From: Pseudomonadota bacterium
GTDB taxonomy: Bacteria; Pseudomonadota; Alphaproteobacteria; Rhodobacterales; Rhodobacteraceae
Length of the DNA stretch: 64,000 nucleotides
Assembly (NCBI GenBank): GCA_020161615.1
Contig: JAIUPD010000006.1
Coordinates: 62,001-126,000, forward strand
Direction: 5' to 3'
Shown: positions 1 to 64,000 of the stretch, piece by piece
Layout of the letters: every line of letters starts with the position of its first letter
Numbering within the stretch: position 1 is the first letter of the stretch
The notes under the pieces: generated by a model
What the model saw: the letters and a program-made list of their open reading frames with translations, nothing else
What the model was told of the DNA's origin: nothing
Database searches by the model: none
Position numbers and translations under genes: made by a program

Positions 1-17
1 TCTGAGGAGGACGAACC

Positions 18-1325
18 ATGCGTACCTTTCTGAAAATCGTCGGCGGCCTGGTCGTCCTCGGCATCGTCGTGCTGCTGGCCATCATCTTCGTTCCGGTCCA
101 GCGGACGCCCGCACAAACCGCGCTGGCCGCCGATTGGCAGCCCCAGGAGGGGCACGGCGAATATGCCATGCGGCTCAGCGATTGCATGGCCTGCCATACC
201 GAGGAGGGCGGTGAGCCTTTCGCCGGCAACCGCGCCATCGAAAGCCCCTTGGGCACGATCTATTCGACCAATATCACGCCTGACGACGAGACCGGCATCG
301 GCGGTTGGAGCCTCGCCGACTTCCGCGCCGCGCTTTATGACGGGGTGCGGCCGGACGGGACGCATCTCTATCCCGCGATGCCCTACGAGAACTTCCGCCA
401 TATCGGCGAAGAAGATCTGCGGGCCATGTACGATTACTTCATGACAGAGGTTCCGCCGGTCCGGCAGGAAGTCGAGGAAACCTCGCTGACCTTTCCCTTC
501 AATCAGCGCTGGGGTCTGCGGCTGTGGAAATGGGTCGCGCTGGATGACGCAGGTTTCACGCCCGACACCGACGATCCGGTGCTGGCGCGCGGGCAATATC
601 TGGTCGAAGGACCGGGGCACTGCGCCGCCTGCCACAGCCCGCGCAATATGGTCATGGCCCAGGCCGGCACCGGGGCCGGCGACGATGCCTTCCTCATGGG
701 CGGCGAAGTCGCGGGCTGGACTGCGCCGCCGCTGCGCGGGCCGCAAAGCGCCATTCGCGGCTGGACCGAAGCGGATGTCGCGATGATCCTCGGCACGGGG
801 AGGAACGCCCATGCCGCCCTCAACGGCGAGATGCAGCTGGTCGCGCGTGACTCCACGCAGTATTTCACCGAGGACGACCTGCAGGCGGTGGCGCGCTTCC
901 TGATCGGCCTGAACGAGCCGCTCGACCCGGCGGCTGAAACTCGGGATGATCGCGTGACCGAGACCGAGCAGCTTCTCGCTTCGGCAACGCCCGATATGGA
1001 CCTGGGCGCACGGCTTTATCTCGACAATTGCAATGCCTGCCATTTCGTCGACGGGCGCGGGGCGGATGAGGTCTTTCCCGAGCTTGCCGGAAACTCGCTG
1101 GTGACGGCGGAAAGCCCGCGCGGCTTGCTGACGATGATCCTGGGCGGATCGCAACTGCCCTCGACGGCGCTCAGGCCCTATCGGCTGCGGATGCCCGGCT
1201 TTGCGCATCGGCTGGACGACGACGAGGTCGCGGCGCTGGCCAGTTTCCTGCGCAGCGCCTGGGGGAATGCCGCGGCCGAGGTCGATGCCGGCACGGTGGC
1301 CGACGTCCGCGACGCCCAACTCTGA
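18..1325 (+). CDS. Membrane-anchored triheme cytochrome c (dehydrogenase cytochrome subunit type)
   Basis: Three CxxCH heme c motifs lie at residues 56-60 (CMACH), 202-206 (CAACH) and 338-342 (CNACH) behind an uncleaved-looking N-terminal membrane segment (about residues 7-29), so the domains face the periplasm. Order and spacing match the triheme cytochrome subunits that take electrons from membrane-bound alcohol, gluconate or aldehyde dehydrogenases and pass them to ubiquinone or an oxidase; 435 residues fits that family. An AGGAGG ribosome site sits just before the ATG, and the preceding gene lies outside the window, so the dehydrogenase partner, if any, is not visible. It is convergent with the oxidase operon that follows, so a direct link to that oxidase is inference only. 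Confidence 0.85.
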   Translation: MRTFLKIVGGLVVLGIVVLLAIIFVPVQRTPAQTALAADWQPQEGHGEYAMRLSDCMACHTEEGGEPFAGNRAIESPLGTIYSTNITPDDETGIGGWSLADFRAALYDGVRPDGTHLYPAMPYENFRHIGEEDLRAMYDYFMTEVPPVRQEVEETSLTFPFNQRWGLRLWKWVALDDAGFTPDTDDPVLARGQYLVEGPGHCAACHSPRNMVMAQAGTGAGDDAFLMGGEVAGWTAPPLRGPQSAIRGWTEADVAMILGTGRNAHAALNGEMQLVARDSTQYFTEDDLQAVARFLIGLNEPLDPAAETRDDRVTETEQLLASATPDMDLGARLYLDNCNACHFVDGRGADEVFPELAGNSLVTAESPRGLLTMILGGSQLPSTALRPYRLRMPGFAHRLDDDEVAALASFLRSAWGNAAAEVDAGTVADVRDAQL

Positions 1326-1349
1326 GCTCGGTCACCCCGTCATGTCCTG

Positions 1350-1374
1350 CCCCGGCGGCGATGGTCCGCCGGGG
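1350..1374. terminator. Hairpin between convergent genes
   Basis: A 9-bp GC stem (CCCCGGCGG / CCGCCGGGG) with a 7-nt loop lies between the cytochrome stop and the stop of the opposing membrane protein gene. There is no clear T run, so intrinsic termination is only plausible. Confidence 0.4.
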
Positions 1375-1379
1375 TGGCA

Positions 1380-1703
1380 TCATGGGTAGGGGGCCGGGCA
1401 GCTTTCCACCATGACCACCGGCGCCAGAGTGACCACCACCGAAACCAGGCCGATCCAGGCGCCCAGGCCGAGAAGCCTGTCGCCCCGGTCTAAGGCCGGG
1501 CGGGGCCGCCGGGCCACCACCAGCGTGACGGCGGCAAGGGTCGCGATCCAGCCGCCCAGCAGCGCGACCCGATGCAGCGGGCCGAACGGTGTCGCGACCA
1601 GGGCCCAGCCTTCGGCGCAGCCGATGCCGTGCAGGGCATAGATCGCCGAGAAACCCGCAGCCCAGATCAGGGGGCCGGCCGCCAGGCGCAGCAGCCATCT
1701 CAT
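1380..1703 (-). CDS. Small membrane protein at the end of the CuA-less oxidase operon
   Basis: The 107-residue product has about three hydrophobic segments and no motif I recognise. The ATG overlaps the stop of the fused oxidase subunit I/III by four bases (ATGA), so it is translationally coupled to that gene and is probably an accessory subunit or assembly factor of the same oxidase. Two cysteines (one near residue 29, one near the C-terminus) are the only notable polar features. Function unknown. Confidence 0.6.
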   Translation of the reverse strand: MRWLLRLAAGPLIWAAGFSAIYALHGIGCAEGWALVATPFGPLHRVALLGGWIATLAAVTLVVARRPRPALDRGDRLLGLGAWIGLVSVVVTLAPVVMVESCPAPYP

Positions 1704-4147
1704 GCCAGCGCCTCCTGTCCGGCGGCGACCAGAACCAGTGCCGCCGCCGTCACCAGGGTGAAATCCTGCCACAGGCGCCACACCCTGCCGGCCGCCGCCC
1801 CGGTGCCGGGCTGCCGGTCCCGGGCGATCAGCGCCAGCACGATGCCGACACCGATATGCAGCGCGACGAAGCCCAGGGCGGCCGCGCGCAGGGCGTCACG
1901 GGCGTGGCGGGTCGGATCGTCCAGCATCAGGGCAAGGCCCGCCACGCCTGCCAGCGCCGCCAGACCGGCCAACGCTCCGGCGAGCGGGGCGGTCCGTCCG
2001 CCGTGCCGCCCCGCGACCGAGGCGGCAAGAAGCGCGACCATCACCAAGCCGATCAGGGTCAGCGTTGGTGCAGGAGCGAGACCGCTGGCGGGCGCGGGCC
2101 ATTCCGGCGCGATCACGCCCAGGAAACCCACCGCAAAGAGGAACGACCCGAACAGAGCGGCATCGGCAACCAGCAGGGCGACCGTCCCCGTCGAGGTCAG
2201 CGAGTCGCGCAGGCCGGTCTGATCCGGCAGGATCAGGCCCGGCGTGACCGCGACTCGGGTGGGGCGGATGTCGCGCCCGAAGCGATGCCAGGCCCAGCCG
2301 CAGGCCAGCACGACCAGCAAGGCCAGGGGGGCCAGGCGATAGGCGCCTATCAGCAGCAGCAGGACGAAAATTCCGATGACCGCCGCCGTGGCCACAGGCA
2401 GCAGCGAATTGCCCGGCAGCACGGCGACATGCTGCGGCCGCGCGTCGAGTGTCGATCCCGCCAGAACCTCGCGTCGGCCGCGCGGAGCGCCGGGCAGCGC
2501 GCCCTCGCCCCGGGCCAGCGCGACGGCGCTCGGCTGAGTTGCGACGGGTTGGGCCGCGATGTTGTAGCTGGGAACCGGCAGCGGCAGCGTCCATTCCAGT
2601 GTCCCGGCGTCCCAGGGATCGCGCGGGCTGCGGCGGCCGAAGACGCCGTGCAGCAGCAGATCCAGCGCGAAGAGCACGAAGCCGATGGCCATCATGAAGG
2701 CAAAGGCGGTGCTGATCAGGTTGGGCAGCATCCATTCCGGGTGATCCGCATAGGTCGGGATGCGCCGTGGCATCCCCAGAAGCCCCGTCAGGTGCATGAT
2801 GAAGAAGGTGCCGTGAAAACCCAGGAAGATCAGCCCGAAGGCGGTTTCGCCCAGACCCCGCACGCGGACCCGCCCGCTTATCAGCGGCAACCAGTAGACG
2901 GCCGCGGCCATCATCGGAAAGACAAAGCCGCCGATCAGCACATAGTGCAGATGGGCGGTGACGAAGGCCGTGTCATGCGCTTGCCAGTTGAACGGCACCA
3001 CCGCCAGCATCACGCCGGTCAGCCCGCCCATTACGAAAGTGCCGAAGAAACCCAGTAGGTGCAGCATCGGCAGGCTCAACTGCGGGCGGCCTTTCCACAT
3101 CGTACCGATCCAGGCGAAGATCTGCACGCCGGTGGGCACCGCCACCAGCATCGACGCCGCCGAGAAGAAAGCGAGCGCCATCTGCGGAATGCCCACGGTG
3201 AACATGTGATGGACCCACAGGCCGAAGCTGAGGAACACCAGCCCCAGGATCGCGGCGACGATCGCCTCGTATCCCAGGATCGTGGTACGGCACATCACCG
3301 GCAGGATGGTCGATATGGCGCCCGCCGCGGGGAGGAAGATGATATAGACCTCCGGGTGGCCGAACAGCCAGAAGAGGTGCTGCCAGAGCAGGCTGTCGCC
3401 ACCCCGGGCCACGTCAAAGAACGGCCAATCGAAGGCGCGCTCCAGTTCCAGCAGGACAGAACCGAGGATCAGGGGCGGGAAGCCCGCCAGCATCATGACC
3501 GCCGTGCCCAGCATATACCAGGCAAAGAGCGGCATCCGCGTCAGCCGCATCCCCGGCGCGCGCAGGCGCAGGATGGTCACGACGATCTCTATGGCTGCGC
3601 ACAGGGCCGAGATTTCGACAAAGGTGATGCCCAGCAGCCAGACATCGGCATTGACGCCGGGCGAATGCTCGCGCGACGACAGCGGCGCGTACATGAACCA
3701 GCCGCCGTCCGGTGCCAGCCCCGTCGCCAGCGCCCCCAGCAGGATCAATCCCCCGAACAGATAGCACCACCAGCCAAAGGCCGAGAGGCGCGGAAAGGCC
3801 ATGTCCCGCGTACCCAGCATCTTGGGCAGCAGATACATGGCCAGGCCCTCGAGCATGGGAATGGCGAAGAGGAACATCATGATGCTGCCATGCATCGTGA
3901 AGATCTGATTGTAGAGCGGACTGTCCAGAAACGCGCCCCGCGGGGTCGCCAGCTGGGTGCGGATAAGCATGGCCAGGATCCCGCCGATCCCGAAATAGAT
4001 CCCGGCCAGCACCATGAAGCGCAGGCCGATGTCGGAATGGTTGACCGACATCAGGAAGCCCCGCACCCCTCGGGGACGGCCCCAGACCCGCTCCAGCTCG
4101 CGGTGAAGCGCCAGGGCGCGCTGCGGGGGATGCGGGCTGAGGGTCAT
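1700..4147 (-). CDS. Heme-copper oxidase subunit I fused to subunit III-like domain
   Basis: The first about 550 residues are a canonical heme-copper oxidase subunit I: NQIFTMHG (heme a ligand region), FGHPEVY (CuB His, Glu and the His-Tyr crosslink), WVHHMF (two further CuB His) and AHLHY (heme ligands). The rest carries further membrane segments resembling subunit III. The GHPEV glutamate makes it an A1-type enzyme. The usual K-channel lysine in PTGxK is glutamine here (codon 3122-3124). 815 residues. The ATG overlaps the stop of the upstream subunit II gene (ATGA). The enzyme should reduce O2 and pump protons, but its electron donor is uncertain because subunit II lacks CuA. A second, separate oxidase of the same fused design is at 12.8 kb. 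Confidence 0.9.
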   Translation of the reverse strand: MTLSPHPPQRALALHRELERVWGRPRGVRGFLMSVNHSDIGLRFMVLAGIYFGIGGILAMLIRTQLATPRGAFLDSPLYNQIFTMHGSIMMFLFAIPMLEGLAMYLLPKMLGTRDMAFPRLSAFGWWCYLFGGLILLGALATGLAPDGGWFMYAPLSSREHSPGVNADVWLLGITFVEISALCAAIEIVVTILRLRAPGMRLTRMPLFAWYMLGTAVMMLAGFPPLILGSVLLELERAFDWPFFDVARGGDSLLWQHLFWLFGHPEVYIIFLPAAGAISTILPVMCRTTILGYEAIVAAILGLVFLSFGLWVHHMFTVGIPQMALAFFSAASMLVAVPTGVQIFAWIGTMWKGRPQLSLPMLHLLGFFGTFVMGGLTGVMLAVVPFNWQAHDTAFVTAHLHYVLIGGFVFPMMAAAVYWLPLISGRVRVRGLGETAFGLIFLGFHGTFFIMHLTGLLGMPRRIPTYADHPEWMLPNLISTAFAFMMAIGFVLFALDLLLHGVFGRRSPRDPWDAGTLEWTLPLPVPSYNIAAQPVATQPSAVALARGEGALPGAPRGRREVLAGSTLDARPQHVAVLPGNSLLPVATAAVIGIFVLLLLIGAYRLAPLALLVVLACGWAWHRFGRDIRPTRVAVTPGLILPDQTGLRDSLTSTGTVALLVADAALFGSFLFAVGFLGVIAPEWPAPASGLAPAPTLTLIGLVMVALLAASVAGRHGGRTAPLAGALAGLAALAGVAGLALMLDDPTRHARDALRAAALGFVALHIGVGIVLALIARDRQPGTGAAAGRVWRLWQDFTLVTAAALVLVAAGQEALA

Positions 4148-4815
4148 GGGCGGGGGGCCTCGACAGGATCGGTGCGGCGGTCGGTGAAGGGGGCGGGCGG
4201 ATCGTCCGGGGGATAGGCGAGGACTTCGAACCCCATGTCGACATAGCCTGCGCCCGAAAACTCGGCCGAGCGCCCTTGGTAGAGCCCGGCTTCGGGCGCG
4301 ATCAGCCGCAGCCGGTTCTCGTGGCCCGGGATGGCATCGAGCTTGCCCGCCAGTTGCGGCACCCAGAAGCTGTGGATCACATCCTCGGTTCGGATCAGCA
4401 CCTCGACCGGAACGCCCGCGGGGATGTGCAACCGCCCGGTGGTTTCCACCGGGGTCCCGTCCGGGCCGGGCTGGCGGAAACGCCATTGCCATTGGCGGGC
4501 TATCGCCTCGACCGTCACTTCGGCCGGTTGATACCGCCCGGACAGGCGGTCGCCGGTCAGGATCGTGACGCCCATGAGCAGCGTCAGGACGCCGAGGCTG
4601 AAATACAGGCCCAGACCCTGCGTCCAGAACGCCGGCGGCAGGGCGGGACGCCGGGCCCGGAAGGCAAGGGCAAGCAGGAGAAGAACAAGCGCGGTGATCA
4701 GCGCACTGCCTGCCAGCATCACCCACCACAGCGTGGCGATGGCCGTGGCTTCGGGCCCGTGCGGCGTCAGGGTCGAGAGCGGCCCCGTGCATCCCGCGAG
4801 GCTTCCGGGAACCAA
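4144..4815 (-). CDS. Oxidase subunit II lacking CuA ligands (lipoprotein)
   Basis: The product has two membrane segments and a periplasmic cupredoxin domain of the CoxII/CyoA family. In the CuA loop the expected GxCxExCGxxHxxM reads GRSAEFSGAGYVDM: both cysteines are serine and the histidine is tyrosine; only Met remains, plus the upstream His of DVIHSFW. CuA therefore cannot form, as in quinol oxidases. A lipobox-like LAGC precedes the first helix. The start is uncertain: no ATG or GTG fits just before the lipobox; a TTG at 4815 (or CTG at 4818) is the shortest choice, and an ATG near 4929 would add about 38 residues but run into the divergent gene. Translationally coupled to the fused subunit I/III gene downstream. 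Confidence 0.8.
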   Translation of the reverse strand: MVPGSLAGCTGPLSTLTPHGPEATAIATLWWVMLAGSALITALVLLLLALAFRARRPALPPAFWTQGLGLYFSLGVLTLLMGVTILTGDRLSGRYQPAEVTVEAIARQWQWRFRQPGPDGTPVETTGRLHIPAGVPVEVLIRTEDVIHSFWVPQLAGKLDAIPGHENRLRLIAPEAGLYQGRSAEFSGAGYVDMGFEVLAYPPDDPPAPFTDRRTDPVEAPRP

Positions 4816-4890
4816 CAGCGCCGCACCCTGTTGAACCGGGGTGGGTCCCGTTCGAGCCCGCCTCCCGCGCTTGCCAGCAGAAGGTCCACC

Positions 4891-5412
4891 ATGCCCCCGC
4901 GCCGCCGCTTCCGAGATCCGATCCAGCATCACCGCGTGTTTCACCTGACGGAATCGCGCATTGCGATCGCCGGGCACCCCATTCATGCGATGATGGTCGG
5001 CTTTCCCATCGCCTTGGGCTTCTCCACCCTGGGATCGGACGTCCTCTACTGGTGGAGCGGAGACAGTTTCTGGGTGCGCGTTTCGCTCTGGGCGTCGGGG
5101 GCCAGCTTTCTGATGGGAATCCTGGCGGGGCTGACCGGGGTTGCCGAGCTTCTTCTGGTGCCGGGCATCCGCATCCGGGCCGCTAGTTGGACCCATGCCA
5201 TTCTGGCGGTGATGCTGCTGGCGCTGCTGGGCACCAATTGGGGAAGCCGGCTGAGCGGGCAGGATGTCCTGCCCTGGGGGTTGTTGATGTCGGCGCTCGC
5301 GGCGGGACTGGTCGCCATGACCGGCTGGCATGGCGGCAAGCTGGTGTTCGACTATGGGCTCGGCAGCCACGATGCTCATCGGGCGGCCCCCTCGCGGACC
5401 GACAGCAGCTGA
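4891..5412 (+). CDS. DUF2231 family membrane protein
   Basis: The 173-residue protein has four hydrophobic segments and the DUF2231 signature features GHPIHAMMVGFPIAL near the N-terminus and TGWHGGKLVFDYG near the C-terminus. The conserved histidines suggest heme or metal binding, but the family has no established biochemical role. AAGG precedes the ATG at a normal distance. It is divergent from the CuA-less subunit II gene and its 3' end overlaps the end of the opposing CopD-like gene by 37 bases. Members of this family commonly sit beside terminal oxidase genes, which is the case here. Confidence 0.75.
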   Translation: MPPRRRFRDPIQHHRVFHLTESRIAIAGHPIHAMMVGFPIALGFSTLGSDVLYWWSGDSFWVRVSLWASGASFLMGILAGLTGVAELLLVPGIRIRAASWTHAILAVMLLALLGTNWGSRLSGQDVLPWGLLMSALAAGLVAMTGWHGGKLVFDYGLGSHDAHRAAPSRTDSS

Positions 5413-5852
5413 AGGGGAACAAAGCCGGTTAGTGTCGCGGTAGCGGGCTTGACCAGGGCCAGGCCTATCACCGCCGCAATGATCGGCGCGAGCGCCAGCC
5501 CCGCCAAGGTTGCGCTGTGCCACTTGCTGCGCCGTTCCTCGCCCGAGCGCTGGACCAGATGGCCAAGCCAGGTATGGACCAGCACCAGCGTCACCACAAA
5601 GGCCAGCTTGAGCATCAGCCAGGGCTCGAAGACCTCGGCGGCGAAGGCCAGGGCCGTGCCGGAGATGATGGCGACAAGCGCGGCGGGCGTGGCGATCGCA
5701 ACATAGGCGGCATGCGTGAAGAGGCGATATTCGACATAAGCATCCTCGTCCTCGGTGGTGCCGAAGATCACCATCAACAAGGCGAGGGAGATCAACCCTG
5801 CCGACCACAGGCTGATCCCGGCGAGATGCAGAAACTTCAGCGCCGCGATCAT
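5376..5852 (-). CDS. Four-TM CopD/HemJ-like membrane protein
   Basis: The 158-residue integral membrane protein has four predicted helices and conserved histidines (LKFLHLAG in helix 1, HTWLGH in helix 3), resembling CopD copper-resistance and HemJ-type proteins. The ATG overlaps the stop of the CtaG-like gene by four bases, so the two are co-translated. A role in heme or copper supply to the neighbouring oxidases is a reasonable inference from its partner but is not shown by sequence. Its last 37 bases overlap the 3' end of the convergent DUF2231 gene. Confidence 0.65.
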   Translation of the reverse strand: MIAALKFLHLAGISLWSAGLISLALLMVIFGTTEDEDAYVEYRLFTHAAYVAIATPAALVAIISGTALAFAAEVFEPWLMLKLAFVVTLVLVHTWLGHLVQRSGEERRSKWHSATLAGLALAPIIAAVIGLALVKPATATLTGFVPLQLLSVREGAAR

Positions 5853-6604
5853 GCTGCCTCGACCCGCCGCCAGGCGCGACGGGCGGCAAGGGCCAGCCCG
5901 GCGGACATCAGCAGCATGCCAGGGACCCACATCACCAGTCCCGCCGCCTGCTGATCGGCCAAGGGTGACATCCCCCAGGCTGCGCTGGTGGTGAGATGTT
6001 CGATGTAGAGGGGGCGGGGCGCGAAGGTCAGAAGGGCGCCCAGCAGGCTCATCACACTGCCCAGTCCGAGGGCCAGCGTCGCGCCGGTCACCAGACGGGC
6101 GGGCGCGTCCTCAGCCCGGGTCAGGATCACCGACCATAGGGCCCACGCGCCCGACAGCAGAAGCAATTGCAGCGTCCAGTAGACGAGAGCGCTGTCCCAG
6201 GCCCGGGAATAGGCCGCGGGGAGGTGCCACAGGATCAGCGCCAACGCCGTTGCCAGAAAAGCCACGACCGGCGCCGGGCGGCGCAACGGCCAACCGGCGG
6301 CCAGCGCGGGCGCCGCCACGGCCAGCACCACCAGGTGATGCGCCGAGCGCGCCAGGAACAGCGCTGTGGTCATCGCGCAGAGGGGCGAGACGAAGGCGAC
6401 GATCAACGCGGTCCAGCCCAGCAAGACGGCGCGGCGCTCGGTCGCCCGCCACAGGCCGAGCGCCAGAAAAACCGCCAGGGCGGCCAGAAGCGGCGGCGCA
6501 AGGTTCCAGGCGGCAAGAGCCTCTGACGGGGCGATCGGCGGCCCGCAATAGGGAGTGGCCTCGGCGGGTGTGGCAACGCGACCGGTCGACAGCAGCGGCT
6601 CCAT
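5849..6604 (-). CDS. CtaG-like (caa3_CtaG) cytochrome oxidase assembly protein
   Basis: The 251-residue multi-pass membrane protein has the features of the caa3_CtaG family: several His-containing helices (RSAHHLVVL, ILWHLPAAYSRAW), a TFAPRPLY element and the ADQQAAGLVMWVPGML element near the last helices. Family members help metallate or assemble caa3-type oxidases and may bind copper. It leads a two-gene unit with the CopD-like gene. A stress-type promoter lies 151 nt upstream, so it can be transcribed independently of the sigma factor gene behind it. A second, shorter CtaG-like protein is encoded at 15751-16323. Confidence 0.8.
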   Translation of the reverse strand: MEPLLSTGRVATPAEATPYCGPPIAPSEALAAWNLAPPLLAALAVFLALGLWRATERRAVLLGWTALIVAFVSPLCAMTTALFLARSAHHLVVLAVAAPALAAGWPLRRPAPVVAFLATALALILWHLPAAYSRAWDSALVYWTLQLLLLSGAWALWSVILTRAEDAPARLVTGATLALGLGSVMSLLGALLTFAPRPLYIEHLTTSAAWGMSPLADQQAAGLVMWVPGMLLMSAGLALAARRAWRRVEAA

Positions 6605-6755
6605 GGGCGTCCAGATCCTCGTCCCTGCGGCGGGGCGACGCTCGGCAGCGACCCCGTCGGCTTCTCAACTCCCGCCCCCTGGGCGGCCGCCCCCGTTCTG
6701 GACCCCGCGGCAAAGTACCCCGGACCGGCCACGGCGCCCTCGCGCAGTTGTGAAC

Positions 6756-6780
6756 AACGCCCGGCCCGGCGGATTGTTCC
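6756..6780 (-). promoter_or_regulatory. EcfG-type promoter before the CtaG-like gene
   Basis: GGAACA and GTT are separated by exactly the spacing shared by the other stress promoters of the window (GGAAC-N17-GTT). It reads toward the CtaG-like gene, whose ATG is 151 nt away. Confidence 0.75.
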
Positions 6781-6834
6781 CGCGGTTCCAAGGGCCGCGC
6801 CCGAACGCCCAGCGACCTGTGCAGGACGAGCGCG

Positions 6835-7392
6835 CTATTCCGTCGCCGAGCTCAGTGTCGCGCGGGCGCGATAGATCCGGCTCTTGATGGTGCCGATGTC
6901 GCAATCGAACATGTCGGCAGCGTCCAGATAGCTGACGCCGAGGATCACCACGGCCACGAAGGTTTCGCGGAAATGCGGGGGAAGCGCGTTGATCGCCCGG
7001 ACCGTCTCGCTCATGCGCAAGTGCCAATACTGGCTGTCAATGACGTCGATCGGAACATTGGCAACGCAGTCCTTGCTGCCCGGCTTCTCTCGGGCGCGCT
7101 TGACGCAATTTGAATAGAAGCGGTTGCGCATGATGGTGAAAAGCCAGGCCCTCAGGTTGGTGCCGGGCCGGAAAAGATGGATGTTCTCGATTGCCCGCAG
7201 CAGGGTTTCCTGCACCAGATCGTCGGCTTCCACCGTGTCCTTGCACAACGACCGAGCAAAGAGCCGCAACGGGGGGATGAATTCGATGACCGCCTTTGAC
7301 TGGACCGTATCCAGAGGATCTTCCTGCATCCTCGCCGGCGCATGATCCGCCTGACCTCTGTCAGCGACACGGGCCTCGCACGCATAGTCCAT
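6835..7392 (-). CDS. ecfG: EcfG-type extracytoplasmic function sigma factor
   Basis: The 185-residue protein has sigma region 2 (DDLVQETLLRA, NLRAWLFTIMRN) and region 4 (LPPHFRETF..., GTIKSRIYRARATL), close in wording to EcfG sigma factors that run the alphaproteobacterial general stress response and recognise GGAAC...GTT. I chose the ATG at 7392 because a GGGAG site precedes it; a second Met at residue 22 is an alternative. Many promoters of exactly that class follow in the next 27 kb, which supports the assignment. No canonical PhyR or NepR gene is adjacent; a 55-residue candidate anti-sigma factor lies at 9268-9435. No EcfG-type promoter is visible before this gene, only a GGAAC inside an AGGCCGG/CCGGCCT inverted repeat at 7421-7436 without a matching GTT. 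Confidence 0.8.
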   Translation of the reverse strand: MDYACEARVADRGQADHAPARMQEDPLDTVQSKAVIEFIPPLRLFARSLCKDTVEADDLVQETLLRAIENIHLFRPGTNLRAWLFTIMRNRFYSNCVKRAREKPGSKDCVANVPIDVIDSQYWHLRMSETVRAINALPPHFRETFVAVVILGVSYLDAADMFDCDIGTIKSRIYRARATLSSATE

Positions 7393-7706
7393 TCCGTTTC
7401 TCCCAATTTTCGACTGGATCAGGCCGGTTCCGGCCTGTCCAGCGGGTTCGTTTGTATGCGGGTAACGGACACTCGCGGCTGAGACGGCCTCGCAGGACAC
7501 TCGTCCCCCAAGACAGCGCAGCATTTTCGCAGGACCCCCCCCGCTCCTGTCGTTACGGTGGCGCGCGGGGGAGATATGTCCAACGGCGATTCAGGAAGAA
7601 GGCGGATCTTCGCGCAGGGGCGCCAAATACCGCAGGCAGGAACATCGACCGCCGCTTTCTGTTGACGGCATCCCAGAAGCGATGGAACCCAGAGGAAGGA
7701 CCTGCC
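7393..7706. other. Divergent region between the sigma factor and sodC
   Basis: This 314-bp gene-free stretch holds the sodC stress promoter (7639-7663) and an inverted repeat AGGCCGG-TT-CCGGCCT at 7421-7436, about 30 nt before the sigma factor start, which could be an operator. I see no convincing coding frame in it. Confidence 0.5.
7639..7663 (+). promoter_or_regulatory. EcfG-type promoter before sodC
   Basis: GGAACA, then GTT after a 17-nt spacer counted from GGAAC, 43 nt before the sodC ATG. Matches the promoter class of the island exactly. Confidence 0.85.
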
Positions 7707-8273
7707 ATGCAACGCCCCGCCAAAGCCCCGACCAGGGAACTGACCGCAGCCCGCCGTTTCCGTCTTGCCCGCCTGTGTGCGCTGCCGCTCCTCGCCCTGC
7801 CTGCCATCTTCGTGCCTGCCGCCGCCCAGGCGCAGGGCCAGACCGTGACCATGGTGAACCGCGAGGGCGACACGATCGGCACGGTGGAGTTGACGGCGCT
7901 TAGCGCCGGATTGCTGCTCAGGGTCGATGTCAGCGGCCTGCCGGCCAATGCCCGGCTGGGTTTTCATGTCCACGAGGCCGCGGATTGCGATCCCACGGAG
8001 GCTTTCGAAGGAGCCGGCGGTCATTTCGACCCTTCCGGCGTCGAACACGGCTATTTGACCGAGACAGGCCCCCATGCGGGCGATCTGCCGAATCTTCACA
8101 CGGACGGCGAGGGGGTGGCGCGGGCCGATGTCTTCACACCGTTTCTCCGGTTCGGTCCCGGCGCGGCCTCGACCCACGGGCGCGCGCTCATGATCCATTC
8201 CGGGCCGGACGATTACGAAAGCCAACCCTCGGGCGGAGCGGGCGACAGGCTGGCCTGCGCCGAACTGCCCTGA
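7707..8273 (+). CDS. sodC: Periplasmic Cu/Zn superoxide dismutase
   Basis: Converts superoxide to H2O2 and O2 outside the cytoplasm. A long Sec signal peptide (about residues 1-42, ending AAAQAQ) precedes a Cu/Zn SOD domain with the metal-ligand elements FHVHE, GGHFDPSGVEHG and HGRALMIHSGPDDY and cysteines for the intrasubunit disulfide (ADCDP and near the C-terminus LACAEL). 188 residues, normal for the family. GAGGAAGGA precedes the ATG. It is the first gene behind an EcfG-type promoter and is transcribed away from the sigma gene, so it is a likely direct member of the stress regulon. Confidence 0.92.
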   Translation: MQRPAKAPTRELTAARRFRLARLCALPLLALPAIFVPAAAQAQGQTVTMVNREGDTIGTVELTALSAGLLLRVDVSGLPANARLGFHVHEAADCDPTEAFEGAGGHFDPSGVEHGYLTETGPHAGDLPNLHTDGEGVARADVFTPFLRFGPGAASTHGRALMIHSGPDDYESQPSGGAGDRLACAELP

Positions 8274-8352
8274 TCGCCGGCCAGCCCGCGGCCTTGACGG
8301 CGGCTGCGATCCCGCGAGGTGAGGACGCGCCGTCGGATCGGCTCAGGGTGCA

Positions 8353-8377
8353 GGAACAACAAGCGGAGCAGGCGGTT
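8353..8377 (+). promoter_or_regulatory. EcfG-type promoter
   Basis: GGAACA and GTT with 17-nt spacing, 26 nt before the ATG of the four-TM protein gene; the ribosome site AGGAGG follows within the leader. Confidence 0.85.
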
Positions 8378-8403
8378 CACGGATCGCAACAGGAGGATCT
8401 TCC

Positions 8404-9255
8404 ATGCGCATGATGCCGCAATTGCCCCCGCAAGCCCCCAGCCCCTTGGTCTGTTGGATCAGGGCGGGGGTCGTTTCTTCCATTTTCGTCCTTGCCGCGC
8501 TGGCGCTTCTGGCGCTGGTGCAGGGGCTACCACCGTGGTCGCCGATCAACGCCACGACGCACGCCGTCTATGGGCCTGACGAGGCGCTGGCCGCGGGCGC
8601 GGACCTCGGGCATACCGGGCTGGGGTTGGTGATCAACGTCGCGGCCTGTTTCGTTTGGTCGGCTGTGGCGGTTGTTCTGGCGCTGGCTCTGGTCCGCTCA
8701 GGGGGCCGCGCGGGGCGCGGCTCGGCCTGGATCGCAGGGCTCGGTACGGCGGCTATCGCCGGATTCGTCGATTATGCCCTTCTGCCCACCGTGTTGCGTC
8801 CCGGCTGGGAATTGGTCTTGCCGGTCTTCGCCGTCGTCCTGACTTTTGTCGCGCTCGGGATCGGGATGGCGATTCCTCTGCGGCGTCTTATGCCGGGGGC
8901 GAGACAGACGGCAGCCCCGAGGGTGACCGCCACCATCGTGCCGCCGCCGCCCGTACAGCCTGGGGCACAGAACGGGCTTGCGACCCCTGAGGCCCTGCGG
9001 CACCCCCAGCCCGGGGTCATCGACCAGCGGCAGACCAGGATCGACCCGGCCAATACCGTCACCGTGGACCAGAACGCAGAGCAGAGCGAGAGCATGAAGC
9101 AACCCGGTCACCCGGACGAAGATCAGGCCCAGACCGGGCCCGAGATCAGGGTCGCCGGGCGGAAGCAGATGAAGCAACCGCCCAGGCAATGGGACATCGT
9201 CGACGAGGAGAGCGACGAGTCCTTTCCGGCCAGTGACCCGCCGGGCAACTACTGA
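8404..9255 (+). CDS. Four-TM membrane protein with acidic ESFPASDPP tail
   Basis: The first about 165 residues form four hydrophobic helices; the rest (about 165-283) is a proline-, glutamine- and charge-rich cytoplasmic tail ending in DEESDESFPASDPPGNY. That end motif recurs in small alphaproteobacterial stress-associated proteins, but I know of no assigned function. The N-terminal half has no motif I can name. AGGAGG and an EcfG-type promoter precede it closely, so it should be induced with the stress regulon. The two halves look like separate modules, and fusion of a membrane domain to a tail usually found on small proteins is worth noting. Confidence 0.7.
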   Translation: MRMMPQLPPQAPSPLVCWIRAGVVSSIFVLAALALLALVQGLPPWSPINATTHAVYGPDEALAAGADLGHTGLGLVINVAACFVWSAVAVVLALALVRSGGRAGRGSAWIAGLGTAAIAGFVDYALLPTVLRPGWELVLPVFAVVLTFVALGIGMAIPLRRLMPGARQTAAPRVTATIVPPPPVQPGAQNGLATPEALRHPQPGVIDQRQTRIDPANTVTVDQNAEQSESMKQPGHPDEDQAQTGPEIRVAGRKQMKQPPRQWDIVDEESDESFPASDPPGNY

Positions 9256-9267
9256 CAGGTCAGGGCG

Positions 9268-9435
9268 TCAATGCGAGTTGCGGTTGCGGGCCTCGACCGC
9301 GAGCTTCAACTGAAGCGCAAGCTCTGCCAGTTCTTTTGAGACCGGCTCGGCCTCGACCTGCTTGAGCAGTTGCGACAGAGTCCGGTCGAAATGTTCCTCA
9401 GCGGCGGCTGGATCGGGTTGCTTGCGATTGACCAT
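9268..9435 (-). CDS. 55-residue helical protein, candidate NepR-like anti-sigma factor
   Basis: A short frame with a strong AAGGAG site 8 nt before its ATG encodes a charged, fully helical-looking peptide: LSQLLKQVEAEPVSKELAEL is its core. NepR anti-sigma factors have a helix, then E-P-[VL]-P, then a leucine-rich helix, which this resembles, though the usual Tyr and the DRF/LLxxL wording are missing. Its position three genes from the EcfG-type sigma gene fits. It is transcribed opposite to its neighbours and has no stress promoter of its own. The reading frame is well supported; the function is a hypothesis. Confidence 0.55.
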   Translation of the reverse strand: MVNRKQPDPAAAEEHFDRTLSQLLKQVEAEPVSKELAELALQLKLAVEARNRNSH

Positions 9436-9608
9436 CTTCAGTCTCCTTCTTCACGATACCGGGCCGAAGGTTCGGGGACCAAAGGCGGTTGTGATCTGCC
9501 TGCGCGTGCAGGGTATGAATTCAGTCTACGGCCAATCTGATCGCCTGGATCACCCGTCGCATCATTTTCTCATCGCGGCAAGCCTGTCTGCGAGCGGGGT
9601 GAGACCCA

Positions 9609-9633
9609 GGAACATCGGGCCATCCCGCTGGTT
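9609..9633 (+). promoter_or_regulatory. EcfG-type promoter before the SDR gene
   Basis: GGAACA and GTT with 17-nt spacing, 58 nt before the GTG start of the SDR gene. Confidence 0.85.
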
Positions 9634-9691
9634 GAATGTCCCGACAATTCGGAAAACCGACACTCTGAGCACCAGAAAGGGAGGAATTGCC

Positions 9692-10624
9692 GTGTCCCGC
9701 TCCGCCACCCCCCGTTCCGATCATTCGACCGAGAAGATGCGCACCGAACCGCCGTCGGAGCGGGCCTTGCCCGATTATCCGGCCCCGCCTTTTCCCGAGC
9801 AGAGCCAGAAGCTTCCGGGTAGTTTTCGCGACATGACGCCTCAGCCTGATCATGGCGAGGAAAGCTGGAAGGGCCACGGACGGCTGAAGGGGTCGGTCGC
9901 GCTGATCACGGGAGGCGACAGTGGCATCGGGCGCGCCGTGGCGATCGCCTATGCCCGCGAGGGTGCCGACATTGCCCTGAGCTATCTGGACGAGACCGAG
10001 GATGCGCAGGACACCAAGGCCCTGATCGAGGACGCGGGGCGACGGTGCCTGACCCTGCCCGGGGACATCGCCGATCCCGGAACCTGCCGCGACATCGTTG
10101 CTGCCACGCTGCGGGCATTCGGCCGGATCGACATTCTGGTCAACAATGCCGCGCATCAGCAAACCTTCGATCAACTCGAGGACATCCCGGACGACGAGTG
10201 GCGTCGGACTTTCGCGGTGAACATTGATGCGATGTTCCATCTGGCGAAGGCGGCGGTCGGGCATATGCCGCCGGGCAGCGCCATCATCAACACCGCTTCC
10301 ATCAATTCCGACGATCCCAATCCGACGCTGCTTGCCTATGCAACGACCAAGGGGGCGATCCAGAATTTCACCGCGGGCCTGGCGCAGATGCTGGCCGGCC
10401 GCGGGATCCGGGTGAATTGCGTGGCACCGGGGCCGGTCTGGACGCCGCTCATTCCTGGCAGCATGGCGCCGGAAAAGGTCGCGAATTTCGGCAAGAACAG
10501 TCCGCTGAAGCGGCCCGCGCAACCCGTGGAACTGGCCGGCGCCTATGTGATGCTGGCCGAGCCGACCTCGAGCTACGTCTCGGGCGCAACCGTCGCCGTC
10601 ACCGGCGGCAGGCCGCTGATCTGA
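9692..10624 (+). CDS. SDR family oxidoreductase (YghA / general stress protein 39 type)
   Basis: A classical short-chain dehydrogenase with an extra N-terminal arm of about 60 residues typical of the YghA/GSP39 group. Visible elements: TGGDSGIG (NAD(P) binding), NNAA, a catalytic Ser region (NTASIN) and YATTK (Tyr-x3-Lys), with a TGG end near the C-terminus. 310 residues. I chose the GTG at 9692 because GGGAGG precedes it; the first ATG would be 15 codons later. Substrate unknown; an aldehyde or ketone detoxifying role is typical of the family. Followed 51 nt later by a small membrane protein probably on the same transcript. Confidence 0.88.
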   Translation: MSRSATPRSDHSTEKMRTEPPSERALPDYPAPPFPEQSQKLPGSFRDMTPQPDHGEESWKGHGRLKGSVALITGGDSGIGRAVAIAYAREGADIALSYLDETEDAQDTKALIEDAGRRCLTLPGDIADPGTCRDIVAATLRAFGRIDILVNNAAHQQTFDQLEDIPDDEWRRTFAVNIDAMFHLAKAAVGHMPPGSAIINTASINSDDPNPTLLAYATTKGAIQNFTAGLAQMLAGRGIRVNCVAPGPVWTPLIPGSMAPEKVANFGKNSPLKRPAQPVELAGAYVMLAEPTSSYVSGATVAVTGGRPLI

Positions 10625-10675
10625 CACACGGCATCCCGCATCACCCTCGCCCCTCATGAACGGAAAGACCAGCCC

Positions 10676-11008
10676 ATGCCTTCCAAACCCGATCACGACG
10701 ATCCCCGGACAACTACCCCGGACAATGCCGCGACCGCCGCGCAGATCCGGCGCGACATTGATGCCGGGCGCGCCCGCGACAAAGTTGACGCCGAAGATCC
10801 CGCGGCGGCCCCGCTGGGCACCGACGACGAGGCCTCGGGCCATCCCGTCACGCCGCGTCAGGCCGCCATGGCAGCAGAGGCAGAAGACCGGTCTCGGCCG
10901 CCGCTGCAAACCCGGCGCCGTGCAGGTCAGGGGCGGGTTGCCCTGGTGGTTCTGCTAGCCCTCGTTGCGCTGCTCCTGCTGGCCTGGTGGATGGGCCTGG
11001 GCCGCTGA
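10676..11008 (+). CDS. Small tail-anchored membrane protein
   Basis: The 110-residue product is a hydrophilic Asp/Ala/Arg-rich arm (1-85) followed by one C-terminal membrane helix (about 86-107) ending MGLGR. No known domain. A GGAAAG site precedes the ATG. It lies 51 nt behind the SDR gene with no promoter between, so it probably shares the SDR stress promoter. The 3' end is 6 nt from the stop of the convergent ExoD-like gene. It belongs to a group of short single-TM proteins in this island (also 27304-27531 and 33572-33760). Confidence 0.65.
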   Translation: MPSKPDHDDPRTTTPDNAATAAQIRRDIDAGRARDKVDAEDPAAAPLGTDDEASGHPVTPRQAAMAAEAEDRSRPPLQTRRRAGQGRVALVVLLALVALLLLAWWMGLGR

Positions 11009-11014
11009 ATCCCC

Positions 11015-11623
11015 TCAGAAGCCCAACGCATAGATCGCGACCGGCAGGCCCATTAGCGGTAGCAGCGACAAGGCGATCAGCAGCCCGTCCCGGGCCAGCA
11101 ACCCCGCAGCGCAGAGCGCGATGGCCGCCGAGGCGATGGACCCGGTACTCGGTACGAACTCCATGAGCGGCATGGCCAGTGCCAGGAACAGGATCAGTGT
11201 CAGCGGCACCCAGCGCCAGGGTCGGTGGGTCAGAAAGGACCATCTCGGCCTGAGATACCGCTCCACCGCGCGAACCGGCTTGCGCAGCCAGCCGATGGCG
11301 CGGAGGAGCGTGCGGCTTTTCAACTCTCTCTGGGTGATGAAGCGCGGCAACCAGGCGTGGTCGCGCCCGACGATCATTTGCGCCGCCAGCAGGAAGACGA
11401 TCAACGCCACGGCGGTGGTAAGACCGGGAATCGTGCTGGCCGGAGAGGTGGAGATCAGCGAAAAGATCAACATCTGCGCCGGGAACGAACGATCCTCCAG
11501 CCGGTCGATGATATGCTGGACACTGGTCCTGTCACCCTCGACCGAGTGTTCCAGCGCGTCGAGGACCTCGCTCAACGAACGCTGTTCCGGCGATGCCTGG
11601 GCTGTTGATGGCGGCGCTGTCAC
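11015..11623 (-). CDS. ExoD-like exopolysaccharide synthesis membrane protein
   Basis: The 202-residue protein shows the ExoD family pattern: a short N-terminal cytoplasmic helix (LSEVLDALEHSVEGDRTSVQ), then paired hydrophobic segments including SLISTSPASTIPGLTTAV and a terminal LLPLMGLPVAIYALGF. ExoD was first linked to exopolysaccharide production and alkaline tolerance in rhizobia; the molecular role is not established. The GTG at 11623 is chosen because GGAGGAAGG precedes it. An EcfG-type promoter lies 79 nt upstream, back to back with one reading toward the caa3 oxidase operon. Confidence 0.8.
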   Translation of the reverse strand: MTAPPSTAQASPEQRSLSEVLDALEHSVEGDRTSVQHIIDRLEDRSFPAQMLIFSLISTSPASTIPGLTTAVALIVFLLAAQMIVGRDHAWLPRFITQRELKSRTLLRAIGWLRKPVRAVERYLRPRWSFLTHRPWRWVPLTLILFLALAMPLMEFVPSTGSIASAAIALCAAGLLARDGLLIALSLLPLMGLPVAIYALGF

Positions 11624-11702
11624 CGGTTCCTTCCTCCGTCGCAAGGTCCGGCCTTGCCAAATCTCATCGTCCGCCTGGGCCGCGCAGCCTTCGGGCAGAG
11701 GA

Positions 11703-11727
11703 AACCCGCAAGGCTGCGGCATGTTCC
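11703..11727 (-). promoter_or_regulatory. EcfG-type promoter before the ExoD-like gene
   Basis: On the minus strand, GGAACA and GTT with 17-nt spacing, 79 nt before the GTG start. Confidence 0.85.
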
Positions 11728-11750
11728 CCGGGCGCGCAGGCGATTCCTCG

Positions 11751-11775
11751 GGAACAAAGCTGTCTGCCGTCTATT
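11751..11775 (+). promoter_or_regulatory. Variant EcfG-type promoter before the caa3 oxidase operon
   Basis: GGAACA is followed at the standard spacing by ATT instead of GTT (ATTGATG), 27 nt before the subunit II ATG. The position is right but one conserved base of the -10 element differs, so activity is less certain than for its neighbours. Confidence 0.5.
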
Positions 11776-11802
11776 GATGACCGGCATGACCGGGACAGAA
11801 CC

Positions 11803-12804
11803 ATGACGGACCGAGGCAACCTGCCCCGCGGGCGAGCGGCGTTTTGGCTGGTGGTGTCGCTCGCCCTTGCGGCTTGCGATGGGGATCAGTCGGCGCTTGA
11901 TCCCGCGGGCGAGGACGCCTCAGTGCTCGCTTTGCTGTTCTGGGTCATGGTCGCAGGCGCCGTCGTCCTGTTCTTGATGATGAACGGCCTCTTTTTCTAT
12001 TTCACACGGGTGAAAGTGCGCTCGCAATCCCGCGCTGTCGCCCGCTGGCTGATCGTCGGGGGTGGCATCGTGCTGCCGGTCACCGTGCTGGGCGCCTTGC
12101 TCACCTGGGGCCTGACGATTCTGCCCGATCATCGGCAGGCAGGCGACGGATTGCGCATCCGGGTGACCGGCGAGCAATGGTGGTGGCGTGTCGAGTACTG
12201 GCCCGAGGGTTCGGACACACCCATCGTCAGCGCCAACGAGCTCCGCTTTCCCGCCGGTCGGCGAACCGAGCTGATCCTCTCATCCGCCCATGTCATCCAT
12301 TCCTTCTGGATCCCCGCCCTGGGCGGCAAGATGGACATGTTCCCCGGGCGTGAAACCCGTCTCAGCCTGCGCCCGACCGAGCCCGGCCGATATCGCGGTC
12401 AATGCGCCGAATTCTGCGGCACGAGCCACGCCTGGATGGCCATCGAGGCGCAAGTGATGCCGCCCGAGGCCTTCGCAGCCTGGTTGGGAACCGAGGCACG
12501 ATCAGCCAACCTTCCCGCCACAGCCGCGGCACAGGCGGGCATGGCCCTGTTCAACCGCGAGGGATGCGGCGCCTGCCATGCGATCCGGGGAACCCCGCAC
12601 GTCGGGCGCGTCGGCCCCGATCTGACCCATGTGGGAGGCCGAGCCACCTTGGCCGCGGGCCGTCTGCCGATGAGCATCGAGGCCTTGCAGGCGTGGATCG
12701 TCCAGCCGGACCGGCTGAAGCCCGGGGCGTTGATGCCCGCCTATCCGCATCTGACCCGCGCCGAGACGCTGCAACTGGCCACCTATCTGCGAGGCCTCGA
12801 ATGA
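11803..12804 (+). CDS. coxB: caa3 oxidase subunit II with fused cytochrome c
   Basis: A lipoprotein (lipobox LAAC, Cys25) with two membrane helices, a cupredoxin domain carrying an intact CuA site (VIHSFWIP and GQCAEFCGTSHAWM: His, two Cys, His and Met) and a C-terminal cytochrome c domain with CGACH. That architecture defines caa3-type cytochrome c oxidase subunit II, which accepts electrons directly from a cytochrome or quinol:cytochrome c reductase. 333 residues. It heads a five-gene operon in which every junction overlaps. The intact CuA contrasts with the degenerate subunit II at 4144-4815. Confidence 0.92.
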   Translation: MTDRGNLPRGRAAFWLVVSLALAACDGDQSALDPAGEDASVLALLFWVMVAGAVVLFLMMNGLFFYFTRVKVRSQSRAVARWLIVGGGIVLPVTVLGALLTWGLTILPDHRQAGDGLRIRVTGEQWWWRVEYWPEGSDTPIVSANELRFPAGRRTELILSSAHVIHSFWIPALGGKMDMFPGRETRLSLRPTEPGRYRGQCAEFCGTSHAWMAIEAQVMPPEAFAAWLGTEARSANLPATAAAQAGMALFNREGCGACHAIRGTPHVGRVGPDLTHVGGRATLAAGRLPMSIEALQAWIVQPDRLKPGALMPAYPHLTRAETLQLATYLRGLE

Positions 12805-15356
12805 CCGAACACGAGAACCGATCGCCTCTTCCTTTCCCGCCGTCGGAGCAGGCCCTGGCCGAGCCTGTGCCCGAAGACCTGCGCGCCGCGCAGGTGGCGC
12901 GGCTCCGCAGCGCCTGGGCACGACCGAAGGGCTGGCGCTACTGGTCGTCGGTCAACAGCTCGCAGGTTGGCAAATGGTACTGCCTGACCGCTTTGTTCTT
13001 CATGCTTTGCGCCGGGGTCATGGCGCTGATCATCCGCTTGCAGCTGGCGGTGCCGGAAAACGATCTGATCTCGGCCGACCGGTTCAACCAACTCTTCACG
13101 ATGCACGGCTCGGCGATGATGTTTCTGTTTGCCGTGCCGATGTTCGAGGCAATCTCGCTCTTCCTGCTGCCCGCGCTCCTCGGCGCCCGCGACATGTCGT
13201 TTCCGCGTCTCTCGGCTTTCGGTTACTGGTGTTTCCTGATCGGCGGCGTCTTTGTGCTGTCTTCGATCCTCTTTGACGTGGCGCCCCGTGCCGGCTGGTT
13301 CATGTATCCGCCGCTGGCGACGCAGGATGAAGGACCCGGCAGCGACATCTGGCTGCTGGGGCTGTCGTTCATCGAAATCGCGTCGCTTGCCGCAGCGGTC
13401 GAGCTGATCGTCGGCGTCCTGAAATGCCGGGCGCCGGGGATGCGCGTGAACCTGATGCCCCTTTACGCCTGGTATGTGCTGGTGGTGGGCGGGATGATCC
13501 TCTTCGCCTTTCCGCCATTGATCGCGGGCGACCTGCTGTTCGAACTGGAGCGCTCGCTGGACTGGCCGTTCTTCGATCCGACGCGCGGCGGCGATCCGAT
13601 GCTGTGGCAGCATCTGTTCTGGATCTTCGGCCATCCAGAGGTCTACATCGTCTTCCTGCCCTCGATCGCCATCACGGCGATGGTGATCCCCACCGTCGCC
13701 CGTCGTCCTATTGTCGGCTATTCCTGGATCGTGCTGTCGGCGGTGGGAGTGGGGTTCCTGTCCTTCGGCCTGTGGGTGCACCACATGTTCACGACGGGCT
13801 TGCCCTCTCTCTCGCTGGGGTTCTTCTCGGCGGCCTCCGAGGCGGTGGTCATCCCGACCGGCATCCAGCTCTTCGCCTTCCTCGCCACGCTGATGGTGGG
13901 GCGGGTGACGATGAGCCTGCCGCTGCTCTGGATCACGGGCGCGCTGGCGGTCTTCACGCTGGGCGGGCTGACCGGGGTCATGCTGGCCATCGCCCCCTTC
14001 GACTTTCAGGTTCACGACACCTATTTCATCGTCGCCCACCTGCATTACACGCTGTTCGGCGGGATGATCTTTCCGGTGATCGCGGGCGTCTATTACTTCT
14101 TCCCGTTCTTCCGCAAACGGATGCTCTCACCACGCCTGGGACGCTGGGCCTTCTGGTTGATCTTCTCGGGGTTCAACCTGTGCTTCCTGCCGATGCACCT
14201 GACCGGTCTGTTGGGGATGCCGCGCCGGGTCTACACCTATTCGAGCGGGCTGGGCTGGGAGGCACTGAACCTGACCTCGACGGTGGGCGCCTTTGTCATC
14301 GCCGCGGGTTTTGCCGTCTTCGTCTGGGACCTGCTGCGACCGAGGCGGAACCAGCCGGACGCGCCGCGCAATCCCTGGAATGCAGGGACGCTGGAATGGG
14401 CGCATGATATCCCGGTCGAGGATTGGGGCGTGCGCTCCATCCCCTATGTTACCTCGCGCTATCCGCTCTGGCAGCAGCCCAAGCTGTTGCAGCGCATGGA
14501 TCAGGGACGGTACTATCTGCCCGACAGCGACGAAGGCGCGCGCGAGACGCTGGTGACCAGCGTGATCGACGCGAAGCCGGTGCTGATCCAGCGATTGACG
14601 GGTCCCAGCTGGATCCCGCTGGTCGCGGCGATCTTCACCGGCGGATGTTTCATCTTTCCGACTTTCGGGCTGTACTGGCCGGCGATCCTGTGCGGCCTTC
14701 TTGCCGGTGGCGCGATCCTGATCTGGCTGTGGACCGCGACCGCCCGGCCGCCCCGGCAGGCAGAGAAGGACGCGGGCCTCGGCCTCAGCCTGCCGACTTA
14801 TGCCTCCGGGCCCGACAGCGTCGGCTGGTGGGCGATCTGGATCACGATGCTGGGCGACGCGACCGCCTTTTCCTCGATCCTGTTCGGTTTCTTCTTCTAC
14901 TGGACCGCCCAGGCGCAGTTCCCACCCCCGGGTGCCGCGCATGCCGATGGTGTCGCCGTTGCGGTGGCGGCCTTGGCCTTGATCGCAAGCTGGGCGCTGG
15001 TGGTGCTGGCACGCAGGACCAACCGTCTGCAGCGCGTGGGAAGGGCCCGGGCCGCCCTGATCACCTCGACGCTTTGCGCCGGGACCGGTGCGCTGGCGCT
15101 GGCGCTTGCCGTCTGGCCGCTTGATCCGACGGCGCATGTCTATCCGGCGATCGTCTGCACCATCGCGCTCTGGATCGGGGTTCACACCGTGCTGGGCATG
15201 GTGATGCAGCTCTATTGTCTCGCGGGCAGCCTGACCGGCAAACTGACCCCCCACCACGACGCGGATCTGGGCAACGTCACCCTGTTCTGGAATTTCCTCG
15301 CCCTGTCGTCGCTGGCGGCCTGCGCGGTCATTGGCATTGCCCCGAGGCTTTTGTGA
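12801..15356 (+). CDS. caa3 oxidase fused subunits I and III
   Basis: 851 residues. Subunit I part: NQLFTMHG, FGHPEVY (CuB His, Glu, cross-linked Tyr), WVHHMF, VHDTYFIVAHLHY; A1-type. Subunit III part occupies about residues 600-851 with five or more helices. As in the other oxidase of the window, the K-channel lysine of PTGxK is glutamine (codon 13866-13868), while the D-channel Asp of RDMSFPRL is kept and the Asn pair after FPRL is replaced. The ATG overlaps the coxB stop (ATGA). Reduces O2 at the inner membrane. The sequence differs throughout from the fused subunit at 1700-4147, so the two are not a recent duplication. Confidence 0.92.
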   Translation: MTEHENRSPLPFPPSEQALAEPVPEDLRAAQVARLRSAWARPKGWRYWSSVNSSQVGKWYCLTALFFMLCAGVMALIIRLQLAVPENDLISADRFNQLFTMHGSAMMFLFAVPMFEAISLFLLPALLGARDMSFPRLSAFGYWCFLIGGVFVLSSILFDVAPRAGWFMYPPLATQDEGPGSDIWLLGLSFIEIASLAAAVELIVGVLKCRAPGMRVNLMPLYAWYVLVVGGMILFAFPPLIAGDLLFELERSLDWPFFDPTRGGDPMLWQHLFWIFGHPEVYIVFLPSIAITAMVIPTVARRPIVGYSWIVLSAVGVGFLSFGLWVHHMFTTGLPSLSLGFFSAASEAVVIPTGIQLFAFLATLMVGRVTMSLPLLWITGALAVFTLGGLTGVMLAIAPFDFQVHDTYFIVAHLHYTLFGGMIFPVIAGVYYFFPFFRKRMLSPRLGRWAFWLIFSGFNLCFLPMHLTGLLGMPRRVYTYSSGLGWEALNLTSTVGAFVIAAGFAVFVWDLLRPRRNQPDAPRNPWNAGTLEWAHDIPVEDWGVRSIPYVTSRYPLWQQPKLLQRMDQGRYYLPDSDEGARETLVTSVIDAKPVLIQRLTGPSWIPLVAAIFTGGCFIFPTFGLYWPAILCGLLAGGAILIWLWTATARPPRQAEKDAGLGLSLPTYASGPDSVGWWAIWITMLGDATAFSSILFGFFFYWTAQAQFPPPGAAHADGVAVAVAALALIASWALVVLARRTNRLQRVGRARAALITSTLCAGTGALALALAVWPLDPTAHVYPAIVCTIALWIGVHTVLGMVMQLYCLAGSLTGKLTPHHDADLGNVTLFWNFLALSSLAACAVIGIAPRLL

Positions 15357-15754
15357 CACAGGAACCGCATCCCCATTCCGACAAGCACGAGTTTCGCGCC
15401 GAGGCGCTGAGCCTGTGGCGCATCACCTTTGCACCCGCGACCTGGGCCCTTCATTTCGTGCTGTGCTATGCGCTGGTTTCCTTGTCCTGCATTCACGGGA
15501 CACCCCCGGTCGCGATCACTCGCAGCGCGCTCATCCTCGCCACGCTGGCCGCGTTGGCGGTTATCGCCCTTCTGGGCTGGCGCAGCTATCGGCACTGGGC
15601 GCCGGGGCGGACCGGGCGGCTCACCCATCCCTATGGGACGCCCGAGCACCGCCATCACTTCCTCGGCCATGCCGCTTTCCTGTTGGCGATCATCTCGGCC
15701 ATCGGCGTGGTGTTCGTGGCGCTTCCGCTTCTGGTCATCGGAGGTTGCCAATGA
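15353..15754 (+). CDS. Three-TM membrane protein of the caa3 operon
   Basis: 133 residues starting at a GTG whose last bases overlap the stop of the oxidase gene (GTGA); the next gene overlaps its own stop in turn. Three hydrophobic helices; a His-rich element (TPEHRHHFLGH) between helices 2 and 3, and Cys at SLSCIHG, could bind metal or heme, but no family motif is recognised. Strict coupling on both sides makes it an accessory subunit or assembly protein of the caa3 oxidase. Confidence 0.7.
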   Translation: MTQEPHPHSDKHEFRAEALSLWRITFAPATWALHFVLCYALVSLSCIHGTPPVAITRSALILATLAALAVIALLGWRSYRHWAPGRTGRLTHPYGTPEHRHHFLGHAAFLLAIISAIGVVFVALPLLVIGGCQ

Positions 15755-16323
15755 AACCCCACTTCCTGCTGCCTGGCCTGACGCTGCTTGCGCTGCTGTG
15801 GCTGTTGCCGCTGAACGCGTGGATTCAGCCTTTTCCGGCCCATATGCTGCGCCACATGGGACTGGTGGCCGTGGCCGCGCCGCTGCTGGTGCTGGGCGTG
15901 CCACGGCTGGCGGCCCGGTTGGCACTGCCGCCCGTTCCTGCCGCCGCCATCGAATTCCTGGTGGTCTGGGGCTGGCATCTGCCGTTGTCGCATGCGCTGG
16001 GGCGGGGCGGTCTGCCCGGTTTCGCGCTGGAACAGGCCAGTTTCCTCGCGGCCGGGCTACTGGTCTGGGCCGGATGCCTGGCCGCCGCGCAACCGTTGGC
16101 GGGCGCGCTGGGGTTGTTGCTGACCTCGATGCACATGACGCTCCTCGGGGCGCTCCTGGTTCTTGCCCCGCGGGACCTCTATGCCGAGATCTGCGGCACA
16201 CCGCCCGACCTGAGCGGCCAGCAACTGGGCGGGATGCTGATGCTCGCCATCGGCGGGCCGGTCTATCTGCTGGCGGGACTGGCACTGACCGCGCGGGGTC
16301 TGGCCCGGAGGCCGGCGGCATGA
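15751..16323 (+). CDS. CtaG-like (caa3_CtaG) assembly protein, second copy
   Basis: 190 residues with the caa3_CtaG pattern: FPAHMLRHMGLVAVAAPLLVLG, WGWHLPLSHALG, a MHMTLLGALLVLAPRDLY element and a DLSGQQLGGMLML element before the last helix. Shorter at the N-terminus than the copy at 5849-6604. Coupled by ATGA overlap to the genes on both sides. Likely helps copper insertion or assembly of the caa3 oxidase encoded just upstream. Confidence 0.8.
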   Translation: MKPHFLLPGLTLLALLWLLPLNAWIQPFPAHMLRHMGLVAVAAPLLVLGVPRLAARLALPPVPAAAIEFLVVWGWHLPLSHALGRGGLPGFALEQASFLAAGLLVWAGCLAAAQPLAGALGLLLTSMHMTLLGALLVLAPRDLYAEICGTPPDLSGQQLGGMLMLAIGGPVYLLAGLALTARGLARRPAA

Positions 16324-17381
16324 GCCGGACGATCCTCATCACCCTCGCGGTCGTGGCCGGGCTGGGCGCCCTCGTCGGCGCCTCGGTTGTGGGCTTCGGC
16401 CTCTACAACGTATCGGCGCAGAGCGGGCACCTTCCGGGGGTAAGCTGGCTCCTGCACACCACCTTTCGCCATTCTGTCCGTTTGCGGGCTCAGGACGGCG
16501 GTGCCTCGATGCCGGACCTGACTGATCCCGACCTGATCGCCTTGGGGGCCGGACATTTCGCCACCGGCTGCCTTCCGTGCCATGCCGCGCCCGGCCGGCA
16601 GCGAGCGGCGGCGGTACGGTCGATGCTGCCCGAGCCTCCGCCGATCCTCGAGGCGATCGAGGGCTGGGGCCCAAGCGAACTGCATTGGATCATCCAGAAC
16701 GGCGCACGCATGACCGGCATGCCGGCCTGGCCGGCCGAGAACCGGCCTGACGAAGTTTGGTCCGTCGTCGCCTATCTGGAGGCGATCCCCCCAGACCCCG
16801 GCGCCCCCGCTCTACGGATTCCCGACACGGCCACGCTGTCGCGGATCCGTGATCCGCAGACCTATTGCGCGACCTGCCACGAGGCCGTCGCGGGGCCGGT
16901 GCCGGACCTGAGCCTGCTGAGTCCCGCTCAGATCGAGGCAGCCCTGCGCGCCTTTGCTTCGGGCCAGAGGCCGAGCGGGATCATGCAGCAGGCAGTCAGC
17001 CAGGTGAGGCCCGACGACTTCGCCGCCCTCGCCGCCTATTTCGGCGTCCACCCGCAGGACGCCAGCGATGATCCGCGAAGGGAGGTGACCCGCAGGCTGC
17101 CCGGTGCCAGCCTGGCACAGCGGGGGACCAGAGATGTGCCCGCCTGCCACGCCTGTCACGGGCCGGGCGCCGCTGGCTCCTTTGCCGCGACGGGGGCGCC
17201 GTTGCTCGATGGTCAGCGCGAAGCCTATCTGGCGCGTCAACTGCATCTGTGGCGGGAGGGGGTCAGGACGGGATCGGCGTTGATGACGGCTGCGGCGCGC
17301 GACCTGACGGATGCGCAGATCGCCGAGCTTGCCCGATGGTATGCCGACAGAGGACGAGCAGAAACCGCGCGGCCCCGCTGA
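16320..17381 (+). CDS. Membrane-anchored triheme cytochrome c ending the caa3 operon
   Basis: An N-terminal membrane anchor is followed by three CxxCH motifs at residues 84-88 (CLPCH), 183-187 (CATCH) and 276-280 (CHACH). 353 residues, periplasmic. The first domain has a WGPSELHWIIQNGARMTGMPAW stretch whose Met is a likely axial ligand. The start overlaps the CtaG stop. It is the last gene of the operon and probably delivers electrons to the caa3 subunit II; the donor side (bc1 complex or a dehydrogenase) cannot be read from sequence. Confidence 0.85.
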   Translation: MSRTILITLAVVAGLGALVGASVVGFGLYNVSAQSGHLPGVSWLLHTTFRHSVRLRAQDGGASMPDLTDPDLIALGAGHFATGCLPCHAAPGRQRAAAVRSMLPEPPPILEAIEGWGPSELHWIIQNGARMTGMPAWPAENRPDEVWSVVAYLEAIPPDPGAPALRIPDTATLSRIRDPQTYCATCHEAVAGPVPDLSLLSPAQIEAALRAFASGQRPSGIMQQAVSQVRPDDFAALAAYFGVHPQDASDDPRREVTRRLPGASLAQRGTRDVPACHACHGPGAAGSFAATGAPLLDGQREAYLARQLHLWREGVRTGSALMTAAARDLTDAQIAELARWYADRGRAETARPR

Positions 17382-17525
17382 GGGACGGGAAGCAGGGACG
17401 CGGTGCGCAGACGGGACAGGGGCTCGACTGCCCATTCGTTGGCTGCATCGTGAAACCGGAAAAACCGATGCATTCCCCGCTGCCGTCGCGTCCGGTTGAC
17501 ATGCGGACCGCGACCCTTGAAACAT

Positions 17526-17550
17526 AACCGATGGCTGACGGAAATGTTCC
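17526..17550 (-). promoter_or_regulatory. Orphan EcfG-type promoter reading into the cytochrome c gene from its 3' side
   Basis: A perfect GGAACA / GTT pair with 17-nt spacing lies just behind the DUF305 stop and reads leftward, into the 3' end of the caa3-operon cytochrome gene. No convincing minus-strand coding frame follows, so a small or antisense RNA is possible. Confidence 0.6.
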
Positions 17551-17559
17551 GGGCACGGG

Positions 17560-18393
17560 TCATGACCCGCAGGACCAGAACCCGCGGTAGGCGACCTCCG
17601 GGCCGGGATCGAGCCTGAAAACCAACTCGCTGTCCGCGCGCAGGTCGTCGACGGTGGCGAGGGTCATTGTCATCCCCGCCACGCCGAACCCGCCGTCCCG
17701 AGGCGACAAATCCAGAAGAATATTGTTCAGTTTGGCCACCGCGCGGCTGCCATCGGCGGTGGCGACCAAGACCGGGTCCTCGTCCGCGGTTCGGCGGAAG
17801 GCACAAGATTCAGCGGTGTCGATGACCTGCGCCACCTCGGGCGCGCTCATTGGCGCGGGGTGCAGCGTGGTCGGCAAGACCTGACCCAACGCGTCGGCAA
17901 GGTTACCCGGCCGCGGCTCGGGATCGCGGTAGATGCTGGTGGCACGCTCTCCCGTCTCAAGGCGGGCAATAAGCGCACGCATCTCGGCGATCTCGCGGTT
18001 CTGGGCGTCAACGATGCCCTGCGCCAGAGCTGCCACGCGGGCATCCTCGATCCCCGCGCGTCGCGAGGTCATGATGGCAATCGAATGGTGCGGGATCATC
18101 GCCCGCATGTAGCCGAGGCCATCGACGGTGATCTGGCTTCGCACCAGCCCCAGGGCCGCGACGAAGACCACGATGCTGCTGCCAAGGATCGCCAGATTGA
18201 CCCGGCGGCTCGGGTACATCGAGGCCATGAAGGCCAGCATGACGAAGGCCATGAAGGCCCCCATCATCACGGCCATCCAGGCCCGAGTCTGGCTGAAGAA
18301 GACATGCCCGAGCGCATAGGTGTTCAGATACATCATCCCGAACATCCCCAGCGTCGAGACAAGGATCATCAGGGCGAAACGGGCATAGGACAT
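17560..18393 (-). CDS. DUF305 family membrane protein
   Basis: Three or four N-terminal helices (residues 1-90) are followed by a DUF305 domain with its hallmark MIPHHSIAIM and the long helix after it (about 95-150), then an additional about 120-residue domain of unknown type ending in FWSCGS. DUF305 domains are ferritin-like four-helix folds; the paired histidines suggest metal handling. 277 residues, longer than the minimal family. No EcfG-type promoter is visible in the gap behind the katE terminator, so its control is unclear. Confidence 0.75.
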   Translation of the reverse strand: MSYARFALMILVSTLGMFGMMYLNTYALGHVFFSQTRAWMAVMMGAFMAFVMLAFMASMYPSRRVNLAILGSSIVVFVAALGLVRSQITVDGLGYMRAMIPHHSIAIMTSRRAGIEDARVAALAQGIVDAQNREIAEMRALIARLETGERATSIYRDPEPRPGNLADALGQVLPTTLHPAPMSAPEVAQVIDTAESCAFRRTADEDPVLVATADGSRAVAKLNNILLDLSPRDGGFGVAGMTMTLATVDDLRADSELVFRLDPGPEVAYRGFWSCGS

Positions 18394-18441
18394 CGGGTCC
18401 TCCTGTCAATCGGTCAGGGGCGCGCGGGACCCGTGGACAAA

Positions 18442-18475
18442 GGCCCCCGAACCCCTTGGCGGGGTCGGGGGGGCC
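18442..18475 (-). terminator. Hairpin after katE
   Basis: An imperfect GC-rich inverted repeat (GGCCCCCGAACCCC / GGGGTCGGGGGGGCC) around a TTGGC loop lies 7 nt past the katE stop and is followed on the minus strand by a short T run. Confidence 0.55.
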
Positions 18476-18481
18476 GGGGTC

Positions 18482-20590
18482 TCAGCCCATCCTGTCCCAG
18501 AAGCGCAGCGCAGAACACACCGCGACGAAAGCCGCCGCGTCGCCGGGTTCGTTGAGGGCGATCACGCCGGCATCGGGCTCGCCCACCCCTGCGCGGTCGA
18601 ACAGCGCTTCGGCCTCGGGGCTGTAGGCGATGAACTTGGCATGCGCGAAGGCATCGGCGACGAAACTGCGGGCGGCATGCATGCCTTGCAGCTCTTCGGC
18701 CCCCTCGGCGCTGGTGAGGATGGCTACCGCATCATAGAGCACCGAGGGCCCGCCGGTCACCTTCTGCTGTGCCGGCAGCGTCTTGCCGTCAGACAGAGCC
18801 ACACCGCCAATCTGCGGCGCGATGACCTCGACCATCCCGCCGGCCTTCGACACGGCGTCCTGCAGGGCGCGCGCCAGGGCGGCGTCGGCGCCGTCGGTCA
18901 CCAGAAGGCCCAGCTTGCGCCCCTCGAACCGCCCGGCACCGTTCTTCAGGATCGACAAGGCGTCGGACGGCGGCAGATCGACGGGCTCTCTCGCCGGATC
19001 GGCCGGCTTTGGCGGCTTCGCCAAGCCCAGCCCTCGGGCCACGCGTGCGGCCAGATCGGCATCGATATGCGGCAGGTGCGAAACGACGCGCTCACGGACC
19101 GCGGGCGTCTCGACTTTCGACAGTTCGAAGATCAGCGCCTCGGCGATATGGCCCTGCTCGATCTCGGTCTGGCTGCGGTAGAATTGCCGCGCCTGGCTGT
19201 AGTGATCGGCGAAGCTCTCGGGCCTGAGCGCGCGCTTCTCGCCCTCGATCGCCTCGGGGAAGACCTGCCGCCCCGCCTCGGGATCGGCGCGAGGGCCGCC
19301 CTGAGCCCAGGAATTCGGTTCGTAATTCGCCCGGCCCTGCGGCGCGTGCATCGCCATATGGCCGTCCTGCTGGAAATGGTGAAACGGGCATTTCGGGGCA
19401 TTGACCGGGATATGCGTGAAATTTGGCCCGCCCAACCGCTTCAGTTGCGTGTCCAGATAGCTGAAATTGCGCCCCTGCAAGAGCGGGTCATTGGTGAAAT
19501 CGACGCCCGGCACGATGTTCTGGGTACAGAAGGCGACCTGCTCGGTCTCGGCGAAGAAATTGTCGACCATGCGGTCCAGCACCAGCCGTCCGACAATGCG
19601 CACCGGCAGCTCTTCCTCAGGGATCAGCTTCGTCGGGTCCAGCACGTCGAAGGCGAATTTGTCGGCGAAAGCGTCGTCGAAGACCTGCACGCCCAGTTCC
19701 CATTCGGGGAAATCGCCGGACTGGATCGCGGTCCACAGGTCGCGCCGGTGGAAATCGGGGTCGGCGCCCATGATCTTGACCGCCTCATCCCAGGTGACCG
19801 ATTGCAGTCCCAGCTTTGGTTTCCAGTGAAACTTGACGAAATGGCTTTCGCCGCGGTCGTTCACGAAGCGGAAAGTGTGGACGCCGAACCCTTCCATGAA
19901 GCGGAACGAGCGCGGAATGGCGCGGTCGGACATGATCCACATGACCATGTGCATCGATTCCGGCATCAGCGAGATGAAATCCCAGAAATTGTCATGCGCA
20001 GTCTGCGCCTGCGGAAAGCCGCGGTCCGGTGCGGCCTTGGCCGCGTGGATCAGGTCGGGGAACTTGATGGCGTCCTGAATGAAGAAGACCGGGATATTGT
20101 TGCCAACGATGTCCCAGTTCCCCTGATCGGTATAGAGTTTCACCGCGAAGCCGCGGACGTCGCGGGCGAGGTCGGCTGACCCCTTGTTCCCCGCCACGGT
20201 CGAAAACCGCACGAAGGCCGGAACGCGGGTGCCGGCCTTCTGGAACAGGCTGGCGGCGGTCAGTTCGGGGATGGCCTCGGTTACCTCCAGATAGCCATGC
20301 GCGCCATAGCCGCGGGCGTGGACCACGCGCTCGGGGATGCGCTCGTGATCGAAGTGAAACAGTTTTTCGCGGAAATGGACGTCTTCCATCAGGGCGGGGC
20401 CGCGCGGACCGGACCTGAGCGTGTTCTGGTTGTCGTGCACGGGTGCACCCTGCGCTGTGGTCAGGGGCGGGGTATCGCCCTTTGGTCGCTGGTGCCATTC
20501 CCCGCCCTCGCCGCGGCGGGCCGGATGGTCAGCAGTCTCGGTGCCGGTCTGGCTGGTGGCGGAGGGGCTGTAGATGGGATCGTCGGTCAT
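18482..20590 (-). CDS. katE: Large-subunit monofunctional catalase (KatE/HPII type)
   Basis: Decomposes H2O2 in the cytoplasm. The 702-residue product is the clade 2 form: catalase core with the distal His region [11 protein letters not shown] and the distal Asn in [14 protein letters not shown], then a C-terminal flavodoxin/glutamine-amidotransferase-like domain (about residues 540-702) containing [12 protein letters not shown]. The ATG at 20590 has an AGGA site. A perfect EcfG-type promoter lies 62 nt upstream, paired back to back with one for the PRC-barrel gene. Clade 2 catalases are typical general-stress and stationary-phase enzymes. Confidence 0.95.
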
Positions 20591-20652
20591 GGCTGTCCTG
20601 CTTGCTTGTGGCTTGGCGGGGCCGGCCGTGAAGACGGCCGTGGTCGGTCTGC

Positions 20653-20677
20653 AACCTGCTGGGGCCGCGGATGTTCC
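20653..20677 (-). promoter_or_regulatory. EcfG-type promoter before katE
   Basis: On the minus strand, GGAACA and GTT with 17-nt spacing, 62 nt before the katE ATG. Confidence 0.88.
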
Positions 20678-20725
20678 CGGCAAAAAGCCAGACGGGAAAA
20701 CGGGGCAGGGCGGGCGCGTTCTGCG

Positions 20726-20750
20726 GGAACATTGCGGCGGCCCGCCGGTT
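20726..20750 (+). promoter_or_regulatory. EcfG-type promoter before the PRC-barrel gene
   Basis: GGAACA and GTT with 17-nt spacing, 70 nt before the ATG. Starts 49 nt from the divergent katE promoter. Confidence 0.88.
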
Positions 20751-20820
20751 GAGGGTCGCTGAACCCCGGGCGCGGTCATCGCGATCCCCGGGATCCATCC
20801 CGCAGAACAGGAGAAGACCC

Positions 20821-21171
20821 ATGCAAGACCACGCCTCCACCCTCGTCGCGGCCGACGATGTCACGGGCACCAACGTCTATGGTCCCGACGGCAGCAAGGT
20901 GGGCTCCATCGACCGGGTGATGATCGACAAGCTGTCCGGCAAGGTTGCCTATGCCATCATGACCTTCGGCGGCATCCTCGGCATCGGCGGCAGCGAACGG
21001 CCGGTGCCGTGGGGGACGCTGACCTATGACACCGGGCTGGGCGGCTTTCGTACCAATATCACCAAGGAGCAATTGTCCGACGCGCCCAGCACGAGCGAGC
21101 GCTGGACCAGCGACCGCGAGTGGGAGGAACGCACCCACCTGACCTATGGCCTGCCGCCCTACTGGATCTGA
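20821..21171 (+). CDS. PRC-barrel domain protein
   Basis: A 116-residue cytoplasmic protein, nearly all one PRC-barrel domain: [43 protein letters not shown]-barrels are small beta folds used in photosynthetic reaction centre H subunits and in RimM; stand-alone copies like this are abundant in stress regulons of alphaproteobacteria but have no known biochemical role. AGGAG lies before the ATG. Its own stress promoter makes it a direct regulon candidate. Confidence 0.85.
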
Positions 21172-21188
21172 CAGCCGGCGTCCCACTT

Positions 21189-21227
21189 CCAGCAGCCCTG
21201 CCTCGCGTTGCGGTGCAAGGCTGCTGG
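21189..21227. terminator. Hairpin between the PRC gene and the histidine kinase gene
   Basis: A 9-bp perfect stem (CCAGCAGCC / GGCTGCTGG) with a 21-nt loop lies between the two convergent stops. No T run, so assignment as terminator is tentative. Confidence 0.4.
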
Positions 21228-21237
21228 CACCGGGCGG

Positions 21238-24200
21238 TCAGGGCCCGACCGGCACGTCGATCCGGACCTCGAGCCCGGCGGGGTCGAAGGAGAGCGTCAG
21301 CTTCCCTTGCAGCCTGTACTCGATCTCGCCTTGCAGCAATTCGCCCCCAAAGCCCTTGTCCTCGGGCGGGGTGACCAGGGGCCCGCCGGACTCGCGCCAG
21401 AGGATCCGCAGAGTTCCGGCCTCGACCGACCACCTGATCTGAACCCTGCCCCCTTCGGCTGAAAGAGCGCCATATTTCACGGCATTTGTCGTCAGTTCAT
21501 GCACGGCCATTGCCAGCGACAGGCCCATCTGGGGCGGCAGGTTCAGATCCTCGCCCTGCAACGTGAAAGCATGCTCGCCGTGGGGAGCCAGTTCCTCGGA
21601 CAGGATTTCCAGCAGTGAGGCGTTCTTCCAGCGCTCCCGCGACAAGGTTCCATAGGTTCGGCTCAAGGCGCCCAACCGGCCGAGGAAGGCGTATTCGAAG
21701 GATTTCAGGTCAGACGCCCTCTCCAGGGTACGGCGCGAAATCGCCGAGACCACCAGCAGCAGGTTCTTCACCCTGTGGTTCAGCTCATCCACCAGCACCT
21801 GCTGGTGCTGTTCGGCTTCCGCCAGCTGCGTGACATCGACGAAAGTCACGACCACGCCGCCGATCGCCGCGCTGCCGGTCCGGTAGGGATTGAGGCGCAG
21901 CAGATATTGTCGCCCCTCGGCATCGGGCGCCAATTGCCGCTGCGCGGGTTCGCCGAAGCGGAACACGCGGTCGATCTCGTCCCGCAGGTCGGGGTAATCC
22001 CGTGCACTGGACAGGTCGGTCAGGGGCCGACCCACATCGCTGTCGCGAAGGTTGAAGAACGCGGCGGCAGCGGGCGTGAAACTGCGGATCACCAGCGCCT
22101 GGTCCAGAAAAATCGTGGCTATCGCCGTGCTTTCGAACAGGTTCTGAAGGTCGCTGTTGGCGCGGTCCAGCTCGTCGATCTTGTCGTTCAGTTCGGCGTT
22201 GATCGTGTTCAGTTCCTCGTTCAGCGACTGCGTTTCCTCTTTCGAGGCTTCGAGTTCTTCATTCGCCGATTGCACCTCCTCGTTGACCGAGGTCAGCTCC
22301 TCATTCGAGGATTTCAGCTCCTCAAGCGCCGTCTCGTATTCCTCGATGGTGGCTTGCAGCCGCTCCTTGGTGTCGCGCAGTTCCTGCTCGTATTCGCCGT
22401 GGCGGCGCACCTCCTCCTCGCCGGCCATCGTCAGCGCGTCGGCATCAGGACTTCCGCGAAGTTCGAAGACGACCAGGTAAAGCGGCTCGATCCCTTTGGG
22501 ATCGTTCAGCGGCTCCACGCTCACGTCGACCAGTTGGATCGGTTCGCCCTCGGTCTCGATAGGCAGGCTCTGGCGGGTGACGCGCTTCTGCGCGCTCACG
22601 CATTCGCGCAGTGCACCGCGCAGATCCAGCCGCAAGCCGCGCCGCGCCAATGTCAGCAGGTGGCGGCTGGGCGCACCCTGCGGGGCCTCCAGAAAGCGGC
22701 CCGTTCCTGACGAGTAATAAACGATGTCCGCCTCGGCCGTGACCGCAACATGCGCTGGCGCGTAGCGTTCGAGTATCCGCGCCTCAATCCGGCTGCGCAG
22801 GGAACCCGCGCGTTCTTTCTGCATGCTGGCAGTTCCTTCGGAAAAATTCCGCGACCGGCCTTGTCCGGTAAGCGCGGGCACCCGCAGCGACCGGCCCGCC
22901 TGTTCGCGCGCCTGGTAGATGCGGTGTTTCTTGTCGACCGTGGCGAAGAGATCGCCGTGCTGCCCGATGCTTTCGGAACTGCCGAGGAACAGGTAGCCGC
23001 CCGGCCGCAGCGAATAGTGGAAAGTCGGAATCACGTGGCGTTGCACGTCCGGGCCGAAATAGATCAGCAGGTTCCGGCAGGATACCATGTCCATCCGCGA
23101 AAACGGCGGATCGCGCACCAGACTGTGCGGCGAGAAGATGCACATCTCGCGGATCTCGGCGGTCACGACCCGGCTGTCGCCGTCGGGCTTGAAGAAACGC
23201 TGGACGCGCGGCGGGTCGATATCGGTCAGCAGGCTGTCGGGATAGCGCCCGGTCCGCGCCACCGAAAGCGCCGCCTCGTCGATGTCGGTGGCAAAGATCT
23301 GAACCTGTGGGGGGCGTTCCATGCGGTCCATCTGTTCACGGAACAGGATGGCCAGGGAATAGACCTCTTCGCCCGTCGAACAGCCCGGCACCCAGATCCG
23401 CAGGACATCGCCCGAGGATTTGCCCTCGAACAGCCGCGGGACGATGTCGCGTTCGAGCAGAGCGAAGGCATCGGCATCGCGAAAGAAATTCGTGACGTTG
23501 ATCAGGAGGTCGCGGAACAGATTGCCGATCTCCACGGGATCGGTGCGCAGCAATTCCAGGTAAGCATCGAGCGTCTGGAGCTGCCGGACCTGCAGCCGGC
23601 GATAGACCCGACGAAAGAAGGTGCGGGTCTTGTAGCCGGAAAAGTCGTGGCTCGAATGGGTGGCGAGGATGGCGCAGATATCGCGATGGATGCGCTCAAG
23701 CTCAACCGCGCGATGGGCATCGCCCGCCCGGCTCACGGCGGTTAGCGCTTCGAAACTGCGGGCGAAGATTTCGAGCCGTTGCGGCATCGCCTCCGGCCCC
23801 AGCTCCAGGTCGATCACACCACTCGACACTGCGCTTTCGGGCATGGTGGCGGTGTCGGCCGTCTCGGCCGGGGTCTTCCGGGCCAACGTCAGCCCGCCCG
23901 CCTCGCGGATCACCTTCGAGCCGAGTGTACCATCGCCGTCGTCGCCTGCCAGCAGGACGCCAACCGCGTATTCGCCCTGATCCTCGGCCAGCGACGCAAA
24001 GAAATGGTCGATGGGCCGGGGATCGCGATGGCTTGGCTCGGGCTCTTTCAGATAGAGCTTCCCGTCCCGGATCGTCGCAAGGCAAGGATGCGGCACCAGA
24101 TAGGCATGGCCAGCCGCAACCGACACGCCATCGTCGGCCATGCGGACCCGGACCGCCGAGACCGCGGATAGCTGCGCAGGGAGATCGTGCCATGAGGCAG

Positions 24201-24330
24201 TCTCGACCGGCGGAATGACGATCATCGCGAAACTGGGTTCCTCGGCGAAGCCGCTGAAGAAGGTTAGCAACGTCTTGTCCGCGCCGCTCGAACAGCCAAT
24301 TCCCACGATCGGATATCTGCTATCGGGCAT
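21238..24330 (-). CDS. CheB/CheR-PAS-HWE hybrid sensor histidine kinase
   Basis: Domains in order over 1030 residues: CheB-like (about 5-190), CheR methyltransferase (about 225-480, SAM motif VPGCSTGEEVYSLA), a Glu-rich coiled coil (SSNEELTSVNEEVQSANEEL), a PAS domain, and an HWE/HisKA_2 kinase with phosphoacceptor ELNHRVKNLL and ATPase box AVHELTTNAVKYG. The CheB part is degenerate: the usual GxSxGG reads GCSSGAD and the catalytic-His segment reads IVIPPVET without His, though the DG of GDDGDGTLG remains. The ATG at 24330 has a GGAAAG site. HWE kinases of this build commonly feed PhyR in the general stress response. Divergent from a receiver protein gene. Confidence 0.88.
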   Translation of the reverse strand: MPDSRYPIVGIGCSSGADKTLLTFFSGFAEEPSFAMIVIPPVETASWHDLPAQLSAVSAVRVRMADDGVSVAAGHAYLVPHPCLATIRDGKLYLKEPEPSHRDPRPIDHFFASLAEDQGEYAVGVLLAGDDGDGTLGSKVIREAGGLTLARKTPAETADTATMPESAVSSGVIDLELGPEAMPQRLEIFARSFEALTAVSRAGDAHRAVELERIHRDICAILATHSSHDFSGYKTRTFFRRVYRRLQVRQLQTLDAYLELLRTDPVEIGNLFRDLLINVTNFFRDADAFALLERDIVPRLFEGKSSGDVLRIWVPGCSTGEEVYSLAILFREQMDRMERPPQVQIFATDIDEAALSVARTGRYPDSLLTDIDPPRVQRFFKPDGDSRVVTAEIREMCIFSPHSLVRDPPFSRMDMVSCRNLLIYFGPDVQRHVIPTFHYSLRPGGYLFLGSSESIGQHGDLFATVDKKHRIYQAREQAGRSLRVPALTGQGRSRNFSEGTASMQKERAGSLRSRIEARILERYAPAHVAVTAEADIVYYSSGTGRFLEAPQGAPSRHLLTLARRGLRLDLRGALRECVSAQKRVTRQSLPIETEGEPIQLVDVSVEPLNDPKGIEPLYLVVFELRGSPDADALTMAGEEEVRRHGEYEQELRDTKERLQATIEEYETALEELKSSNEELTSVNEEVQSANEELEASKEETQSLNEELNTINAELNDKIDELDRANSDLQNLFESTAIATIFLDQALVIRSFTPAAAAFFNLRDSDVGRPLTDLSSARDYPDLRDEIDRVFRFGEPAQRQLAPDAEGRQYLLRLNPYRTGSAAIGGVVVTFVDVTQLAEAEQHQQVLVDELNHRVKNLLLVVSAISRRTLERASDLKSFEYAFLGRLGALSRTYGTLSRERWKNASLLEILSEELAPHGEHAFTLQGEDLNLPPQMGLSLAMAVHELTTNAVKYGALSAEGGRVQIRWSVEAGTLRILWRESGGPLVTPPEDKGFGGELLQGEIEYRLQGKLTLSFDPAGLEVRIDVPVGP

Positions 24331-24554
24331 ATCGGCTTTCCAGCAATCGGGCTCAGAAGTGCCAGACAGCGCGGCACGGAAAGATGGCGCCGGTGCAGGT
24401 CCGGCGGGAGGCAACCGGCTTGACTGCGCGAAAGGGCGCCGGTCGGCACCGTTCATTCACGCGAATCATTGTCATTCGTCGGAGAGGGCTAAATTAGCAC
24501 AGTAGGCGGCCGACGCATCCCCAAGTTGAAAGATTGGGGAAGGCGCGGCAGTAA

Positions 24555-25151
24555 ATGGACAAAAGCTCAGGAGGAAGAGGTTTGCGTATCCTGATTGTAG
24601 AAGACGACTTCATCGGGGCACAACAACTGGCATCTGAGATTCGCAGCACCGGCAACAGCGTGATCGGACCCTTTCCCACGCTGAGTCTGGCCATGCCCCA
24701 TGTGGGATCCATCGACGCCGCCATTCTCGATGTCTGGCTGGGCAATACCGTTTCATTCCCGGTGGCCGACGCGCTGGTGCGTGCCGGAGTGCCCTTTCTG
24801 TTTCTCACGGCTCATGACAGCCGCAAGGTGCCCGACAGGTTGAGCCATGTGCGGATCTTCGCCAAACCCAGCAGTACCGACACCTTGCTTCATGCGCTCG
24901 AGATGCCCGAGATCGTCTTAGAGACCCCCGGCGCGAACGGGGAGCCGGTCGAAAGCGTGCTGCTGGAATTGATCGAACAGGCGAGTTCCGTCCTGCCCGA
25001 CAGGTCGGCGGCAGAGCGCCTCGTTGCCTCGGTCCTGCGCGAGGCCATCTCGAACGCCGGGGATCGGCGCGATGGCGAAGACATCGGCGAATGGCTCCGC
25101 GATTTGCTGAACGACGAACTGCGCAACCACCGGGGCCGGCACTTCCACTGA
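24555..25151 (+). CDS. Response regulator receiver protein with unassigned C-terminal region
   Basis: Residues 10-120 are a receiver domain with acidic pocket ED-D (17-18), phosphoacceptor Asp59 (ILDVWL), Thr85 (FLTAHD) and Lys104 (IFAKPS). The C-terminal 75 residues are helical with no DNA-binding motif I recognise, so it is not an obvious transcription factor, nor does it have a PhyR-type sigma-like N-terminal domain. It is encoded divergently from the CheB/CheR/HWE kinase, its most likely phosphodonor. It could act as a single-domain relay or phosphate sink toward the stress pathway. Confidence 0.8.
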   Translation: MDKSSGGRGLRILIVEDDFIGAQQLASEIRSTGNSVIGPFPTLSLAMPHVGSIDAAILDVWLGNTVSFPVADALVRAGVPFLFLTAHDSRKVPDRLSHVRIFAKPSSTDTLLHALEMPEIVLETPGANGEPVESVLLELIEQASSVLPDRSAAERLVASVLREAISNAGDRRDGEDIGEWLRDLLNDELRNHRGRHFH

Positions 25152-25260
25152 CCTGCGGCCTGGCCTGCGCCGCCGAGGGATCCTCGTCATCTTTGATCGT
25201 TGTGTTCCTCGGGTCGAAGGCCTTTGGCCTGGCCGCGGGAAAAGACTCTCGACATCGGCG

Positions 25261-25285
25261 GGAACAAGCCGGGGTCGCAGCTGTT
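25261..25285 (+). promoter_or_regulatory. EcfG-type promoter before the split PRC-barrel gene
   Basis: GGAACA and GTT with 17-nt spacing, 62 nt before the ATG. Confidence 0.85.
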
Positions 25286-25347
25286 GTGGGGCACCAAGGA
25301 TGCGAGACCGGTCCTCGGTCCCGCCTGTAAGATCAGAGGAGTGCACC

Positions 25348-26145
25348 ATGCAGAAACTGCTGCTTACCACCATTCTCGCCACCGGACTTGGCGTCGCGGG
25401 GGCAATCGCCCAGACCGTGCCCGCCGACAACCGCACCATGCCTGCCGAGATTATTGCCCCCGAAGGGTTCCAGGTCAGCACGACGCCGCTGACGGCCGAA
25501 GACCTGCTCGACGCCACCGTCTACGATTCCAACGGTGATTCGATCGGCGACGTCCATGACCTCGTGTTCGCAGAACAGGGCGCGACGGGCACCACCATGC
25601 CCGACGCATCGACCAGCCCCGGCAGCACCGGCGGCGCGGTCGATGGCACCACCTCGTCCGACATGGCGACGGGCACCAGCCCGGGCGCCGGCACTTCGGG
25701 CAGCACGGCGGATCAGGCTGAGACCGGCGCGCCCACGGGCACGGAAGTGACCAACCCGCCGGACATGGACGCCGAGAACACGACCGACAGTGCGACGACG
25801 GGCGGCACCCTCGGTTCGACGGCCGATACCACCACCGCGACGACCGATCCCGCGCCCCGGGCCGAAGGTCTCGGCGGGACCGGCACGATGGACCGCACGA
25901 CGAGCGGCACAGCCGACGAGACGCCGGGCGAGCTGTCGCATGCCATCCTCGACGTCGGCGGTTTCCTCGGTATCGGCGAGCACCGCGTTGCGGTCCCGGT
26001 CAGTGACCTGCAAGTCTACCGCAGTGCCGATGAGGTGCGCATCTACCTGCCGTGGACCCAGGAACAGCTGGAGAGCCTGCCCGAATACGTGGAAGGCGAT
26101 ATGGCGACCTACGGCCGGTCCTTGGTGCCGCACGACCGCTACTGA
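25348..26145 (+). CDS. Exported PRC-barrel protein with low-complexity insertion
   Basis: A signal peptide (about 1-22) precedes a PRC-barrel whose two halves, DLLDATVYDSNGDSIGDVHD (52-71) and HAILDVGGFLGIGEHRVAVP (198-217), are separated by about 116 residues of Thr/Ser/Gly/Ala/Asp-rich low-complexity sequence (about 78-193). In ordinary PRC domains those strands are joined by a short turn. 265 residues, predicted periplasmic. A GAGG-type site precedes the ATG. A strong terminator follows. No function can be assigned; the insertion could be a flexible spacer or a surface-exposed, water-retaining segment. Confidence 0.82.
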   Translation: MQKLLLTTILATGLGVAGAIAQTVPADNRTMPAEIIAPEGFQVSTTPLTAEDLLDATVYDSNGDSIGDVHDLVFAEQGATGTTMPDASTSPGSTGGAVDGTTSSDMATGTSPGAGTSGSTADQAETGAPTGTEVTNPPDMDAENTTDSATTGGTLGSTADTTTATTDPAPRAEGLGGTGTMDRTTSGTADETPGELSHAILDVGGFLGIGEHRVAVPVSDLQVYRSADEVRIYLPWTQEQLESLPEYVEGDMATYGRSLVPHDRY

Positions 26146-26165
26146 GGCACTCGCTCTTTCGGCTG

Positions 26166-26191
26166 AAAAGCCCGGCTCGCGCCGGGCTTTT
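26166..26191. terminator. Bidirectional intrinsic terminator
   Basis: AAAAGCCCGG-CTCGCG-CCGGGCTTTT: a perfect 10-bp stem with A and T runs on both sides, between the PRC-barrel gene and the convergent flavin reductase gene. Confidence 0.88.
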
Positions 26192-26255
26192 CGTCGCCTG
26201 ACAGAGGCGGTGCTTTCGCCGGGATCAGAAGGACGGCCGCGGGCATCGAGACTGC

Positions 26256-26906
26256 CTAGATCTTGCCCTCCTGCGCGACGACGCCGGGATACGGGCGCGC
26301 CTTCAGGCGCCGCGCCAGATGCGCGGTGTTCGACGCGGCGAGGGTCATCGACTGTGCAACCGGCTCCGGGATGTCGTCGAGGTCCACGTAATTGCGGCTC
26401 TGCATCGCCTCGCCCACCCAATAGAGGCCGCCGTTGCCGGGTATGGAGAAGCCGCAATCGCTCAAGGCCTGGAAACAGGCGGCATGAACGGCGTGCGCCC
26501 CGTCTTCATTGCCGACAACGGCAACCAGAGCGACCTTTCCCAGGCCGGGCATCCGCTGCCGATCATCCGCCTCGCCAAGAAAGGCGTCGAGCCGTTCGAG
26601 CACGCGCTGTGCGGGGCTGGAGGGATGTCCAAGCCAGATCGGCGTCGCCAGGATGAAGATATCAGCCTCGATGATCCGTGCCCTGAGGGAAGGCCAGCCA
26701 TCGTCACGGCCCATGTCCGACATGACGCCGGGCTTTACAGGGTGATCGATCACCCGCTCGGCAGAGCCGCTGACGCCATGAGGCTTCAAGGCGCGGAAAA
26801 GATCGTCGATCATTTTCTCCGTCGAGCTTGGCGTGTCCGAGGTACTCGCCTTGAGCGAGCAATTCAGCGCAAAGGCTGTCAGGGGCTGCGGTTGATCGTC
26901 ATGCAT
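26256..26906 (-). CDS. NAD(P)H-dependent FMN reductase / flavodoxin-like protein
   Basis: A 216-residue flavodoxin-fold protein: ALNCSLKAS near the N-terminus (FMN phosphate loop), DIFILATPIWLGHPSS (flavin-binding loop of the NADPH-dependent FMN reductase family) and VALVAVVGNEDGAHAV. It probably reduces FMN or quinones with NAD(P)H in the cytoplasm and so limits redox cycling. The ATG at 26906 has a GAAGGA site. An EcfG-type promoter lies 56 nt upstream. Specific substrate cannot be inferred. Confidence 0.82.
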   Translation of the reverse strand: MHDDQPQPLTAFALNCSLKASTSDTPSSTEKMIDDLFRALKPHGVSGSAERVIDHPVKPGVMSDMGRDDGWPSLRARIIEADIFILATPIWLGHPSSPAQRVLERLDAFLGEADDRQRMPGLGKVALVAVVGNEDGAHAVHAACFQALSDCGFSIPGNGGLYWVGEAMQSRNYVDLDDIPEPVAQSMTLAASNTAHLARRLKARPYPGVVAQEGKI

Positions 26907-26962
26907 GGCGGTTATCCTTCCATAGACAGCGGGCCCGGCCTGGTTCCCGGGCGCGACATCGC

Positions 26963-26987
26963 AACCCATGCCCCGTTGCGATGTTCC
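26963..26987 (-). promoter_or_regulatory. EcfG-type promoter before the flavin reductase gene
   Basis: On the minus strand, GGAACA and GTT with 17-nt spacing, 56 nt before the ATG. Confidence 0.85.
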
Positions 26988-27036
26988 CGCTCGGCGGCGC
27001 GTCGCCCATCCGACCGGGCAGATGACCAGCGCGGTG

Positions 27037-27061
27037 GGAACATTGTGCCCGAGCGGCGGTT
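27037..27061 (+). promoter_or_regulatory. EcfG-type promoter with a long leader
   Basis: GGAACA and GTT with 17-nt spacing. The nearest plus-strand gene starts 242 nt further on, unusually far for this island. Confidence 0.75.
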
Positions 27062-27303
27062 CATCATCCGTCCCGAGTTCGGCAGGCCCTCCGATCAGGG
27101 CACGTCGGGCGGCCACGTGACGATGGTTGCGTCGCCGAGCAGGGGACGGGCGCGGCCGCCGCCCCCTCCCGAGCGAGCGGCTGCCGGTTCCGGGCGGACC
27201 ACGCTCCCAGGTCCGCCCGGACGCATCCCTTCCGACCCATGCGGCGCGCCGCGCTCAGCCCTTGTGCGGCCGCGGCGGCGGGTTCTCAGCACTGGAGACG
27301 TTC

Positions 27304-27531
27304 ATGACACCTCCCGATACCAACACGAAGAAGCAGGCGCGGCGCCACATCGGCCCGCTGATCGGTATGGCGCTGGCCACGCTCTTTGGCGTCGCCGTGA
27401 TCATCTACTGGCTGTTCGAGGAGAGCGCCGAGTCCGATCCGCCCCTGCCGCCCGCGGCCGAGGAAACCGAACTCGCCCCGCCCCGCGAAACCGTCGAGGA
27501 GGGCGAGATCACCCGACCCGAGGCGGATTGA
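27304..27531 (+). CDS. Small single-TM membrane protein
   Basis: 75 residues: a basic N-terminus (TKKQARRH), one membrane helix (about 18-38) and an acidic, proline-rich tail (EESAESDPPLPPAAEETE). No recognised domain. Located between two stress promoters; it is the only gene the promoter at 27037 can serve on this strand before the next promoter. Composition resembles the other short stress-island membrane proteins. Confidence 0.6.
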   Translation: MTPPDTNTKKQARRHIGPLIGMALATLFGVAVIIYWLFEESAESDPPLPPAAEETELAPPRETVEEGEITRPEAD

Positions 27532-27561
27532 CGCCGGCCGCGGGGATCCGTCCGGCCGACG

Positions 27562-27586
27562 GGAACATCCCGACCTTGGGTCAGTT
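27562..27586 (+). promoter_or_regulatory. EcfG-type promoter before the YciF-like gene
   Basis: GGAACA and GTT with 17-nt spacing, 94 nt before the ATG. Confidence 0.85.
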
Positions 27587-27680
27587 GAGCCGGGGTCCGC
27601 GGGGCAGGCCCCGTCCGCGCCATCGCTGTCGCTCGGCGCGTCCCTGCTCCGAACCGGATGGTTCATCATGGAGAAACGCT

Positions 27681-28178
27681 ATGCCTGACCAAACTCTTGA
27701 AACGCTGTTCTACGACACGCTGAAGGACATCTACTATGCCGAGAAGCGCATCCTGAAGGCCCTTCCCAAGATGGCGCGGGGGGCTCAATCCTCGGCGCTG
27801 CGCGATGCCTTCGAAACGCATCGGGACGAAACCGAGGGCCATGTCGAACGGCTTCAGCAGGTTTTCGAGCTGCTGGGGAAGCCGCCCCGGTCCAAGACCT
27901 GCCCCGCAATCGACGGGATCATCGAGGAAGGTGAGGAACATCTCTCCAAGTTCTCGGGATCGTCGGCGATGGATGCGGGTCTGATCGCGGTCGCCCAGGC
28001 GGTCGAACACTACGAGATCGCCCGCTACGGGGCGCTGCGCCAATGGGCCAGCGATCTGGGTTCCTCGGAAATGTCCAAACTTCTGGACCAGACGCTGGGC
28101 GAGGAGATGAACACCGACCGGATCCTGTCCGAGGTTGCTGAAAGCGGCGCGAACCGGAGCGCGGTGGAAACGGCCTGA
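27681..28178 (+). CDS. Ferritin-like DUF892 (YciE/YciF) protein
   Basis: A 165-residue four-helix protein of the YciE/YciF family: LFYDTLKDIYYAEKRILKALP in helix 1, ETEGHVERLQQVFELLG in helix 2, QAVEHYEIARYG in helix 3, TLGEEMNTDRILSEVAE in helix 4, with the Glu and His residues expected of a ferritin-like di-metal site. Family members are induced by osmotic and general stress in many bacteria; the reaction is not established. GGAG precedes the ATG. A terminator with T run follows the stop. Confidence 0.88.
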   Translation: MPDQTLETLFYDTLKDIYYAEKRILKALPKMARGAQSSALRDAFETHRDETEGHVERLQQVFELLGKPPRSKTCPAIDGIIEEGEEHLSKFSGSSAMDAGLIAVAQAVEHYEIARYGALRQWASDLGSSEMSKLLDQTLGEEMNTDRILSEVAESGANRSAVETA

Positions 28179-28208
28179 CGCGCCCGGCAGCGTCGCGGTA
28201 CGCGTCGG

Positions 28209-28243
28209 CCCCGGGGTGTTCCATCGGACGCCCCGGGGTTTTT
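28209..28243 (+). terminator. Intrinsic terminator after the YciF-like gene
   Basis: An 11-bp stem (CCCCGGGGTGT / ACGCCCCGGGG, one G-U pair) is followed by TTTTT. Confidence 0.85.
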
Positions 28244-28292
28244 CATGCCCGGAGAAACCGCCTGGCTACGAAAGCGTGACCGCGGGATTTCA

Positions 28293-28317
28293 GGAACAAA
28301 GGCGCGATGCGCCGGTT
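28293..28317 (+). promoter_or_regulatory. EcfG-type promoter before the BON-domain gene
   Basis: GGAACA and GTT with 17-nt spacing, 52 nt before the ATG. Confidence 0.85.
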
Positions 28318-28369
28318 CTAGGCGCTCATCGGACATGGCGTCCGACATCACCTCAAGGAGGAATGCCCA

Positions 28370-29101
28370 ATGGCCTATCGACATCAAGACTATGACCGCG
28401 ACTGGGACGAGTCTCGCGAGCGGCGCTTCCGCGACGACCGGGCCGACCGGGACGAGCGTTTCGGAAGCCGGGACCGCGGCGGCTATGACACGCGCTTCCG
28501 GGGCGGGCGCGACAGTGACTACGGCAGCGACGACCGCTATGACCGGGATCGGCGCGACAGCGGGATCTATGGCGCCGAGGGCCGTGGTCAGGGTGGTTAC
28601 GAGGGTAGCCAGCAATACGCCGGATCTCGCGGGGACGTCGATCGCGACGGCGCCCGGGGCTGGCGCGAGGCGGGCTATCCCGGCACGCGGCAGGGCGACG
28701 ACCCGGCCGGCGGCCGGGGCTTCGGGGGCGAAGGCCCTGGCGTCGGGCAGTTCGGCACCTACAGCGAGGGGTCGGACAGCCAGCGGCGCGGCCGTATGGC
28801 GGAAGGTGAGCACCGGGGCAAGGGACCCAAGGACTACACCCGCAGCGACCAGCGCATCCAGGAGGATGCCTGCGACCGGCTCGCCGATGACAGCCACCTC
28901 GACGCCTCGAACATCACGGTGGCCGTTTCCAAGGGCGAGGTGACGCTGGACGGCACCGTCGGCTCCCGGGCCGATAAGCGCCGGGCCGAGGATTGCGTCG
29001 ATGGCTGTTCGGGCGTCCGGCATGTGCAGAACAATCTGCGCGTTCAGGAAAGCGGCTCCAGCAGCACGGAGCAGACACGCAACCGCGCCAAGCAGGCCTG
29101 A
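28370..29101 (+). CDS. BON-domain protein with Arg/Asp/Gly/Tyr-rich N-terminal region
   Basis: The first about 150 of 243 residues are disordered and rich in Arg, Asp, Gly and Tyr (DRDWDESRERRFRDDRADRD at the start). The C-terminal about 75 residues form one BON domain: SDQRIQEDACDRLADD, ITVAVSKGEVTLDGTVGSR, VRHVQNNLRVQE. BON domains bind phospholipid or cell-envelope surfaces, yet no signal peptide is present, so this is predicted cytoplasmic. AAGGAGGA lies before the ATG. The disordered arm resembles hydrophilic desiccation-tolerance proteins in composition; that is inference. Confidence 0.85.
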   Translation: MAYRHQDYDRDWDESRERRFRDDRADRDERFGSRDRGGYDTRFRGGRDSDYGSDDRYDRDRRDSGIYGAEGRGQGGYEGSQQYAGSRGDVDRDGARGWREAGYPGTRQGDDPAGGRGFGGEGPGVGQFGTYSEGSDSQRRGRMAEGEHRGKGPKDYTRSDQRIQEDACDRLADDSHLDASNITVAVSKGEVTLDGTVGSRADKRRAEDCVDGCSGVRHVQNNLRVQESGSSSTEQTRNRAKQA

Positions 29102-29168
29102 GGTCGGGTCAGCAAGTGCGGGGCGGCAGAGGATCGCCGAACCGCCCTTATGGGGATCGAAGCACAAA

Positions 29169-29202
29169 CGGCGGGCGGGAGCATTCTCCCGCCCGCCGCT
29201 TT
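29169..29202 (+). terminator. Intrinsic terminator after the BON gene
   Basis: A perfect 13-bp stem (CGGCGGGCGGGAG / CTCCCGCCCGCCG) with a CATT loop, followed by CTTTGG. The T run is weak but the stem is very strong. Confidence 0.7.
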
Positions 29203-29289
29203 GGTGTTCAGGCTCGGGCGGTGCGGTCGCTGGATTCCGGTCCCGACCCGCCTCTGCCGAAAGGGCGCGGCGGCGCAAGCATCCGCGAA

Positions 29290-29319
29290 AAGCAAAACGG
29301 GGGGCGATTGCCCCCCGTT
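29290..29319 (-). terminator. Intrinsic terminator of the WFGDPRGH-repeat gene
   Basis: A 10-bp stem (AACGGGGGGC / GCCCCCCGTT) with a 4-nt loop is followed on the minus strand by TTTTGCTTTT, 19 nt past the stop. Confidence 0.82.
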
Positions 29320-29337
29320 CCCCGTCCTCTGGCGCCG

Positions 29338-29817
29338 TCAGCGGTAGCGCCGCCCGCGGTCGTCGCGATCATCGTCATCGCGGCGGTTTTCCCAGCCGCG
29401 ACGCGACGCTTCGGCGTGACCCCGCGGGTCGCCGAACCAGCCGCCCTGGCCGTGATCGCGCGACGAGCCACCGCCGTAACCGCGCCGGTCATCCTCGTAG
29501 CGGTCCGAGGAGCGGCCGCGCGAATAGCGGTCGTCGTCGTCGCGGCGATGGTCCCAGCCGCGACGCGACGCTTCGGCGTGCCCGCGCGGATCGCCGTACC
29601 ATCCCCCATGCCCGCGGTCGTCATCCCGCGAGCGGCGATAGTCGTCATCGCGCCGCTCGGCGCGGGAATAGCCGCGCCGATGATCGTCATCGCTGACGAA
29701 GCGGCCCTGGTCGTCACGATCCCGGTCATAGCGGCCATAGCCGCGGTCCCGATGATCATAGTCGTCGTCGCTCATGAAACGGCCGCGGTCGTCGCGGTCC
29801 GGCATGTATCGAGCCAT
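29338..29817 (-). CDS. Repeat-rich hydrophilic stress protein with two WFGDPRGH modules
   Basis: 159 residues, almost entirely charged. Two pairs of internal repeats: DRDDRGRFMSDDD (7-19) with DRDDQGRFVSDDD (33-45), and GGWYGDPRGHAEASRRGW (71-88) with GGWFGDPRGHAEASRRGW (125-142), separated by Asp/Arg-rich linkers. The W-[FY]-GDP-x-GH motif occurs in many alphaproteobacterial small stress proteins, sometimes with BON domains; no function is established. The Met at 29817 is chosen because GAGGAGG lies correctly before it. A stress promoter lies 93 nt upstream. It is convergent with the BON gene of similar composition. Confidence 0.8.
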   Translation of the reverse strand: MARYMPDRDDRGRFMSDDDYDHRDRGYGRYDRDRDDQGRFVSDDDHRRGYSRAERRDDDYRRSRDDDRGHGGWYGDPRGHAEASRRGWDHRRDDDDRYSRGRSSDRYEDDRRGYGGGSSRDHGQGGWFGDPRGHAEASRRGWENRRDDDDRDDRGRRYR

Positions 29818-29910
29818 GGTATCCTCCTCGATTTCCATGTTTGGAACGCCAGCACCGTGCTGACGCCCGCGCAGGATCTGGTTTGTGCCCGTCTCCCGCT
29901 GCGGCCCGTC

Positions 29911-29935
29911 AACTGGTGGCCACGGGGGTTGTTCC
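29911..29935 (-). promoter_or_regulatory. EcfG-type promoter before the repeat-rich gene
   Basis: On the minus strand, GGAACA and GTT with 17-nt spacing, 93 nt before the ATG. Confidence 0.82.
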
Positions 29936-30006
29936 CGGCGTCTTCCGGCCTCTGCGCAGGGATCCGCCCTTCACCGAGGGACCGGCGAGGACCTGCCGTC
30001 GAGCCG

Positions 30007-30267
30007 CTATTCCTCGGCCCTATAGCGACGAACCAGTGCCAGGATCTCGTCCATTTCAGCCGCACGAGCCATCCCGTTCGCGATGCCCTTGATGGGCACC
30101 GCGCCGGGATCTTCCTGCCCGTCAGGGGCCATCGACGACCGCACAAGCCAGTCGCAAAGTGCCTGTTGGTCGGCCTCGGGCAATGTCGCCACAAGGCGGG
30201 CGACCAGGCTGCGCAGCGCGCCCAGACTGGTCTTGAGTGCCTCGATTTCCATTTCCAGTTCAGACAT
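30007..30267 (-). CDS. Small helical protein of unknown function
   Basis: 86 residues. The N-terminal third is a likely coiled coil (LEMEIEALKTSLGALRSLVARLV), the rest helical with DEILALVRRYRAEE at the end. A GGAGGA site precedes the ATG. No family recognised, and no EcfG-type promoter is visible before it, so it may be read from an unrecognised promoter in the 239-bp divergent gap shared with otsB. Its transcript would continue toward the repeat-rich gene. Confidence 0.6.
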   Translation of the reverse strand: MSELEMEIEALKTSLGALRSLVARLVATLPEADQQALCDWLVRSSMAPDGQEDPGAVPIKGIANGMARAAEMDEILALVRRYRAEE

Positions 30268-30424
30268 GCGTCCTCCGACTTGGCTTGCGGGCACGCGTCC
30301 CTCGTCGGCTCTTGCGCCCTCAAGGGGAACGCCGCCGAGGCGTCCGGGGATCCACGCGGCGTGTCCTTCTTTCGGACCCCGGCGAACAGGGGACGGCCTT
30401 TCGCAATGGCGCCGTGCCGAAGCG

Positions 30425-30449
30425 GGAACATTGCCGGGAAACCCGTGTT
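30425..30449 (+). promoter_or_regulatory. EcfG-type promoter before otsB
   Basis: GGAACA and GTT with 17-nt spacing, 57 nt before the otsB ATG. Confidence 0.85.
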
Positions 30450-30506
30450 TTTTCGGACAGGACGTGACGCCTGCGATCACAACACACAGCGGAGGAAACA
30501 TTTCCC

Positions 30507-31268
30507 ATGGCCAGAGAACTCCTCGCCAGGCGCGGGACCGTCGATATCGGCCCGCCAGACCCGGCGCGGCACGCCTTCTTCCTCGATTTCGACGGAACGC
30601 TGGTCGACATTGCGGCGCGCCCCTCGGATGTAGTGCTCGACGCGGGCACGACCGACCTGTTGAGGGCGTTGAAACAGGCGAGCGACGGGGCTCTGGCGAT
30701 CGTGTCGGGGCGCCCGCTCGATGATATCGCGGCCTTGACCGCGGCGATCGGGCCGGCCCTTGTCGGCACGCACGGGGTCGAGATCCGGCACGAAGACGTC
30801 CGATCCGCTGTGTCGCCCAAGGATCAGGCGGTACTCGATGGCGTCGGGCGCAGACTATCGGAACTCGCCCTGACCCATGGTCTTCTTCTGGAAATGAAGC
30901 CCGGCGCCGTCGCCCTGCATTACAGAGGGCGCGCGGATCTCGCTGACCTGTGCCAGGATGCGGTGGCGGCGGCAGCGCGAGACGCGGAACTGCGCATCTT
31001 GGCCGGAAACATGGTCTGCGAGGCGGTCCTGACCGGTTACGACAAAGGGCGCGCGATCAAGACGCTGATGGCGGAGGCGCCCTTCCGGGGCCGGATTCCG
31101 CTGATGATCGGAGATGACATCACGGACGAGGACGGCTTCCGCGCCGCGCAGTCCCTGGGCGGCACCGGCGTGAGCATCGGCCGACCGGAGAGCTGTGCGC
31201 GTCTTGTCTGTCCCGACCGCCATTGGGCCCTGGATTGGCTGCGTGAAGGGCTCGCCCGCCACGCCTGA
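30507..31268 (+). CDS. otsB: Trehalose-6-phosphate phosphatase
   Basis: Hydrolyses trehalose-6-phosphate to trehalose, the second step of the OtsA-OtsB pathway. The 253-residue HAD-fold protein has motif I DFDGTLVD (27-34), SGRPL (motif II region), a GTHGVEIR element and GDDITDEDGF (motif IV), as in the OtsB family. A GGAGG site lies before the ATG. Placed just before otsA with a separate stress promoter for each. Trehalose protects against osmotic, heat and drying stress, in line with the rest of the island. Confidence 0.93.
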   Translation: MARELLARRGTVDIGPPDPARHAFFLDFDGTLVDIAARPSDVVLDAGTTDLLRALKQASDGALAIVSGRPLDDIAALTAAIGPALVGTHGVEIRHEDVRSAVSPKDQAVLDGVGRRLSELALTHGLLLEMKPGAVALHYRGRADLADLCQDAVAAAARDAELRILAGNMVCEAVLTGYDKGRAIKTLMAEAPFRGRIPLMIGDDITDEDGFRAAQSLGGTGVSIGRPESCARLVCPDRHWALDWLREGLARHA

Positions 31269-31274
31269 CCGGCG

Positions 31275-31300
31275 GGAACATTTGCACCACACCGACAGTT
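31275..31300 (+). promoter_or_regulatory. EcfG-type promoter before otsA (one base longer spacer)
   Basis: GGAACA then GTT with 18 instead of 17 nt between GGAAC and GTT, 28 nt before the otsA ATG. otsA may also be reached by read-through from otsB. Confidence 0.65.
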
Positions 31301-31328
31301 GAGGAGGGCATATGACAGGGGGTAAGGA

Positions 31329-32732
31329 ATGGCTGGCAGGCTTATTGTGGTATCGAACCGTATCCCGACCGGAGAGGGGGGTGCCGGAGGTCTGATCGTC
31401 GCCTTGCATGACGCCCTGGCCGGTACTGGCGGTGTCTGGATCGGCGCCTTGCCGGATGCGGCGGATGCCCCGGGGGAGACTCTGCAGGCGCTGTCTGAAG
31501 AGCCCTATTCCCGCCTTGGCTACACCCTGAGCCAGGAAGAAATGGAGAACTTCTATCTCGGTTTCTCGAACTCGGTGCTCTGGCCCCTTTGTCACCGGCG
31601 CCCTGATCTTGTCGAACTCAGACTCGAATATGACGCCAGCTATCGTTCGGTGAACAGACGCGTGGCACGGCTGATCGCCGGAATAGCCGACCCCGATGAC
31701 ACGATCTGGGTGCATGATTATCATTTCTTTCCGCTCGCTGCCGAATTGAGAGCCTGTGGGTTGCACAACCGGATCGGGTTCTTTCTGCATATCCCGTTTC
31801 CCTCGCTGGGGGACCTTTCGGTTCTGGCGCAGCCCGAGGATTTCGCCGACTGGCTGGCGCATTACAATCTGGTCGGCCTTCAGACCCAGGCCGATGTCGC
31901 GCGCGCCCTCGAAATGTTCCGGGCTGACCCGCGGGCCGAATTCATGATGGACGGGACGGTCAAGTTTCGTGACCGGATCACCTCGGTGCGGTCATTTCCC
32001 ATCGGCATCGATGTCGAGAGCTTCCAGCGCGACGCTGCGGCCGAAGAGGAACGCCCGTTAGGGCGCGAAGCGCCGGAGACCTATCTCATCGGGGTGGACC
32101 GGCTGGATTATTCGAAGGGCATTCCGAACCGGTTCCTCGCCTTTGGTCGCTACCTCGAGACACGCCCTCACGGCGAGCGGCCTTGCCTTCTTCAGATCGC
32201 CCCACCGTCGCGGGAAAAGGTTCAGGCCTATCACGACATAACCCGCGAACTCGAAGAGATCGCCGGGCATCTGAACGGCGCTTTTGCCGAGCTGGATTGG
32301 ACGCCGCTTCGATATATTCACCGCAACGTTCCGCGCCATCGCCTTGCCCGGCTGTTCCGGGGCGCCCGGGGATGCCTGGTCACGTCCTATGCGGACGGCA
32401 TGAACCTCGTGGCCAAGGAATATGTCGCCGCGCAGGATCCTGCTGATCCAGGGGTCTTGATCCTATCCCGGCTTGCCGGCGCGGCCGAAGAATTGTCGGA
32501 TGCCCTTCTCGTCAACCCGTACGACATAGACGATATCGCGAATGCCATCGAACAGGCGCTGTCGATGCCTCTTCCCGAAAGACAGCGCCGGCACGCTTCC
32601 TGTCTGGCGAAGGTGAAAGCCAATGATGCCGCCAGCTGGGCGCGAGCTTTCCTGAACGTGTTGTCTGTGGTGCCGGGAACCTTGGCCTGGCCCGGCGGGA
32701 TCGATCAGTTCGCTGACGGCGAACTGCTTTAG
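31329..32732 (+). CDS. otsA: Trehalose-6-phosphate synthase
   Basis: Transfers glucose from UDP-glucose to glucose-6-phosphate. The 467-residue GT20 enzyme starts RLIVVSNRIPTGEGGAGGL and has WVHDYHFFPLA, a LIGVDRLDYSKGIPNRFLAF element (phosphate and nucleotide binding) and DGMNLVAKEYVAAQ, all OtsA hallmarks. The ATG at 31329 is preceded by GTAAGGA; an ATG 17 nt earlier is out of frame. The gene is 60 nt behind otsB and completes a trehalose pathway under stress promoters. Confidence 0.94.
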   Translation: MAGRLIVVSNRIPTGEGGAGGLIVALHDALAGTGGVWIGALPDAADAPGETLQALSEEPYSRLGYTLSQEEMENFYLGFSNSVLWPLCHRRPDLVELRLEYDASYRSVNRRVARLIAGIADPDDTIWVHDYHFFPLAAELRACGLHNRIGFFLHIPFPSLGDLSVLAQPEDFADWLAHYNLVGLQTQADVARALEMFRADPRAEFMMDGTVKFRDRITSVRSFPIGIDVESFQRDAAAEEERPLGREAPETYLIGVDRLDYSKGIPNRFLAFGRYLETRPHGERPCLLQIAPPSREKVQAYHDITRELEEIAGHLNGAFAELDWTPLRYIHRNVPRHRLARLFRGARGCLVTSYADGMNLVAKEYVAAQDPADPGVLILSRLAGAAEELSDALLVNPYDIDDIANAIEQALSMPLPERQRRHASCLAKVKANDAASWARAFLNVLSVVPGTLAWPGGIDQFADGELL

Positions 32733-32798
32733 CACGAAGAATCCCGCGCCGCGACCCGGTGGAGTGGCACCCGGCGGACCAGCGGGCGTCCCCGCGGC

Positions 32799-33419
32799 TT
32801 AGCCCGAAGGGGCGTCTTCCTGCCGGCTGCCCGGGCGCGCGGATTGCGCGGTTTCCGCTTCGTCCCGGGCGATGGCAGCCATGTCGCGACCAGTGTCGAC
32901 CGACAGGGGCGCATCGGCGAGGATGTCGCCGTCCTGGCGCGCTGCCGCGTCGTCGGCCTTGATCAGCAACCAGTTCTGCCGCTGGGCGTCCTTAGGACCC
33001 TTCATCCGAACGAGATGCCAGCGACCCCTGAGCTTTTCGCCCCGCAAGGTGAATTCCAGACGCCCTTCGGCATAGCTGCGCGCCGCATCGCCGACCGGCT
33101 CCCACGTGCCGCGGTCCCACAGCATCACCGTCCCGGCGCCATAGGAGCCCCGGGGAATGATACCTTCGAACCTGCCGTAGGCGAGAGAGTGGTCCTCGAC
33201 CTGCACGGCCAGCCGGCGCTCGCCGGGATGCAGGCTGGGGCCGCGGGTAACGGCCCAACTACGCAGAACGCCTTCCATTTCCAGCCTCAGATCGTAGTGC
33301 AAACGGCTCGCGGCGTGTTTCTGAACCACGAAGGATAAGGCCGGCAGGCGGGAGGGTGTCTCGTGCCGCTCGGCTGTCGGGCCCAGTCCGTGCAGATCGG
33401 TCGGGCGTTTCGATGCCAT
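32799..33419 (-). CDS. Stand-alone LigD 3'-phosphoesterase-domain protein
   Basis: 206 residues corresponding only to the phosphoesterase domain of bacterial NHEJ ligase LigD: FVVQKHAASRLHYDLRLEMEG, WAVTRGPSLHPGERRLAVQVEDH, GIIPRGSYGAGTVMLWDRGTWE. The His, Asp and Arg of HxxSxxHxDLRLE-like wording are present. In LigD this domain trims 3' ends; here no ligase, polymerase or Ku gene is visible in the window. GGAGGAGG precedes the ATG. It probably shares the stress promoter of the small gene upstream (152-nt gap, same strand). C-terminal tail is Ala/Arg/Gln-rich. Confidence 0.85.
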   Translation of the reverse strand: MASKRPTDLHGLGPTAERHETPSRLPALSFVVQKHAASRLHYDLRLEMEGVLRSWAVTRGPSLHPGERRLAVQVEDHSLAYGRFEGIIPRGSYGAGTVMLWDRGTWEPVGDAARSYAEGRLEFTLRGEKLRGRWHLVRMKGPKDAQRQNWLLIKADDAAARQDGDILADAPLSVDTGRDMAAIARDEAETAQSARPGSRQEDAPSG

Positions 33420-33571
33420 GGTTCCTCCTCCTTGCCCCACCTGCCGGACGAGATGCCGCCGGTGCAGGCCATCGCCCGGCAGGACGCCAACCGCAGGCAA
33501 GGCGCATGGGTCGATCGTCGGCGGGGGCGTTCGCGGCTCTGAAACGCCGAAGCGGTTCTTGGCGACGGCTC

Positions 33572-33760
33572 TCAGCCGCTTGTCCAAAGCATGATCGCGA
33601 CGGCGATCAGGACAAGCGCCCCGATCCCAGCGGCAATACCGACAATGCGTCCGCCGACGACCGGCTTCAGGGGCCGGTTCGTGACGCTTTCCTTTGCCTC
33701 TGTCGGGGAAGGGGCCGGCGGCGCGTCGCTCCGGTCTTCTGTGGGCGGGGGTCTGGCCAT
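33572..33760 (-). CDS. Small C-terminally anchored membrane protein
   Basis: 62 residues: a Pro/Asp/Glu-rich N-terminal half (ARPPPTEDRSDAPPAPSPTE) and one membrane helix near the C-terminus. GAGGACGG precedes the ATG at 33760. A perfect EcfG-type promoter lies 34 nt upstream, and the phosphoesterase gene follows in the same direction, so the two are probably one transcription unit. No recognised family. Confidence 0.65.
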   Translation of the reverse strand: MARPPPTEDRSDAPPAPSPTEAKESVTNRPLKPVVGGRIVGIAAGIGALVLIAVAIMLWTSG

Positions 33761-33794
33761 TGGTCCGTCCTCGCTTCGGGGCGTGAGACGCCGC

Positions 33795-33819
33795 AACCGG
33801 CAAGGGCCTTGGTTGTTCC
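33795..33819 (-). promoter_or_regulatory. EcfG-type promoter before the small TM gene and LigD-PE gene
   Basis: On the minus strand, GGAACA and GTT with 17-nt spacing, 34 nt before the ATG. Back to back with the promoter at 33867. Confidence 0.85.
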
Positions 33820-33866
33820 CGCCTTGAGTGAGGGCGATCAGGCCGCATCAAGCGGGCCGTTCAGCG

Positions 33867-33891
33867 GGAACATCCTGCTCATGGCCGGGTT
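33867..33891 (+). promoter_or_regulatory. EcfG-type promoter of the ACAD/PIG-L/NodS-like/GT2 operon
   Basis: GGAACA and GTT with 17-nt spacing, 31 nt before the first ATG of the four-gene operon. Confidence 0.88.
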
Positions 33892-33922
33892 TAGGCAGCG
33901 TCCATCGCAGACGGGAGCCGCC

Positions 33923-34963
33923 ATGACAGCCGACCAACTGACCTGCACGACCAGAGAGGTGCCAGCGCAGGCCGAGGCATGTGAGAGCGGCGTCTCCTTG
34001 CAGGACAACACGCGCGGAAGCTCGCTTCCCTTGGCGCCTCACCTCTGGGCCGATCCGGTCTCGCTGCACCGGATTCTCAGGGGCATTGCGCACCAGGACC
34101 TCAGCGAGGCCAGGCTGTTCGAGGGTCATGTCAATGCTCACCGGCTGGTGCAGACCCTCGGCAGCGAGGCGCAGCGCCGCCAGGTGGATACCGCCATGAC
34201 CGCGGGCAGCCTGTTTGGGGTCTGGGGTGCGGACGGAGCGGTAAAGGTGCGTTGGGATGGCCGCGTTCTTTCCGGCACCAAGCGCTTTGCATCCGGCCTC
34301 GGACGGGTCAGCAAGGCCATCGTTCCCGCGTTCGGCGCCGACGGGCAGCACCTGATCATTGTGGACGCCTCCGATCCCGGGCGGCACAGCACAGGCGATT
34401 GGGACATGGCCGGCATGCAGGCCAGCGTCTCTGGCGGATTCCGCTGCGACGGCCTGTCGGGCGAGCCATTGGGCGATGCGGGGAGCTATCAACGCGAACC
34501 GGGGTTCTTGGGCGGCACCTGGCGCATCGCCTCGGTCACGCTGGGTGGCACGGCCGGGCTTCTGGACCGTGCTGCCCTGACCCTTGCCGAACGCGGCCAT
34601 CTGGAGGCCGAGGCACAGGCGCTTCGCCTGGGTCCGTTGGCGCTGCGTGCCGTGGCGGCCGATTCCGCGATCCTCAGGGCTGGCCTGGTTGCAGAAGGCG
34701 CAGCGGGCCGACAATCGCCCGAGGCCGCGGCGACCCGCTCGGTGGCCATGCGCCTCCTGTCCGAGGAGTTGGCCCAGGACACCATCGCCGCCGTCGAGCG
34801 CTCGGTCGGGCTGTCGATGTTCCGCACCGACGATCCGGTCGGCGCGCAGGCCCGCGATCTGGCCTGCTACATCCGCCAGGCGGCAAGGGATGCGCTGATG
34901 CTGCGTGTCGCGCGCGATCTGCTGGCCGGAGGCCAAGGGCTGGGGGGGTGGTTCGATGCGTGA
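33923..34963 (+). CDS. Acyl-CoA dehydrogenase-like protein (first gene of a four-gene stress operon)
   Basis: 346 residues, shorter than usual acyl-CoA dehydrogenases (about 380-400). Middle-domain wording such as GVWGADGAVKVRWDG and LSGTKRFASGLGRVSKAIVPA and the C-terminal helical bundle fit the family's FAD-binding fold, but I cannot identify a catalytic Glu with confidence, and the N-terminal helical domain looks shortened. It may desaturate an acyl group carried by CoA or another carrier, or use flavin for a different oxidation. The next gene overlaps its last 8 bases. First gene behind a perfect EcfG-type promoter. Confidence 0.75.
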   Translation: MTADQLTCTTREVPAQAEACESGVSLQDNTRGSSLPLAPHLWADPVSLHRILRGIAHQDLSEARLFEGHVNAHRLVQTLGSEAQRRQVDTAMTAGSLFGVWGADGAVKVRWDGRVLSGTKRFASGLGRVSKAIVPAFGADGQHLIIVDASDPGRHSTGDWDMAGMQASVSGGFRCDGLSGEPLGDAGSYQREPGFLGGTWRIASVTLGGTAGLLDRAALTLAERGHLEAEAQALRLGPLALRAVAADSAILRAGLVAEGAAGRQSPEAAATRSVAMRLLSEELAQDTIAAVERSVGLSMFRTDDPVGAQARDLACYIRQAARDALMLRVARDLLAGGQGLGGWFDA

Positions 34964-35675
34964 TGCGGTGCCCCCGGCCCCCGACGCGACCTTCGAAGCC
35001 CTGTCGCAGGGGGCTCCTATCGTCGTGCTGGCCCCTCACCCCGATGACGAATCCCTTGGCTGCGGGGCGCTTTTGGCGCAGGCCTTTGCCACCGGCACAG
35101 GCGCAAGGGTCGTGTGTCTGACCGATGGCAGTGCATCGCACCGCGGCTCGCGCCTCTACCCGCCCCGTCGACTGGCCGCACTGCGTCGCCTGGAACTCGA
35201 GGAAGCGGTTGCACGGCTGGGCGGGGGTCGCGAGCAGATCCTCTGGCTTGGGCTAAAGGACGCGCAGACCGAGCGCAGCACGAAGGTTCAGGCCGTCATC
35301 CGATTGCTGACGCGGACCTGTCTGGGACTGGGCGCCCGAAGCCTTTTTGCCCCTCTCGCCACCGATCCGCACGGCGATCACCGGACCGCTGCCGCCATCG
35401 CCTGCGAGGTCGCCGCGCGCGCCGGAATGCGGCATTTCGGCTATCCGATCTGGACCCGATGGCAACGCCCCGACTTTCGCGAAACCCTTGCAGCCTGGAC
35501 CGAGCATCAGCTTCCCCTCGGTCCCCATGCGGCGCGGAAGCGGGCAGCAATCGACGCCCATCGAAGCCAGCTGGCTCCGCTGATCGACGACGCGACCGAA
35601 GCCTTCTGTCTCGACCCCGCGTTTGTCGAAGAGCTTTCGACCGGCCCGGAACTCTATTACGAGATCCCCAGATGA
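34956..35675 (+). CDS. PIG-L family deacetylase
   Basis: 239 residues with the PIG-L/LmbE zinc-binding signature APHPDDESLGCG and the second ligand element DPHGDHR. Family members remove N-acetyl groups from GlcNAc-containing substrates (GlcNAc-PI, mycothiol and bacillithiol precursors, antibiotics). Predicted cytoplasmic; no signal peptide. The start is set by the 8-nt overlap with the preceding gene; the following gene overlaps by ATGA. The likely substrate is therefore an amino sugar made or carried by the other operon members. Confidence 0.85.
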   Translation: MRDAVPPAPDATFEALSQGAPIVVLAPHPDDESLGCGALLAQAFATGTGARVVCLTDGSASHRGSRLYPPRRLAALRRLELEEAVARLGGGREQILWLGLKDAQTERSTKVQAVIRLLTRTCLGLGARSLFAPLATDPHGDHRTAAAIACEVAARAGMRHFGYPIWTRWQRPDFRETLAAWTEHQLPLGPHAARKRAAIDAHRSQLAPLIDDATEAFCLDPAFVEELSTGPELYYEIPR

Positions 35676-36235
35676 TCTCTGCGGTCAGCGAAGACCATTT
35701 GAACCGCCTCTATCGCGAGACGGATGATCCGTGGGGATTCAGAACGCGTGTCTATGAACGCCGTCGGTTCCGCGCCACCGCGCGCGCCCTGCCGCGGAGT
35801 CGCTACCGGGCGGCGCTGGAAATCGGGTGCGGCAACGGAGAAATGGCCCGCCACATCGCACGGCGCTGCGGTTTCTATCTGGGCCTCGACGCGGTGGAAA
35901 CGCCCCTGTTGGCGGCCCGTCGCCTTCTGCCCAAGGCGCGCTTTCTCCAGACCCGCTTGCCGGCCCTTCTGCCCAACGGGAAATTCGATCTGCTCCTGTT
36001 GTCCGAGGTCCTTTACTTCCTGGACCCTCCGGCGCTTCGGGACCTGGCGCGCCAGATCGACCGGCGTTACCCGCGTGCCGACGTGTTGTGCGCAACATGG
36101 CTCGGCCCCAGCGGGAACCCTCTGGGCGGCCGACAGGCGCTTTCTCTCTATTGCGATGCGTCTGCTCGCCGGTTCACCTGCTTGCGTCGGGGCCCGGGCT
36201 TTCGCCTCGATCTCGCGCGAGGGTTGGGTCGATGA
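35672..36235 (+). CDS. NodS-like SAM-dependent methyltransferase
   Basis: 187 residues. The N-terminal LYRETDDPWGFRTRVYERRR and the SAM motif ALEIGCGNGEMARHIA match the pattern of NodS, the N-methyltransferase that acts on the free amine of deacetylated chito-oligosaccharides, and of related class I methyltransferases. Coupled by ATGA overlap to the deacetylase gene before and the glycosyltransferase gene after it. A deacetylase followed directly by an amine methyltransferase suggests methylation of the newly freed amino group; this is inference from order. Confidence 0.8.
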   Translation: MISAVSEDHLNRLYRETDDPWGFRTRVYERRRFRATARALPRSRYRAALEIGCGNGEMARHIARRCGFYLGLDAVETPLLAARRLLPKARFLQTRLPALLPNGKFDLLLLSEVLYFLDPPALRDLARQIDRRYPRADVLCATWLGPSGNPLGGRQALSLYCDASARRFTCLRRGPGFRLDLARGLGR

Positions 36236-37239
36236 CTGCGCCTCTGGGTCCCTTTGCAAAGCCCAAGACCAAGGGCGAGCGGTTGGTTCTGGTCGAGGAA
36301 CAGGCGCTTCACGCCGCAGAGGTCTTCGTCTGCATTCCGGCGCGCGACGAACAGGCGCTGATCCTTCGCTGCATGGCCGCCCTTGCCCCTCAGCTCCTGC
36401 CGATGCGCGCGGCAATCGTCCTCGTGGTGAACAATACGTGCGATGCGACGGCCGAGATTGCCCTTGCCAAGGCACAAGAGTGGCGTCTGCCCGTCGTGCT
36501 TTGGGAGGGCGACATCGAGAAAGGGGGGGTCGGCGCCGCGCGCCGGTTGGGGACCCGCTTGATCCGCGATCTCTTCCCGCGCTGCCGCCTTCTGCTGTCG
36601 ACGGATGCCGATGCCGTTCCGTCGCCCGGTTGGATTGCAGCGATGGTCCAGGCGCTGGACCGGGCTGACGCCGCGACAGGCGTCGTCCAGCCCATCGCGG
36701 CCGAGTTCGACGGAATGCCCGAGGACTTCCATCGCTCGACCGACCTGCATGAGCGGTATCTGAAGCTGACCGAGGACTTCCTCTCGCTGGCAGATCCGGC
36801 CGGGGCGAGCATGGGGTTGAACCGCGCGTCAGGCGCGAATTTCGGAGTCAGATTTGCCGCCTATGACAGCGTGGGCGGCTATGCGCCGCTGGCCTTCTAC
36901 GAGGACAGGGACCTCTATGCCAGATTGCGCAGTGCAGGAATGCGGATCGTCCACGCCCAGCAGGCCATCGTCCATGTCTCGATGCGGGCCGAGGGCCGCG
37001 CCCCGAACGGGATGTCCAGCGGCATTGCCCTGCGCCTGGCCGGATTGCCCACGGCCGATTCGGCGCTGCGCCCGTTGTCGGCGCTTCTGCGTCACCCGTT
37101 TTGGCATGCCGGATCCGCTGAACCCCTGCCGCCGCCCACCTTTGTGGAAACCGACCTCGCCGACCTTGCTGGGTGGGTGGAACGCCTCGGCCGCTGTCGG
37201 TCGGACCAGGATCGGCTTGCCATGCTCAGGGGATGTTGA
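36232..37239 (+). CDS. Family 2 glycosyltransferase
   Basis: 335 residues with a GT-A fold: VFVCIPARDEQ (N-terminal nucleotide-sugar motif), VVNNTCDATAE, LLLSTDADAVPSPGW (metal-binding DxD equivalent), ASGANFGVRFAAYDSVGGY and YEDRDLYARL (acceptor/base region). It has no obvious membrane segments, so a soluble enzyme using a lipid-free or membrane-surface acceptor is likely. Starts by ATGA overlap and ends the operon. The sugar donor and acceptor are unknown. Confidence 0.82.
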   Translation: MTAPLGPFAKPKTKGERLVLVEEQALHAAEVFVCIPARDEQALILRCMAALAPQLLPMRAAIVLVVNNTCDATAEIALAKAQEWRLPVVLWEGDIEKGGVGAARRLGTRLIRDLFPRCRLLLSTDADAVPSPGWIAAMVQALDRADAATGVVQPIAAEFDGMPEDFHRSTDLHERYLKLTEDFLSLADPAGASMGLNRASGANFGVRFAAYDSVGGYAPLAFYEDRDLYARLRSAGMRIVHAQQAIVHVSMRAEGRAPNGMSSGIALRLAGLPTADSALRPLSALLRHPFWHAGSAEPLPPPTFVETDLADLAGWVERLGRCRSDQDRLAMLRGC

Positions 37240-37289
37240 GGGATCGAAGGCGGCGCCACCCGGGCTGCGGGCTCTGGCGCGCCGCGGCC

Positions 37290-37478
37290 TCACTTGTCCC
37301 CGACATGCTCGGGCTTGTTGCTGCGCTTCGTTGACGCCATTTCCTCGAGTTCCCGTTCGGTCATCGAATCGTACATCTCCTTCGATGCGCCTTGCAGGTC
37401 GCTCACCTTGGTGTCGCCGCGCTTCGCGGACAAGGCGGCTCCGGCCGCCTTTTGCTGTGCTGCAGATTTCGCGGGCAT
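37290..37478 (-). CDS. DUF3008 family small protein
   Basis: 62 residues starting MPAKSAAQQKAAGAALSAKR, the conserved start of DUF3008 proteins, with a MTERELEEMASTKR element near the end. A basic, hydrophilic, probably disordered cytoplasmic protein with no known function, often found among stress-induced genes. AGGAGA precedes the ATG. I see no EcfG-type promoter before it. Convergent with the glycosyltransferase gene. Confidence 0.8.
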   Translation of the reverse strand: MPAKSAAQQKAAGAALSAKRGDTKVSDLQGASKEMYDSMTERELEEMASTKRSNKPEHVGDK

Positions 37479-37782
37479 GTCACTTCTCCTCTCGTTGCGT
37501 GCTGCGCCTGTGCGTTCAACAGATGAAGCGGAGATTTGTTCGCGGGCGGCGACCGGGAAAGTGCAGACCGTGGCACGATTCTGCCATGAGGTGCCGTCTG
37601 ACCCCCAGAACCCGACCACCAGGCCGGAGCCCGCGAGCCGATGATATCAACGGCGACGCCAAGGCGGCGCGGCCCACCGCCGTCTCTCCCTCGCGCGGAG
37701 TTGATGCGCGTCCTCTTCTCGGCCGTGGCGTCCTGGCCCGAGCTGGGCGATCATCGGCCATTCATGCCCCAGCCGAGGTGCG
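37479..37782. other. Intergenic region without recognised features
   Basis: 304 bp between the DUF3008 gene and the GH25 gene, the divergent control region of both. No EcfG-type promoter, clear palindrome or coding frame with a ribosome site is seen. Confidence 0.4.
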
Positions 37783-38607
37783 ATGCCGTTTCCAGCCCTC
37801 CAGACCCTCAGGGTTTCCCTTCTGCTGCTGCTTCTGGCCTGCGCCGGGCCCGAGCGCGCGGATTATCCCATGCCACCCCCCGCCACCCCGGCGCAGGCCG
37901 CCGTGGCCGCCGCGCGGGCGGTCACGACGCCGTTCCCGGCCTTCGGCGATTTCAACCCGCATGAGTGGAGCGGGCGCGCGCCCTCGGCCTATCCGGTGCA
38001 TGGGATCGATGTCTCGCGCTGGCAGGGCGAGATCGACTGGACCGCCGTGCGCTCCGCCGGCGTCGCCTTTGCCTATATGAAGGCGACCGAGGGCGGCGAT
38101 CATGCCGATATGTCTTTCCCCGACAACTGGCAGGGTGCCGCCCGCGCCGGGGTGCCGCGGGGCGCGTTTCATTTCTTTTATTTCTGCCGTCCGGCCGCGG
38201 AGCAGGCGGCCTGGTTCATCCGCCATGTGCCGCGCGATCCCGCCGCGCTGCCGCCGGTGCTGGACATGGAATGGAACCACCTCTCGCCCACCTGCACCCG
38301 GCGCCCCCCGGCCGCAACCGTCCGGGCCGAGGCCGCGCGATTCCTCGATATTCTGACGGCGCATTACGGCCAGCGCCCCATCGTCTACACCACGGTCGAT
38401 TTCTACCGCGAGACCGGGATCGGCGCGCTGCCGGATACCGAGTTCTGGCTGCGCTCGGTCGCGGGCCATCCCGAGAGCGTCTATCCGGGCCAGCGCTGGA
38501 GCCTGTGGCAATATACCGGCACCGGGCGGGTTCCGGGCATCAGCGGCCCGGTCGATATCAATGTCTTCGCCGGCTCGGTCGAGGATTGGGCCCGCTGGCG
38601 CCAGTAG
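37783..38607 (+). CDS. GH25 lysozyme-like lipoprotein
   Basis: 274 residues: a lipoprotein signal (lipobox LLAC near residue 20) then a GH25 barrel with HGIDVSRWQGEIDW (first catalytic Asp), PVLDMEW (catalytic Glu) and WSLWQYTGTGRVPGI...DINVF near the C-terminus. GH25 enzymes cleave the MurNAc-GlcNAc bond of peptidoglycan; here it would be membrane-anchored and face the periplasm. Stands alone between divergent and convergent neighbours. A substrate outside peptidoglycan cannot be excluded. Confidence 0.88.
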   Translation: MPFPALQTLRVSLLLLLLACAGPERADYPMPPPATPAQAAVAAARAVTTPFPAFGDFNPHEWSGRAPSAYPVHGIDVSRWQGEIDWTAVRSAGVAFAYMKATEGGDHADMSFPDNWQGAARAGVPRGAFHFFYFCRPAAEQAAWFIRHVPRDPAALPPVLDMEWNHLSPTCTRRPPAATVRAEAARFLDILTAHYGQRPIVYTTVDFYRETGIGALPDTEFWLRSVAGHPESVYPGQRWSLWQYTGTGRVPGISGPVDINVFAGSVEDWARWRQ

Positions 38608-38625
38608 CGGGTCTCGTCCTCCGGG

Positions 38626-40209
38626 TCAGGCGGCGACCAGCCATCCGCGGTACTGAACCAGCAGGTCCCGCGTCACCGGTGCCAGAATCCTGACGTCGAA
38701 ACAGAACCTGCCGCCCTCGGCATATTCGCGCGTGATCGAGACCGGCAGCAGCCAGCGCGGCAGGGGCAGGGGGCCGAGCCGCCCCGACAGCACCGGGAAA
38801 TGCAGCGCGCCGTCCTGTACCTGCAAACCCAGGCGGAAGGTCAGGGGGCCGAAGCCTTCGGTCATCCCGCCCGAGGCAGCGGCGAGGCGCGAGCGAAAGC
38901 AGCGGTTGCCGAACCGCCGCTGCCAGACCTCATCCTGCGGCGTTACGCTCTTGGTGACCTCGACCGGAACGCTGTCGGCGGCCGCCGGAAAGCCGAAGAG
39001 CCGGCCCAGAAGGCGGCTCCACCATCCCGTGCCGCGCAGGACCGAGGCCTCGCCCCGCCAATGGCTGATATCCATCGTCAGATGCGTCGCCCTGACCTCT
39101 GCCGGAAGCCTGTCAAAGGCTGGGCCCAGAACGGCGGGGAACAGAGGCCGTGCCGGTTCGTAACCGCGTTCGGTATGCACGGCCAGATCCGACAGCGCGG
39201 CCTCGGCCTCCTCCAGTGTGATCGCCTCCAGCGCCGGGCCGGCCCCGACCGGCAGCACCTTTCGCCGCAACAAGGCTCGGGTGGCGATGGCCGGGACGAA
39301 GGGGCCGTCACCGTCTTCGGCCAGCAGGCGCCACCAGCGGCGCTCGCCCGCGACGATCACCATGACGGACATGCCGCCGCGGCCGGTCCCGAAGGGCGCC
39401 AGCAGATCCGCCGCCAGCTTGAAGGCTCGCAGCATCGGCCGGTTGACCGGAAGGCCGGTCCAGCGGCGCAGCACGGCAAAGGCCCAAAGGCCGTGGCGCA
39501 TCACCGCCAGTTCCAGCCCGGCGCGGAACTCGACGCTCTGCGCCCCGAAATGAGCGGGGAAAAGGCTGACGTCAGGCACCTCGATCCGCCACCCTTGCCG
39601 GACCAACCCCCCGGGCAACGCATATTCGCGCGGCCCCGACCAGCCCCGCGCCTCGGTCCATCGGCCGCCGCGCCACACCCGAAAGGGCTGGCCCGCCTGC
39701 GACAGGATCGATTCCATGACCGACAGACCGCGCGGGCTGCGATTGCCGGGCAGGATGGCGATGTCGATCACCTCGGGCCGGCCTGTCCCGACCAGCGCGC
39801 GCACCGCCGCGCTGGACAGTGCCGGCACCGAGGAGAGGCCCGAGATCACGCAGCAGCCGGCCGCTTTCGCTGCGGCATCAAGGCTGGCGATGCCCGCGCA
39901 GAAACCGGCGTTATCGGCCAGATCGAGGTAATGCACCCCCGCCGCCATCGCCGCACGGGGCAGGCGATAGGGGTCGTCGCCATAGGCATGGAAGGGGCCT
40001 GCCGCATCGACCACCACCTCCTGTCCTTGCAGCAGATGCAGATCCCGCCGCCGGTCCATCGCCACCCAGGCGCAGCCCAGCTCCTCGGCCAGCTTTCGCG
40101 CCTTGCCGCCATCCCGGCCAGCAATGGTCACCGTATGCCCGTCGCGGACCAGAAGCCGGGCGAGGCGCTCGCCGAAGACACCGTATCCGCCCAGAACCAG
40201 AACCTTCAC
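38626..40209 (-). CDS. Saccharopine-dehydrogenase-like protein with DUF4166 domain
   Basis: 527 residues. The N-terminal Rossmann part (VKVLVLGGYGVFGERLARLL, AGRDGGKARKLAEEL, VVVDAAGPFHAYGDDPYRL) is of the saccharopine dehydrogenase-like family; the C-terminal about 170 residues (from about VLGPAFDRLPAEVRATH) fit DUF4166. GTG start at 40209 overlaps the stop of the preceding DCC gene (GTGA). The combination is a known fusion with no established reaction. NAD(P) binding is likely; substrate unknown. Confidence 0.8.
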   Translation of the reverse strand: MKVLVLGGYGVFGERLARLLVRDGHTVTIAGRDGGKARKLAEELGCAWVAMDRRRDLHLLQGQEVVVDAAGPFHAYGDDPYRLPRAAMAAGVHYLDLADNAGFCAGIASLDAAAKAAGCCVISGLSSVPALSSAAVRALVGTGRPEVIDIAILPGNRSPRGLSVMESILSQAGQPFRVWRGGRWTEARGWSGPREYALPGGLVRQGWRIEVPDVSLFPAHFGAQSVEFRAGLELAVMRHGLWAFAVLRRWTGLPVNRPMLRAFKLAADLLAPFGTGRGGMSVMVIVAGERRWWRLLAEDGDGPFVPAIATRALLRRKVLPVGAGPALEAITLEEAEAALSDLAVHTERGYEPARPLFPAVLGPAFDRLPAEVRATHLTMDISHWRGEASVLRGTGWWSRLLGRLFGFPAAADSVPVEVTKSVTPQDEVWQRRFGNRCFRSRLAAASGGMTEGFGPLTFRLGLQVQDGALHFPVLSGRLGPLPLPRWLLPVSITREYAEGGRFCFDVRILAPVTRDLLVQYRGWLVAA

Positions 40210-40655
40210 CGCAGCAACCGGCGCTGGAAGGCTGCATCCGGGATCTGGCACATATCGCCGCGACCGAAGAGGGCATAGCGATTGCGCGCGAGGCGCTGGT
40301 AGAGCCAGTTTCTTAGGGGTCTCGGCACCAGATGCAGCACGGCGGTCACCCTGGCCCAGCCGCCAAGGCGGCGGCCAGCATGGAGGACGGCTTCAAAATC
40401 CTGATGCGCCACGCCCTTGTCGAGGAAAAGCCAACTCGACGGATCCTCGATCACCAGCCCGTAATGGCGCAGCAGGGCAGACCCCAGCGGGCTTTGCACC
40501 GGACAGATCCGCACCTGTCCTGAGGTATCGAGCCGGTGGATCATTCGCGCGCCCCAGCTGCAGAGGGCGCATTCGGCATCCATCACGGCAACCGGCTGGC
40601 TGTCGTCGAAATCGGGAACGTCCGGGTCGTTTCGGAAGGAATAGGGCTGGTTCAT
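40206..40655 (-). CDS. DCC-type thiol-disulfide oxidoreductase (DUF393)
   Basis: 149 residues with the family signature AVMDAECALCSWGARMI (D-x-x-C-x-x-C) and a C-terminal YQRLARNRYALFGRGD element typical of DUF393 proteins. Predicted cytoplasmic, thioredoxin-like redox role. The stop overlaps the start of the saccharopine-dehydrogenase-like gene, so the two act together. I chose the Met at 40655, which begins the conserved part; an upstream in-frame Met exists. Confidence 0.82.
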   Translation of the reverse strand: MNQPYSFRNDPDVPDFDDSQPVAVMDAECALCSWGARMIHRLDTSGQVRICPVQSPLGSALLRHYGLVIEDPSSWLFLDKGVAHQDFEAVLHAGRRLGGWARVTAVLHLVPRPLRNWLYQRLARNRYALFGRGDMCQIPDAAFQRRLLR

Positions 40656-40814
40656 GCGGGCCGAGTATCGCGAAATCGCGCATCGGCTGCAATCTTGCGA
40701 CAGGGCCAAAGTCCCGGCGGCCGGAGGGCGCCGGATACCGCCGGGTTGCTTTGGACATCAGGCCGGCAATGCGGCCCTCCCGTCGGTGAGGCGCCCGTTT
40801 CCGAAGCCATCCGC

Positions 40815-41912
40815 CTAGTCTGCGAATCGACCGAGCCGGAAGGGATCGGCCTCTGCCGGCAGCGCTCCGTCCGCGATCCAGCCCGCCACCTTGCCGGCAT
40901 GGATCGCCGCCAGCGAGACGCCGCTGTGGCAGGTGACCAGAAAGGCGCCAGGCGCGATCTCGTCATAGATCGGCGCGTTGTCCGGGGCGAGGATACGCAG
41001 GGCGGACCAGCTGCGCACCAGCCGGACGGTGCTGAGGAACGGGAAATAGCTGATGGCACGGCGCGCGATGGCGCGGGTGACCTCGGCCGTGGTGCCGGTG
41101 TCGAAGCCGACATCCTCCCAGCTGCCGCCCAGCAGATAGGTTCCGTCGCGGGTCTGCCGCACATGCTCGCTCGGCACTTTCATCCGCGGCGGGCAGCGCT
41201 CGGTCACCAGGATCTGGCCGCGCATCGGCTTGATCGGCAGCGTCACCCCCAGATCCTGGCCCAGGCCCAGATTGCCCAGCCCGGCCGCCAGCACCACCCG
41301 CTCGCAGCGCGTCACGCCCTGCGCAGTCACCAGCCGGTAGCCGCCGGAGACCGCCTCCAGCCGTTCGACCCTTGCATCGCGGCGCAGCACCGCATCGCCG
41401 GTCAGCAGGCTCGCATGCAGCGCGCGCAGCAAGAGCATCGGATTGGCGGCGCCGTCGATGGCGCAGAAAACCGCGCCCGGCACGTCAGCCGAGACCCCCG
41501 GCATGTAGCGGTCGATCTCGGCGGGTGAATGCACCTCGAAGGCCAGCCCGCTGCGGCGCTGCAACCGCTCCATCATCGCCACCCGCTCGGCCAGCGCCGC
41601 CGGATCGGGGCAGAAGACGGGAAGCCCGTTCTGTTCAAGCTCGATGTCGATGCCGGTCTCGGCGACCAGCCGGTCGCCGAAATCCTTCCAGACCTCGACC
41701 CCCTGCAACGCCCAGGGCGCGTAATCGTCCAGCTGGCCGCCCTTGCCCCCGGCACAGACCAGGCCGAAATTGCCCCGGCTGGCGCGAAAGGCGCTGTCGC
41801 CCTCGTCGAAAAGCGCGATCCGCTGGCCCTGTCGGCGCAGCCCATAGGCGAGGGCGGCCCCGACCAGCCCGCCGCCGATCACCGCGATATCCACGTGATC
41901 CTGCACGCTCAT
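40815..41912 (-). CDS. FAD-dependent oxidoreductase, HcnC/OoxB-like beta subunit
   Basis: 365 residues of the D-amino-acid-oxidase fold: VDIAVIGGGLVGAALAYGL (FAD dinucleotide site), SRGNFGLVCAGGKGG, and a C-terminal VTCHSGVSLAAIHAGKVAGWI. It is the third gene of a set (ferredoxin-like, FAD/BFD, FAD) identical in order to HcnABC, opine oxidase and hydroxy-D-proline dehydrogenase complexes; this subunit holds the substrate site. ATGA overlap with the gene before it. Likely oxidises a secondary amine or imino acid at the membrane. Cyanide production is only one family outcome and is not implied. Confidence 0.82.
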   Translation of the reverse strand: MSVQDHVDIAVIGGGLVGAALAYGLRRQGQRIALFDEGDSAFRASRGNFGLVCAGGKGGQLDDYAPWALQGVEVWKDFGDRLVAETGIDIELEQNGLPVFCPDPAALAERVAMMERLQRRSGLAFEVHSPAEIDRYMPGVSADVPGAVFCAIDGAANPMLLLRALHASLLTGDAVLRRDARVERLEAVSGGYRLVTAQGVTRCERVVLAAGLGNLGLGQDLGVTLPIKPMRGQILVTERCPPRMKVPSEHVRQTRDGTYLLGGSWEDVGFDTGTTAEVTRAIARRAISYFPFLSTVRLVRSWSALRILAPDNAPIYDEIAPGAFLVTCHSGVSLAAIHAGKVAGWIADGALPAEADPFRLGRFAD

Positions 41913-43282
41913 GCCTCGCCCTCCTGCGCGATCTGTCCCAGCGGCACGGGCTTCAGGGGCGCCCGCACCCCTTGCCGGCGAAGGTCTTCCATGGCGGTGC
42001 CGGTCTCAGAGGCGAGGATCCGGGTCATGGCCAGCGAACAGCTGCGCCCTTGACAGCGCCCCATGCCGCAGCGGGTGAAGCTTTTCAGCTGGTCGGCCCC
42101 GGTGGCCCCCTGCCGGATCGCCATGCGCAGGGCGCCGGCGGTCACGCCCTCGCAGCGGCAGATCACCTGCGACTCTTCGGCCCCGGCGGGATCGGCCAGC
42201 CGCGGCGGGAAGCGGGCGTCGAGGAAGGGGCGGAAGGCGGACTGCCGGTCCAGCAGCCGGCGCGGTTCCCGGGCCAGCGCATCGCGTTTGCCCGCGTCGA
42301 TCCGGCCCAGCTGATGCGCAATCTGCAAGGCGGCGAGGATGCCGGCCTGTTCGGCTGCCAGAGCGCCGCGCACCCCGGCGCAATCCCCGGCGACGAAGAC
42401 CCCGGCCCGGCTGGTCTCGCCCCAGAGATCGGCGCGGGGCTCATAGGCCTGCCGCCCGGGGTGCCAGTCCTCGGCGCAGTGCAGAAGCCGCGTCGCCTGA
42501 TCCTGCGGGATTACCCCGTCATGCAACAGGACCAGATCGGCCGCCAATTCCTGCGCGCGGCCCTTGGCGTCGTGAAAACGCAGGGTTTCGACCCGCCCGG
42601 TCCCCTGGATCGTCAGCGCGCTGGCCTGACGGAGCCACGGCACCCCCGCGCGGCGCAGGGCCAGCGTCATTCCGGCGCCCTGCGCGACCAGCCCCGGGGC
42701 GTGGCGCGCGGCGGGCAGGGTTGCGACGAGCTGGCCAAGGCTCTGGTGCGGCGTCGTCTCGACCAGCGCAACGGGGCGCACCCCCGCGGCAAGGAGCTGG
42801 CGCGCGACCAGCAGCAGCAGCGGCCCGCTTCCCGCGAGGATTGTGCGCCCTGCGGGCAGCGCGCCCGAGGTCTTGAGGAGAAGCTGCGCCGCGCCGGCCA
42901 TCATCACCCCGGGCAGCGTGGCGCCGGGCAGGGGCACCGGACGCTCCACCGCGCCGGTGGCGAGCAGCAGGCGCTTGGGGTGCAGCGTCTCGACCGGCCC
43001 CGTGCCCGTCACCAGTTGCACGGCCAGATCGGCGTCGATGCGCAGGGCCTGCGTCGCGGGGCGGAAATCGGCGGCGCGCGCGGCGGCGATCAGCGCGGCG
43101 CCGCGGCGGGTCAAGGCGCTGGCTATGCCCTTTGGCGGCGCCTCGGCCCCGGCGAGGATATTGCCGCCCGGCGCCGGGCGCTCGTCGGCCAGCGTCACGG
43201 AAAGGCCGAGATCGCGCGCGGTAGCAGCGGCCGAAAGCCCGGCGATGCCCCCGCCGATGATGAGGAGATCGGGCTCGGTCAC
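41909..43282 (-). CDS. FAD/NAD(P) oxidoreductase with BFD [2Fe-2S] domain, HcnB/OoxA-like alpha subunit
   Basis: 457 residues: FAD site LLIIGGGIAGLSAAATA, a second nucleotide site around ILAGSGPLLLLVARQLL, VFVAGDCAGVRGALAAEQAG, and a C-terminal BFD-like region with CRCEGVT and CGMGRCQGRSC (four cysteines for a [2Fe-2S] cluster). Starts with a GTG overlapping the ferredoxin-like gene's stop and overlaps the beta-subunit gene at its end. This subunit relays electrons within the complex. Confidence 0.85.
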   Translation of the reverse strand: MTEPDLLIIGGGIAGLSAAATARDLGLSVTLADERPAPGGNILAGAEAPPKGIASALTRRGAALIAAARAADFRPATQALRIDADLAVQLVTGTGPVETLHPKRLLLATGAVERPVPLPGATLPGVMMAGAAQLLLKTSGALPAGRTILAGSGPLLLLVARQLLAAGVRPVALVETTPHQSLGQLVATLPAARHAPGLVAQGAGMTLALRRAGVPWLRQASALTIQGTGRVETLRFHDAKGRAQELAADLVLLHDGVIPQDQATRLLHCAEDWHPGRQAYEPRADLWGETSRAGVFVAGDCAGVRGALAAEQAGILAALQIAHQLGRIDAGKRDALAREPRRLLDRQSAFRPFLDARFPPRLADPAGAEESQVICRCEGVTAGALRMAIRQGATGADQLKSFTRCGMGRCQGRSCSLAMTRILASETGTAMEDLRRQGVRAPLKPVPLGQIAQEGEA

Positions 43283-43605
43283 AGGGCGCCTCCGGCGGTC
43301 AGTTGCCGCGCGATCCGCATGCCCGGCTTGACGGCGATCAGGCAGGCCTGTTGGTTGTCCTGCCCGTCGATCGTCACCAGACAGTCGAAGCAGACGCCCA
43401 TCAGGCAGAGCGGCGCGCGGGCTTCGCCCCGCCGTTCCTCGCGCCGGAAAGCCCCGGCATCGACATGGCGCAGCAGCAGGCTGGCAACGGTCTCGCCCTT
43501 CAGCGCGAGCAGCGTCTGGCCCTCGAACAGGACCGGGACATCGGGCCGCCGGTCGGGCGGCAGGCGGAACAGGGGCGGCGGGGAGGGCGCGATATTCTGG
43601 GTCAT
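43279..43605 (-). CDS. Ferredoxin-like [2Fe-2S] subunit, HcnA-like
   Basis: 108 residues of the 2Fe-2S ferredoxin fold (GxTVASLLL near residue 40), with CLMGVCFDC giving three closely spaced cysteines and a further Cys near residue 89 (QQACLIAV). It is the small subunit of the HcnABC/OoxAB-type dehydrogenase. First gene of the operon. A CATAAC half-site like those before the ABC-transporter genes lies 68 nt upstream on the same strand. Confidence 0.82.
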   Translation of the reverse strand: MTQNIAPSPPPLFRLPPDRRPDVPVLFEGQTLLALKGETVASLLLRHVDAGAFRREERRGEARAPLCLMGVCFDCLVTIDGQDNQQACLIAVKPGMRIARQLTAGGAL

Positions 43606-43658
43606 GCGCCCAGTCTTAGGCAGGCGGGCAAGGGGCCGATACTTCCGCCTTCGCGCGA

Positions 43659-43678
43659 GGTCCTCGTCCCGGGTTATG
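43659..43678 (-). promoter_or_regulatory. Half-site of the CATAAC direct-repeat element before the HcnA-like operon
   Basis: GTTCATAAC on the minus strand matches the first half of the 20-bp elements at 45440, 45557 and 53979; the second half (AGGACC) matches poorly. 68 nt before the ATG. Confidence 0.45.
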
Positions 43679-43703
43679 AACTCGGCAGGGGCCCGAAACG
43701 GGA

Positions 43704-43728
43704 ACGGGCGCCCGCTGGGGGCGCCCGT
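43704..43728 (-). terminator. Hairpin after the oligopeptide-binding protein gene
   Basis: A 10-bp stem (ACGGGCGCCC / GGGCGCCCGT) with a 5-nt loop, 31 nt past the stop; followed on the minus strand by a broken T run. Confidence 0.5.
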
Positions 43729-43758
43729 CAGAACCGGATCACGACAGGGAGGGCGGGA

Positions 43759-45360
43759 TCAGTTCTCTTCCCAATAGGCCTCGGCCAGGGTGGGATAGCC
43801 GTCGGCCTGCGTCGTGTGATTGCGCAGGCGCGTGTCATAGACCGTGGTCTGTTGCATGACGAAGAGGTCAAGGATCGGCAGGTCGGTCTGGGCGATCACC
43901 TGCATCTGCCGGAACAGCTCGGCCCGGCGCTCAGGGTCGTTTTCGGTCTGGGTCGCGACCAGGATCGCGTCCATCTCGGGGTTGGAATAGCCCGTCCCGT
44001 TCGAGAAGGGCACACCCTGCACGATATTCTCGGACCAATAGAGCCGCTGCACGCCCAGCGTCGGATCCGGCAGGGCCGAGAGCGTCGTGCTCGACATGTC
44101 GAAATCGTAATCGGTGTAGATGCGGCGCAGATAGGTCGGGGTGTCCTGGGTGCGGATCTCCACCTCGATCCCGATATCGGCGAGGTTCTGCTTCACCACC
44201 TCGGCCGTGCGCACGAAATTGGGGCCGAAGGGCAGCGGGTCATGCGTCATGGCAAAGCGCACGCCATTCTCGCCGCGCGGGAAGCCGGCCGCGTCCAGAA
44301 GCGCTTCGGCGGCCGCCGGGTCGAAGGGATAGGTCGGCACATCGGCGGTGTAGAATTCGGTCAGTTGCGGGGGGATCGGGCCGGTGGTTGGCGTGCCGAA
44401 GCCGCACCAGATCGCATCGAGGATGAAATCGCGGTCGATGGCATGGGCCAGCGCCTGACGGACCTCGCGATGGGCCAGAACCTCGTCGCGCAGGTTCAGC
44501 TCCAGCATGAAGATCGTGCCGAAGAAATCGTAGCCGCGGGTCTCGATGTCGATATGGTCCAGCTCGCCCAGACGCTGCGCGGTGCAGGGCGACACCGGGC
44601 TGAACGAGCCGAATTCCAGCTCGCCCGTCTCGAAAGCGGTGGCACGGGCGGCCTCGTCGGGGATGATGCGGAACACGATCCCGTCGAGATAGGGCCGGCC
44701 CTCCTGCCAATAGCCGTCATAACGCTCGAGGATCACCGCCTCGCCCCGGCGCCATTCCTGCAGCTGGAAGGGGCCGGTGCCGACGGGGGAGAGTTCCACC
44801 AGGTTCCGGGCGATGTCCTCGCCGTCATAGATGTGCTGCGGCACGACCTGGCTTTCGCCGCCGTTGAGGATGCTCAGAAGGAAAGGCACCGGCTGGTCCA
44901 GACGGAAGATCGCCGTCAACTCGTCCGGGGTGTCCACGGCCGTGACATGGGCCATGTTCACCCGGTTGCGCGGGTGCATGGTCTTCCAGATCTCCATCGC
45001 CGTGAACGCCACATCGGCCGAGGTGAAGGGCTCGCCATCGTGCCAGGTCACGCCCGGGCGCAGGTGAAAGGTGACGGACAGCCCATCCTCGGCCACTTCC
45101 CAGCGTTCGGCCAGCGCCGGTTGCAGGTTCATGTCCAGGTCATAGGTCAGCAGCCCCTCGAAGATCTTGCTCGAGACCTGAAGCGCGCCGCCGACCGGAT
45201 TATGGGCCGAGACGAGGAAGGCGGGTTCGGGATTGACGACGGCCTGCAGCACATGGCCGGGCTGCGGATCGGCCAGGGCGGGGGACAGGGCAGCGGTGCC
45301 GATCAGCACGGCCGCGGCGGTGGCAAGGAGCCGGCTGCGCAAGGAAGGGGTCAGGGTCAT
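43759..45360 (-). CDS. ABC transporter substrate-binding protein (family 5, Dpp/Opp type)
   Basis: 533 residues with a Sec signal peptide ending around SPALA-DP and the SBP family 5 features GGLLTYD-like LFEGLLTYDLDMNLQPALAE, WHDGEPFTSADVAFT and a VPQHIYDGEDI segment. It binds a peptide-, opine- or glycoside-like solute in the periplasm and hands it to the permease encoded divergently. The Met at 45360 is chosen for its GAGGATC site; an upstream in-frame Met adds five residues. A direct-repeat operator lies 80 nt upstream. Confidence 0.9.
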   Translation of the reverse strand: MTLTPSLRSRLLATAAAVLIGTAALSPALADPQPGHVLQAVVNPEPAFLVSAHNPVGGALQVSSKIFEGLLTYDLDMNLQPALAERWEVAEDGLSVTFHLRPGVTWHDGEPFTSADVAFTAMEIWKTMHPRNRVNMAHVTAVDTPDELTAIFRLDQPVPFLLSILNGGESQVVPQHIYDGEDIARNLVELSPVGTGPFQLQEWRRGEAVILERYDGYWQEGRPYLDGIVFRIIPDEAARATAFETGELEFGSFSPVSPCTAQRLGELDHIDIETRGYDFFGTIFMLELNLRDEVLAHREVRQALAHAIDRDFILDAIWCGFGTPTTGPIPPQLTEFYTADVPTYPFDPAAAEALLDAAGFPRGENGVRFAMTHDPLPFGPNFVRTAEVVKQNLADIGIEVEIRTQDTPTYLRRIYTDYDFDMSSTTLSALPDPTLGVQRLYWSENIVQGVPFSNGTGYSNPEMDAILVATQTENDPERRAELFRQMQVIAQTDLPILDLFVMQQTTVYDTRLRNHTTQADGYPTLAEAYWEEN

Positions 45361-45439
45361 CGTTGGGATCCTCATGGATTGCGTCCTGCCTTGACGCTAG
45401 GGAGCGCGACCTCCGCCGTCCAACAACTCGGCGGGGCAC

Positions 45440-45459
45440 GTTACCGTCGATAAGTTATG
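45440..45459 (-). promoter_or_regulatory. Direct-repeat element CATAAC-N8-GGTAAC before the substrate-binding protein gene
   Basis: On the minus strand CATAAC, TTATCGAC, GGTAAC. Shares spacing and most bases with the elements at 45557 and 53979. Candidate operator for the LysR regulator at 50769. Confidence 0.6.
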
Positions 45460-45556
45460 AGGTCCGGGGCGCCAAGTCCTGCGTGGTTTCGCCTGTGCCG
45501 CTTTATCGGGCAGGGTTGCCCGGTGCGGTCGCGTCCCGGGGCGCCGGTCCCGAGTT

Positions 45557-45576
45557 CATAACTTATTACACATAAC
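45557..45576 (+). promoter_or_regulatory. Direct-repeat element CATAAC-N8-CATAAC before the permease operon
   Basis: Exact tandem CATAAC units 14 bp apart, 65 nt before the permease ATG, in mirror position to the element of the divergent binding-protein gene. Confidence 0.62.
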
Positions 45577-45641
45577 CCCGTTCGCCGTGTCAGGATACAG
45601 CGCCCGTTTCCCTTGCTAGAACCGGCGCAAAGGGGTCCCGA

Positions 45642-46631
45642 ATGAACCGAAACGCCTATGACCTGATCCGGTTTGTCCTGAGACGGTTGCTCCAGTCACT
45701 GCCGGTCCTTCTGGGGATCGCCACCATCAACTTCCTGTTCGTGAACCTGGCGCCGGGCGACGCGGCCGATGTGCTGGCCGGCGAGGCCGGCGCGGCCTCG
45801 CCCGAGTTCATGGCCGCGCTGCGCGAACGCTATGGCCTGGACGAGCCGCTCCATGTCCAGTTCCTGGTCTATATGGGAAAGCTCCTGACCTTCGATCTAG
45901 GCTATTCCTTCCGCTTTTCGCGGCCGGTGACCGAGCTGTTGTTGGGTAACCTCGGCCCGACCTTGCTGCTGATGACCACCGCCATCCTCTTCGCCTGTTC
46001 GATGGGGGTGTTTCTGGGCGTGCTGGCCGCGCGCTGCGTGAACCGCTGGCCGGATTACCTGATCTCGGTCGGTGCGCTGATCGCCTATGCCACGCCGGTC
46101 TTCTGGCTGGGGCTGATGATGATCGTACTCTTTTCGGTCAAGCTGGGGTGGCTACCGTCCAGCGGGATGCAATCCATCGGCGCGGGCTATACCGGCTGGC
46201 GCAAGGTGCTGGACGTGGCGCAGCATCTGATCATGCCCGCCACCGTGCTGGGCATGTACCTGACCGCCTTTCAGGTGCGGCTGATGCGCGCCTCGATGCT
46301 GGAGATCGGCGAGCAGGATTTCGTCACCACCGCGCGCTCCAAGGGGCTGAGCGAACAGGCCATCGCCTACCGCCATGTGCTGCGCAACGCGATCCTGCCG
46401 ATGGTCACCATGGTCGGCCTGCAAGTGAGTGCGATCCTTGGCGGGTCGGTGCTGATCGAGACGGTCTTCGCCTGGCCGGGCCTCGGGCGGCTGGCCTATA
46501 ACGCCGTGTTCCAGCGCGACCTGAACCTGTTGCTCGGGCTCCTCTTCCTCTGCTCGATCATGGTTGTCGTGACCAATATCCTCACCGAGGTGGTCTACCG
46601 CCTCATCGACCCCCGGATTCCCCTGAAATGA
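45642..46631 (+). CDS. ABC transporter permease, DppB type
   Basis: 329 residues, six membrane helices. N-terminal RRLLQSLPVLLGIATINFLFV and the EAA loop (MLEIGEQDFVTTARSKGLSEQAI) with the FGxPG-like ending VFAWPGLGRLAYNAV are DppB/OppB hallmarks. First gene of the transporter operon, coupled to the second permease by ATGA overlap. Forms the inner-membrane channel for the solute bound by the protein encoded at 43759-45360. Confidence 0.9.
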   Translation: MNRNAYDLIRFVLRRLLQSLPVLLGIATINFLFVNLAPGDAADVLAGEAGAASPEFMAALRERYGLDEPLHVQFLVYMGKLLTFDLGYSFRFSRPVTELLLGNLGPTLLLMTTAILFACSMGVFLGVLAARCVNRWPDYLISVGALIAYATPVFWLGLMMIVLFSVKLGWLPSSGMQSIGAGYTGWRKVLDVAQHLIMPATVLGMYLTAFQVRLMRASMLEIGEQDFVTTARSKGLSEQAIAYRHVLRNAILPMVTMVGLQVSAILGGSVLIETVFAWPGLGRLAYNAVFQRDLNLLLGLLFLCSIMVVVTNILTEVVYRLIDPRIPLK

Positions 46632-47470
46632 TCACTCGCAACAGCCTGATCGGCCGCTTCGGTCGGCATTACCCGGCCGTCGCGGGCCTGGCCCTGCTGG
46701 CTGCCGTCACCGCCATGGCGTTGCTCGCGCCGGTGCTTTTCCCGCAGGGGCCTTGGCGGATGGTCGGCCGCCCGCAGCTCTGGCCCGGCGCCGACCCGCG
46801 CTTTCCGCTCGGCACCGACATCCTCGGCCGCGACCTGCTGGCCTGCCTGTTCTACGGCGCCCGCGTCTCGCTGCTGATCGGCATCTCGGCCACGCTGGCG
46901 GCGACGCTGATCGGCACGGTGATCGGCGCGGCGGCGGGCTTCTTCGGCGGCAGGGTGGATCGCTGGCTCATGGGCTTCACCGAGATTTTCCAGACCACCC
47001 CGCCCTTCGTGCTGGCGGTGGTCGTGGTTGCGGCCTTCACGCCCTCGCTCACCTCGATCATCATCGCCATCAGTCTGGTGTCCTGGCCGCCGCTGGCCCG
47101 GCTGGTCCGGGCGCAGTTCCTGCAATTGATGCCGCGCGAATTCGTGCTGGCGGGGATCGTGATGGGCATGAGCAACACCCGCCTCATCGTCACGCAGCTG
47201 CTGCCCAACGCCATCACTCCGATCATCGTCTCGTCCTCGCTGATGATCGCCTCGGCGATCCTCTTGGAGGCGGGGCTCGCCTTCCTCGGCCTCGGCGATC
47301 CCAACGCCATGAGCTGGGGCTACATGATCGGCGTCGGCCGCGAGGTGCTGCGCACCGATTGGTACATCACCACCATCCCCGGCCTCGCTGTCCTGCTGGC
47401 GGTGCTGGCCATCAACCTGGTCGGCGAAGGCCTGAACGACGCCCTGAACCCGAGGTCGCGCAACCGATGA
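46628..47470 (+). CDS. ABC transporter permease, DppC type
   Basis: 280 residues with the DppC/OppC N-terminal domain (HPLGTDxxGRD-like FPLGTDILGRDLLACLFYGAR), six helices and the EAA loop ending LEAGLAFLGLGDPNAMSWGYM. Pairs with the DppB-type permease. ATGA overlap on both sides. Cytoplasmic loops contact the two ATPases encoded next. Confidence 0.9.
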   Translation: MITRNSLIGRFGRHYPAVAGLALLAAVTAMALLAPVLFPQGPWRMVGRPQLWPGADPRFPLGTDILGRDLLACLFYGARVSLLIGISATLAATLIGTVIGAAAGFFGGRVDRWLMGFTEIFQTTPPFVLAVVVVAAFTPSLTSIIIAISLVSWPPLARLVRAQFLQLMPREFVLAGIVMGMSNTRLIVTQLLPNAITPIIVSSSLMIASAILLEAGLAFLGLGDPNAMSWGYMIGVGREVLRTDWYITTIPGLAVLLAVLAINLVGEGLNDALNPRSRNR

Positions 47471-48435
47471 ACCCTGTCCTGTCCATTTCCGACCTGCGCG
47501 CGCGGCTGCGGGGGCCCGATCCCCATGCCTTTGTCATCGACGGGCTGTCGTTGCAGGTCGGTCGCGGCGAGGTGGTGGCGCTGGTCGGTGAGTCCGGCTC
47601 GGGCAAGACGATGACCGCCTATTCGGTGCTGCGCCTCTTGCCCTCGGCGATCCAGCTGGTCGGGGGTGAGATCCTGCTCGGTGGGCAGGATGTGGTGGGG
47701 ATGGAGGCCCGCCAGCTGCGCGAGGTGCGTGGCACGCTGGCCTCGATCATCTTTCAGGAGCCGATGACCTCCCTGAACCCGCTGATGACCATCGAGCGGC
47801 AGATTGCCGAGATGCTGCTCACCCACGGCAAGACCACCCGCCAGACCGCCCCCGCCCGGGTGATCGAGCTTTTGGAGCTGGTGCGGATGCCCGATGCCCG
47901 CACCCGGGCCCGGCAATATCCGCACAGCCTGTCAGGCGGGCTCAGGCAACGGGCGATGATCGCCCTGGCGCTGGCCTGCGAGCCGCAGATCCTGATCGCG
48001 GACGAGCCGACCACGGCGCTGGATGTGACGATCCAGCAGCAGGTGATGAAGCTGCTGCTGGACCTGCGCGACCAGCTGGGCATGGCGATCCTGCTCATCA
48101 CCCATGACCTCGGCGTGGTGGCCGAAGTGGCCGACCGCGTGGCCGTCATGTACGCGGGCCGCATCGTCGAGGAGGGGCCGGTCGTCGATCTGCTGGAGGC
48201 GCCGCGCCATCCCTATACCGCGGGGCTGCTCGCCTGCCTGCCCGACGTGGCCGAGGCGGGCGGGCGACTGGTCGAGATCCCCGGCCTGCCGCCCAAGCCC
48301 GGCAGCATCCGCGAGGGCTGCCGCTTTGCCCCGCGCTGCCCCTCCGCCACCGACCTCTGCACCCGTGTCTCGCCCGAGACCCGCATCGAGGCCGGGCGCG
48401 CCATCGCCTGCCACCACCCGAGGATGCCCGCATGA
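47467..48435 (+). CDS. ABC transporter ATP-binding protein, DppD type
   Basis: 322 residues with Walker A GESGSGKT, signature LSGGLRQR, Walker B ILIADEPTTALD, an H-loop ITHDLG and the oligopeptide-transporter C-terminal domain with CRFAPRCPSATDLC, which in relatives carries a [4Fe-4S]-type cysteine cluster. Overlaps the genes on both sides. Powers solute uptake. Confidence 0.92.
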   Translation: MNPVLSISDLRARLRGPDPHAFVIDGLSLQVGRGEVVALVGESGSGKTMTAYSVLRLLPSAIQLVGGEILLGGQDVVGMEARQLREVRGTLASIIFQEPMTSLNPLMTIERQIAEMLLTHGKTTRQTAPARVIELLELVRMPDARTRARQYPHSLSGGLRQRAMIALALACEPQILIADEPTTALDVTIQQQVMKLLLDLRDQLGMAILLITHDLGVVAEVADRVAVMYAGRIVEEGPVVDLLEAPRHPYTAGLLACLPDVAEAGGRLVEIPGLPPKPGSIREGCRFAPRCPSATDLCTRVSPETRIEAGRAIACHHPRMPA

Positions 48436-49406
48436 CCGAACCGCTGCTGACGATCCGCGGCCTGCGCAAGACCTACCCGACCGATCGGGGGGTGCTGACC
48501 GCCGTGGGTGGAGTCGATCTGACGCTGGACCGGGGCGAGACCTATGCGCTGGCGGGCGAATCCGGCTGCGGCAAATCCACCCTGGGCAAGATCGTCGCCG
48601 CCCTGATCGCGCCCGACGAGGGCAGCGTGCGCTTCGACGGGCAGGAACTGGTGGGCCTGTCGCCCAGACGGCTGCGCCCGATCCGGCGCCGGGTGCAGAT
48701 GATCTTCCAGGACCCGTTTTCCTCGCTGAACCCCCGCGCCACGGTCCGCCGGATCATCGAGGAACCGCTGATCGTTCACGGCATGCGCGGCCCCGCGGAA
48801 CGCCGCCGCGCGGTGGCCGAGATGATGGACCGCGTGGGCCTGCGCCGCGACGCCGCCGACCGCTATCCGCACGAATTCTCGGGTGGGCAGCGGCAGCGGA
48901 TCGGCATCGCCCGGGCGCTGATCCTCAACCCCGACCTCGTGGTCTGCGACGAGCCGGTCTCGGCGCTGGATGTCTCGGTCCGGGCGCAGATCCTGAACCT
49001 GCTGTCGGACCTGCAACGCGAGCTGGGGCTGGCCTATCTCTTCATCTCGCATGACCTGTCCGTCGTGCAATACATGGCCGACAAGATCGCCATCATGCAT
49101 CTGGGCGAGCTGGTCGAGACCGCGCCCCGTGCCGCCTTCTGGGACGCGCCGCGCCATCCCTATTCCCAGGCGCTGATCCGCGCCCGGCCCAATCCCGACC
49201 CGCGCCAGCGCCTGCAGGACAAGCCGATCCTCGAGGGCGAATTGCCCAGCCCCATCGGCGCCCGGCAAGGGTGCGATTTCCGGTCGCGCTGTCCGCTGGC
49301 CTTCGACCGTTGTGCCGTCGAGGCCCCGCCGCTGCATCCGCTCGGTCCCGCCCATCGCGCCGCCTGCCATCTGGTCGAGGGCGCCGCCGCCCCGGTCGGA
49401 GCCTGA
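48432..49406 (+). CDS. ABC transporter ATP-binding protein, DppF type
   Basis: 324 residues with Walker A GESGCGKST, signature FSGGQRQR, Walker B LVVCDEPVSALD, H-loop ISHDLS and a C-terminal CDFRSRCPLAFDRC cysteine motif of the oligopeptide family. Second ATPase of the heterodimer. One base separates its stop from the amidase ATG, so the amidase is part of the same transcript. Confidence 0.92.
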   Translation: MTEPLLTIRGLRKTYPTDRGVLTAVGGVDLTLDRGETYALAGESGCGKSTLGKIVAALIAPDEGSVRFDGQELVGLSPRRLRPIRRRVQMIFQDPFSSLNPRATVRRIIEEPLIVHGMRGPAERRRAVAEMMDRVGLRRDAADRYPHEFSGGQRQRIGIARALILNPDLVVCDEPVSALDVSVRAQILNLLSDLQRELGLAYLFISHDLSVVQYMADKIAIMHLGELVETAPRAAFWDAPRHPYSQALIRARPNPDPRQRLQDKPILEGELPSPIGARQGCDFRSRCPLAFDRCAVEAPPLHPLGPAHRAACHLVEGAAAPVGA

Positions 49407-49407
49407 G

Positions 49408-50772
49408 ATGACGCTGCCCGAGACCTGGCACCCCCTCTCCGTCACCGCCCTCGCCGCCGAGATCCGCGCGGGCCTCTCGCCCGTCGCGCTGACCCAGGCC
49501 TGCCTCGCCCGGATCGCCCGGCACAATCCCGCGCTCCGCGCCCTGATCCATGTCGATGCCGACGGTGCCCTGGCCGCCGCCGCCCGGGCCGACGCCGAAC
49601 TGCGCGCCGGGCACGACCGGGGGCCGCTGCACGGCATCCCCGTGGCGCTGAAGGATGTGGTCGACGTGGCGGGGCAGGTGACGACCGGCGGCTCGCGGCT
49701 CTTCGACGGAACGGAGGCGCCGCAGGATGCGGCCTGCGTCGCCAATCTCTGGGCGGCCGGGGCGGTGTTGATCGGCAAGGCCAATCTGCACGAACTGACC
49801 GCCGGAAGCCATGACAACCCCTGGTTCGGCAAGGTGGTGAACCCGCGCGATCCGGCGCGGGGCACGGGTGGGACCAGCAGCGGTTCGGCGGCGGCGGTCG
49901 CGGCCGGGTTCTGCGCGCTGGCTTTGGGGTCTGACACCGGCGGCTCCAACCGGTCCGTCGCGGCGAATACCGGGCTTTTCGGCTTCAAACCCTCGCAGGG
50001 TCTGGTCCCGGCCGAGGGGAGCCTGCCCACCGCGCCCACGTTGGATTGCCTCGGCCCGATTGCCGCCACGGTCGCCGATATCCGCGCCGGCCTCGCCGCG
50101 CTGACAGGGCGCAGGGCGCCCGCCGCCGGGCCCGTCGATCCGCGCGCCCTGACCATCGCCAATGTCCCGGCGCTTCACGGCGCCGAGGTCGATGCGGCGG
50201 TTCAGGGGGCCATCGACGGCTGGCTGGACCATTGCCGCAGCTTGGGCGCGCGGGTGGTGGAACTGCCCTTTCCCGACCGCGACGCCTTCATCGACGCGGG
50301 CCTCACGATCCTGCTCTATGAGTTCGCGCGCTACTACGCGCCCTTTTTCCGGGAGGACCCCGATGCGGTTGGCGAGGACGCGCGGCGTTTCCTGGCGATG
50401 GGGCAGGGGATCGACCGGGCGGCTTATCAGGCCGCGCTGGCGCTGCGGGCCCGGGCGATGGCCGGGCTTGAGGACTGGATGGGCTCGGTCGATCTGGTCG
50501 CCGTCCCGACCAGCCCCGGCCTCGCCCCCTATCTCAGCGACGAAACCACTCGCGTGAACGACACCCCGATCCCCTTTGGCCTGGCGGGCGGGGCCTTCCG
50601 CCGCTGGGCCAACATGCTGGGTCTGCCGACCCTGGCGGCGCCCCTCGCCAGCGGCACGATCTGGCCCGCCTCGCTCCAGCTTGCCGCCCGGCCGGGGCAG
50701 GATTTCCGACTGCTCGACCTGGCCGAGGCCCTCGGCGGATGGCATTCCCCAATCGACGGAGACAACGCATGA
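49408..50772 (+). CDS. Amidase signature family hydrolase
   Basis: 454 residues. Catalytic triad regions are clear: Lys in GIPVALKDVVDVAG, cis-Ser in GTGGTSSGSAAAV and the Ser nucleophile in GSDTGGSNRSVAANTG. Hydrolyses an amide or ester bond in the cytoplasm; the family covers amides, ureas, aryl-acylamides and GatA. Its place between a peptide-type transporter and a LysR regulator suggests it acts on the imported compound. Not GatA: no GatB/GatC nearby and length and context differ. Confidence 0.88.
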   Translation: MTLPETWHPLSVTALAAEIRAGLSPVALTQACLARIARHNPALRALIHVDADGALAAAARADAELRAGHDRGPLHGIPVALKDVVDVAGQVTTGGSRLFDGTEAPQDAACVANLWAAGAVLIGKANLHELTAGSHDNPWFGKVVNPRDPARGTGGTSSGSAAAVAAGFCALALGSDTGGSNRSVAANTGLFGFKPSQGLVPAEGSLPTAPTLDCLGPIAATVADIRAGLAALTGRRAPAAGPVDPRALTIANVPALHGAEVDAAVQGAIDGWLDHCRSLGARVVELPFPDRDAFIDAGLTILLYEFARYYAPFFREDPDAVGEDARRFLAMGQGIDRAAYQAALALRARAMAGLEDWMGSVDLVAVPTSPGLAPYLSDETTRVNDTPIPFGLAGGAFRRWANMLGLPTLAAPLASGTIWPASLQLAARPGQDFRLLDLAEALGGWHSPIDGDNA

Positions 50773-51716
50773 CCCGCGATTTCTCGCCGCGCGAGATCGA
50801 GATCTTCGCCGCCGTCATGCTGCACGGCACCACCACCAAGGCCGCGGATTCGCTGGAAATCACCCAGCCCGCGGTCAGCAAGGCGCTGATCCACATCGCC
50901 GACAAGGCCGGTTTCAAGCTGTTCCGCAAGGTCCGCCAGCGCCTCGTGCCGACACCCGAAGCGCATATCCTTTATGCCGAGGTCGAGAAGGTCTTCGAAT
51001 CCGCCCGCCTCATCTCGCGCACCGCGCGCGAGATCCGCGAATTGCGCACCGGCCGGCTGGAAATCACCTCGCTGCCCGCCTTCGGCACCACGCTTCTGCC
51101 CGAGATCGTCGCCCGCTTTTCGGAACTGCACCCGACCCTCTCCATTGGCGTCGACATCCGCGCCACGACCACCGTGATCCAGCGCGCCAGCCGCAACCAG
51201 ATCGACATCGGCATCGGCGCGACCCTTGACGAGGATAACCCCTCCATCACCCGCCGCAGCTTTGCCTCGACGCCCCCCGTTTGCGTCATGCCCCGGAGCC
51301 ATCCGCTCGCCGCGCTGCCGGTCGTCACGCTGGAGGATCTGCAAGGCCAGTCCTTTGTTTCGCTGGCCAGCGGCGATCCGATGCGCAGCCGGCTGGACCA
51401 GATGTGCGACGCCCGCGGCATCGCCCGCAACGTGAAGATCGAATCCAGCCTCTCGGGTGCCTGCCTCGGCCTCGTCGCGGCGGGGGCGGGGGTGGCCGTG
51501 GTAGACCGGCTGTCCGCCTGGACAGCGCGTCACCTGCCCATCGAGATCCGTGCCTTCGAGCCGATGCTGGACATTAACCTCAGCATCTACCGGCCCTGGG
51601 GCGTTGCCGCCTCGTCCGTGTCCGAGGCCTTTTCGGCCTTCCTGGTGCAGGAGACCCGCGCCTATCTGCAAGCCGTGGACGAGGGGATCCGCCGCATGGC
51701 GCCGGATCTGGCCTGA
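50769..51716 (+). CDS. LysR-type transcriptional regulator
   Basis: 315 residues: N-terminal winged helix (SPREIEIFAAVMLHGTTTKAADSL, QPAVSKALIHI) and a periplasmic-binding-protein-like effector domain. ATG overlaps the amidase stop, so the regulator is co-transcribed with what it probably regulates, which implies feedback. LysR proteins of opine loci (OccR, NocR) bind elements near the divergent promoters; the CATAAC direct repeats at 45440, 45557 and 53979 are the best candidates here. The stop lies 2 nt from the convergent aminotransferase gene. Confidence 0.9.
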   Translation: MTRDFSPREIEIFAAVMLHGTTTKAADSLEITQPAVSKALIHIADKAGFKLFRKVRQRLVPTPEAHILYAEVEKVFESARLISRTAREIRELRTGRLEITSLPAFGTTLLPEIVARFSELHPTLSIGVDIRATTTVIQRASRNQIDIGIGATLDEDNPSITRRSFASTPPVCVMPRSHPLAALPVVTLEDLQGQSFVSLASGDPMRSRLDQMCDARGIARNVKIESSLSGACLGLVAAGAGVAVVDRLSAWTARHLPIEIRAFEPMLDINLSIYRPWGVAASSVSEAFSAFLVQETRAYLQAVDEGIRRMAPDLA

Positions 51717-51717
51717 G

Positions 51718-52866
51718 CTAGCGCGCATAGCGGGACAGCACGTCGAACAGCCGGTCAATATCGGCCGCTTCGTTGTAGATATGGGGCGAGACGCGCATCT
51801 TGGCGCCGCGCATCGTCACATGCACGTCCGCCGCTTTCAGCGCCGCCGCCGCCCCCTCGCGCAGCCGGTCCTGCATGTCGAGGATGGCGATATGCGGCAC
51901 CCGCTGCGGGTCGATCCGGTCGACCAACCCGCAGCTTGTCGCCCTCTCCCACACCAGATCGTTCAGCAGGGCGATCCGCTCGTGAATCGCGGGCACGCCC
52001 AGCCGGTTGACCAGTTTCAGGCTCTCGATCGCGACCGGCAGCACGGCGAAATCCGACCGCTGTCCCATGTCGAAACGCCGGGCGCCCGGTTTGAAGCCCG
52101 GAACCGTCTCGACATAGAAATCCGGCGCGTCGCCGTTGATGCGGTGCCAGGCGTGATGCTCCAGCGGCCGCCCCTCGGCCTGCCAGCGTGGCGCGGCATA
52201 GAGGAAGGCCAAACGATACGGCCCGAGCAGGAATTTGTAGGTGGCGAAGGACAGGAAATCGGGGCGGATCTCGGTCACGTCGAAGGGTACGGCGCCCACC
52301 CATTGCGTGCCGTCCATGACCAGCGCCGCACCCGCCGCCCGGCTCGCCGCCGCCAGCGCGTGGATGTCGACCGAGGCCCCCTCGAACCAATGCAGCAGCG
52401 TCCCCGCCACCACCGCGACCGGCGCGGCGGAGCCTGCGATGGCCGCGACCATCGCCCCGGTCCAGTCGCCATCGGCAGGCTTCGGCACCACATGCACCTC
52501 GGCCCCGCGGTCTGCCGCCAGCTCGTACCAGACATAACGGTGCGAGGGGTGCTCGTTCGCCATCATCACGATGACCGAGCCGGGCGCGACCTCCACATTC
52601 TTCGCCGCCGTCGCCATGCCATAGCTGGTGGCGCCGATCACCGCGATATCGCCGGGCTGGGCGCCGATGGTGGTGGCGGCGAGGCTGCGCGCTTCCTCGG
52701 CCTCGTCGTAATAGGAATGGATGGTCATCTTCCAGGGCTCGGCCTTGACCGCCGCCCCGCGGGCGCCGGCCGCAATGGCGGCCTTGGGGATCGGCGACAT
52801 ATAGGCGCAATCGAGATAGCTGAGCCCCTCGGGCAGCGCGAAGAGGTCGCGTTGGCTCTCAAGCAT
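51718..52866 (-). CDS. Class V aminotransferase-like PLP enzyme
   Basis: 382 residues. Fold type I PLP enzyme: NEHPSHRYVWYELA, ALVMDGTQWVGAVPFD (Asp that pairs with the PLP pyridine N) and FATYKFLLGPYRLAFLY with the Schiff-base Lys. Related to cysteine desulfurase and isopenicillin N epimerase groups rather than to SufS/IscS proper. It starts 8 nt inside the end of the ornithine-cyclodeaminase-like gene, so the two are co-translated. Probably acts on an amino acid released in the pathway. Confidence 0.85.
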   Translation of the reverse strand: MLESQRDLFALPEGLSYLDCAYMSPIPKAAIAAGARGAAVKAEPWKMTIHSYYDEAEEARSLAATTIGAQPGDIAVIGATSYGMATAAKNVEVAPGSVIVMMANEHPSHRYVWYELAADRGAEVHVVPKPADGDWTGAMVAAIAGSAAPVAVVAGTLLHWFEGASVDIHALAAASRAAGAALVMDGTQWVGAVPFDVTEIRPDFLSFATYKFLLGPYRLAFLYAAPRWQAEGRPLEHHAWHRINGDAPDFYVETVPGFKPGARRFDMGQRSDFAVLPVAIESLKLVNRLGVPAIHERIALLNDLVWERATSCGLVDRIDPQRVPHIAILDMQDRLREGAAAALKAADVHVTMRGAKMRVSPHIYNEAADIDRLFDVLSRYAR

Positions 52867-53872
52867 GGATCGGGCCCTCCAGCGCCACCGGTGTGCCCAA
52901 CCCCGCCGCCCGGGCGAGGGCCACGAAGTGATTGGCGAAGGCGATGTCCTGGGCCGGCACGCCGAGCGACCGGTAGAGCGTGATCTCCCCCTCGCTGGTC
53001 CGCCCCGGTGCCTGCCCGGCCAGCGCCGCGCCGATCTCTCGCAGGTCGGCGCGGGTGATGAGGCCCTGGGCGATCCCCTCGACAATCTCGCCGGCCGAGG
53101 TCAGGGCCATCGGCAGGTAATCGACCCAGACGCCGGCCCGGGTCAGGCAGGCATCGTCCAACTCACGCCAGCTGGGAACGCTGGCGCCGACCGCGTTGAC
53201 ATGCGTTCCGGGGTCCAGCCAGTCGCCCGACAGGACCGGGGTTCGCGACGAGGTGACGGTGCAGACGATGCCCGCGCCGCGCACCGCCGCCTCGGCATCC
53301 TCAAAGGCGCGGGCGCTCAGCCCGGCGGCGCGGTATTGGGCGGCAAAAGCCTCGGCCTTGGCGCGATCGCGGCCCCAGACGCGGAGTTCGCGCAGCGGCC
53401 GCACCCGGGACAACAGCGCGACATGGCGATGTGCCTGCTCGCCATAGCCCAGCAGGGTCAGCACATCGGCCTCGGGCCGGGCCAGCAGATCCGTGGCGGC
53501 GGCGCTGGCGGCGGCGGTTCGCCAGGCGGTGGTGGCCCCGCCGTCGATCAGCGCCACCGGCGCGCCGCGCTCGCGCTCGAACAACAGGATGCCGCCGCGA
53601 TGGGACGGCAGGCCATGGGCGAAATTGTCGGGAAAGACCGACAGGACCTTGGCGCCGAAGAGCGGCAGATCGTCGAAGGCCGCGTACATCACCGACAGGC
53701 AGGCGCCGCCGACCTCGGCCAGATCGAGGACGCGGCGCAGATCCTGCCGGGCGGAAAGGTCCGAGGTCTGGCGCAGCGCCGAGGCCGCCAGAGCGATCAG
53801 CGAGGCGGGTTCGGTCAGGCGGGCGATCTCGGCGCCGCTCAGGACAAGAAAGGCGGGGGGTGTCTGGGTCAT
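52859..53872 (-). CDS. Ornithine cyclodeaminase / mu-crystallin family protein
   Basis: 337 residues with the family core FGAKVLSVFPDN, a SHRGGILLFE element, LLGYGEQAHRHVALLSRV (NAD-binding turn) and GTHVNAVGASVPSWRELDD. Members include ornithine cyclodeaminase, alanine dehydrogenase, imine reductases and ectoine-pathway EutC. With an OoxAB-like dehydrogenase and a LysR regulator nearby it resembles the ocd gene of opine loci; the actual reaction (cyclodeamination or imine reduction) cannot be told from sequence. Confidence 0.85.
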   Translation of the reverse strand: MTQTPPAFLVLSGAEIARLTEPASLIALAASALRQTSDLSARQDLRRVLDLAEVGGACLSVMYAAFDDLPLFGAKVLSVFPDNFAHGLPSHRGGILLFERERGAPVALIDGGATTAWRTAAASAAATDLLARPEADVLTLLGYGEQAHRHVALLSRVRPLRELRVWGRDRAKAEAFAAQYRAAGLSARAFEDAEAAVRGAGIVCTVTSSRTPVLSGDWLDPGTHVNAVGASVPSWRELDDACLTRAGVWVDYLPMALTSAGEIVEGIAQGLITRADLREIGAALAGQAPGRTSEGEITLYRSLGVPAQDIAFANHFVALARAAGLGTPVALEGPIHA

Positions 53873-53978
53873 GCCCCAGCCATACCACTCGGCGTCCCGG
53901 ACCGGCGGCGCGAAGTTGATAACCCGGTGCTGGCAGGTTGCACCCGCCCGTCATGCGCCCGGCAACCGCCTCTGGCTT

Positions 53979-53998
53979 CATAACTTTTCGCGGGTAAC
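53979..53998 (+). promoter_or_regulatory. Direct-repeat element CATAAC-N8-GGTAAC before the FAD amine oxidase gene
   Basis: CATAAC, TTTTCGCG, GGTAAC, followed by CCCCG as at 45577. About 112 nt before the ATG. A weaker related string (GATAACC) lies at 53918-53924 near the divergent gene. Confidence 0.6.
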
Positions 53999-54110
53999 CC
54001 CGGGGCCGGGGTTGTTTGACCCACCCCGGTCCCGATCACCAGATTACCCAAAGGCCGATGGCGCGGGACCCCTCCCGGCCGCGGCAGCATGGGATAGCGG
54101 AGGCAAGGGT

Positions 54111-55274
54111 ATGCGGGTGGCAATCATCGGGTCCGGCATGGTCGGCAGCTCGATCGCCTATGAATGCGCCAAGGCCGGGGCGGGGGTCACGGTGATCGAC
54201 GCCGGACGGCTGGGCGGGGTGGCGTCGGCGGCCAGCTTTGCCTGGCTCAACGCCACCAGCAAGGCGCCGAAATCCTATTACGCCCTCAACGCGCTGGGGA
54301 TGCGTGCACATCTGGAACTGCGCCGCGATTTCGGCGACTGCCCCTGGCACCGGCAGACCGGCAGCCTGGAATGGCGCACGACCGACGAAGGGCAGGCCTG
54401 GCAGCGCGGCAATGTCGCGCAGATGCGCGACTGGGGCTATGGCGTCGAATGGCTTGGCAAGGCCCGGCTGGCGCAGATGGAGCCGGACATCCACCTCGCC
54501 GCCATCGGTGACGCACCCGTCGTCTATTATCCCGAGGAAGGCTGGGTCGATCCGGTGCTCTATGCCGCCTGGCTGCTGCGGGCGGCGCGGGAAAGGCACG
54601 GGGCGGAGTTGAGGCCGCATACCGAGGTGACGCAGGTCCTGACGCGCAACAACCGCGCCGTGGCGGTGCTGACCGCCGACGGCGAGCGGATTGAGGCCGA
54701 TGTGATCGTCAATGCCTCGGGTGCGCGGTCGGATGGCGATCTGGGCGTGCCGGGGCTACCGATGACCTCGACCCCCGGCATGCTGGGCTTTACCCCGCCG
54801 GTGCCGACGACGCTGCGCAGCCAGTTTCATCTCGACGATCTGGATGTCCGCCCGGATGGGGCGGGGCGGCTGATGATCCACAAGGCCTCGGTCGATACCG
54901 GACTGTTGCCCGGCGCAGCCGTCAGTACCGACGGGCGCGAAGCCGAGGCCTTGCTGGAGGCCACGCGCAAGGCGCTGCCGCTGCTGCAGGGCGTGCGGCT
55001 GGAGGCGGTGCGCAGCACGCTGCGGCCGATGCCGCGCGACGGCTTCACCTGCATCGGCGCCATGACCCATATGACCGGATACTACGTCGCCGCGACGCAT
55101 AGCGGGGTGACGCTCGCCCCCTATCTGGGTCGGGCGCTGGCCGATGAGATCGTGCGCGACCTGCCGCACGATGCCATCGCGCCCTTCAGCCCGGACCGAT
55201 TTTTCCTTGAGCAAACAGCCACCAGCGCCTCGGCCGAGTTGGTCGGCGTCAAACCCGTGGAGGGCCCCGCATGA
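54111..55274 (+). CDS. FAD-dependent amine oxidase (D-amino-acid dehydrogenase-like)
   Basis: 387 residues of the DAO family: VAIIGSGMVGSSIAYECA (FAD site), VASAASFAWLNA, VIVNASGARSD, and a C-terminal YVAATHSGVTLAPYLGRALADEI. GGAGG precedes the ATG. Second DAO-fold enzyme of the region besides the HcnC-like subunit. Oxidises a primary or secondary amine to an imine; the RidA gene that overlaps its end fits an imine product. Cytoplasmic, no signal peptide. Confidence 0.85.
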   Translation: MRVAIIGSGMVGSSIAYECAKAGAGVTVIDAGRLGGVASAASFAWLNATSKAPKSYYALNALGMRAHLELRRDFGDCPWHRQTGSLEWRTTDEGQAWQRGNVAQMRDWGYGVEWLGKARLAQMEPDIHLAAIGDAPVVYYPEEGWVDPVLYAAWLLRAARERHGAELRPHTEVTQVLTRNNRAVAVLTADGERIEADVIVNASGARSDGDLGVPGLPMTSTPGMLGFTPPVPTTLRSQFHLDDLDVRPDGAGRLMIHKASVDTGLLPGAAVSTDGREAEALLEATRKALPLLQGVRLEAVRSTLRPMPRDGFTCIGAMTHMTGYYVAATHSGVTLAPYLGRALADEIVRDLPHDAIAPFSPDRFFLEQTATSASAELVGVKPVEGPA

Positions 55275-55630
55275 CTGACAGAACCCCGATCACCCGCCTG
55301 CACAACACCGGAAAGCTGAGCCGCGTGGTGCTGCATCAGGGCACGGCCTATCTGTCCGGGCTCACCGCCGAGGACAAGAGCACCGACACCGCCGATCAGG
55401 CCCGCCAGATCTTCGCCCGCGCCGATGCGCTGCTGGCCGAGGCCGGCACCGACCGGTCGCGCTTGCTCTATGCCCAGATATGGCTGCGCGACATCGGCGA
55501 GTTCGAGGCGATGAACGCGGCCTGGCTGGACTGGATCGGGGCGGCCGAGCCCCCGGCCCGCGCCACGGTCGAGGCGAAGTTCGCCCTGCCCGAGATTCGG
55601 ATCGAGATCCAGTTCACCGCCGCGCTCTGA
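55271..55630 (+). CDS. RidA-family protein
   Basis: 119 residues with the RidA pattern: VVLHQGTAYLSGLTAEDKSTDT, DRSRLLYAQIWLRDIGEFEAMNAAWLDWI, PARATVEAKFALPEIRIEIQFTA including the Arg that binds carboxylates. RidA proteins hydrolyse reactive enamine/imine intermediates to keto acids and ammonia. ATGA overlap with the amine oxidase gene, so the oxidase product is the likely substrate. One of the less common RidA subgroups by wording. Confidence 0.85.
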   Translation: MTDRTPITRLHNTGKLSRVVLHQGTAYLSGLTAEDKSTDTADQARQIFARADALLAEAGTDRSRLLYAQIWLRDIGEFEAMNAAWLDWIGAAEPPARATVEAKFALPEIRIEIQFTAAL

Positions 55631-55673
55631 GGGCGGTTCCGGGGGGGGGGCCGGGCTGGATCGGCTGGACGGG

Positions 55674-56444
55674 CTATGCCGCGCCCAGCCGGTACAGGGC
55701 CCCCACCGCCGCGGCATCGTCGATGCGTGCGGCGGCCTCGGTCAGCAGGCCATCGTAGCCAGCCTGCGCTTCGTGGCGGGTGTGCGGCCAGTCGCTGCCC
55801 CAGACGAAACGGTCCCCCGGCAGCAGGGCCAAGAGCCGGTCGAGATGGGGACGGGGATCGCTGGAGGCGCGATAGGGCGCGCTGATCTTCACATAAAGCC
55901 CGTCGCGCGCGGGCAGGGCCTCCAGCGCGTCGATCCAGGGTTCGACCGGCGCTTCGGCCCGGGGAAGGCCCAGATGGTCGATTACCACCGGGACCGGCAG
56001 CGCGGCGAGGACCGGCAGGTATCCGGCCAGCCGCGGGCTTTCAAGCTGGACCTCCAGATGCATCCCGAAAGCTCTGAGCCGGGCGATCAACCGGGCGACT
56101 GTCGGCTCCGCCGGATCGGGCAGCGTGGCACCGGCCACCAGATTCCAGCGCAACCCGGTCACGCCCGACTCGGCCAGCGCCTGCAGATCGGCCTCGTCCA
56201 CGTCCAGCGCTGTGACCGCGACCCCGGCGAAGCGCCGCCGGTCGAGCGCCGAGAGCGCCTGCAGCAGTTGTGAATTATCGGTGCCGAGGAAGCTGACCTG
56301 CACGATCACGCCGCCCGAAAGGCCGGCCTTCTCCTGATGGGCAAGCCATTGCGTCAGCAGTGCTTTTTCGCTCGGCACATAGCGGGCCCCGGTCACCGGC
56401 GCGAGGTGGTCGTAAACATGGGCGTGGCAATCGAAACGGATCAC
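55674..56444 (-). CDS. Amidohydrolase-family lactonase-like TIM-barrel hydrolase
   Basis: 256 residues: FDCHAHVYDH at the N-terminus (metal HxH), VTGLRWNLV, VIDHLGLPRAE, LYVKISAPYR and FVWGSDWPHTRH (metal Asp). Matches the 2-pyrone-4,6-dicarboxylate lactonase/L-fuconolactonase group of amidohydrolases. Hydrolyses a lactone or similar ring. Divergent from the GntR regulator, with an operator-like palindrome between them, so probably controlled by it. Confidence 0.82.
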   Translation of the reverse strand: MIRFDCHAHVYDHLAPVTGARYVPSEKALLTQWLAHQEKAGLSGGVIVQVSFLGTDNSQLLQALSALDRRRFAGVAVTALDVDEADLQALAESGVTGLRWNLVAGATLPDPAEPTVARLIARLRAFGMHLEVQLESPRLAGYLPVLAALPVPVVIDHLGLPRAEAPVEPWIDALEALPARDGLYVKISAPYRASSDPRPHLDRLLALLPGDRFVWGSDWPHTRHEAQAGYDGLLTEAAARIDDAAAVGALYRLGAA

Positions 56445-56464
56445 GGGGCCTCCTGTCTTCTACG

Positions 56465-56498
56465 GTTCTATATAGAACTAGTTGACTGATGAGGTCAA
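56465..56498. promoter_or_regulatory. Palindromic operator candidates between amidohydrolase and GntR genes
   Basis: A perfect 14-bp palindrome GTTCTATATAGAAC (56465-56478) is followed by an inverted repeat TTGAC-N7-GTCAA (56482-56498), in the 83-bp divergent gap. The AT-rich palindrome stands out in this GC-rich sequence and is a natural site for the GntR dimer. Confidence 0.6.
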
Positions 56499-56527
56499 TT
56501 CACCTATTCCGAAAAAAGGAGGATCCG

Positions 56528-57256
56528 ATGACCGCACCCAACCCCCAGAGCGACACCCGTCTGCCGGCCTATCTGCGCCTGCGCGACGACATTGCCCGCC
56601 GCATCGCCGCCGGTGAATGGGGGCCGGACGATCTGCTGCCCTCGGAAAACAAGCTCTCGGCCCAGCACGCGCTCAGCGTCGGCACCGTGCGCAAGGCGAT
56701 CCAGCAACTGGTGGACGAGGGGCTTCTGGAGCGCCGCCAGGGCTCGGGCACCTTTCTGCGCAAACCGGCTTTCGACGCCACGCTGTTCCGCTTCTTCCAG
56801 GCGCGCGAGGCCGATGGCGCGCCCAGCATCCCGTCGAGCCGCCTGATCTCGCGCACCCGGGTCACCGCGCCAACTGCCGTTGGCGCCGCCCTCGGCACCG
56901 AGGATGTGATCCGCATCGAGCGTCTGCGCTGCCTCTCGGAACAGCCGTTCCTGGCCGAGACGCTCTATATCCCCGCCGCTCGGTTCCCCGGGTTCGAGGC
57001 CATTCCCGAATCCGAGATCGGGCCGCTTCTTTATCCCGTCTATCTCGACCGCTTCGGCGTCTTCGTCGCCCGGGCCGAGGACGAGGTCCGCTTCGGCACC
57101 GCCGATGCCGCCACCGCCCGCCGCCTCGGCATAGCCGAGGGCGCGCCCGTCGCCCTGATCGAGCGCCTTGCCTTCGCCATGTCCGGCGAGCCCGTCGAAT
57201 GGCGCATCGCCTGCGGTCCCGCCGACCGCTTCCGCTATCGCAGCCGCATCGGCTGA
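56528..57256 (+). CDS. GntR-family transcriptional regulator (HutC subfamily)
   Basis: 242 residues: an N-terminal wHTH (LPAYLRLRDDIARRIAAGEW, LPSENKLSAQHALSVGTVRKAIQQL, RRQGSGTFL) and a UTRA effector domain (SRTRVTAPTAVGAALGTEDVIRIERL...) of the HutC type. AAGGAGG precedes the ATG at 56528. It lies just ahead of the Tct transporter genes and divergent from the amidohydrolase gene, both likely targets. Effector probably a carboxylate, by context. Confidence 0.9.
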   Translation: MTAPNPQSDTRLPAYLRLRDDIARRIAAGEWGPDDLLPSENKLSAQHALSVGTVRKAIQQLVDEGLLERRQGSGTFLRKPAFDATLFRFFQAREADGAPSIPSSRLISRTRVTAPTAVGAALGTEDVIRIERLRCLSEQPFLAETLYIPAARFPGFEAIPESEIGPLLYPVYLDRFGVFVARAEDEVRFGTADAATARRLGIAEGAPVALIERLAFAMSGEPVEWRIACGPADRFRYRSRIG

Positions 57257-57284
57257 CGAACGACCATCCAAGGGAGGAAACCCG

Positions 57285-58235
57285 ATGAAGACACTCACCC
57301 TCGGCGCCGCGGCGCTGCTTCTTGGCGCGACCACTGCCCAGGCCGAATACCCTGAGCGCCCCATCGAGATCACCGTGCCCGCCCCGGCCGGCGGCGGCAC
57401 CGACACTAGTGCGCGGATGCTGGCAACGCTGCTGGAGGGCGAACTCGGCGCCTCCATCGCCATCCTGAACGCGGCCGGTGGCGGCGGTTCGGTCGGCGTC
57501 ACGCAATTCATGCAGGCCCGCAACGACGGCTATTCGCTGCTGGCCACCTGGAACAGCCCGATCACCACCGTGCCGCAGATGCAGCCCACGGCCTATGCGC
57601 CCGACAGCTTCGTGCCGGTCGCCTCGACCTCGCAGACCGCCTACACGCTCTGCGTCGCGCCCGGCTTCCCGGCCGAGACCGGCGAGGAATTTCTGGCCGA
57701 GCTGGCCGCCAACCCGGGCCGCTACACCTATGGCAATGACGGGATCGGCGGCACGATGCAGCTGGCGGCCGAGCGCATCTTCCAGGCGCGCGGGATCGAG
57801 ACCATCGCGGTGCCCTTCGGTGGTGCGGGCGAGACGCTGCAGAACTTCCTCGGCGGCCATGTCGACATCTACGGCGGCTCGATCTCGCCGGTACTGCCCT
57901 ATGCGCAATCGGGCGAGGCGAAATGCCTGATCGTCACCTCGGCCGCCGCCGTTCCCGCCCTGCCGCAGGCTGCCGGGCTGGAAGAGCTGGGTCTGGGCGA
58001 CAAGGAAACGCTGCTGTGGCGCATGGTTCTGGCCCCCGCCGGCACCGATCAGGCCATCGTCGACCGGTTGATCGCGGCACTGGAAACCACCGTGAATTCA
58101 CCCGAATACACCGAGTTTCTGGCGGGCGTGGGCGAAGTCCCGAACGTCGTGACCGGCCCGGCCTTGGGTGAGCGCCTGCAGGGCGAGTTCGACGCACTGG
58201 CCGAGGTGGCGCAGTCCCTGGGCCTTGCCCAATGA
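57285..58235 (+). CDS. tctC: Tripartite tricarboxylate transporter substrate-binding protein
   Basis: 316 residues with a signal peptide (AQA at about 18-20) and the TctC pattern: YPERPIEITVPAPAGGGTDTSARML, GGGGSVGVTQF, GNDGIGGTMQLAAERIFQ, VPFGGAGETLQNFLGGHVDI. Binds a carboxylate in the periplasm. GGGAGGAA precedes the ATG. First of three Tct genes behind the GntR regulator; the next gene overlaps its stop. Confidence 0.88.
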   Translation: MKTLTLGAAALLLGATTAQAEYPERPIEITVPAPAGGGTDTSARMLATLLEGELGASIAILNAAGGGGSVGVTQFMQARNDGYSLLATWNSPITTVPQMQPTAYAPDSFVPVASTSQTAYTLCVAPGFPAETGEEFLAELAANPGRYTYGNDGIGGTMQLAAERIFQARGIETIAVPFGGAGETLQNFLGGHVDIYGGSISPVLPYAQSGEAKCLIVTSAAAVPALPQAAGLEELGLGDKETLLWRMVLAPAGTDQAIVDRLIAALETTVNSPEYTEFLAGVGEVPNVVTGPALGERLQGEFDALAEVAQSLGLAQ

Positions 58236-58669
58236 CCGCGCGCGGGCAGGACGCAACCCTTGGCCTGCTGTTCGTGGCCCTCGGGCTGGCGGCGGCCTGG
58301 CAGGCGGCAGGCTATCGCGGCGCCAGCGGCACCTATCCGCTGGTGCTGGGCCTGAGCCTGGCCGCGCTGGGGCTCCTGCTCGCGCTCAAATCCTTCTGGC
58401 GCGGGGCCAAGGTGCCGCGTCCCCTGGTCGATCATCCCGGCCGCGTGGCGGTGACGGTGGCAATCGGCGCGGGCTATCTGGCGCTGGTGCCGGTGCTGGG
58501 CTTCTACGCCGCCTCCGCCCTGGTGGCCGTGCTGCTGCCGGTGGCGCTGGGGTTCCGGCGTCCGGTCTACACGCTGCTCGCCGCGGCCGGTTTCATGGCT
58601 GTGGTCTGGCTCGTCTTCACCGGCCTTCTGGCCAAACCCCTGCCGACCGGCTTCTGGTCGGGCTGGTAA
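58232..58669 (+). CDS. tctB: Tripartite tricarboxylate transporter small membrane subunit
   Basis: 145 residues, four hydrophobic helices, the size and pattern of TctB. ATGA overlap with tctC, 15 nt before tctA. It assists the large membrane subunit in the sodium- or proton-coupled uptake system. Confidence 0.82.
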   Translation: MTARGQDATLGLLFVALGLAAAWQAAGYRGASGTYPLVLGLSLAALGLLLALKSFWRGAKVPRPLVDHPGRVAVTVAIGAGYLALVPVLGFYAASALVAVLLPVALGFRRPVYTLLAAAGFMAVVWLVFTGLLAKPLPTGFWSGW

Positions 58670-58684
58670 GCGGGAGCGCCTGAC

Positions 58685-60184
58685 ATGGACCTTCTGACGC
58701 AGATCGCGGGCTCTGTCTTCTCGCTGGGCTCGGTCGCGGCGATGCTGGGCGCGTCGCTGCTGGGCGTGCTGATCGGCGCGCTGCCGGGGTTGAACCCGGT
58801 GATGGCCATCGCGCTTTTGCTGCCGCTGACCTATTCGATGGAGCCGCTCATCGCGCTCGGCATGGTGGCGGGGATCTACAACGGATCGATGTACGGCGGC
58901 GCGATCCCGGCGATCCTGATGCGCATTCCGGGCACGCCCGCGGCCATCGCCACCACCTTCGACGGCTTCCCCATGACACAGCGGGGCGAGGCGGCCCGCG
59001 CGCTGAAGATCGCCTGTTGGTCCTCGGCCATCGGCGGCACGGCCTCGGCGCTGGCGCTGATGACCATGGGGCCGCTTCTGGCCCGCGCCACGCTGCATTT
59101 CGGCCCGGCCGAGTATTTCTGGATCGCCATGTTCGGCATGGCCTCGATCGGCGTTCTGGTCGGCGATGACGCGCTGAAGGGGCTGATGGCCGCGGTGCTG
59201 GGCCTCTTGCTGGGCACTGTGGGCCTCGACAACCTCTCGGGCATCCCGCGCTTCACCTTTGGCGAGCCCTGGCTCTTGGGCGGACTGGACCTCGTGGTGA
59301 TCCTCGTCGGCCTCTACGCCCTGCCGCCGGTCATCGCGCTGGCCGAGCAGGCGGACCTGAAAGGCCTCTCGGCGGCGGCGCTGAAACTCGGCCGCGCCCG
59401 GCTGGGCTGGGCCGAGATCAAGGGCCTGATCCCGACCTGGCTGCGATCCTCCTTCATCGGTATCGGCGTGGGTATCCTGCCGGGCGCGGGCGGCAACATC
59501 GCGGCCTTCCTCAGCTACAGCGCCGCGAAAAGTGCCAGCAACGATCCCGACAGCTTCGGCAAGGGCAATCCGCAGGGCGTGGCGGCGGCCGAATGCGGCA
59601 ACAACGCCGACAACGCGGCCTCGATGATCCCCGCGCTGGCGCTGGGGATCCCGGGCAATGTGGTGGCGGCGCTGGTTCTTGGGGCGCTGCTGATCCACGG
59701 GCTGCAGCCGGGGCCGCAGCTGTTTCACCAGAACCCGGCGCTGGTCGGCGGCTTCATGGCGCAGATGCTGGTCACGTCGCTGCTGATCCTGCTGGTCGGC
59801 GGCGCCGCGGCGACCCGGGTCTTCGCCCAGGTCCAGCGGCTGCCGGGCGTGCTGATGGTGCCGATGATCCTCGTGCTGATGGCGGTCGGCGTCTATGTCA
59901 TCAACGGCCGGGTGGTCGACCTGTGGCTGATGTTTGCCGCGGGCCTCGCCGGCTATGTGCTGGAGAAACTGGCCTTCCCGCTGGCGCCCGTCGTGCTGGG
60001 CCTGATCCTGGGCCCGATGGCCGAGCAGAGCGTGCGCCGGGCGCTGCTGATCAGCCGGGGCGAGGCGACGGAACTGCTGACTCGTCCGATCTCGGCGGTG
60101 ATCGCAGTGGCGACGCTGGGCCTCATCCTCTGGCCGATCCTGCGGGCCTGGCAGCGCCGCCGGCAGGGCGCGACGACGATCTGA
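58685..60184 (+). CDS. tctA: Tripartite tricarboxylate transporter large membrane subunit
   Basis: 499 residues, about 12 helices with the TctA signatures GALPGLNPVMAIALLLPLTY near the N-terminus, YGGAIPAILMRIPGTPAAIAT, LPGAGGNIAAFLSY and ALALGIPGNVVAALVLGALLIHGLQPGP. Forms the transport path in the inner membrane. Last gene of the Tct operon; a hairpin follows. Confidence 0.9.
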   Translation: MDLLTQIAGSVFSLGSVAAMLGASLLGVLIGALPGLNPVMAIALLLPLTYSMEPLIALGMVAGIYNGSMYGGAIPAILMRIPGTPAAIATTFDGFPMTQRGEAARALKIACWSSAIGGTASALALMTMGPLLARATLHFGPAEYFWIAMFGMASIGVLVGDDALKGLMAAVLGLLLGTVGLDNLSGIPRFTFGEPWLLGGLDLVVILVGLYALPPVIALAEQADLKGLSAAALKLGRARLGWAEIKGLIPTWLRSSFIGIGVGILPGAGGNIAAFLSYSAAKSASNDPDSFGKGNPQGVAAAECGNNADNAASMIPALALGIPGNVVAALVLGALLIHGLQPGPQLFHQNPALVGGFMAQMLVTSLLILLVGGAAATRVFAQVQRLPGVLMVPMILVLMAVGVYVINGRVVDLWLMFAAGLAGYVLEKLAFPLAPVVLGLILGPMAEQSVRRALLISRGEATELLTRPISAVIAVATLGLILWPILRAWQRRRQGATTI

Positions 60185-60189
60185 ACGAA

Positions 60190-60214
60190 ACGCCCCGGGG
60201 ATTTCCCGGGGCGT
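60190..60214. terminator. Hairpin between tctA and dctM
   Basis: A 10-bp stem (ACGCCCCGGG / CCCGGGGCGT) with a 5-nt loop between the convergent stops; no strong T run on the plus side, TTTCGTTC on the minus side. Confidence 0.65.
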
Positions 60215-60219
60215 CTGCC

Positions 60220-61533
60220 TCAGCGCATCAGGTTCGGCAGGAAGAGCGTGATCTGCGGGAAGCCGATCAGCAGGGCCATGACCACGACCTCGGCCAGCAG
60301 GAACCACAAGACGCCGCGATAGATGGTCCAGATCGGCACCGAGGGCGTCACGGATTTCACCACGAAGACGTTCATGCCCAAGGGGGGCGTGATCATCCCG
60401 ATCTCGACGTATTTCACCACGATGATGCCGAACCAGATCAGGTCCAGACCCAGTGCCTTCATCATCGGCAGGAAGACGGGCAGGGTGATCAGCATGATCC
60501 CCAGCGGGTCGAGGAACATACCCAGGATCAGGAACACCACCGAAATCGCCAGGATCACCAGCAGCGGATCGGCCGCATAGCCGCCGACCATATCGGCCAG
60601 CAGCGTCGACACACCGGTCAGCGACAACAGCCGGGTGTACATCACCGCGCCCATGCCGACGAAGAAGATCTGCGCTGTGCCGGACATCGATTCCTTCAGG
60701 GAATCGACGAAGCTGGTCAGGGTGATCCGCCGTTGCAGGACGGCGATCAGCAAGGCGAGCGCGGCGCCGGTCGCCCCGGCCTCGGTCGGGGTGACGATCC
60801 CGCCGTAAAGCCCGCCGATGATGCCGAGGATCAGGGCGGTGACCGGCCAGACCTCGCGCAGGGCGGACAGGCGGTCGGCTTTCAGCGTTTGCAGCTCGTC
60901 GTCCGACAGCTTCGGCGCCAGGCCCGGGTTCAGCTTGCAGCGGATGACGATCAGCGCGACATAGGCCGCGGCGGTCAGGAAGCCCGGCACGATCCCGGCG
61001 ATCAAGAGGCGCGAGATCGAGACCTCGGCGAAGACGCCATAGAGCACCAGCATGATCGAGGGCGGGATCAGCGCGGCGAGCGTGCCGGCCGAGGCGACAA
61101 CGCCAGTGGCCAGCGCCCGGTCATAGCCCGCGCGTAGCATCTCGGGGATGGCAAGCCGCCCCATCGCGGCCGAGGATGCCAGCGATGAACCGCAGGCGGC
61201 GGCAAATCCGACCGAGGCCATGTTGGCGGCCACGGCGAGCCCGCCGGGTAGTGCGCTGAACCACAGCCGCGCGGCGCGGAACAGGGCCGAGGAGATGCCG
61301 GAATGGTTGGCAATCGCCCCCATCAGCAGGAACATCGGGATCGCCGTCAGGTCCCAGCTTGCGGCAAAGGCGAAGGGCGTCTCGCGCAGGATCGACAGCG
61401 CGATGTTGAAGTTGCGCACATAGGCCAGCCCCAGCACCGAGACCACGCCCAGGGCCACGCCGATCGGCACGCGCAGGGCGATCAGGGCCAGCATGCAGCC
61501 CAGGGTGATGAGGCCGAAGGTCAAGGGATCCAT
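60220..61533 (-). CDS. dctM: TRAP transporter large membrane subunit
   Basis: 437 residues, about 12 helices, with DctM wording: GVALGVVSVLG, AIPMFLLMGAIANHSGIS, ASSAAMGRLAIPEMLRAGYDRALATGVVAS, IPPSIMLVLYGV and ITPPLGMNVFVVKSV. Forms the sodium-coupled transport channel. The ATG shares one base with the dctQ stop (TGATG), the usual TRAP arrangement. Confidence 0.92.
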   Translation of the reverse strand: MDPLTFGLITLGCMLALIALRVPIGVALGVVSVLGLAYVRNFNIALSILRETPFAFAASWDLTAIPMFLLMGAIANHSGISSALFRAARLWFSALPGGLAVAANMASVGFAAACGSSLASSAAMGRLAIPEMLRAGYDRALATGVVASAGTLAALIPPSIMLVLYGVFAEVSISRLLIAGIVPGFLTAAAYVALIVIRCKLNPGLAPKLSDDELQTLKADRLSALREVWPVTALILGIIGGLYGGIVTPTEAGATGAALALLIAVLQRRITLTSFVDSLKESMSGTAQIFFVGMGAVMYTRLLSLTGVSTLLADMVGGYAADPLLVILAISVVFLILGMFLDPLGIMLITLPVFLPMMKALGLDLIWFGIIVVKYVEIGMITPPLGMNVFVVKSVTPSVPIWTIYRGVLWFLLAEVVVMALLIGFPQITLFLPNLMR

Positions 61534-62063
61534 CAGGCGTGCTCCTTGCCCTGCCGGTTGCCGGTCAGCGGATCGGTTCGGGTCAGACGCGCGGCCAGCC
61601 GGAAGATCATCGCCAGCACCATCGCCGCGCCGGCGATGGGCAGGATCCAGCGCGTCGGCCAGATGGGCAGGAAGCCTCCGAGAATCTCCCAGACCTCGCC
61701 GCGCCGGGTGCGGGCCAGCGCCGAGACCCAGGTCTGCCAGACGAAGGCCCCGACATAGAGGATGACCAGCAGATCAACCAACACGGCGATCACCGCGCGC
61801 ATCGGGCCGGGCAGGGCGCTGACGAAGATGTCTGCGGTGACGTGTTCGTCGCGCAGCGTCACCCAGGCCAGCGGCAGGAAGGCGACGGCGATCATGTAAT
61901 AGCTGGCGGTGATCTCGCCGGTGCCGGGCAAAGGCGCGTTGAACAGCGTCCGCGACAGCACGTCGATTGTCACATGCGCCATCATCAGCACGCCCGCCGC
62001 CAGCGAGACGGCGAAGAGCGCATCGGCGATCTTCGAGACGAGTCTATGGAGGGCTTTCATCAT
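61533..62063 (-). CDS. dctQ: TRAP transporter small membrane subunit
   Basis: 176 residues, four helices, with the DctQ pattern VLSRTLFNAPLPGTGEITAS and DEHVTADIFVSALPG. Scaffolds the large subunit. Lies behind dctP with a 66-nt gap that contains a strong hairpin, so it may be expressed less than dctP. Start may be either of two adjacent ATG codons (62063 or 62060). Confidence 0.88.
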   Translation of the reverse strand: MMKALHRLVSKIADALFAVSLAAGVLMMAHVTIDVLSRTLFNAPLPGTGEITASYYMIAVAFLPLAWVTLRDEHVTADIFVSALPGPMRAVIAVLVDLLVILYVGAFVWQTWVSALARTRRGEVWEILGGFLPIWPTRWILPIAGAAMVLAMIFRLAARLTRTDPLTGNRQGKEHA

Positions 62064-62087
62064 CGGCCTTCGCTCGGTCAGGGGAAA

Positions 62088-62111
62088 CGGGGGTGCGGTG
62101 CCGCACCCCCG
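62088..62111 (-). terminator. Intercistronic hairpin between dctP and dctQ
   Basis: A perfect 10-bp stem (CGGGGGTGCG / CGCACCCCCG) with a GTGC loop, followed on the minus strand by TTTCCCC. Likely partial terminator or mRNA stabiliser that raises binding protein over membrane subunits. Confidence 0.6.
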
Positions 62112-62129
62112 GTCCGTGTCCCATGGGGC

Positions 62130-63245
62130 TCAGAGGGTCGAGGGATCGACCTGCGAGAAAACCTCGTCCCAGATGCGCTGGGTCCAGGCGTCCACATCGG
62201 TGCCGAGTTCCGCGGTCACCGGGCGCCAGCGGTCGACGGCGGCCAGATAGGCCTCGATCAGCGCTTCGGGATCCTCGACGCCCAGCGTCTCGCCGACGCT
62301 GATCAGGCGGGCGCGGTCATGCTCGGCAAAGCCCTCGACCAGCGCGCGCAGGTCGTCGGCCGGTTCGACCAGTTCGACGCCGTTGACCTGTTGCTGGTTC
62401 TCGAAGCTCTCCTGATCGCGCAGCACGTAATTGCCGATCGTGTGCTTGGCGGTGATGAAGGCCGAGGCGCGCATCACGGCGGCCTGTTCCTCGGCCGAGA
62501 GGCCGGTGAAGAGGTCGCGGTTCATCAAGAGGCCAATGGCGGGCGCGGCATTGCCCAGCGGCAGGTCGGTGACATACCGGGCGTATTCGCCGTAGCCATA
62601 GGTCTGCAGCCATTCGCGGGTCGCCATCAGGCAGTCGAGGCCGCCGCGTTGCAGCAGGCCCACGGCCTCGGTCAGCGTGACCGACATCGGCGTGCCGCCG
62701 CCCAGCGTCGCCATCTCGCCATAGCCGCCGGTGGCCCGGATCCGGCGCCCCGCCATGTCGGCCAGCGAGGCGGTCGGCTGGGTGCACATCAGCCGGTACG
62801 AGGCCGAGGCGAAGCCGCCGAAGAGGATCGCGTTGTTCTCGCGCGCTTCGGCCAGGCACGAGGGGCAGTGCAGGAAGACCGTCTCGGCCGCGGCCGCCGC
62901 CACTGCCATCGGGTCATCACCCGGCACGACGATGGAATAAAGCAGCGTCAGCGAGGGCATGGCCTCGGGCGTGTAGACCGGGATCTGCAGCCCGCCCTGC
63001 ATCAGGTCGTCCGTCACCGCTGCCAGCGTGCCGCGGCCATCGGCCAGCTGGCCGCCCGCGATCAGCTCCCATTGCAGCGCGCCGCCGGTCGCCTCGGAAA
63101 TCATCGCGAAGGCTTCGGGCAGAGTGTCGGTATTCAGGTAATCCGAGGCCGGCGGCCAGGAGCCGTAGATCGGCGTCTGGGCCAGCGCGCCCGAGGCCAT
63201 CAGGGCCAGGGCGCCGGTGGTCAGGGTCAGGGTCTTCATTGTCAT
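62130..63245 (-). CDS. dctP: TRAP transporter substrate-binding protein
   Basis: 371 residues with a signal peptide (ending GALAQ) and DctP-like wording: FAMISEATGGALQWELIAGGQL, ADMAGRRIRATGGYGEMATLGGGTPMSVTLTEAVGLLQRGGLD. The Arg of GRRIRATGG is the typical carboxylate contact. Cysteines at HCPSC and LMC are unusual for the family. GGGAGGAG precedes two in-frame ATGs (63245 and 63239). 49 nt behind the P450 gene, so probably one transcript. Confidence 0.9.
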   Translation of the reverse strand: MTMKTLTLTTGALALMASGALAQTPIYGSWPPASDYLNTDTLPEAFAMISEATGGALQWELIAGGQLADGRGTLAAVTDDLMQGGLQIPVYTPEAMPSLTLLYSIVVPGDDPMAVAAAAAETVFLHCPSCLAEARENNAILFGGFASASYRLMCTQPTASLADMAGRRIRATGGYGEMATLGGGTPMSVTLTEAVGLLQRGGLDCLMATREWLQTYGYGEYARYVTDLPLGNAAPAIGLLMNRDLFTGLSAEEQAAVMRASAFITAKHTIGNYVLRDQESFENQQQVNGVELVEPADDLRALVEGFAEHDRARLISVGETLGVEDPEALIEAYLAAVDRWRPVTAELGTDVDAWTQRIWDEVFSQVDPSTL

Positions 63246-63294
63246 TTACTCCTCCCAGTAAATCGCGCCGGTCCGGCGCTGGACGTCAGATCTG

Positions 63295-64000
63295 TCAGGC
63301 TGCGGTCAACCGGGCGGGCAGGCTGTGATAGCCCCGCAGCCAGTTGATATGCACGTTCTCGGGCTCGCCGGTGAGCTCGATCCGCGCCACCTTGCGGGCC
63401 AGCGCGCCCAGCACCGATTCCGCTTCCAGCCGCGCGACCATCTGGCCGACGCAGCCGTGGATGCCGGTGCCGAAGGCCAGATGCCCCACGGTGCGGCGGC
63501 TGATGTCATAGGTGTCGGGATCGTCCCAACGCTCGGGGTCGCGATTGGCGGCCGCGAGCCACATCATCACCTTCTCCTCGCCGCCCAGCTTGACGCCGGC
63601 CAGTTCGGTCGGGCCGCTGGTGGTGCGGCCGATGACCGGCGAGGGCGCGAACCAGCGCAGCCCTTCCTCGAAGGCGGCGCGCGCCAGCGTCGGATCGGCG
63701 CGCAGCTTGGCCCATTCCGAGGGATGCTCGATCAGCGCCTTGATGGCGATGCCGATGCCGAAGACGGTGGTGTCGATGCCTGCCGAGATGAAGGCGCGGA
63801 CCAGCATCCCGGCATCCTCGGCACTGATCTCGCCGCGATGGACATAGGAATAGATCTCTTCGCCGAAGCCACCGGGCAGCAGGTTCTCCTCGGCCATCTG
63901 CGCCGCGACATATTCGAAGGTGCCCTGTTCCTCGACCACCTTGCGGGCCGCGACATAGAGGTCGTTCTTCGGACCCATCGCGTTGAAATTCAACTCGGAA
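63295..64000 (-). CDS. Cytochrome P450 (5' end outside the window)
   Basis: The visible 235 codons are the C-terminal part of a bacterial P450: I-helix AGIDTT, ExxR as EGLR, and the heme-binding loop FGTGIHGCVGQMVARLE with the Cys ligand. The frame stays open to the window edge (SELNFNAMGPKND), so the start is beyond 64000. Soluble class I type, needing a ferredoxin and reductase not seen here. Position ahead of a TRAP transporter suggests oxidation of the imported acid or a related aromatic or terpenoid. Confidence 0.9.
   Translation of the reverse strand, partial: SELNFNAMGPKNDLYVAARKVVEEQGTFEYVAAQMAEENLLPGGFGEEIYSYVHRGEISAEDAGMLVRAFISAGIDTTVFGIGIAIKALIEHPSEWAKLRADPTLARAAFEEGLRWFAPSPVIGRTTSGPTELAGVKLGGEEKVMMWLAAANRDPERWDDPDTYDISRRTVGHLAFGTGIHGCVGQMVARLEAESVLGALARKVARIELTGEPENVHINWLRGYHSLPARLTAA

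Follow-up and report, generated by a model that had tools for sequence, protein, structure and literature searches.

The stretch of DNA analyzed here (64,000 nucleotides, the window) comes from a bacterium related to Pararhodobacter and carries an island that looks like a separate accessory regulon and not, as the preliminary description had it, a packed general stress regulon. The EcfG class of the putative promoters was borne out, and GGAAC...GTT sites are clustered beside an EcfG-type sigma gene, but we call the island accessory because its sigma factor is a non-canonical second EcfG (EcfG2) and the host's canonical phyR-nepR-ecfG core lies on a separate contig, C15, with GGAACC sites. It is quite probable, judging from sequence, that this is a laterally spread general stress response cassette with its own sigma factor, switch, and packed regulon. 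We lean, less firmly, toward the fuller reading that a second complete general stress response system is spreading as a cassette, which would comprise its own sigma factor, promoter dialect, NepR-like anti-sigma factor, anti-anti-sigma factor of reversed order, HWE kinase, and a packed regulon that includes an EcfG-driven Atu_At1 sRNA.

All 17 exact GGAACA-N16-GTT sites reported earlier are present in the window with correct coordinates and strands, as are one N17 and one ATT variant (Table 1). The looser pattern GGAACN-N15/16-GTT has 19 matches in the window versus 1.74 ± 1.38 in 100 shuffles (maximum, 6). A scan of the genome (4.87 Mb, 26 contigs) with the exact pattern gave 43 matches, and the backward control gave 15. 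Seventeen of the 43 fall within 27,136 bp, where 0.15 would be expected at the outside rate, a 117-fold higher density (Poisson P of about 1e-29). This excludes equal density elsewhere in the genome, and the packing is unusual to that extent, but clustering recurs at EcfG2-type loci in other genera. Sites of the form GGAACB-N16-GTT (B = not A) are at background genome-wide (72 versus 75 in the control). None of the 17 island sites lies inside a coding frame (codon score of >8), compared to 21 of the 26 outside sites (Fisher P = 8e-8). The five outside sites below this threshold are L014, L179, L184, L181, and L010 (the last at 6.9). The placement of all sites between 6.7 and 34 kb holds within the window, but L014 (C6:59338) lies 2.7 kb to its left, so the GGAACA promoter cluster may extend from 27 to about 37 kb. 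Outside coding DNA, GGAACA-N15/16-(G)GTT sites are almost confined to the island region.

Table 1. Island features, with positions counted from the first nucleotide of the window; predicted promoters are of the EcfG2 type unless marked as variants
Feature	Positions	Strand	Remarks
Predicted promoter	6756..6780	-	152 nt before CtaG-like/cytochrome oxidase genes 1700-6604(-); COX1 in 1700-4147 (Pfam)
EcfG2, non-canonical EcfG-type ECF sigma factor, 185 aa	6835..7392	-	Pfam Sigma70_r2, PhyR_sigma2, Sigma70_r4_2
Predicted promoter	7639..7663	+	before sodC 7707-8273
Predicted promoter	8353..8377	+	before 8404-9255, no family, membrane-protein-like
NepR-like small protein, 55 aa, putative EcfG2 anti-sigma	9268..9435	-	profile built only from other loci, E 1.1e-5
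Predicted promoter	9609..9633	+	before SDR oxidoreductase 9737-10624
Predicted promoter	11703..11727	-	before ExoD-family gene 11015-11626
Predicted promoter, ATT variant	11751..11775	+	before second cytochrome oxidase run 11803-17381
Atu_At1-family sRNA (RF02496)	17405..17510	-	covariance-model match 94.9 bits, gathering score 60
Predicted promoter	17526..17550	-	before Atu_At1 sRNA
Predicted promoter	20653..20677	-	before HPII-like catalase gene 18482-20590
Predicted promoter	20726..20750	+	before PRC-barrel gene 20821-21171
CheB-CheR-PAS-HWE histidine kinase, putative switch input	21238..24330	-	Pfam CheB, CheR, PAS, HWE_HK
REC-sigma2 response regulator, 198 aa, putative anti-anti-sigma with inverted PhyR order	24555..25151	+	N-terminal receiver, C-terminal sigma-region-2-like domain
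Predicted promoter	25261..25285	+	before PRC-barrel gene 25348-26145
Predicted promoter	26963..26987	-	before FMN reductase 26256-26906
Predicted promoter	27037..27061	+	243 nt before small gene 27304-27531
Predicted promoter	27562..27586	+	before DUF892 gene 27681-28178
Predicted promoter	28293..28317	+	before BON-domain gene 28370-29101
Predicted promoter	29911..29935	-	before hydrophilic protein gene 29338-29838, no Pfam family
Predicted promoter	30425..30449	+	before otsB 30507-31268
Predicted promoter, N17 variant	31275..31300	+	before otsA 31329-32732
Predicted promoter	33795..33819	-	before LigD phosphoesterase gene 32799-33785 (start codon chosen by us)
Predicted promoter	33867..33891	+	before run 33923-37239: gene without Pfam family, then PIG-L, methyltransferase, GT2

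Stress genes do stand behind many of the sites, encoding SodC, catalase, OtsBA, DUF892, PRC-barrel, and SDR proteins. The one site said to precede no gene (17526) indeed has no protein gene behind it but precedes an sRNA. The catalase scores 889 bits with the NCBIfam catalase HPII model, under its cutoff of 1102. One gene of the first oxidase run is presumably CtaG, and the second run, judging from its sequence, probably encodes an oxidase. The first gene of the rightmost run, which we assume to be acyl-CoA dehydrogenase-like, has an NCBIfam match at an E value of only 0.016.

EcfG2 combines kinship to EcfG (ECF15) with ECF region 2 and 4 domains and shares 44% identity with the canonical EcfG of the host; the genome holds these two strong EcfG paralogs. 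It belongs to a 24-row clade (support, 100/100) apart from 21 canonical EcfGs, in a tree whose deep split is weakly supported (76/74) and drew a long-branch warning from the tree tool. Its neighborhood is not a canonical core, as the single genome match to Pfam NepR (PF18557) at an E value of ≤0.001 is on C15. EcfG2 was rejected as the host's general stress sigma factor, given the core on that contig. The two kinds of loci differ in promoter signature, GGAACA-N15-GGTT at EcfG2-clade loci versus GGAACC-N15-CGTT at canonical loci. The A..G form makes up 69 of 141 N15 sites at 23 EcfG2-clade loci versus 3 of 81 at 20 canonical loci, and the C..C form makes up 9 of 141 versus 32 of 81 (Fisher P = 1e-16 on the four counts, the sites of related loci not being independent). 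Before homologs of island genes at EcfG2-clade loci the site is often missing (present for SDR in 7/17, LigD in 0/5, and DUF892 in 12/16). In the window, no EcfG-type site (≤1 mismatch, N16 spacing) lies upstream of EcfG2, the NepR-like gene, the kinase, or REC-sigma2; thus, autoregulation was not seen.

The canonical EcfG might instead read the island promoters, with EcfG2 a minor feedback or amplifier sigma factor below it. Both sigma factors are of the EcfG family and share the −35 core GGAAC, a cascade with SigU below SigT is reported for Caulobacter crescentus in the available part of PMC8103513, and canonical loci are not free of GGAACA sites (0.55 per 20 kb). We consider this arrangement unlikely, since the extended signatures of the two EcfG types differ, EcfG2 lacks an upstream site at N16 spacing, and clusters track EcfG2: Pararhodobacter marinus has both sigma factors and a cluster, whereas the same-genus genomes G010 and G006 each contain a single EcfG match, at the canonical identity level, lack a close EcfG2, and show no cluster (no 20-kb stretch has more than 2 and 3 matches, respectively).

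The putative partners of EcfG2 are encoded nearby. Profile-to-profile comparison matches the NepR-like family to NepR (95.7%, E = 9.5e-9), and Pfam NepR is found in 6 of 22 members (E values up to 1; best, 4e-4). The window's protein alone has no significant match to NepR, ranking 125th of 2001 against shuffles with the NepR profile, and it has S at a position that is P in 14 of the 22 members aligned. Such a gene occurs at 55 of 80 EcfG2-query loci, with an open frame ≤1 kb from the sigma match in 39 (our own count).

REC-sigma2, like PhyR, joins a receiver and a sigma-like domain in one protein, but the receiver comes first, whereas the host's PhyR on C15 has the usual order (read by eye). 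Only a region-2-like part is present, and 198 aa leave no room after it for region 4. The C-domain family matches an EcfG alignment by hhalign (98.1%, E = 1e-13), while 60 column shuffles reach 2.9% at most. Of the 10 members, 8 match Pfam PhyR_sigma2 at E values up to 1 (best, 5e-6), and 7 match Response_reg under the same limit. The family also matches EcfG 5uxx_A among PDB sequences (E = 6e-6), fold matches to ECF sigma2 domains have E values of 0.08 or worse, and the C-domain profile recovers the query sigma factor as well in 78 of 80 EcfG2 loci. The HWE kinase gene is divergent from REC-sigma2 in the window and in P. marinus, and on a Paracoccus plasmid it lies one gene away.

We propose that stress would cause the kinase to phosphorylate the receiver of REC-sigma2, whose sigma2-like domain would then mimic EcfG2 and capture the NepR-like protein. 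The freed EcfG2 would guide RNA polymerase to GGAACA-N15/16-(G)GTT promoters and activate oxidative and osmotic defense, DNA repair, two oxidase gene runs, and the sRNA. The host's canonical PhyR-NepR-EcfG system would use GGAACC-type promoters and be largely separate; because the host has a canonical PhyR and NepR too, cross-talk is possible. All binding, phosphotransfer, and transcription steps, the wiring of the four proteins, and lateral transfer are what we infer from sequence comparisons. A possible but doubtful variant is that EcfG2 and the NepR-like protein act together with the canonical PhyR as input, REC-sigma2 serving otherwise or having decayed. REC-sigma2 lies ≤10 kb from EcfG2 at only 12 of 80 loci, two of them Paracoccus copies with a degenerate-looking receiver, and the window's copy has, among ten members, the C-domain that fits the EcfG profile least well (E = 0.0012), with only a weak receiver match in Pfam (E = 0.0024). 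Against this, its D17, D59, and K104 are invariant or almost so across ten members, the kinase-regulator pair is conserved in P. marinus, and a NepR-like open reading frame (ORF) is found at 11 of 12 plasmid REC-sigma2 loci.

Those 12 loci were fetched for REC-sigma2 only. Eight contain an EcfG-type sigma gene, all eight together with a NepR-like ORF, and four have no EcfG-type sigma gene nearby; together they hold 60 GGAACA sites versus 3 in the reversed control. Several other members of this bacterial class carry relatives of the stress kit on plasmids, and in other genera, too, sites are clustered at a number of loci of the EcfG2 type. In P. marinus, the 23 kb next to EcfG2 contain 14 exact GGAACA matches (two form one palindrome, and one overlaps the sigma gene end). 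Of 38 queried window proteins, 20 are found at this region in changed order; the fetched region yielded no match to the other 18, which include DUF892, ExoD, and the proteins of both oxidase runs. In the close relative G010, the island-flanking DNA exists but is not joined. Such variability would also be expected if the sites were regulatory and their clustering a by-product of stress genes gathering in a plastic region under a shared EcfG promoter, without a dedicated circuit. We regard this as very improbable, as clustering and the A..G signature recur beside EcfG2-type genes in other genera and GGAACA sites recur at loci fetched for REC-sigma2 alone.

The island shares with the canonical PhyR-NepR-EcfG (ECF15) system an EcfG-family sigma factor, a NepR-like protein, a regulator with a sigma-like domain, an HWE kinase, and GGAAC...GTT promoters. 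It differs in being a second set beside the canonical core with the signature GGAACA...GGTT, in a NepR-like protein mostly below library detection, in a receiver-first regulator with a sigma2-like domain only, and in the crowding of its putative targets around the sigma gene. Comparisons with four described systems refer to the available parts of the respective papers. Rhizobium etli EcfG2 is likewise a non-canonical EcfG that acts partly independently, belongs to a plasmid-borne subgroup, and has its own targets, such as katG; its control by NepR was left undecided, and no target clustering, NepR-like neighbor, or REC-sigma2 is reported there (Jans et al. 2013, PMC3892343). Sinorhizobium meliloti RpoE5 is an ECF15 paralog with a downstream, opposite-strand, unannotated ORF resembling RsiA1/RsiA2, but one putative target on overexpression and no regulon island are reported (Lang et al. 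2018, PMC6180224). Three Sinorhizobium/Ensifer loci (L081, L083, and L087) have a NepR-like ORF in the same position and presumably hold rpoE5 itself. Rubellimicrobium thermophilum has a second PhyR and EcfG with an HWE kinase at a separate locus, but both PhyRs are sigma-like plus REC, the genome has a single NepR homolog, and no reversed regulator is reported (Swingle et al. 2025, PMC12148442). Methylobacterium extorquens has several EcfG and NepR paralogs and a consensus, GAAC-N16,17-C/GGTT, that includes GGTT; two of its three NepR paralogs bound PhyR, none was seen binding a sigma factor, and no packed regulon is reported (PMC4814048).

Half of the alphaproteobacterial genomes completed by 2013 carried at least two EcfG-like genes, the presence of which "has not satisfactorily been explained," according to the part of PMC3892343 available. 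If the cassette reading is true, many extra EcfG copies would stand at the head of portable stress systems, each with a promoter dialect and a partner switch to itself, which would explain many "orphan" non-canonical EcfGs, their partners having been missed as too diverged or unannotated. The Atu_At1 sRNA family would then have a regulator, sigma mimicry by response regulators would have a second architecture, and a natural sigma/anti-sigma/promoter set distinct from the canonical one would become available.

The preliminary description had overlooked the gene for the NepR-like protein, the regulator with a receiver and a sigma2-like domain, the difference in promoter signature, and the sRNA. 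The last matches the Atu_At1 model above its gathering score; no match to it turned up in the P. marinus region that was fetched. Among 35 matching records, all nine plasmid relatives fetched have GGAAC at the same offset (within 2 nt) before the sRNA.

The island, a region of about 27 to 37 kb that carries EcfG2 (the noncanonical EcfG-type sigma factor of the window), is best explained as an accessory cassette for the stress response that has a partner switch of its own; the homologies, promoter signature, and linkage can all be read directly from the DNA. All 17 exact GGAACA-N16-GTT sites listed in the preliminary description were found at their positions, as were its N17 variant (31275, plus strand) and its ATT variant (11751, plus strand). 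In the host genome (4,866,760 bases in 26 contigs), we counted 43 exact matches, 17 of them within 27 kb, and 15 matches to the pattern read backward as a control. At the rate found outside, 0.15 sites would be expected in 27 kb versus the 17 counted, which bears out the unusual packing beside a sigma gene that had been described. None of the 17 island sites fell in a coding frame by a codon-score test (threshold of 8), versus 21 of the 26 outside sites. Five outside sites scored lower than 8: L179, L184, L181, L010 (6.9, close to 8), and L014, which lies at C6:59338, 2.7 kb to the left of the window (C6:62001-126000). Because of the codon-score results and the position of L014, most noncoding GGAACA sites are seen to lie within one region of 27 to 37 kb. 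With a base other than A at position 6, the genome-wide count was at background (72 versus 75 in the control). A chance origin of the sites was excluded by shuffles, the backward control, and the codon-score test.

Positions of features in the window
Feature	Position	Strand	Remark
Cytochrome oxidase-like gene run 1	1700-6604	-	Behind island promoter
GGAACC site	4808-4832	+	59 nt ahead of DUF2231 gene
NepR-like protein gene	9268-9435	-	Encodes 55 aa
Cytochrome oxidase-like gene run 2	11803-17381	+	Behind island promoter; named from sequence only
Atu_At1-family sRNA	17405-17510	-	Rfam, 94.9 bits; immediately downstream of site 17526(-)
REC-sigma2 gene	24555-25151	+	Receiver, then ~70-residue tail; tail family matches EcfG-family sigma region 2
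LigD 3'-phosphoesterase gene	32799-33785	-	Under island promoter

The preliminary description had taken the region for the general stress regulon lying next to its sigma gene, a view that fails in that form, since the canonical core was found on contig C15. There, PhyR, EcfG, and a NepR recognized by Pfam (the only copy in the host at an E value of ≤0.001) are encoded with GGAACC...GTT sites between them on both strands. EcfG2 is 44% identical to the C15 EcfG. In a sigma tree of 101 rows, from which the short L059 was omitted (as it was from the clade counts), EcfG2 fell in a 24-row clade with support of 100/100, separate from 21 canonical Rhodobacteraceae EcfGs. Its members come from Pararhodobacter marinus, Pseudogemmobacter, Paracoccus, Tabrizicola and other metagenome-assembled genomes, Devosia, and Pleomorphomonas. 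Support for the deepest split was weak (76/74), and a warning was given of possible false joining of long branches, including that of the canonical clade. Because Devosiaceae and Pleomorphomonadaceae sit in an otherwise Rhodobacterales-rich clade, the sigma tree taken alone suggests lateral transfer of EcfG2.

The promoter signatures differed as well. The 23 clade loci (418 kb) contained 141 GGAACx-N15-yGTT sites, 69 with x = A and y = G and 9 with C at both positions, versus 81 sites, 3 A..G and 32 C..C, at 20 canonical nepR loci of the same family (393 kb; Fisher test on these four counts, P = 1e-16). The 56 loci outside the clade that were found with EcfG2 as the query were intermediate (80 A..G and 34 C..C among 314 sites). 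The density of GGAACA sites per 20 kb fell from 5.4 around clade loci to 3.0 around the 56 other query loci and 0.55 around canonical ones. G precedes GTT in 11 of the 17 window sites and in 9 of 14 sites of P. marinus. The island may receive input from canonical PhyR or be controlled by canonical EcfG. The single GGAACC site in the table is possibly read by canonical EcfG.

A partner switch of the cassette's own would join EcfG2 to a NepR-like putative anti-sigma factor and to REC-sigma2, a putative anti-anti-sigma regulator. Canonical NepR profiles gave only weak matches, many of them directly adjoining noncanonical sigma genes, and 14 seeds were picked from these. The profile of the seeds matched the 55-aa window protein, which it had not seen, with an E value of 1.1e-5. 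After iteration it recovered 58 ORFs among 30,739: 1 in the window, 2 in P. marinus stretches, and one each at 55 of the 80 query loci. With the profile cleaned, a match was obtained at 17 of the 23 clade loci and at 37 of the other 56 query loci. The NepR-like ORF lay ≤1 kb from the sigma match in 39 of the 55 loci (our count from the listing), adjacency that is partly biased because the seeds were chosen mostly near sigma genes. As a family, the proteins matched NepR (hhalign, 95.7%; E = 9.5e-9), with the best of 30 column shuffles reaching 3.8%; Pfam NepR was matched in 6 of 22 members at E values up to 1 (the lowest being 4e-4), and among PDB sequences the top match, NepR 5uxx_B, had a weak E value of 0.28. 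Neither Pfam nor NCBIfam gave a NepR match for the window protein, and its comparison with the NepR profile was not significant against shuffles, so that it is linked to NepR only through the wider family. No relative was found in viral contigs. A NepR-like neighbor of the sigma gene is anticipated by Sinorhizobium meliloti rpoE5, which has an unannotated RsiA-like ORF alongside (PMC6180224). P. marinus has two NepR-like ORFs on its contig C11 (301780-301986 and 317111-317659), one by EcfG2 and one by an SDR gene; the window has the SDR-side ORF only.

The tail family of REC-sigma2 matched EcfG-family sigma region 2 (hhalign, 98.1%; E = 1e-13), while 60 column shuffles gave ≤2.9%, and a tail-only profile picked up the query sigma at 78 of 80 loci. 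Across ten members, Pfam at E values up to 1 found PhyR_sigma2 in 8 and Response_reg in 7; of these ten, the window copy scored lowest with the EcfG profile (E = 0.0012). In a search of PDB sequences, the family hit Bartonella EcfG, solved with NepR, most strongly (5uxx_A, E = 6e-6). A predicted tail model (pLDDT of 88) matched ECF sigma2 domains, among them 5uxx_A (TM score of 0.75; Foldseek E = 0.13). Foldseek with the C-domain alone returned ECF sigma2 domains, all at E values of 0.08 or worse, and with the entire protein returned response regulators among the 50 matches listed. Whereas the sigma-like domain comes first in PhyR, as PMC5830050 describes it, the receiver comes first in REC-sigma2. 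A CheB-CheR-PAS-HWE kinase adjoins REC-sigma2 in the window. Binding, phosphotransfer, and transcription within the cassette are steps that we infer. Two Paracoccus proteins (L044, 6333-7091, minus strand; L045, 7240-8010, plus strand) have the same sigma2-like tail and a receiver that looks degenerate by eye, suggesting putative phosphorylation-independent versions.

Relatives of REC-sigma2 were found in 343 plasmid records, 39 of them at a coverage of ≥80%, and 12 loci of the 20 listed were fetched. Seeded with the regulator, these loci are a freer test of NepR-like/sigma linkage than counts from NepR-like seeds. An EcfG-type sigma was present in 8 of the 12 and a NepR-like ORF in 11, counts that include two near-duplicates (L195 and L196) and two loci of one strain (L193 and L198). 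They contained 60 GGAACA sites, compared to 28 with C, G, or T after GGAAC and 3 for the reversed control. On a Ketogulonicigenium plasmid, the regulator, NepR-like gene, sigma, and CheR-type kinase are consecutive, with catalase, SDR, and PRC genes adjoining. Paracoccus sp. strain AK26 plasmid pAK1 has a compact core of the regulator, two NepR-like ORFs, and EcfG2, where GGAACA sites precede the sigma and NepR-like genes; autoregulation may occur there, though none is seen in the window.

Published accounts describe a noncanonical EcfG2 of Rhizobium etli whose subgroup is plasmid borne (PMC3892343), NepR paralogues in Methylobacterium (PMC4814048), a second general stress response locus in Rubellimicrobium (PMC12148442), and the canonical cascade of Rhodobacter sphaeroides (PMC5830050); two reviews were consulted as well (PMC8103513, PMC8999054). 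In the passages covered of these and the S. meliloti paper, all open-license PMC texts, we found no receiver-sigma2 regulator, packed EcfG2 regulon, or regulator of Atu_At1.

Of the 38 window proteins queried, 20 are grouped in a genome taken to be that of P. marinus, reordered relative to the window, including EcfG2 (84%), the NepR-like protein, kinase, regulator, OtsBA, KatE, SodC, SDR, PRC, and LigD. The proteins not found in that stretch include those of both oxidase runs, DUF892, and ExoD. Its 14 exact GGAACA matches fall within 23 kb; two of them form one palindrome, and one overlaps the end of the sigma gene. Two congeners without a close EcfG2, G010 and G006, had no cluster (at most 2 and 3 matches, respectively, per any 20 kb). 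Absence of the island from G010, a close relative, is judged from EcfG2, the site cluster, and the flanks (C6 up to 55,479 and from 117,683), which are both present but unjoined. Sigma matches reached 55% in G012, 56% in G025, and 46% in G001; G004, assembled in 160 contigs, had scattered sites and no sigma match over 41%. A GGAACA site precedes a dehydrogenase-like operon in the host (C6:59338) and, at another genomic place, in P. marinus (C1:135937). In the one further case, the stretch fetched from G006, no such site precedes the operon orthologous to the one at C6:59523.

The sites had been said to precede genes with one exception, and 18 of the 19 do end 10 to 243 nt before a same-strand gene (gene starts being our choice). 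Putative targets include Cu/Zn superoxide dismutase, SDR, ExoD, an HPII-like catalase, PRC-barrel proteins, FMN reductase, DUF892, a BON protein, OtsB, OtsA, the LigD phosphoesterase, and two cytochrome oxidase gene runs. In the LigD protein, neither a ligase nor a polymerase domain was found.

At the exception, site 17526 (minus strand), the adjoining ORF runs antisense to a cytochrome-like gene, and the Atu_At1-family sRNA follows. Of 289 genomes of the class scanned with Rfam, just that of the host matched this family, and a scan of 21 further loci, including the region fetched from P. marinus, gave no match. BLASTN with the sRNA stretch found relatives in 35 plasmid records. All nine fetched have GGAAC at an offset that differs from that in the window by no more than 2 nt, outside the aligned part in eight; the next base is A in five, C in two, and T in two, and the -10 position reads GTT in four, ATT in three, and CTT in two. 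This conserved offset suggests that the Atu_At1 family may be EcfG dependent in general.
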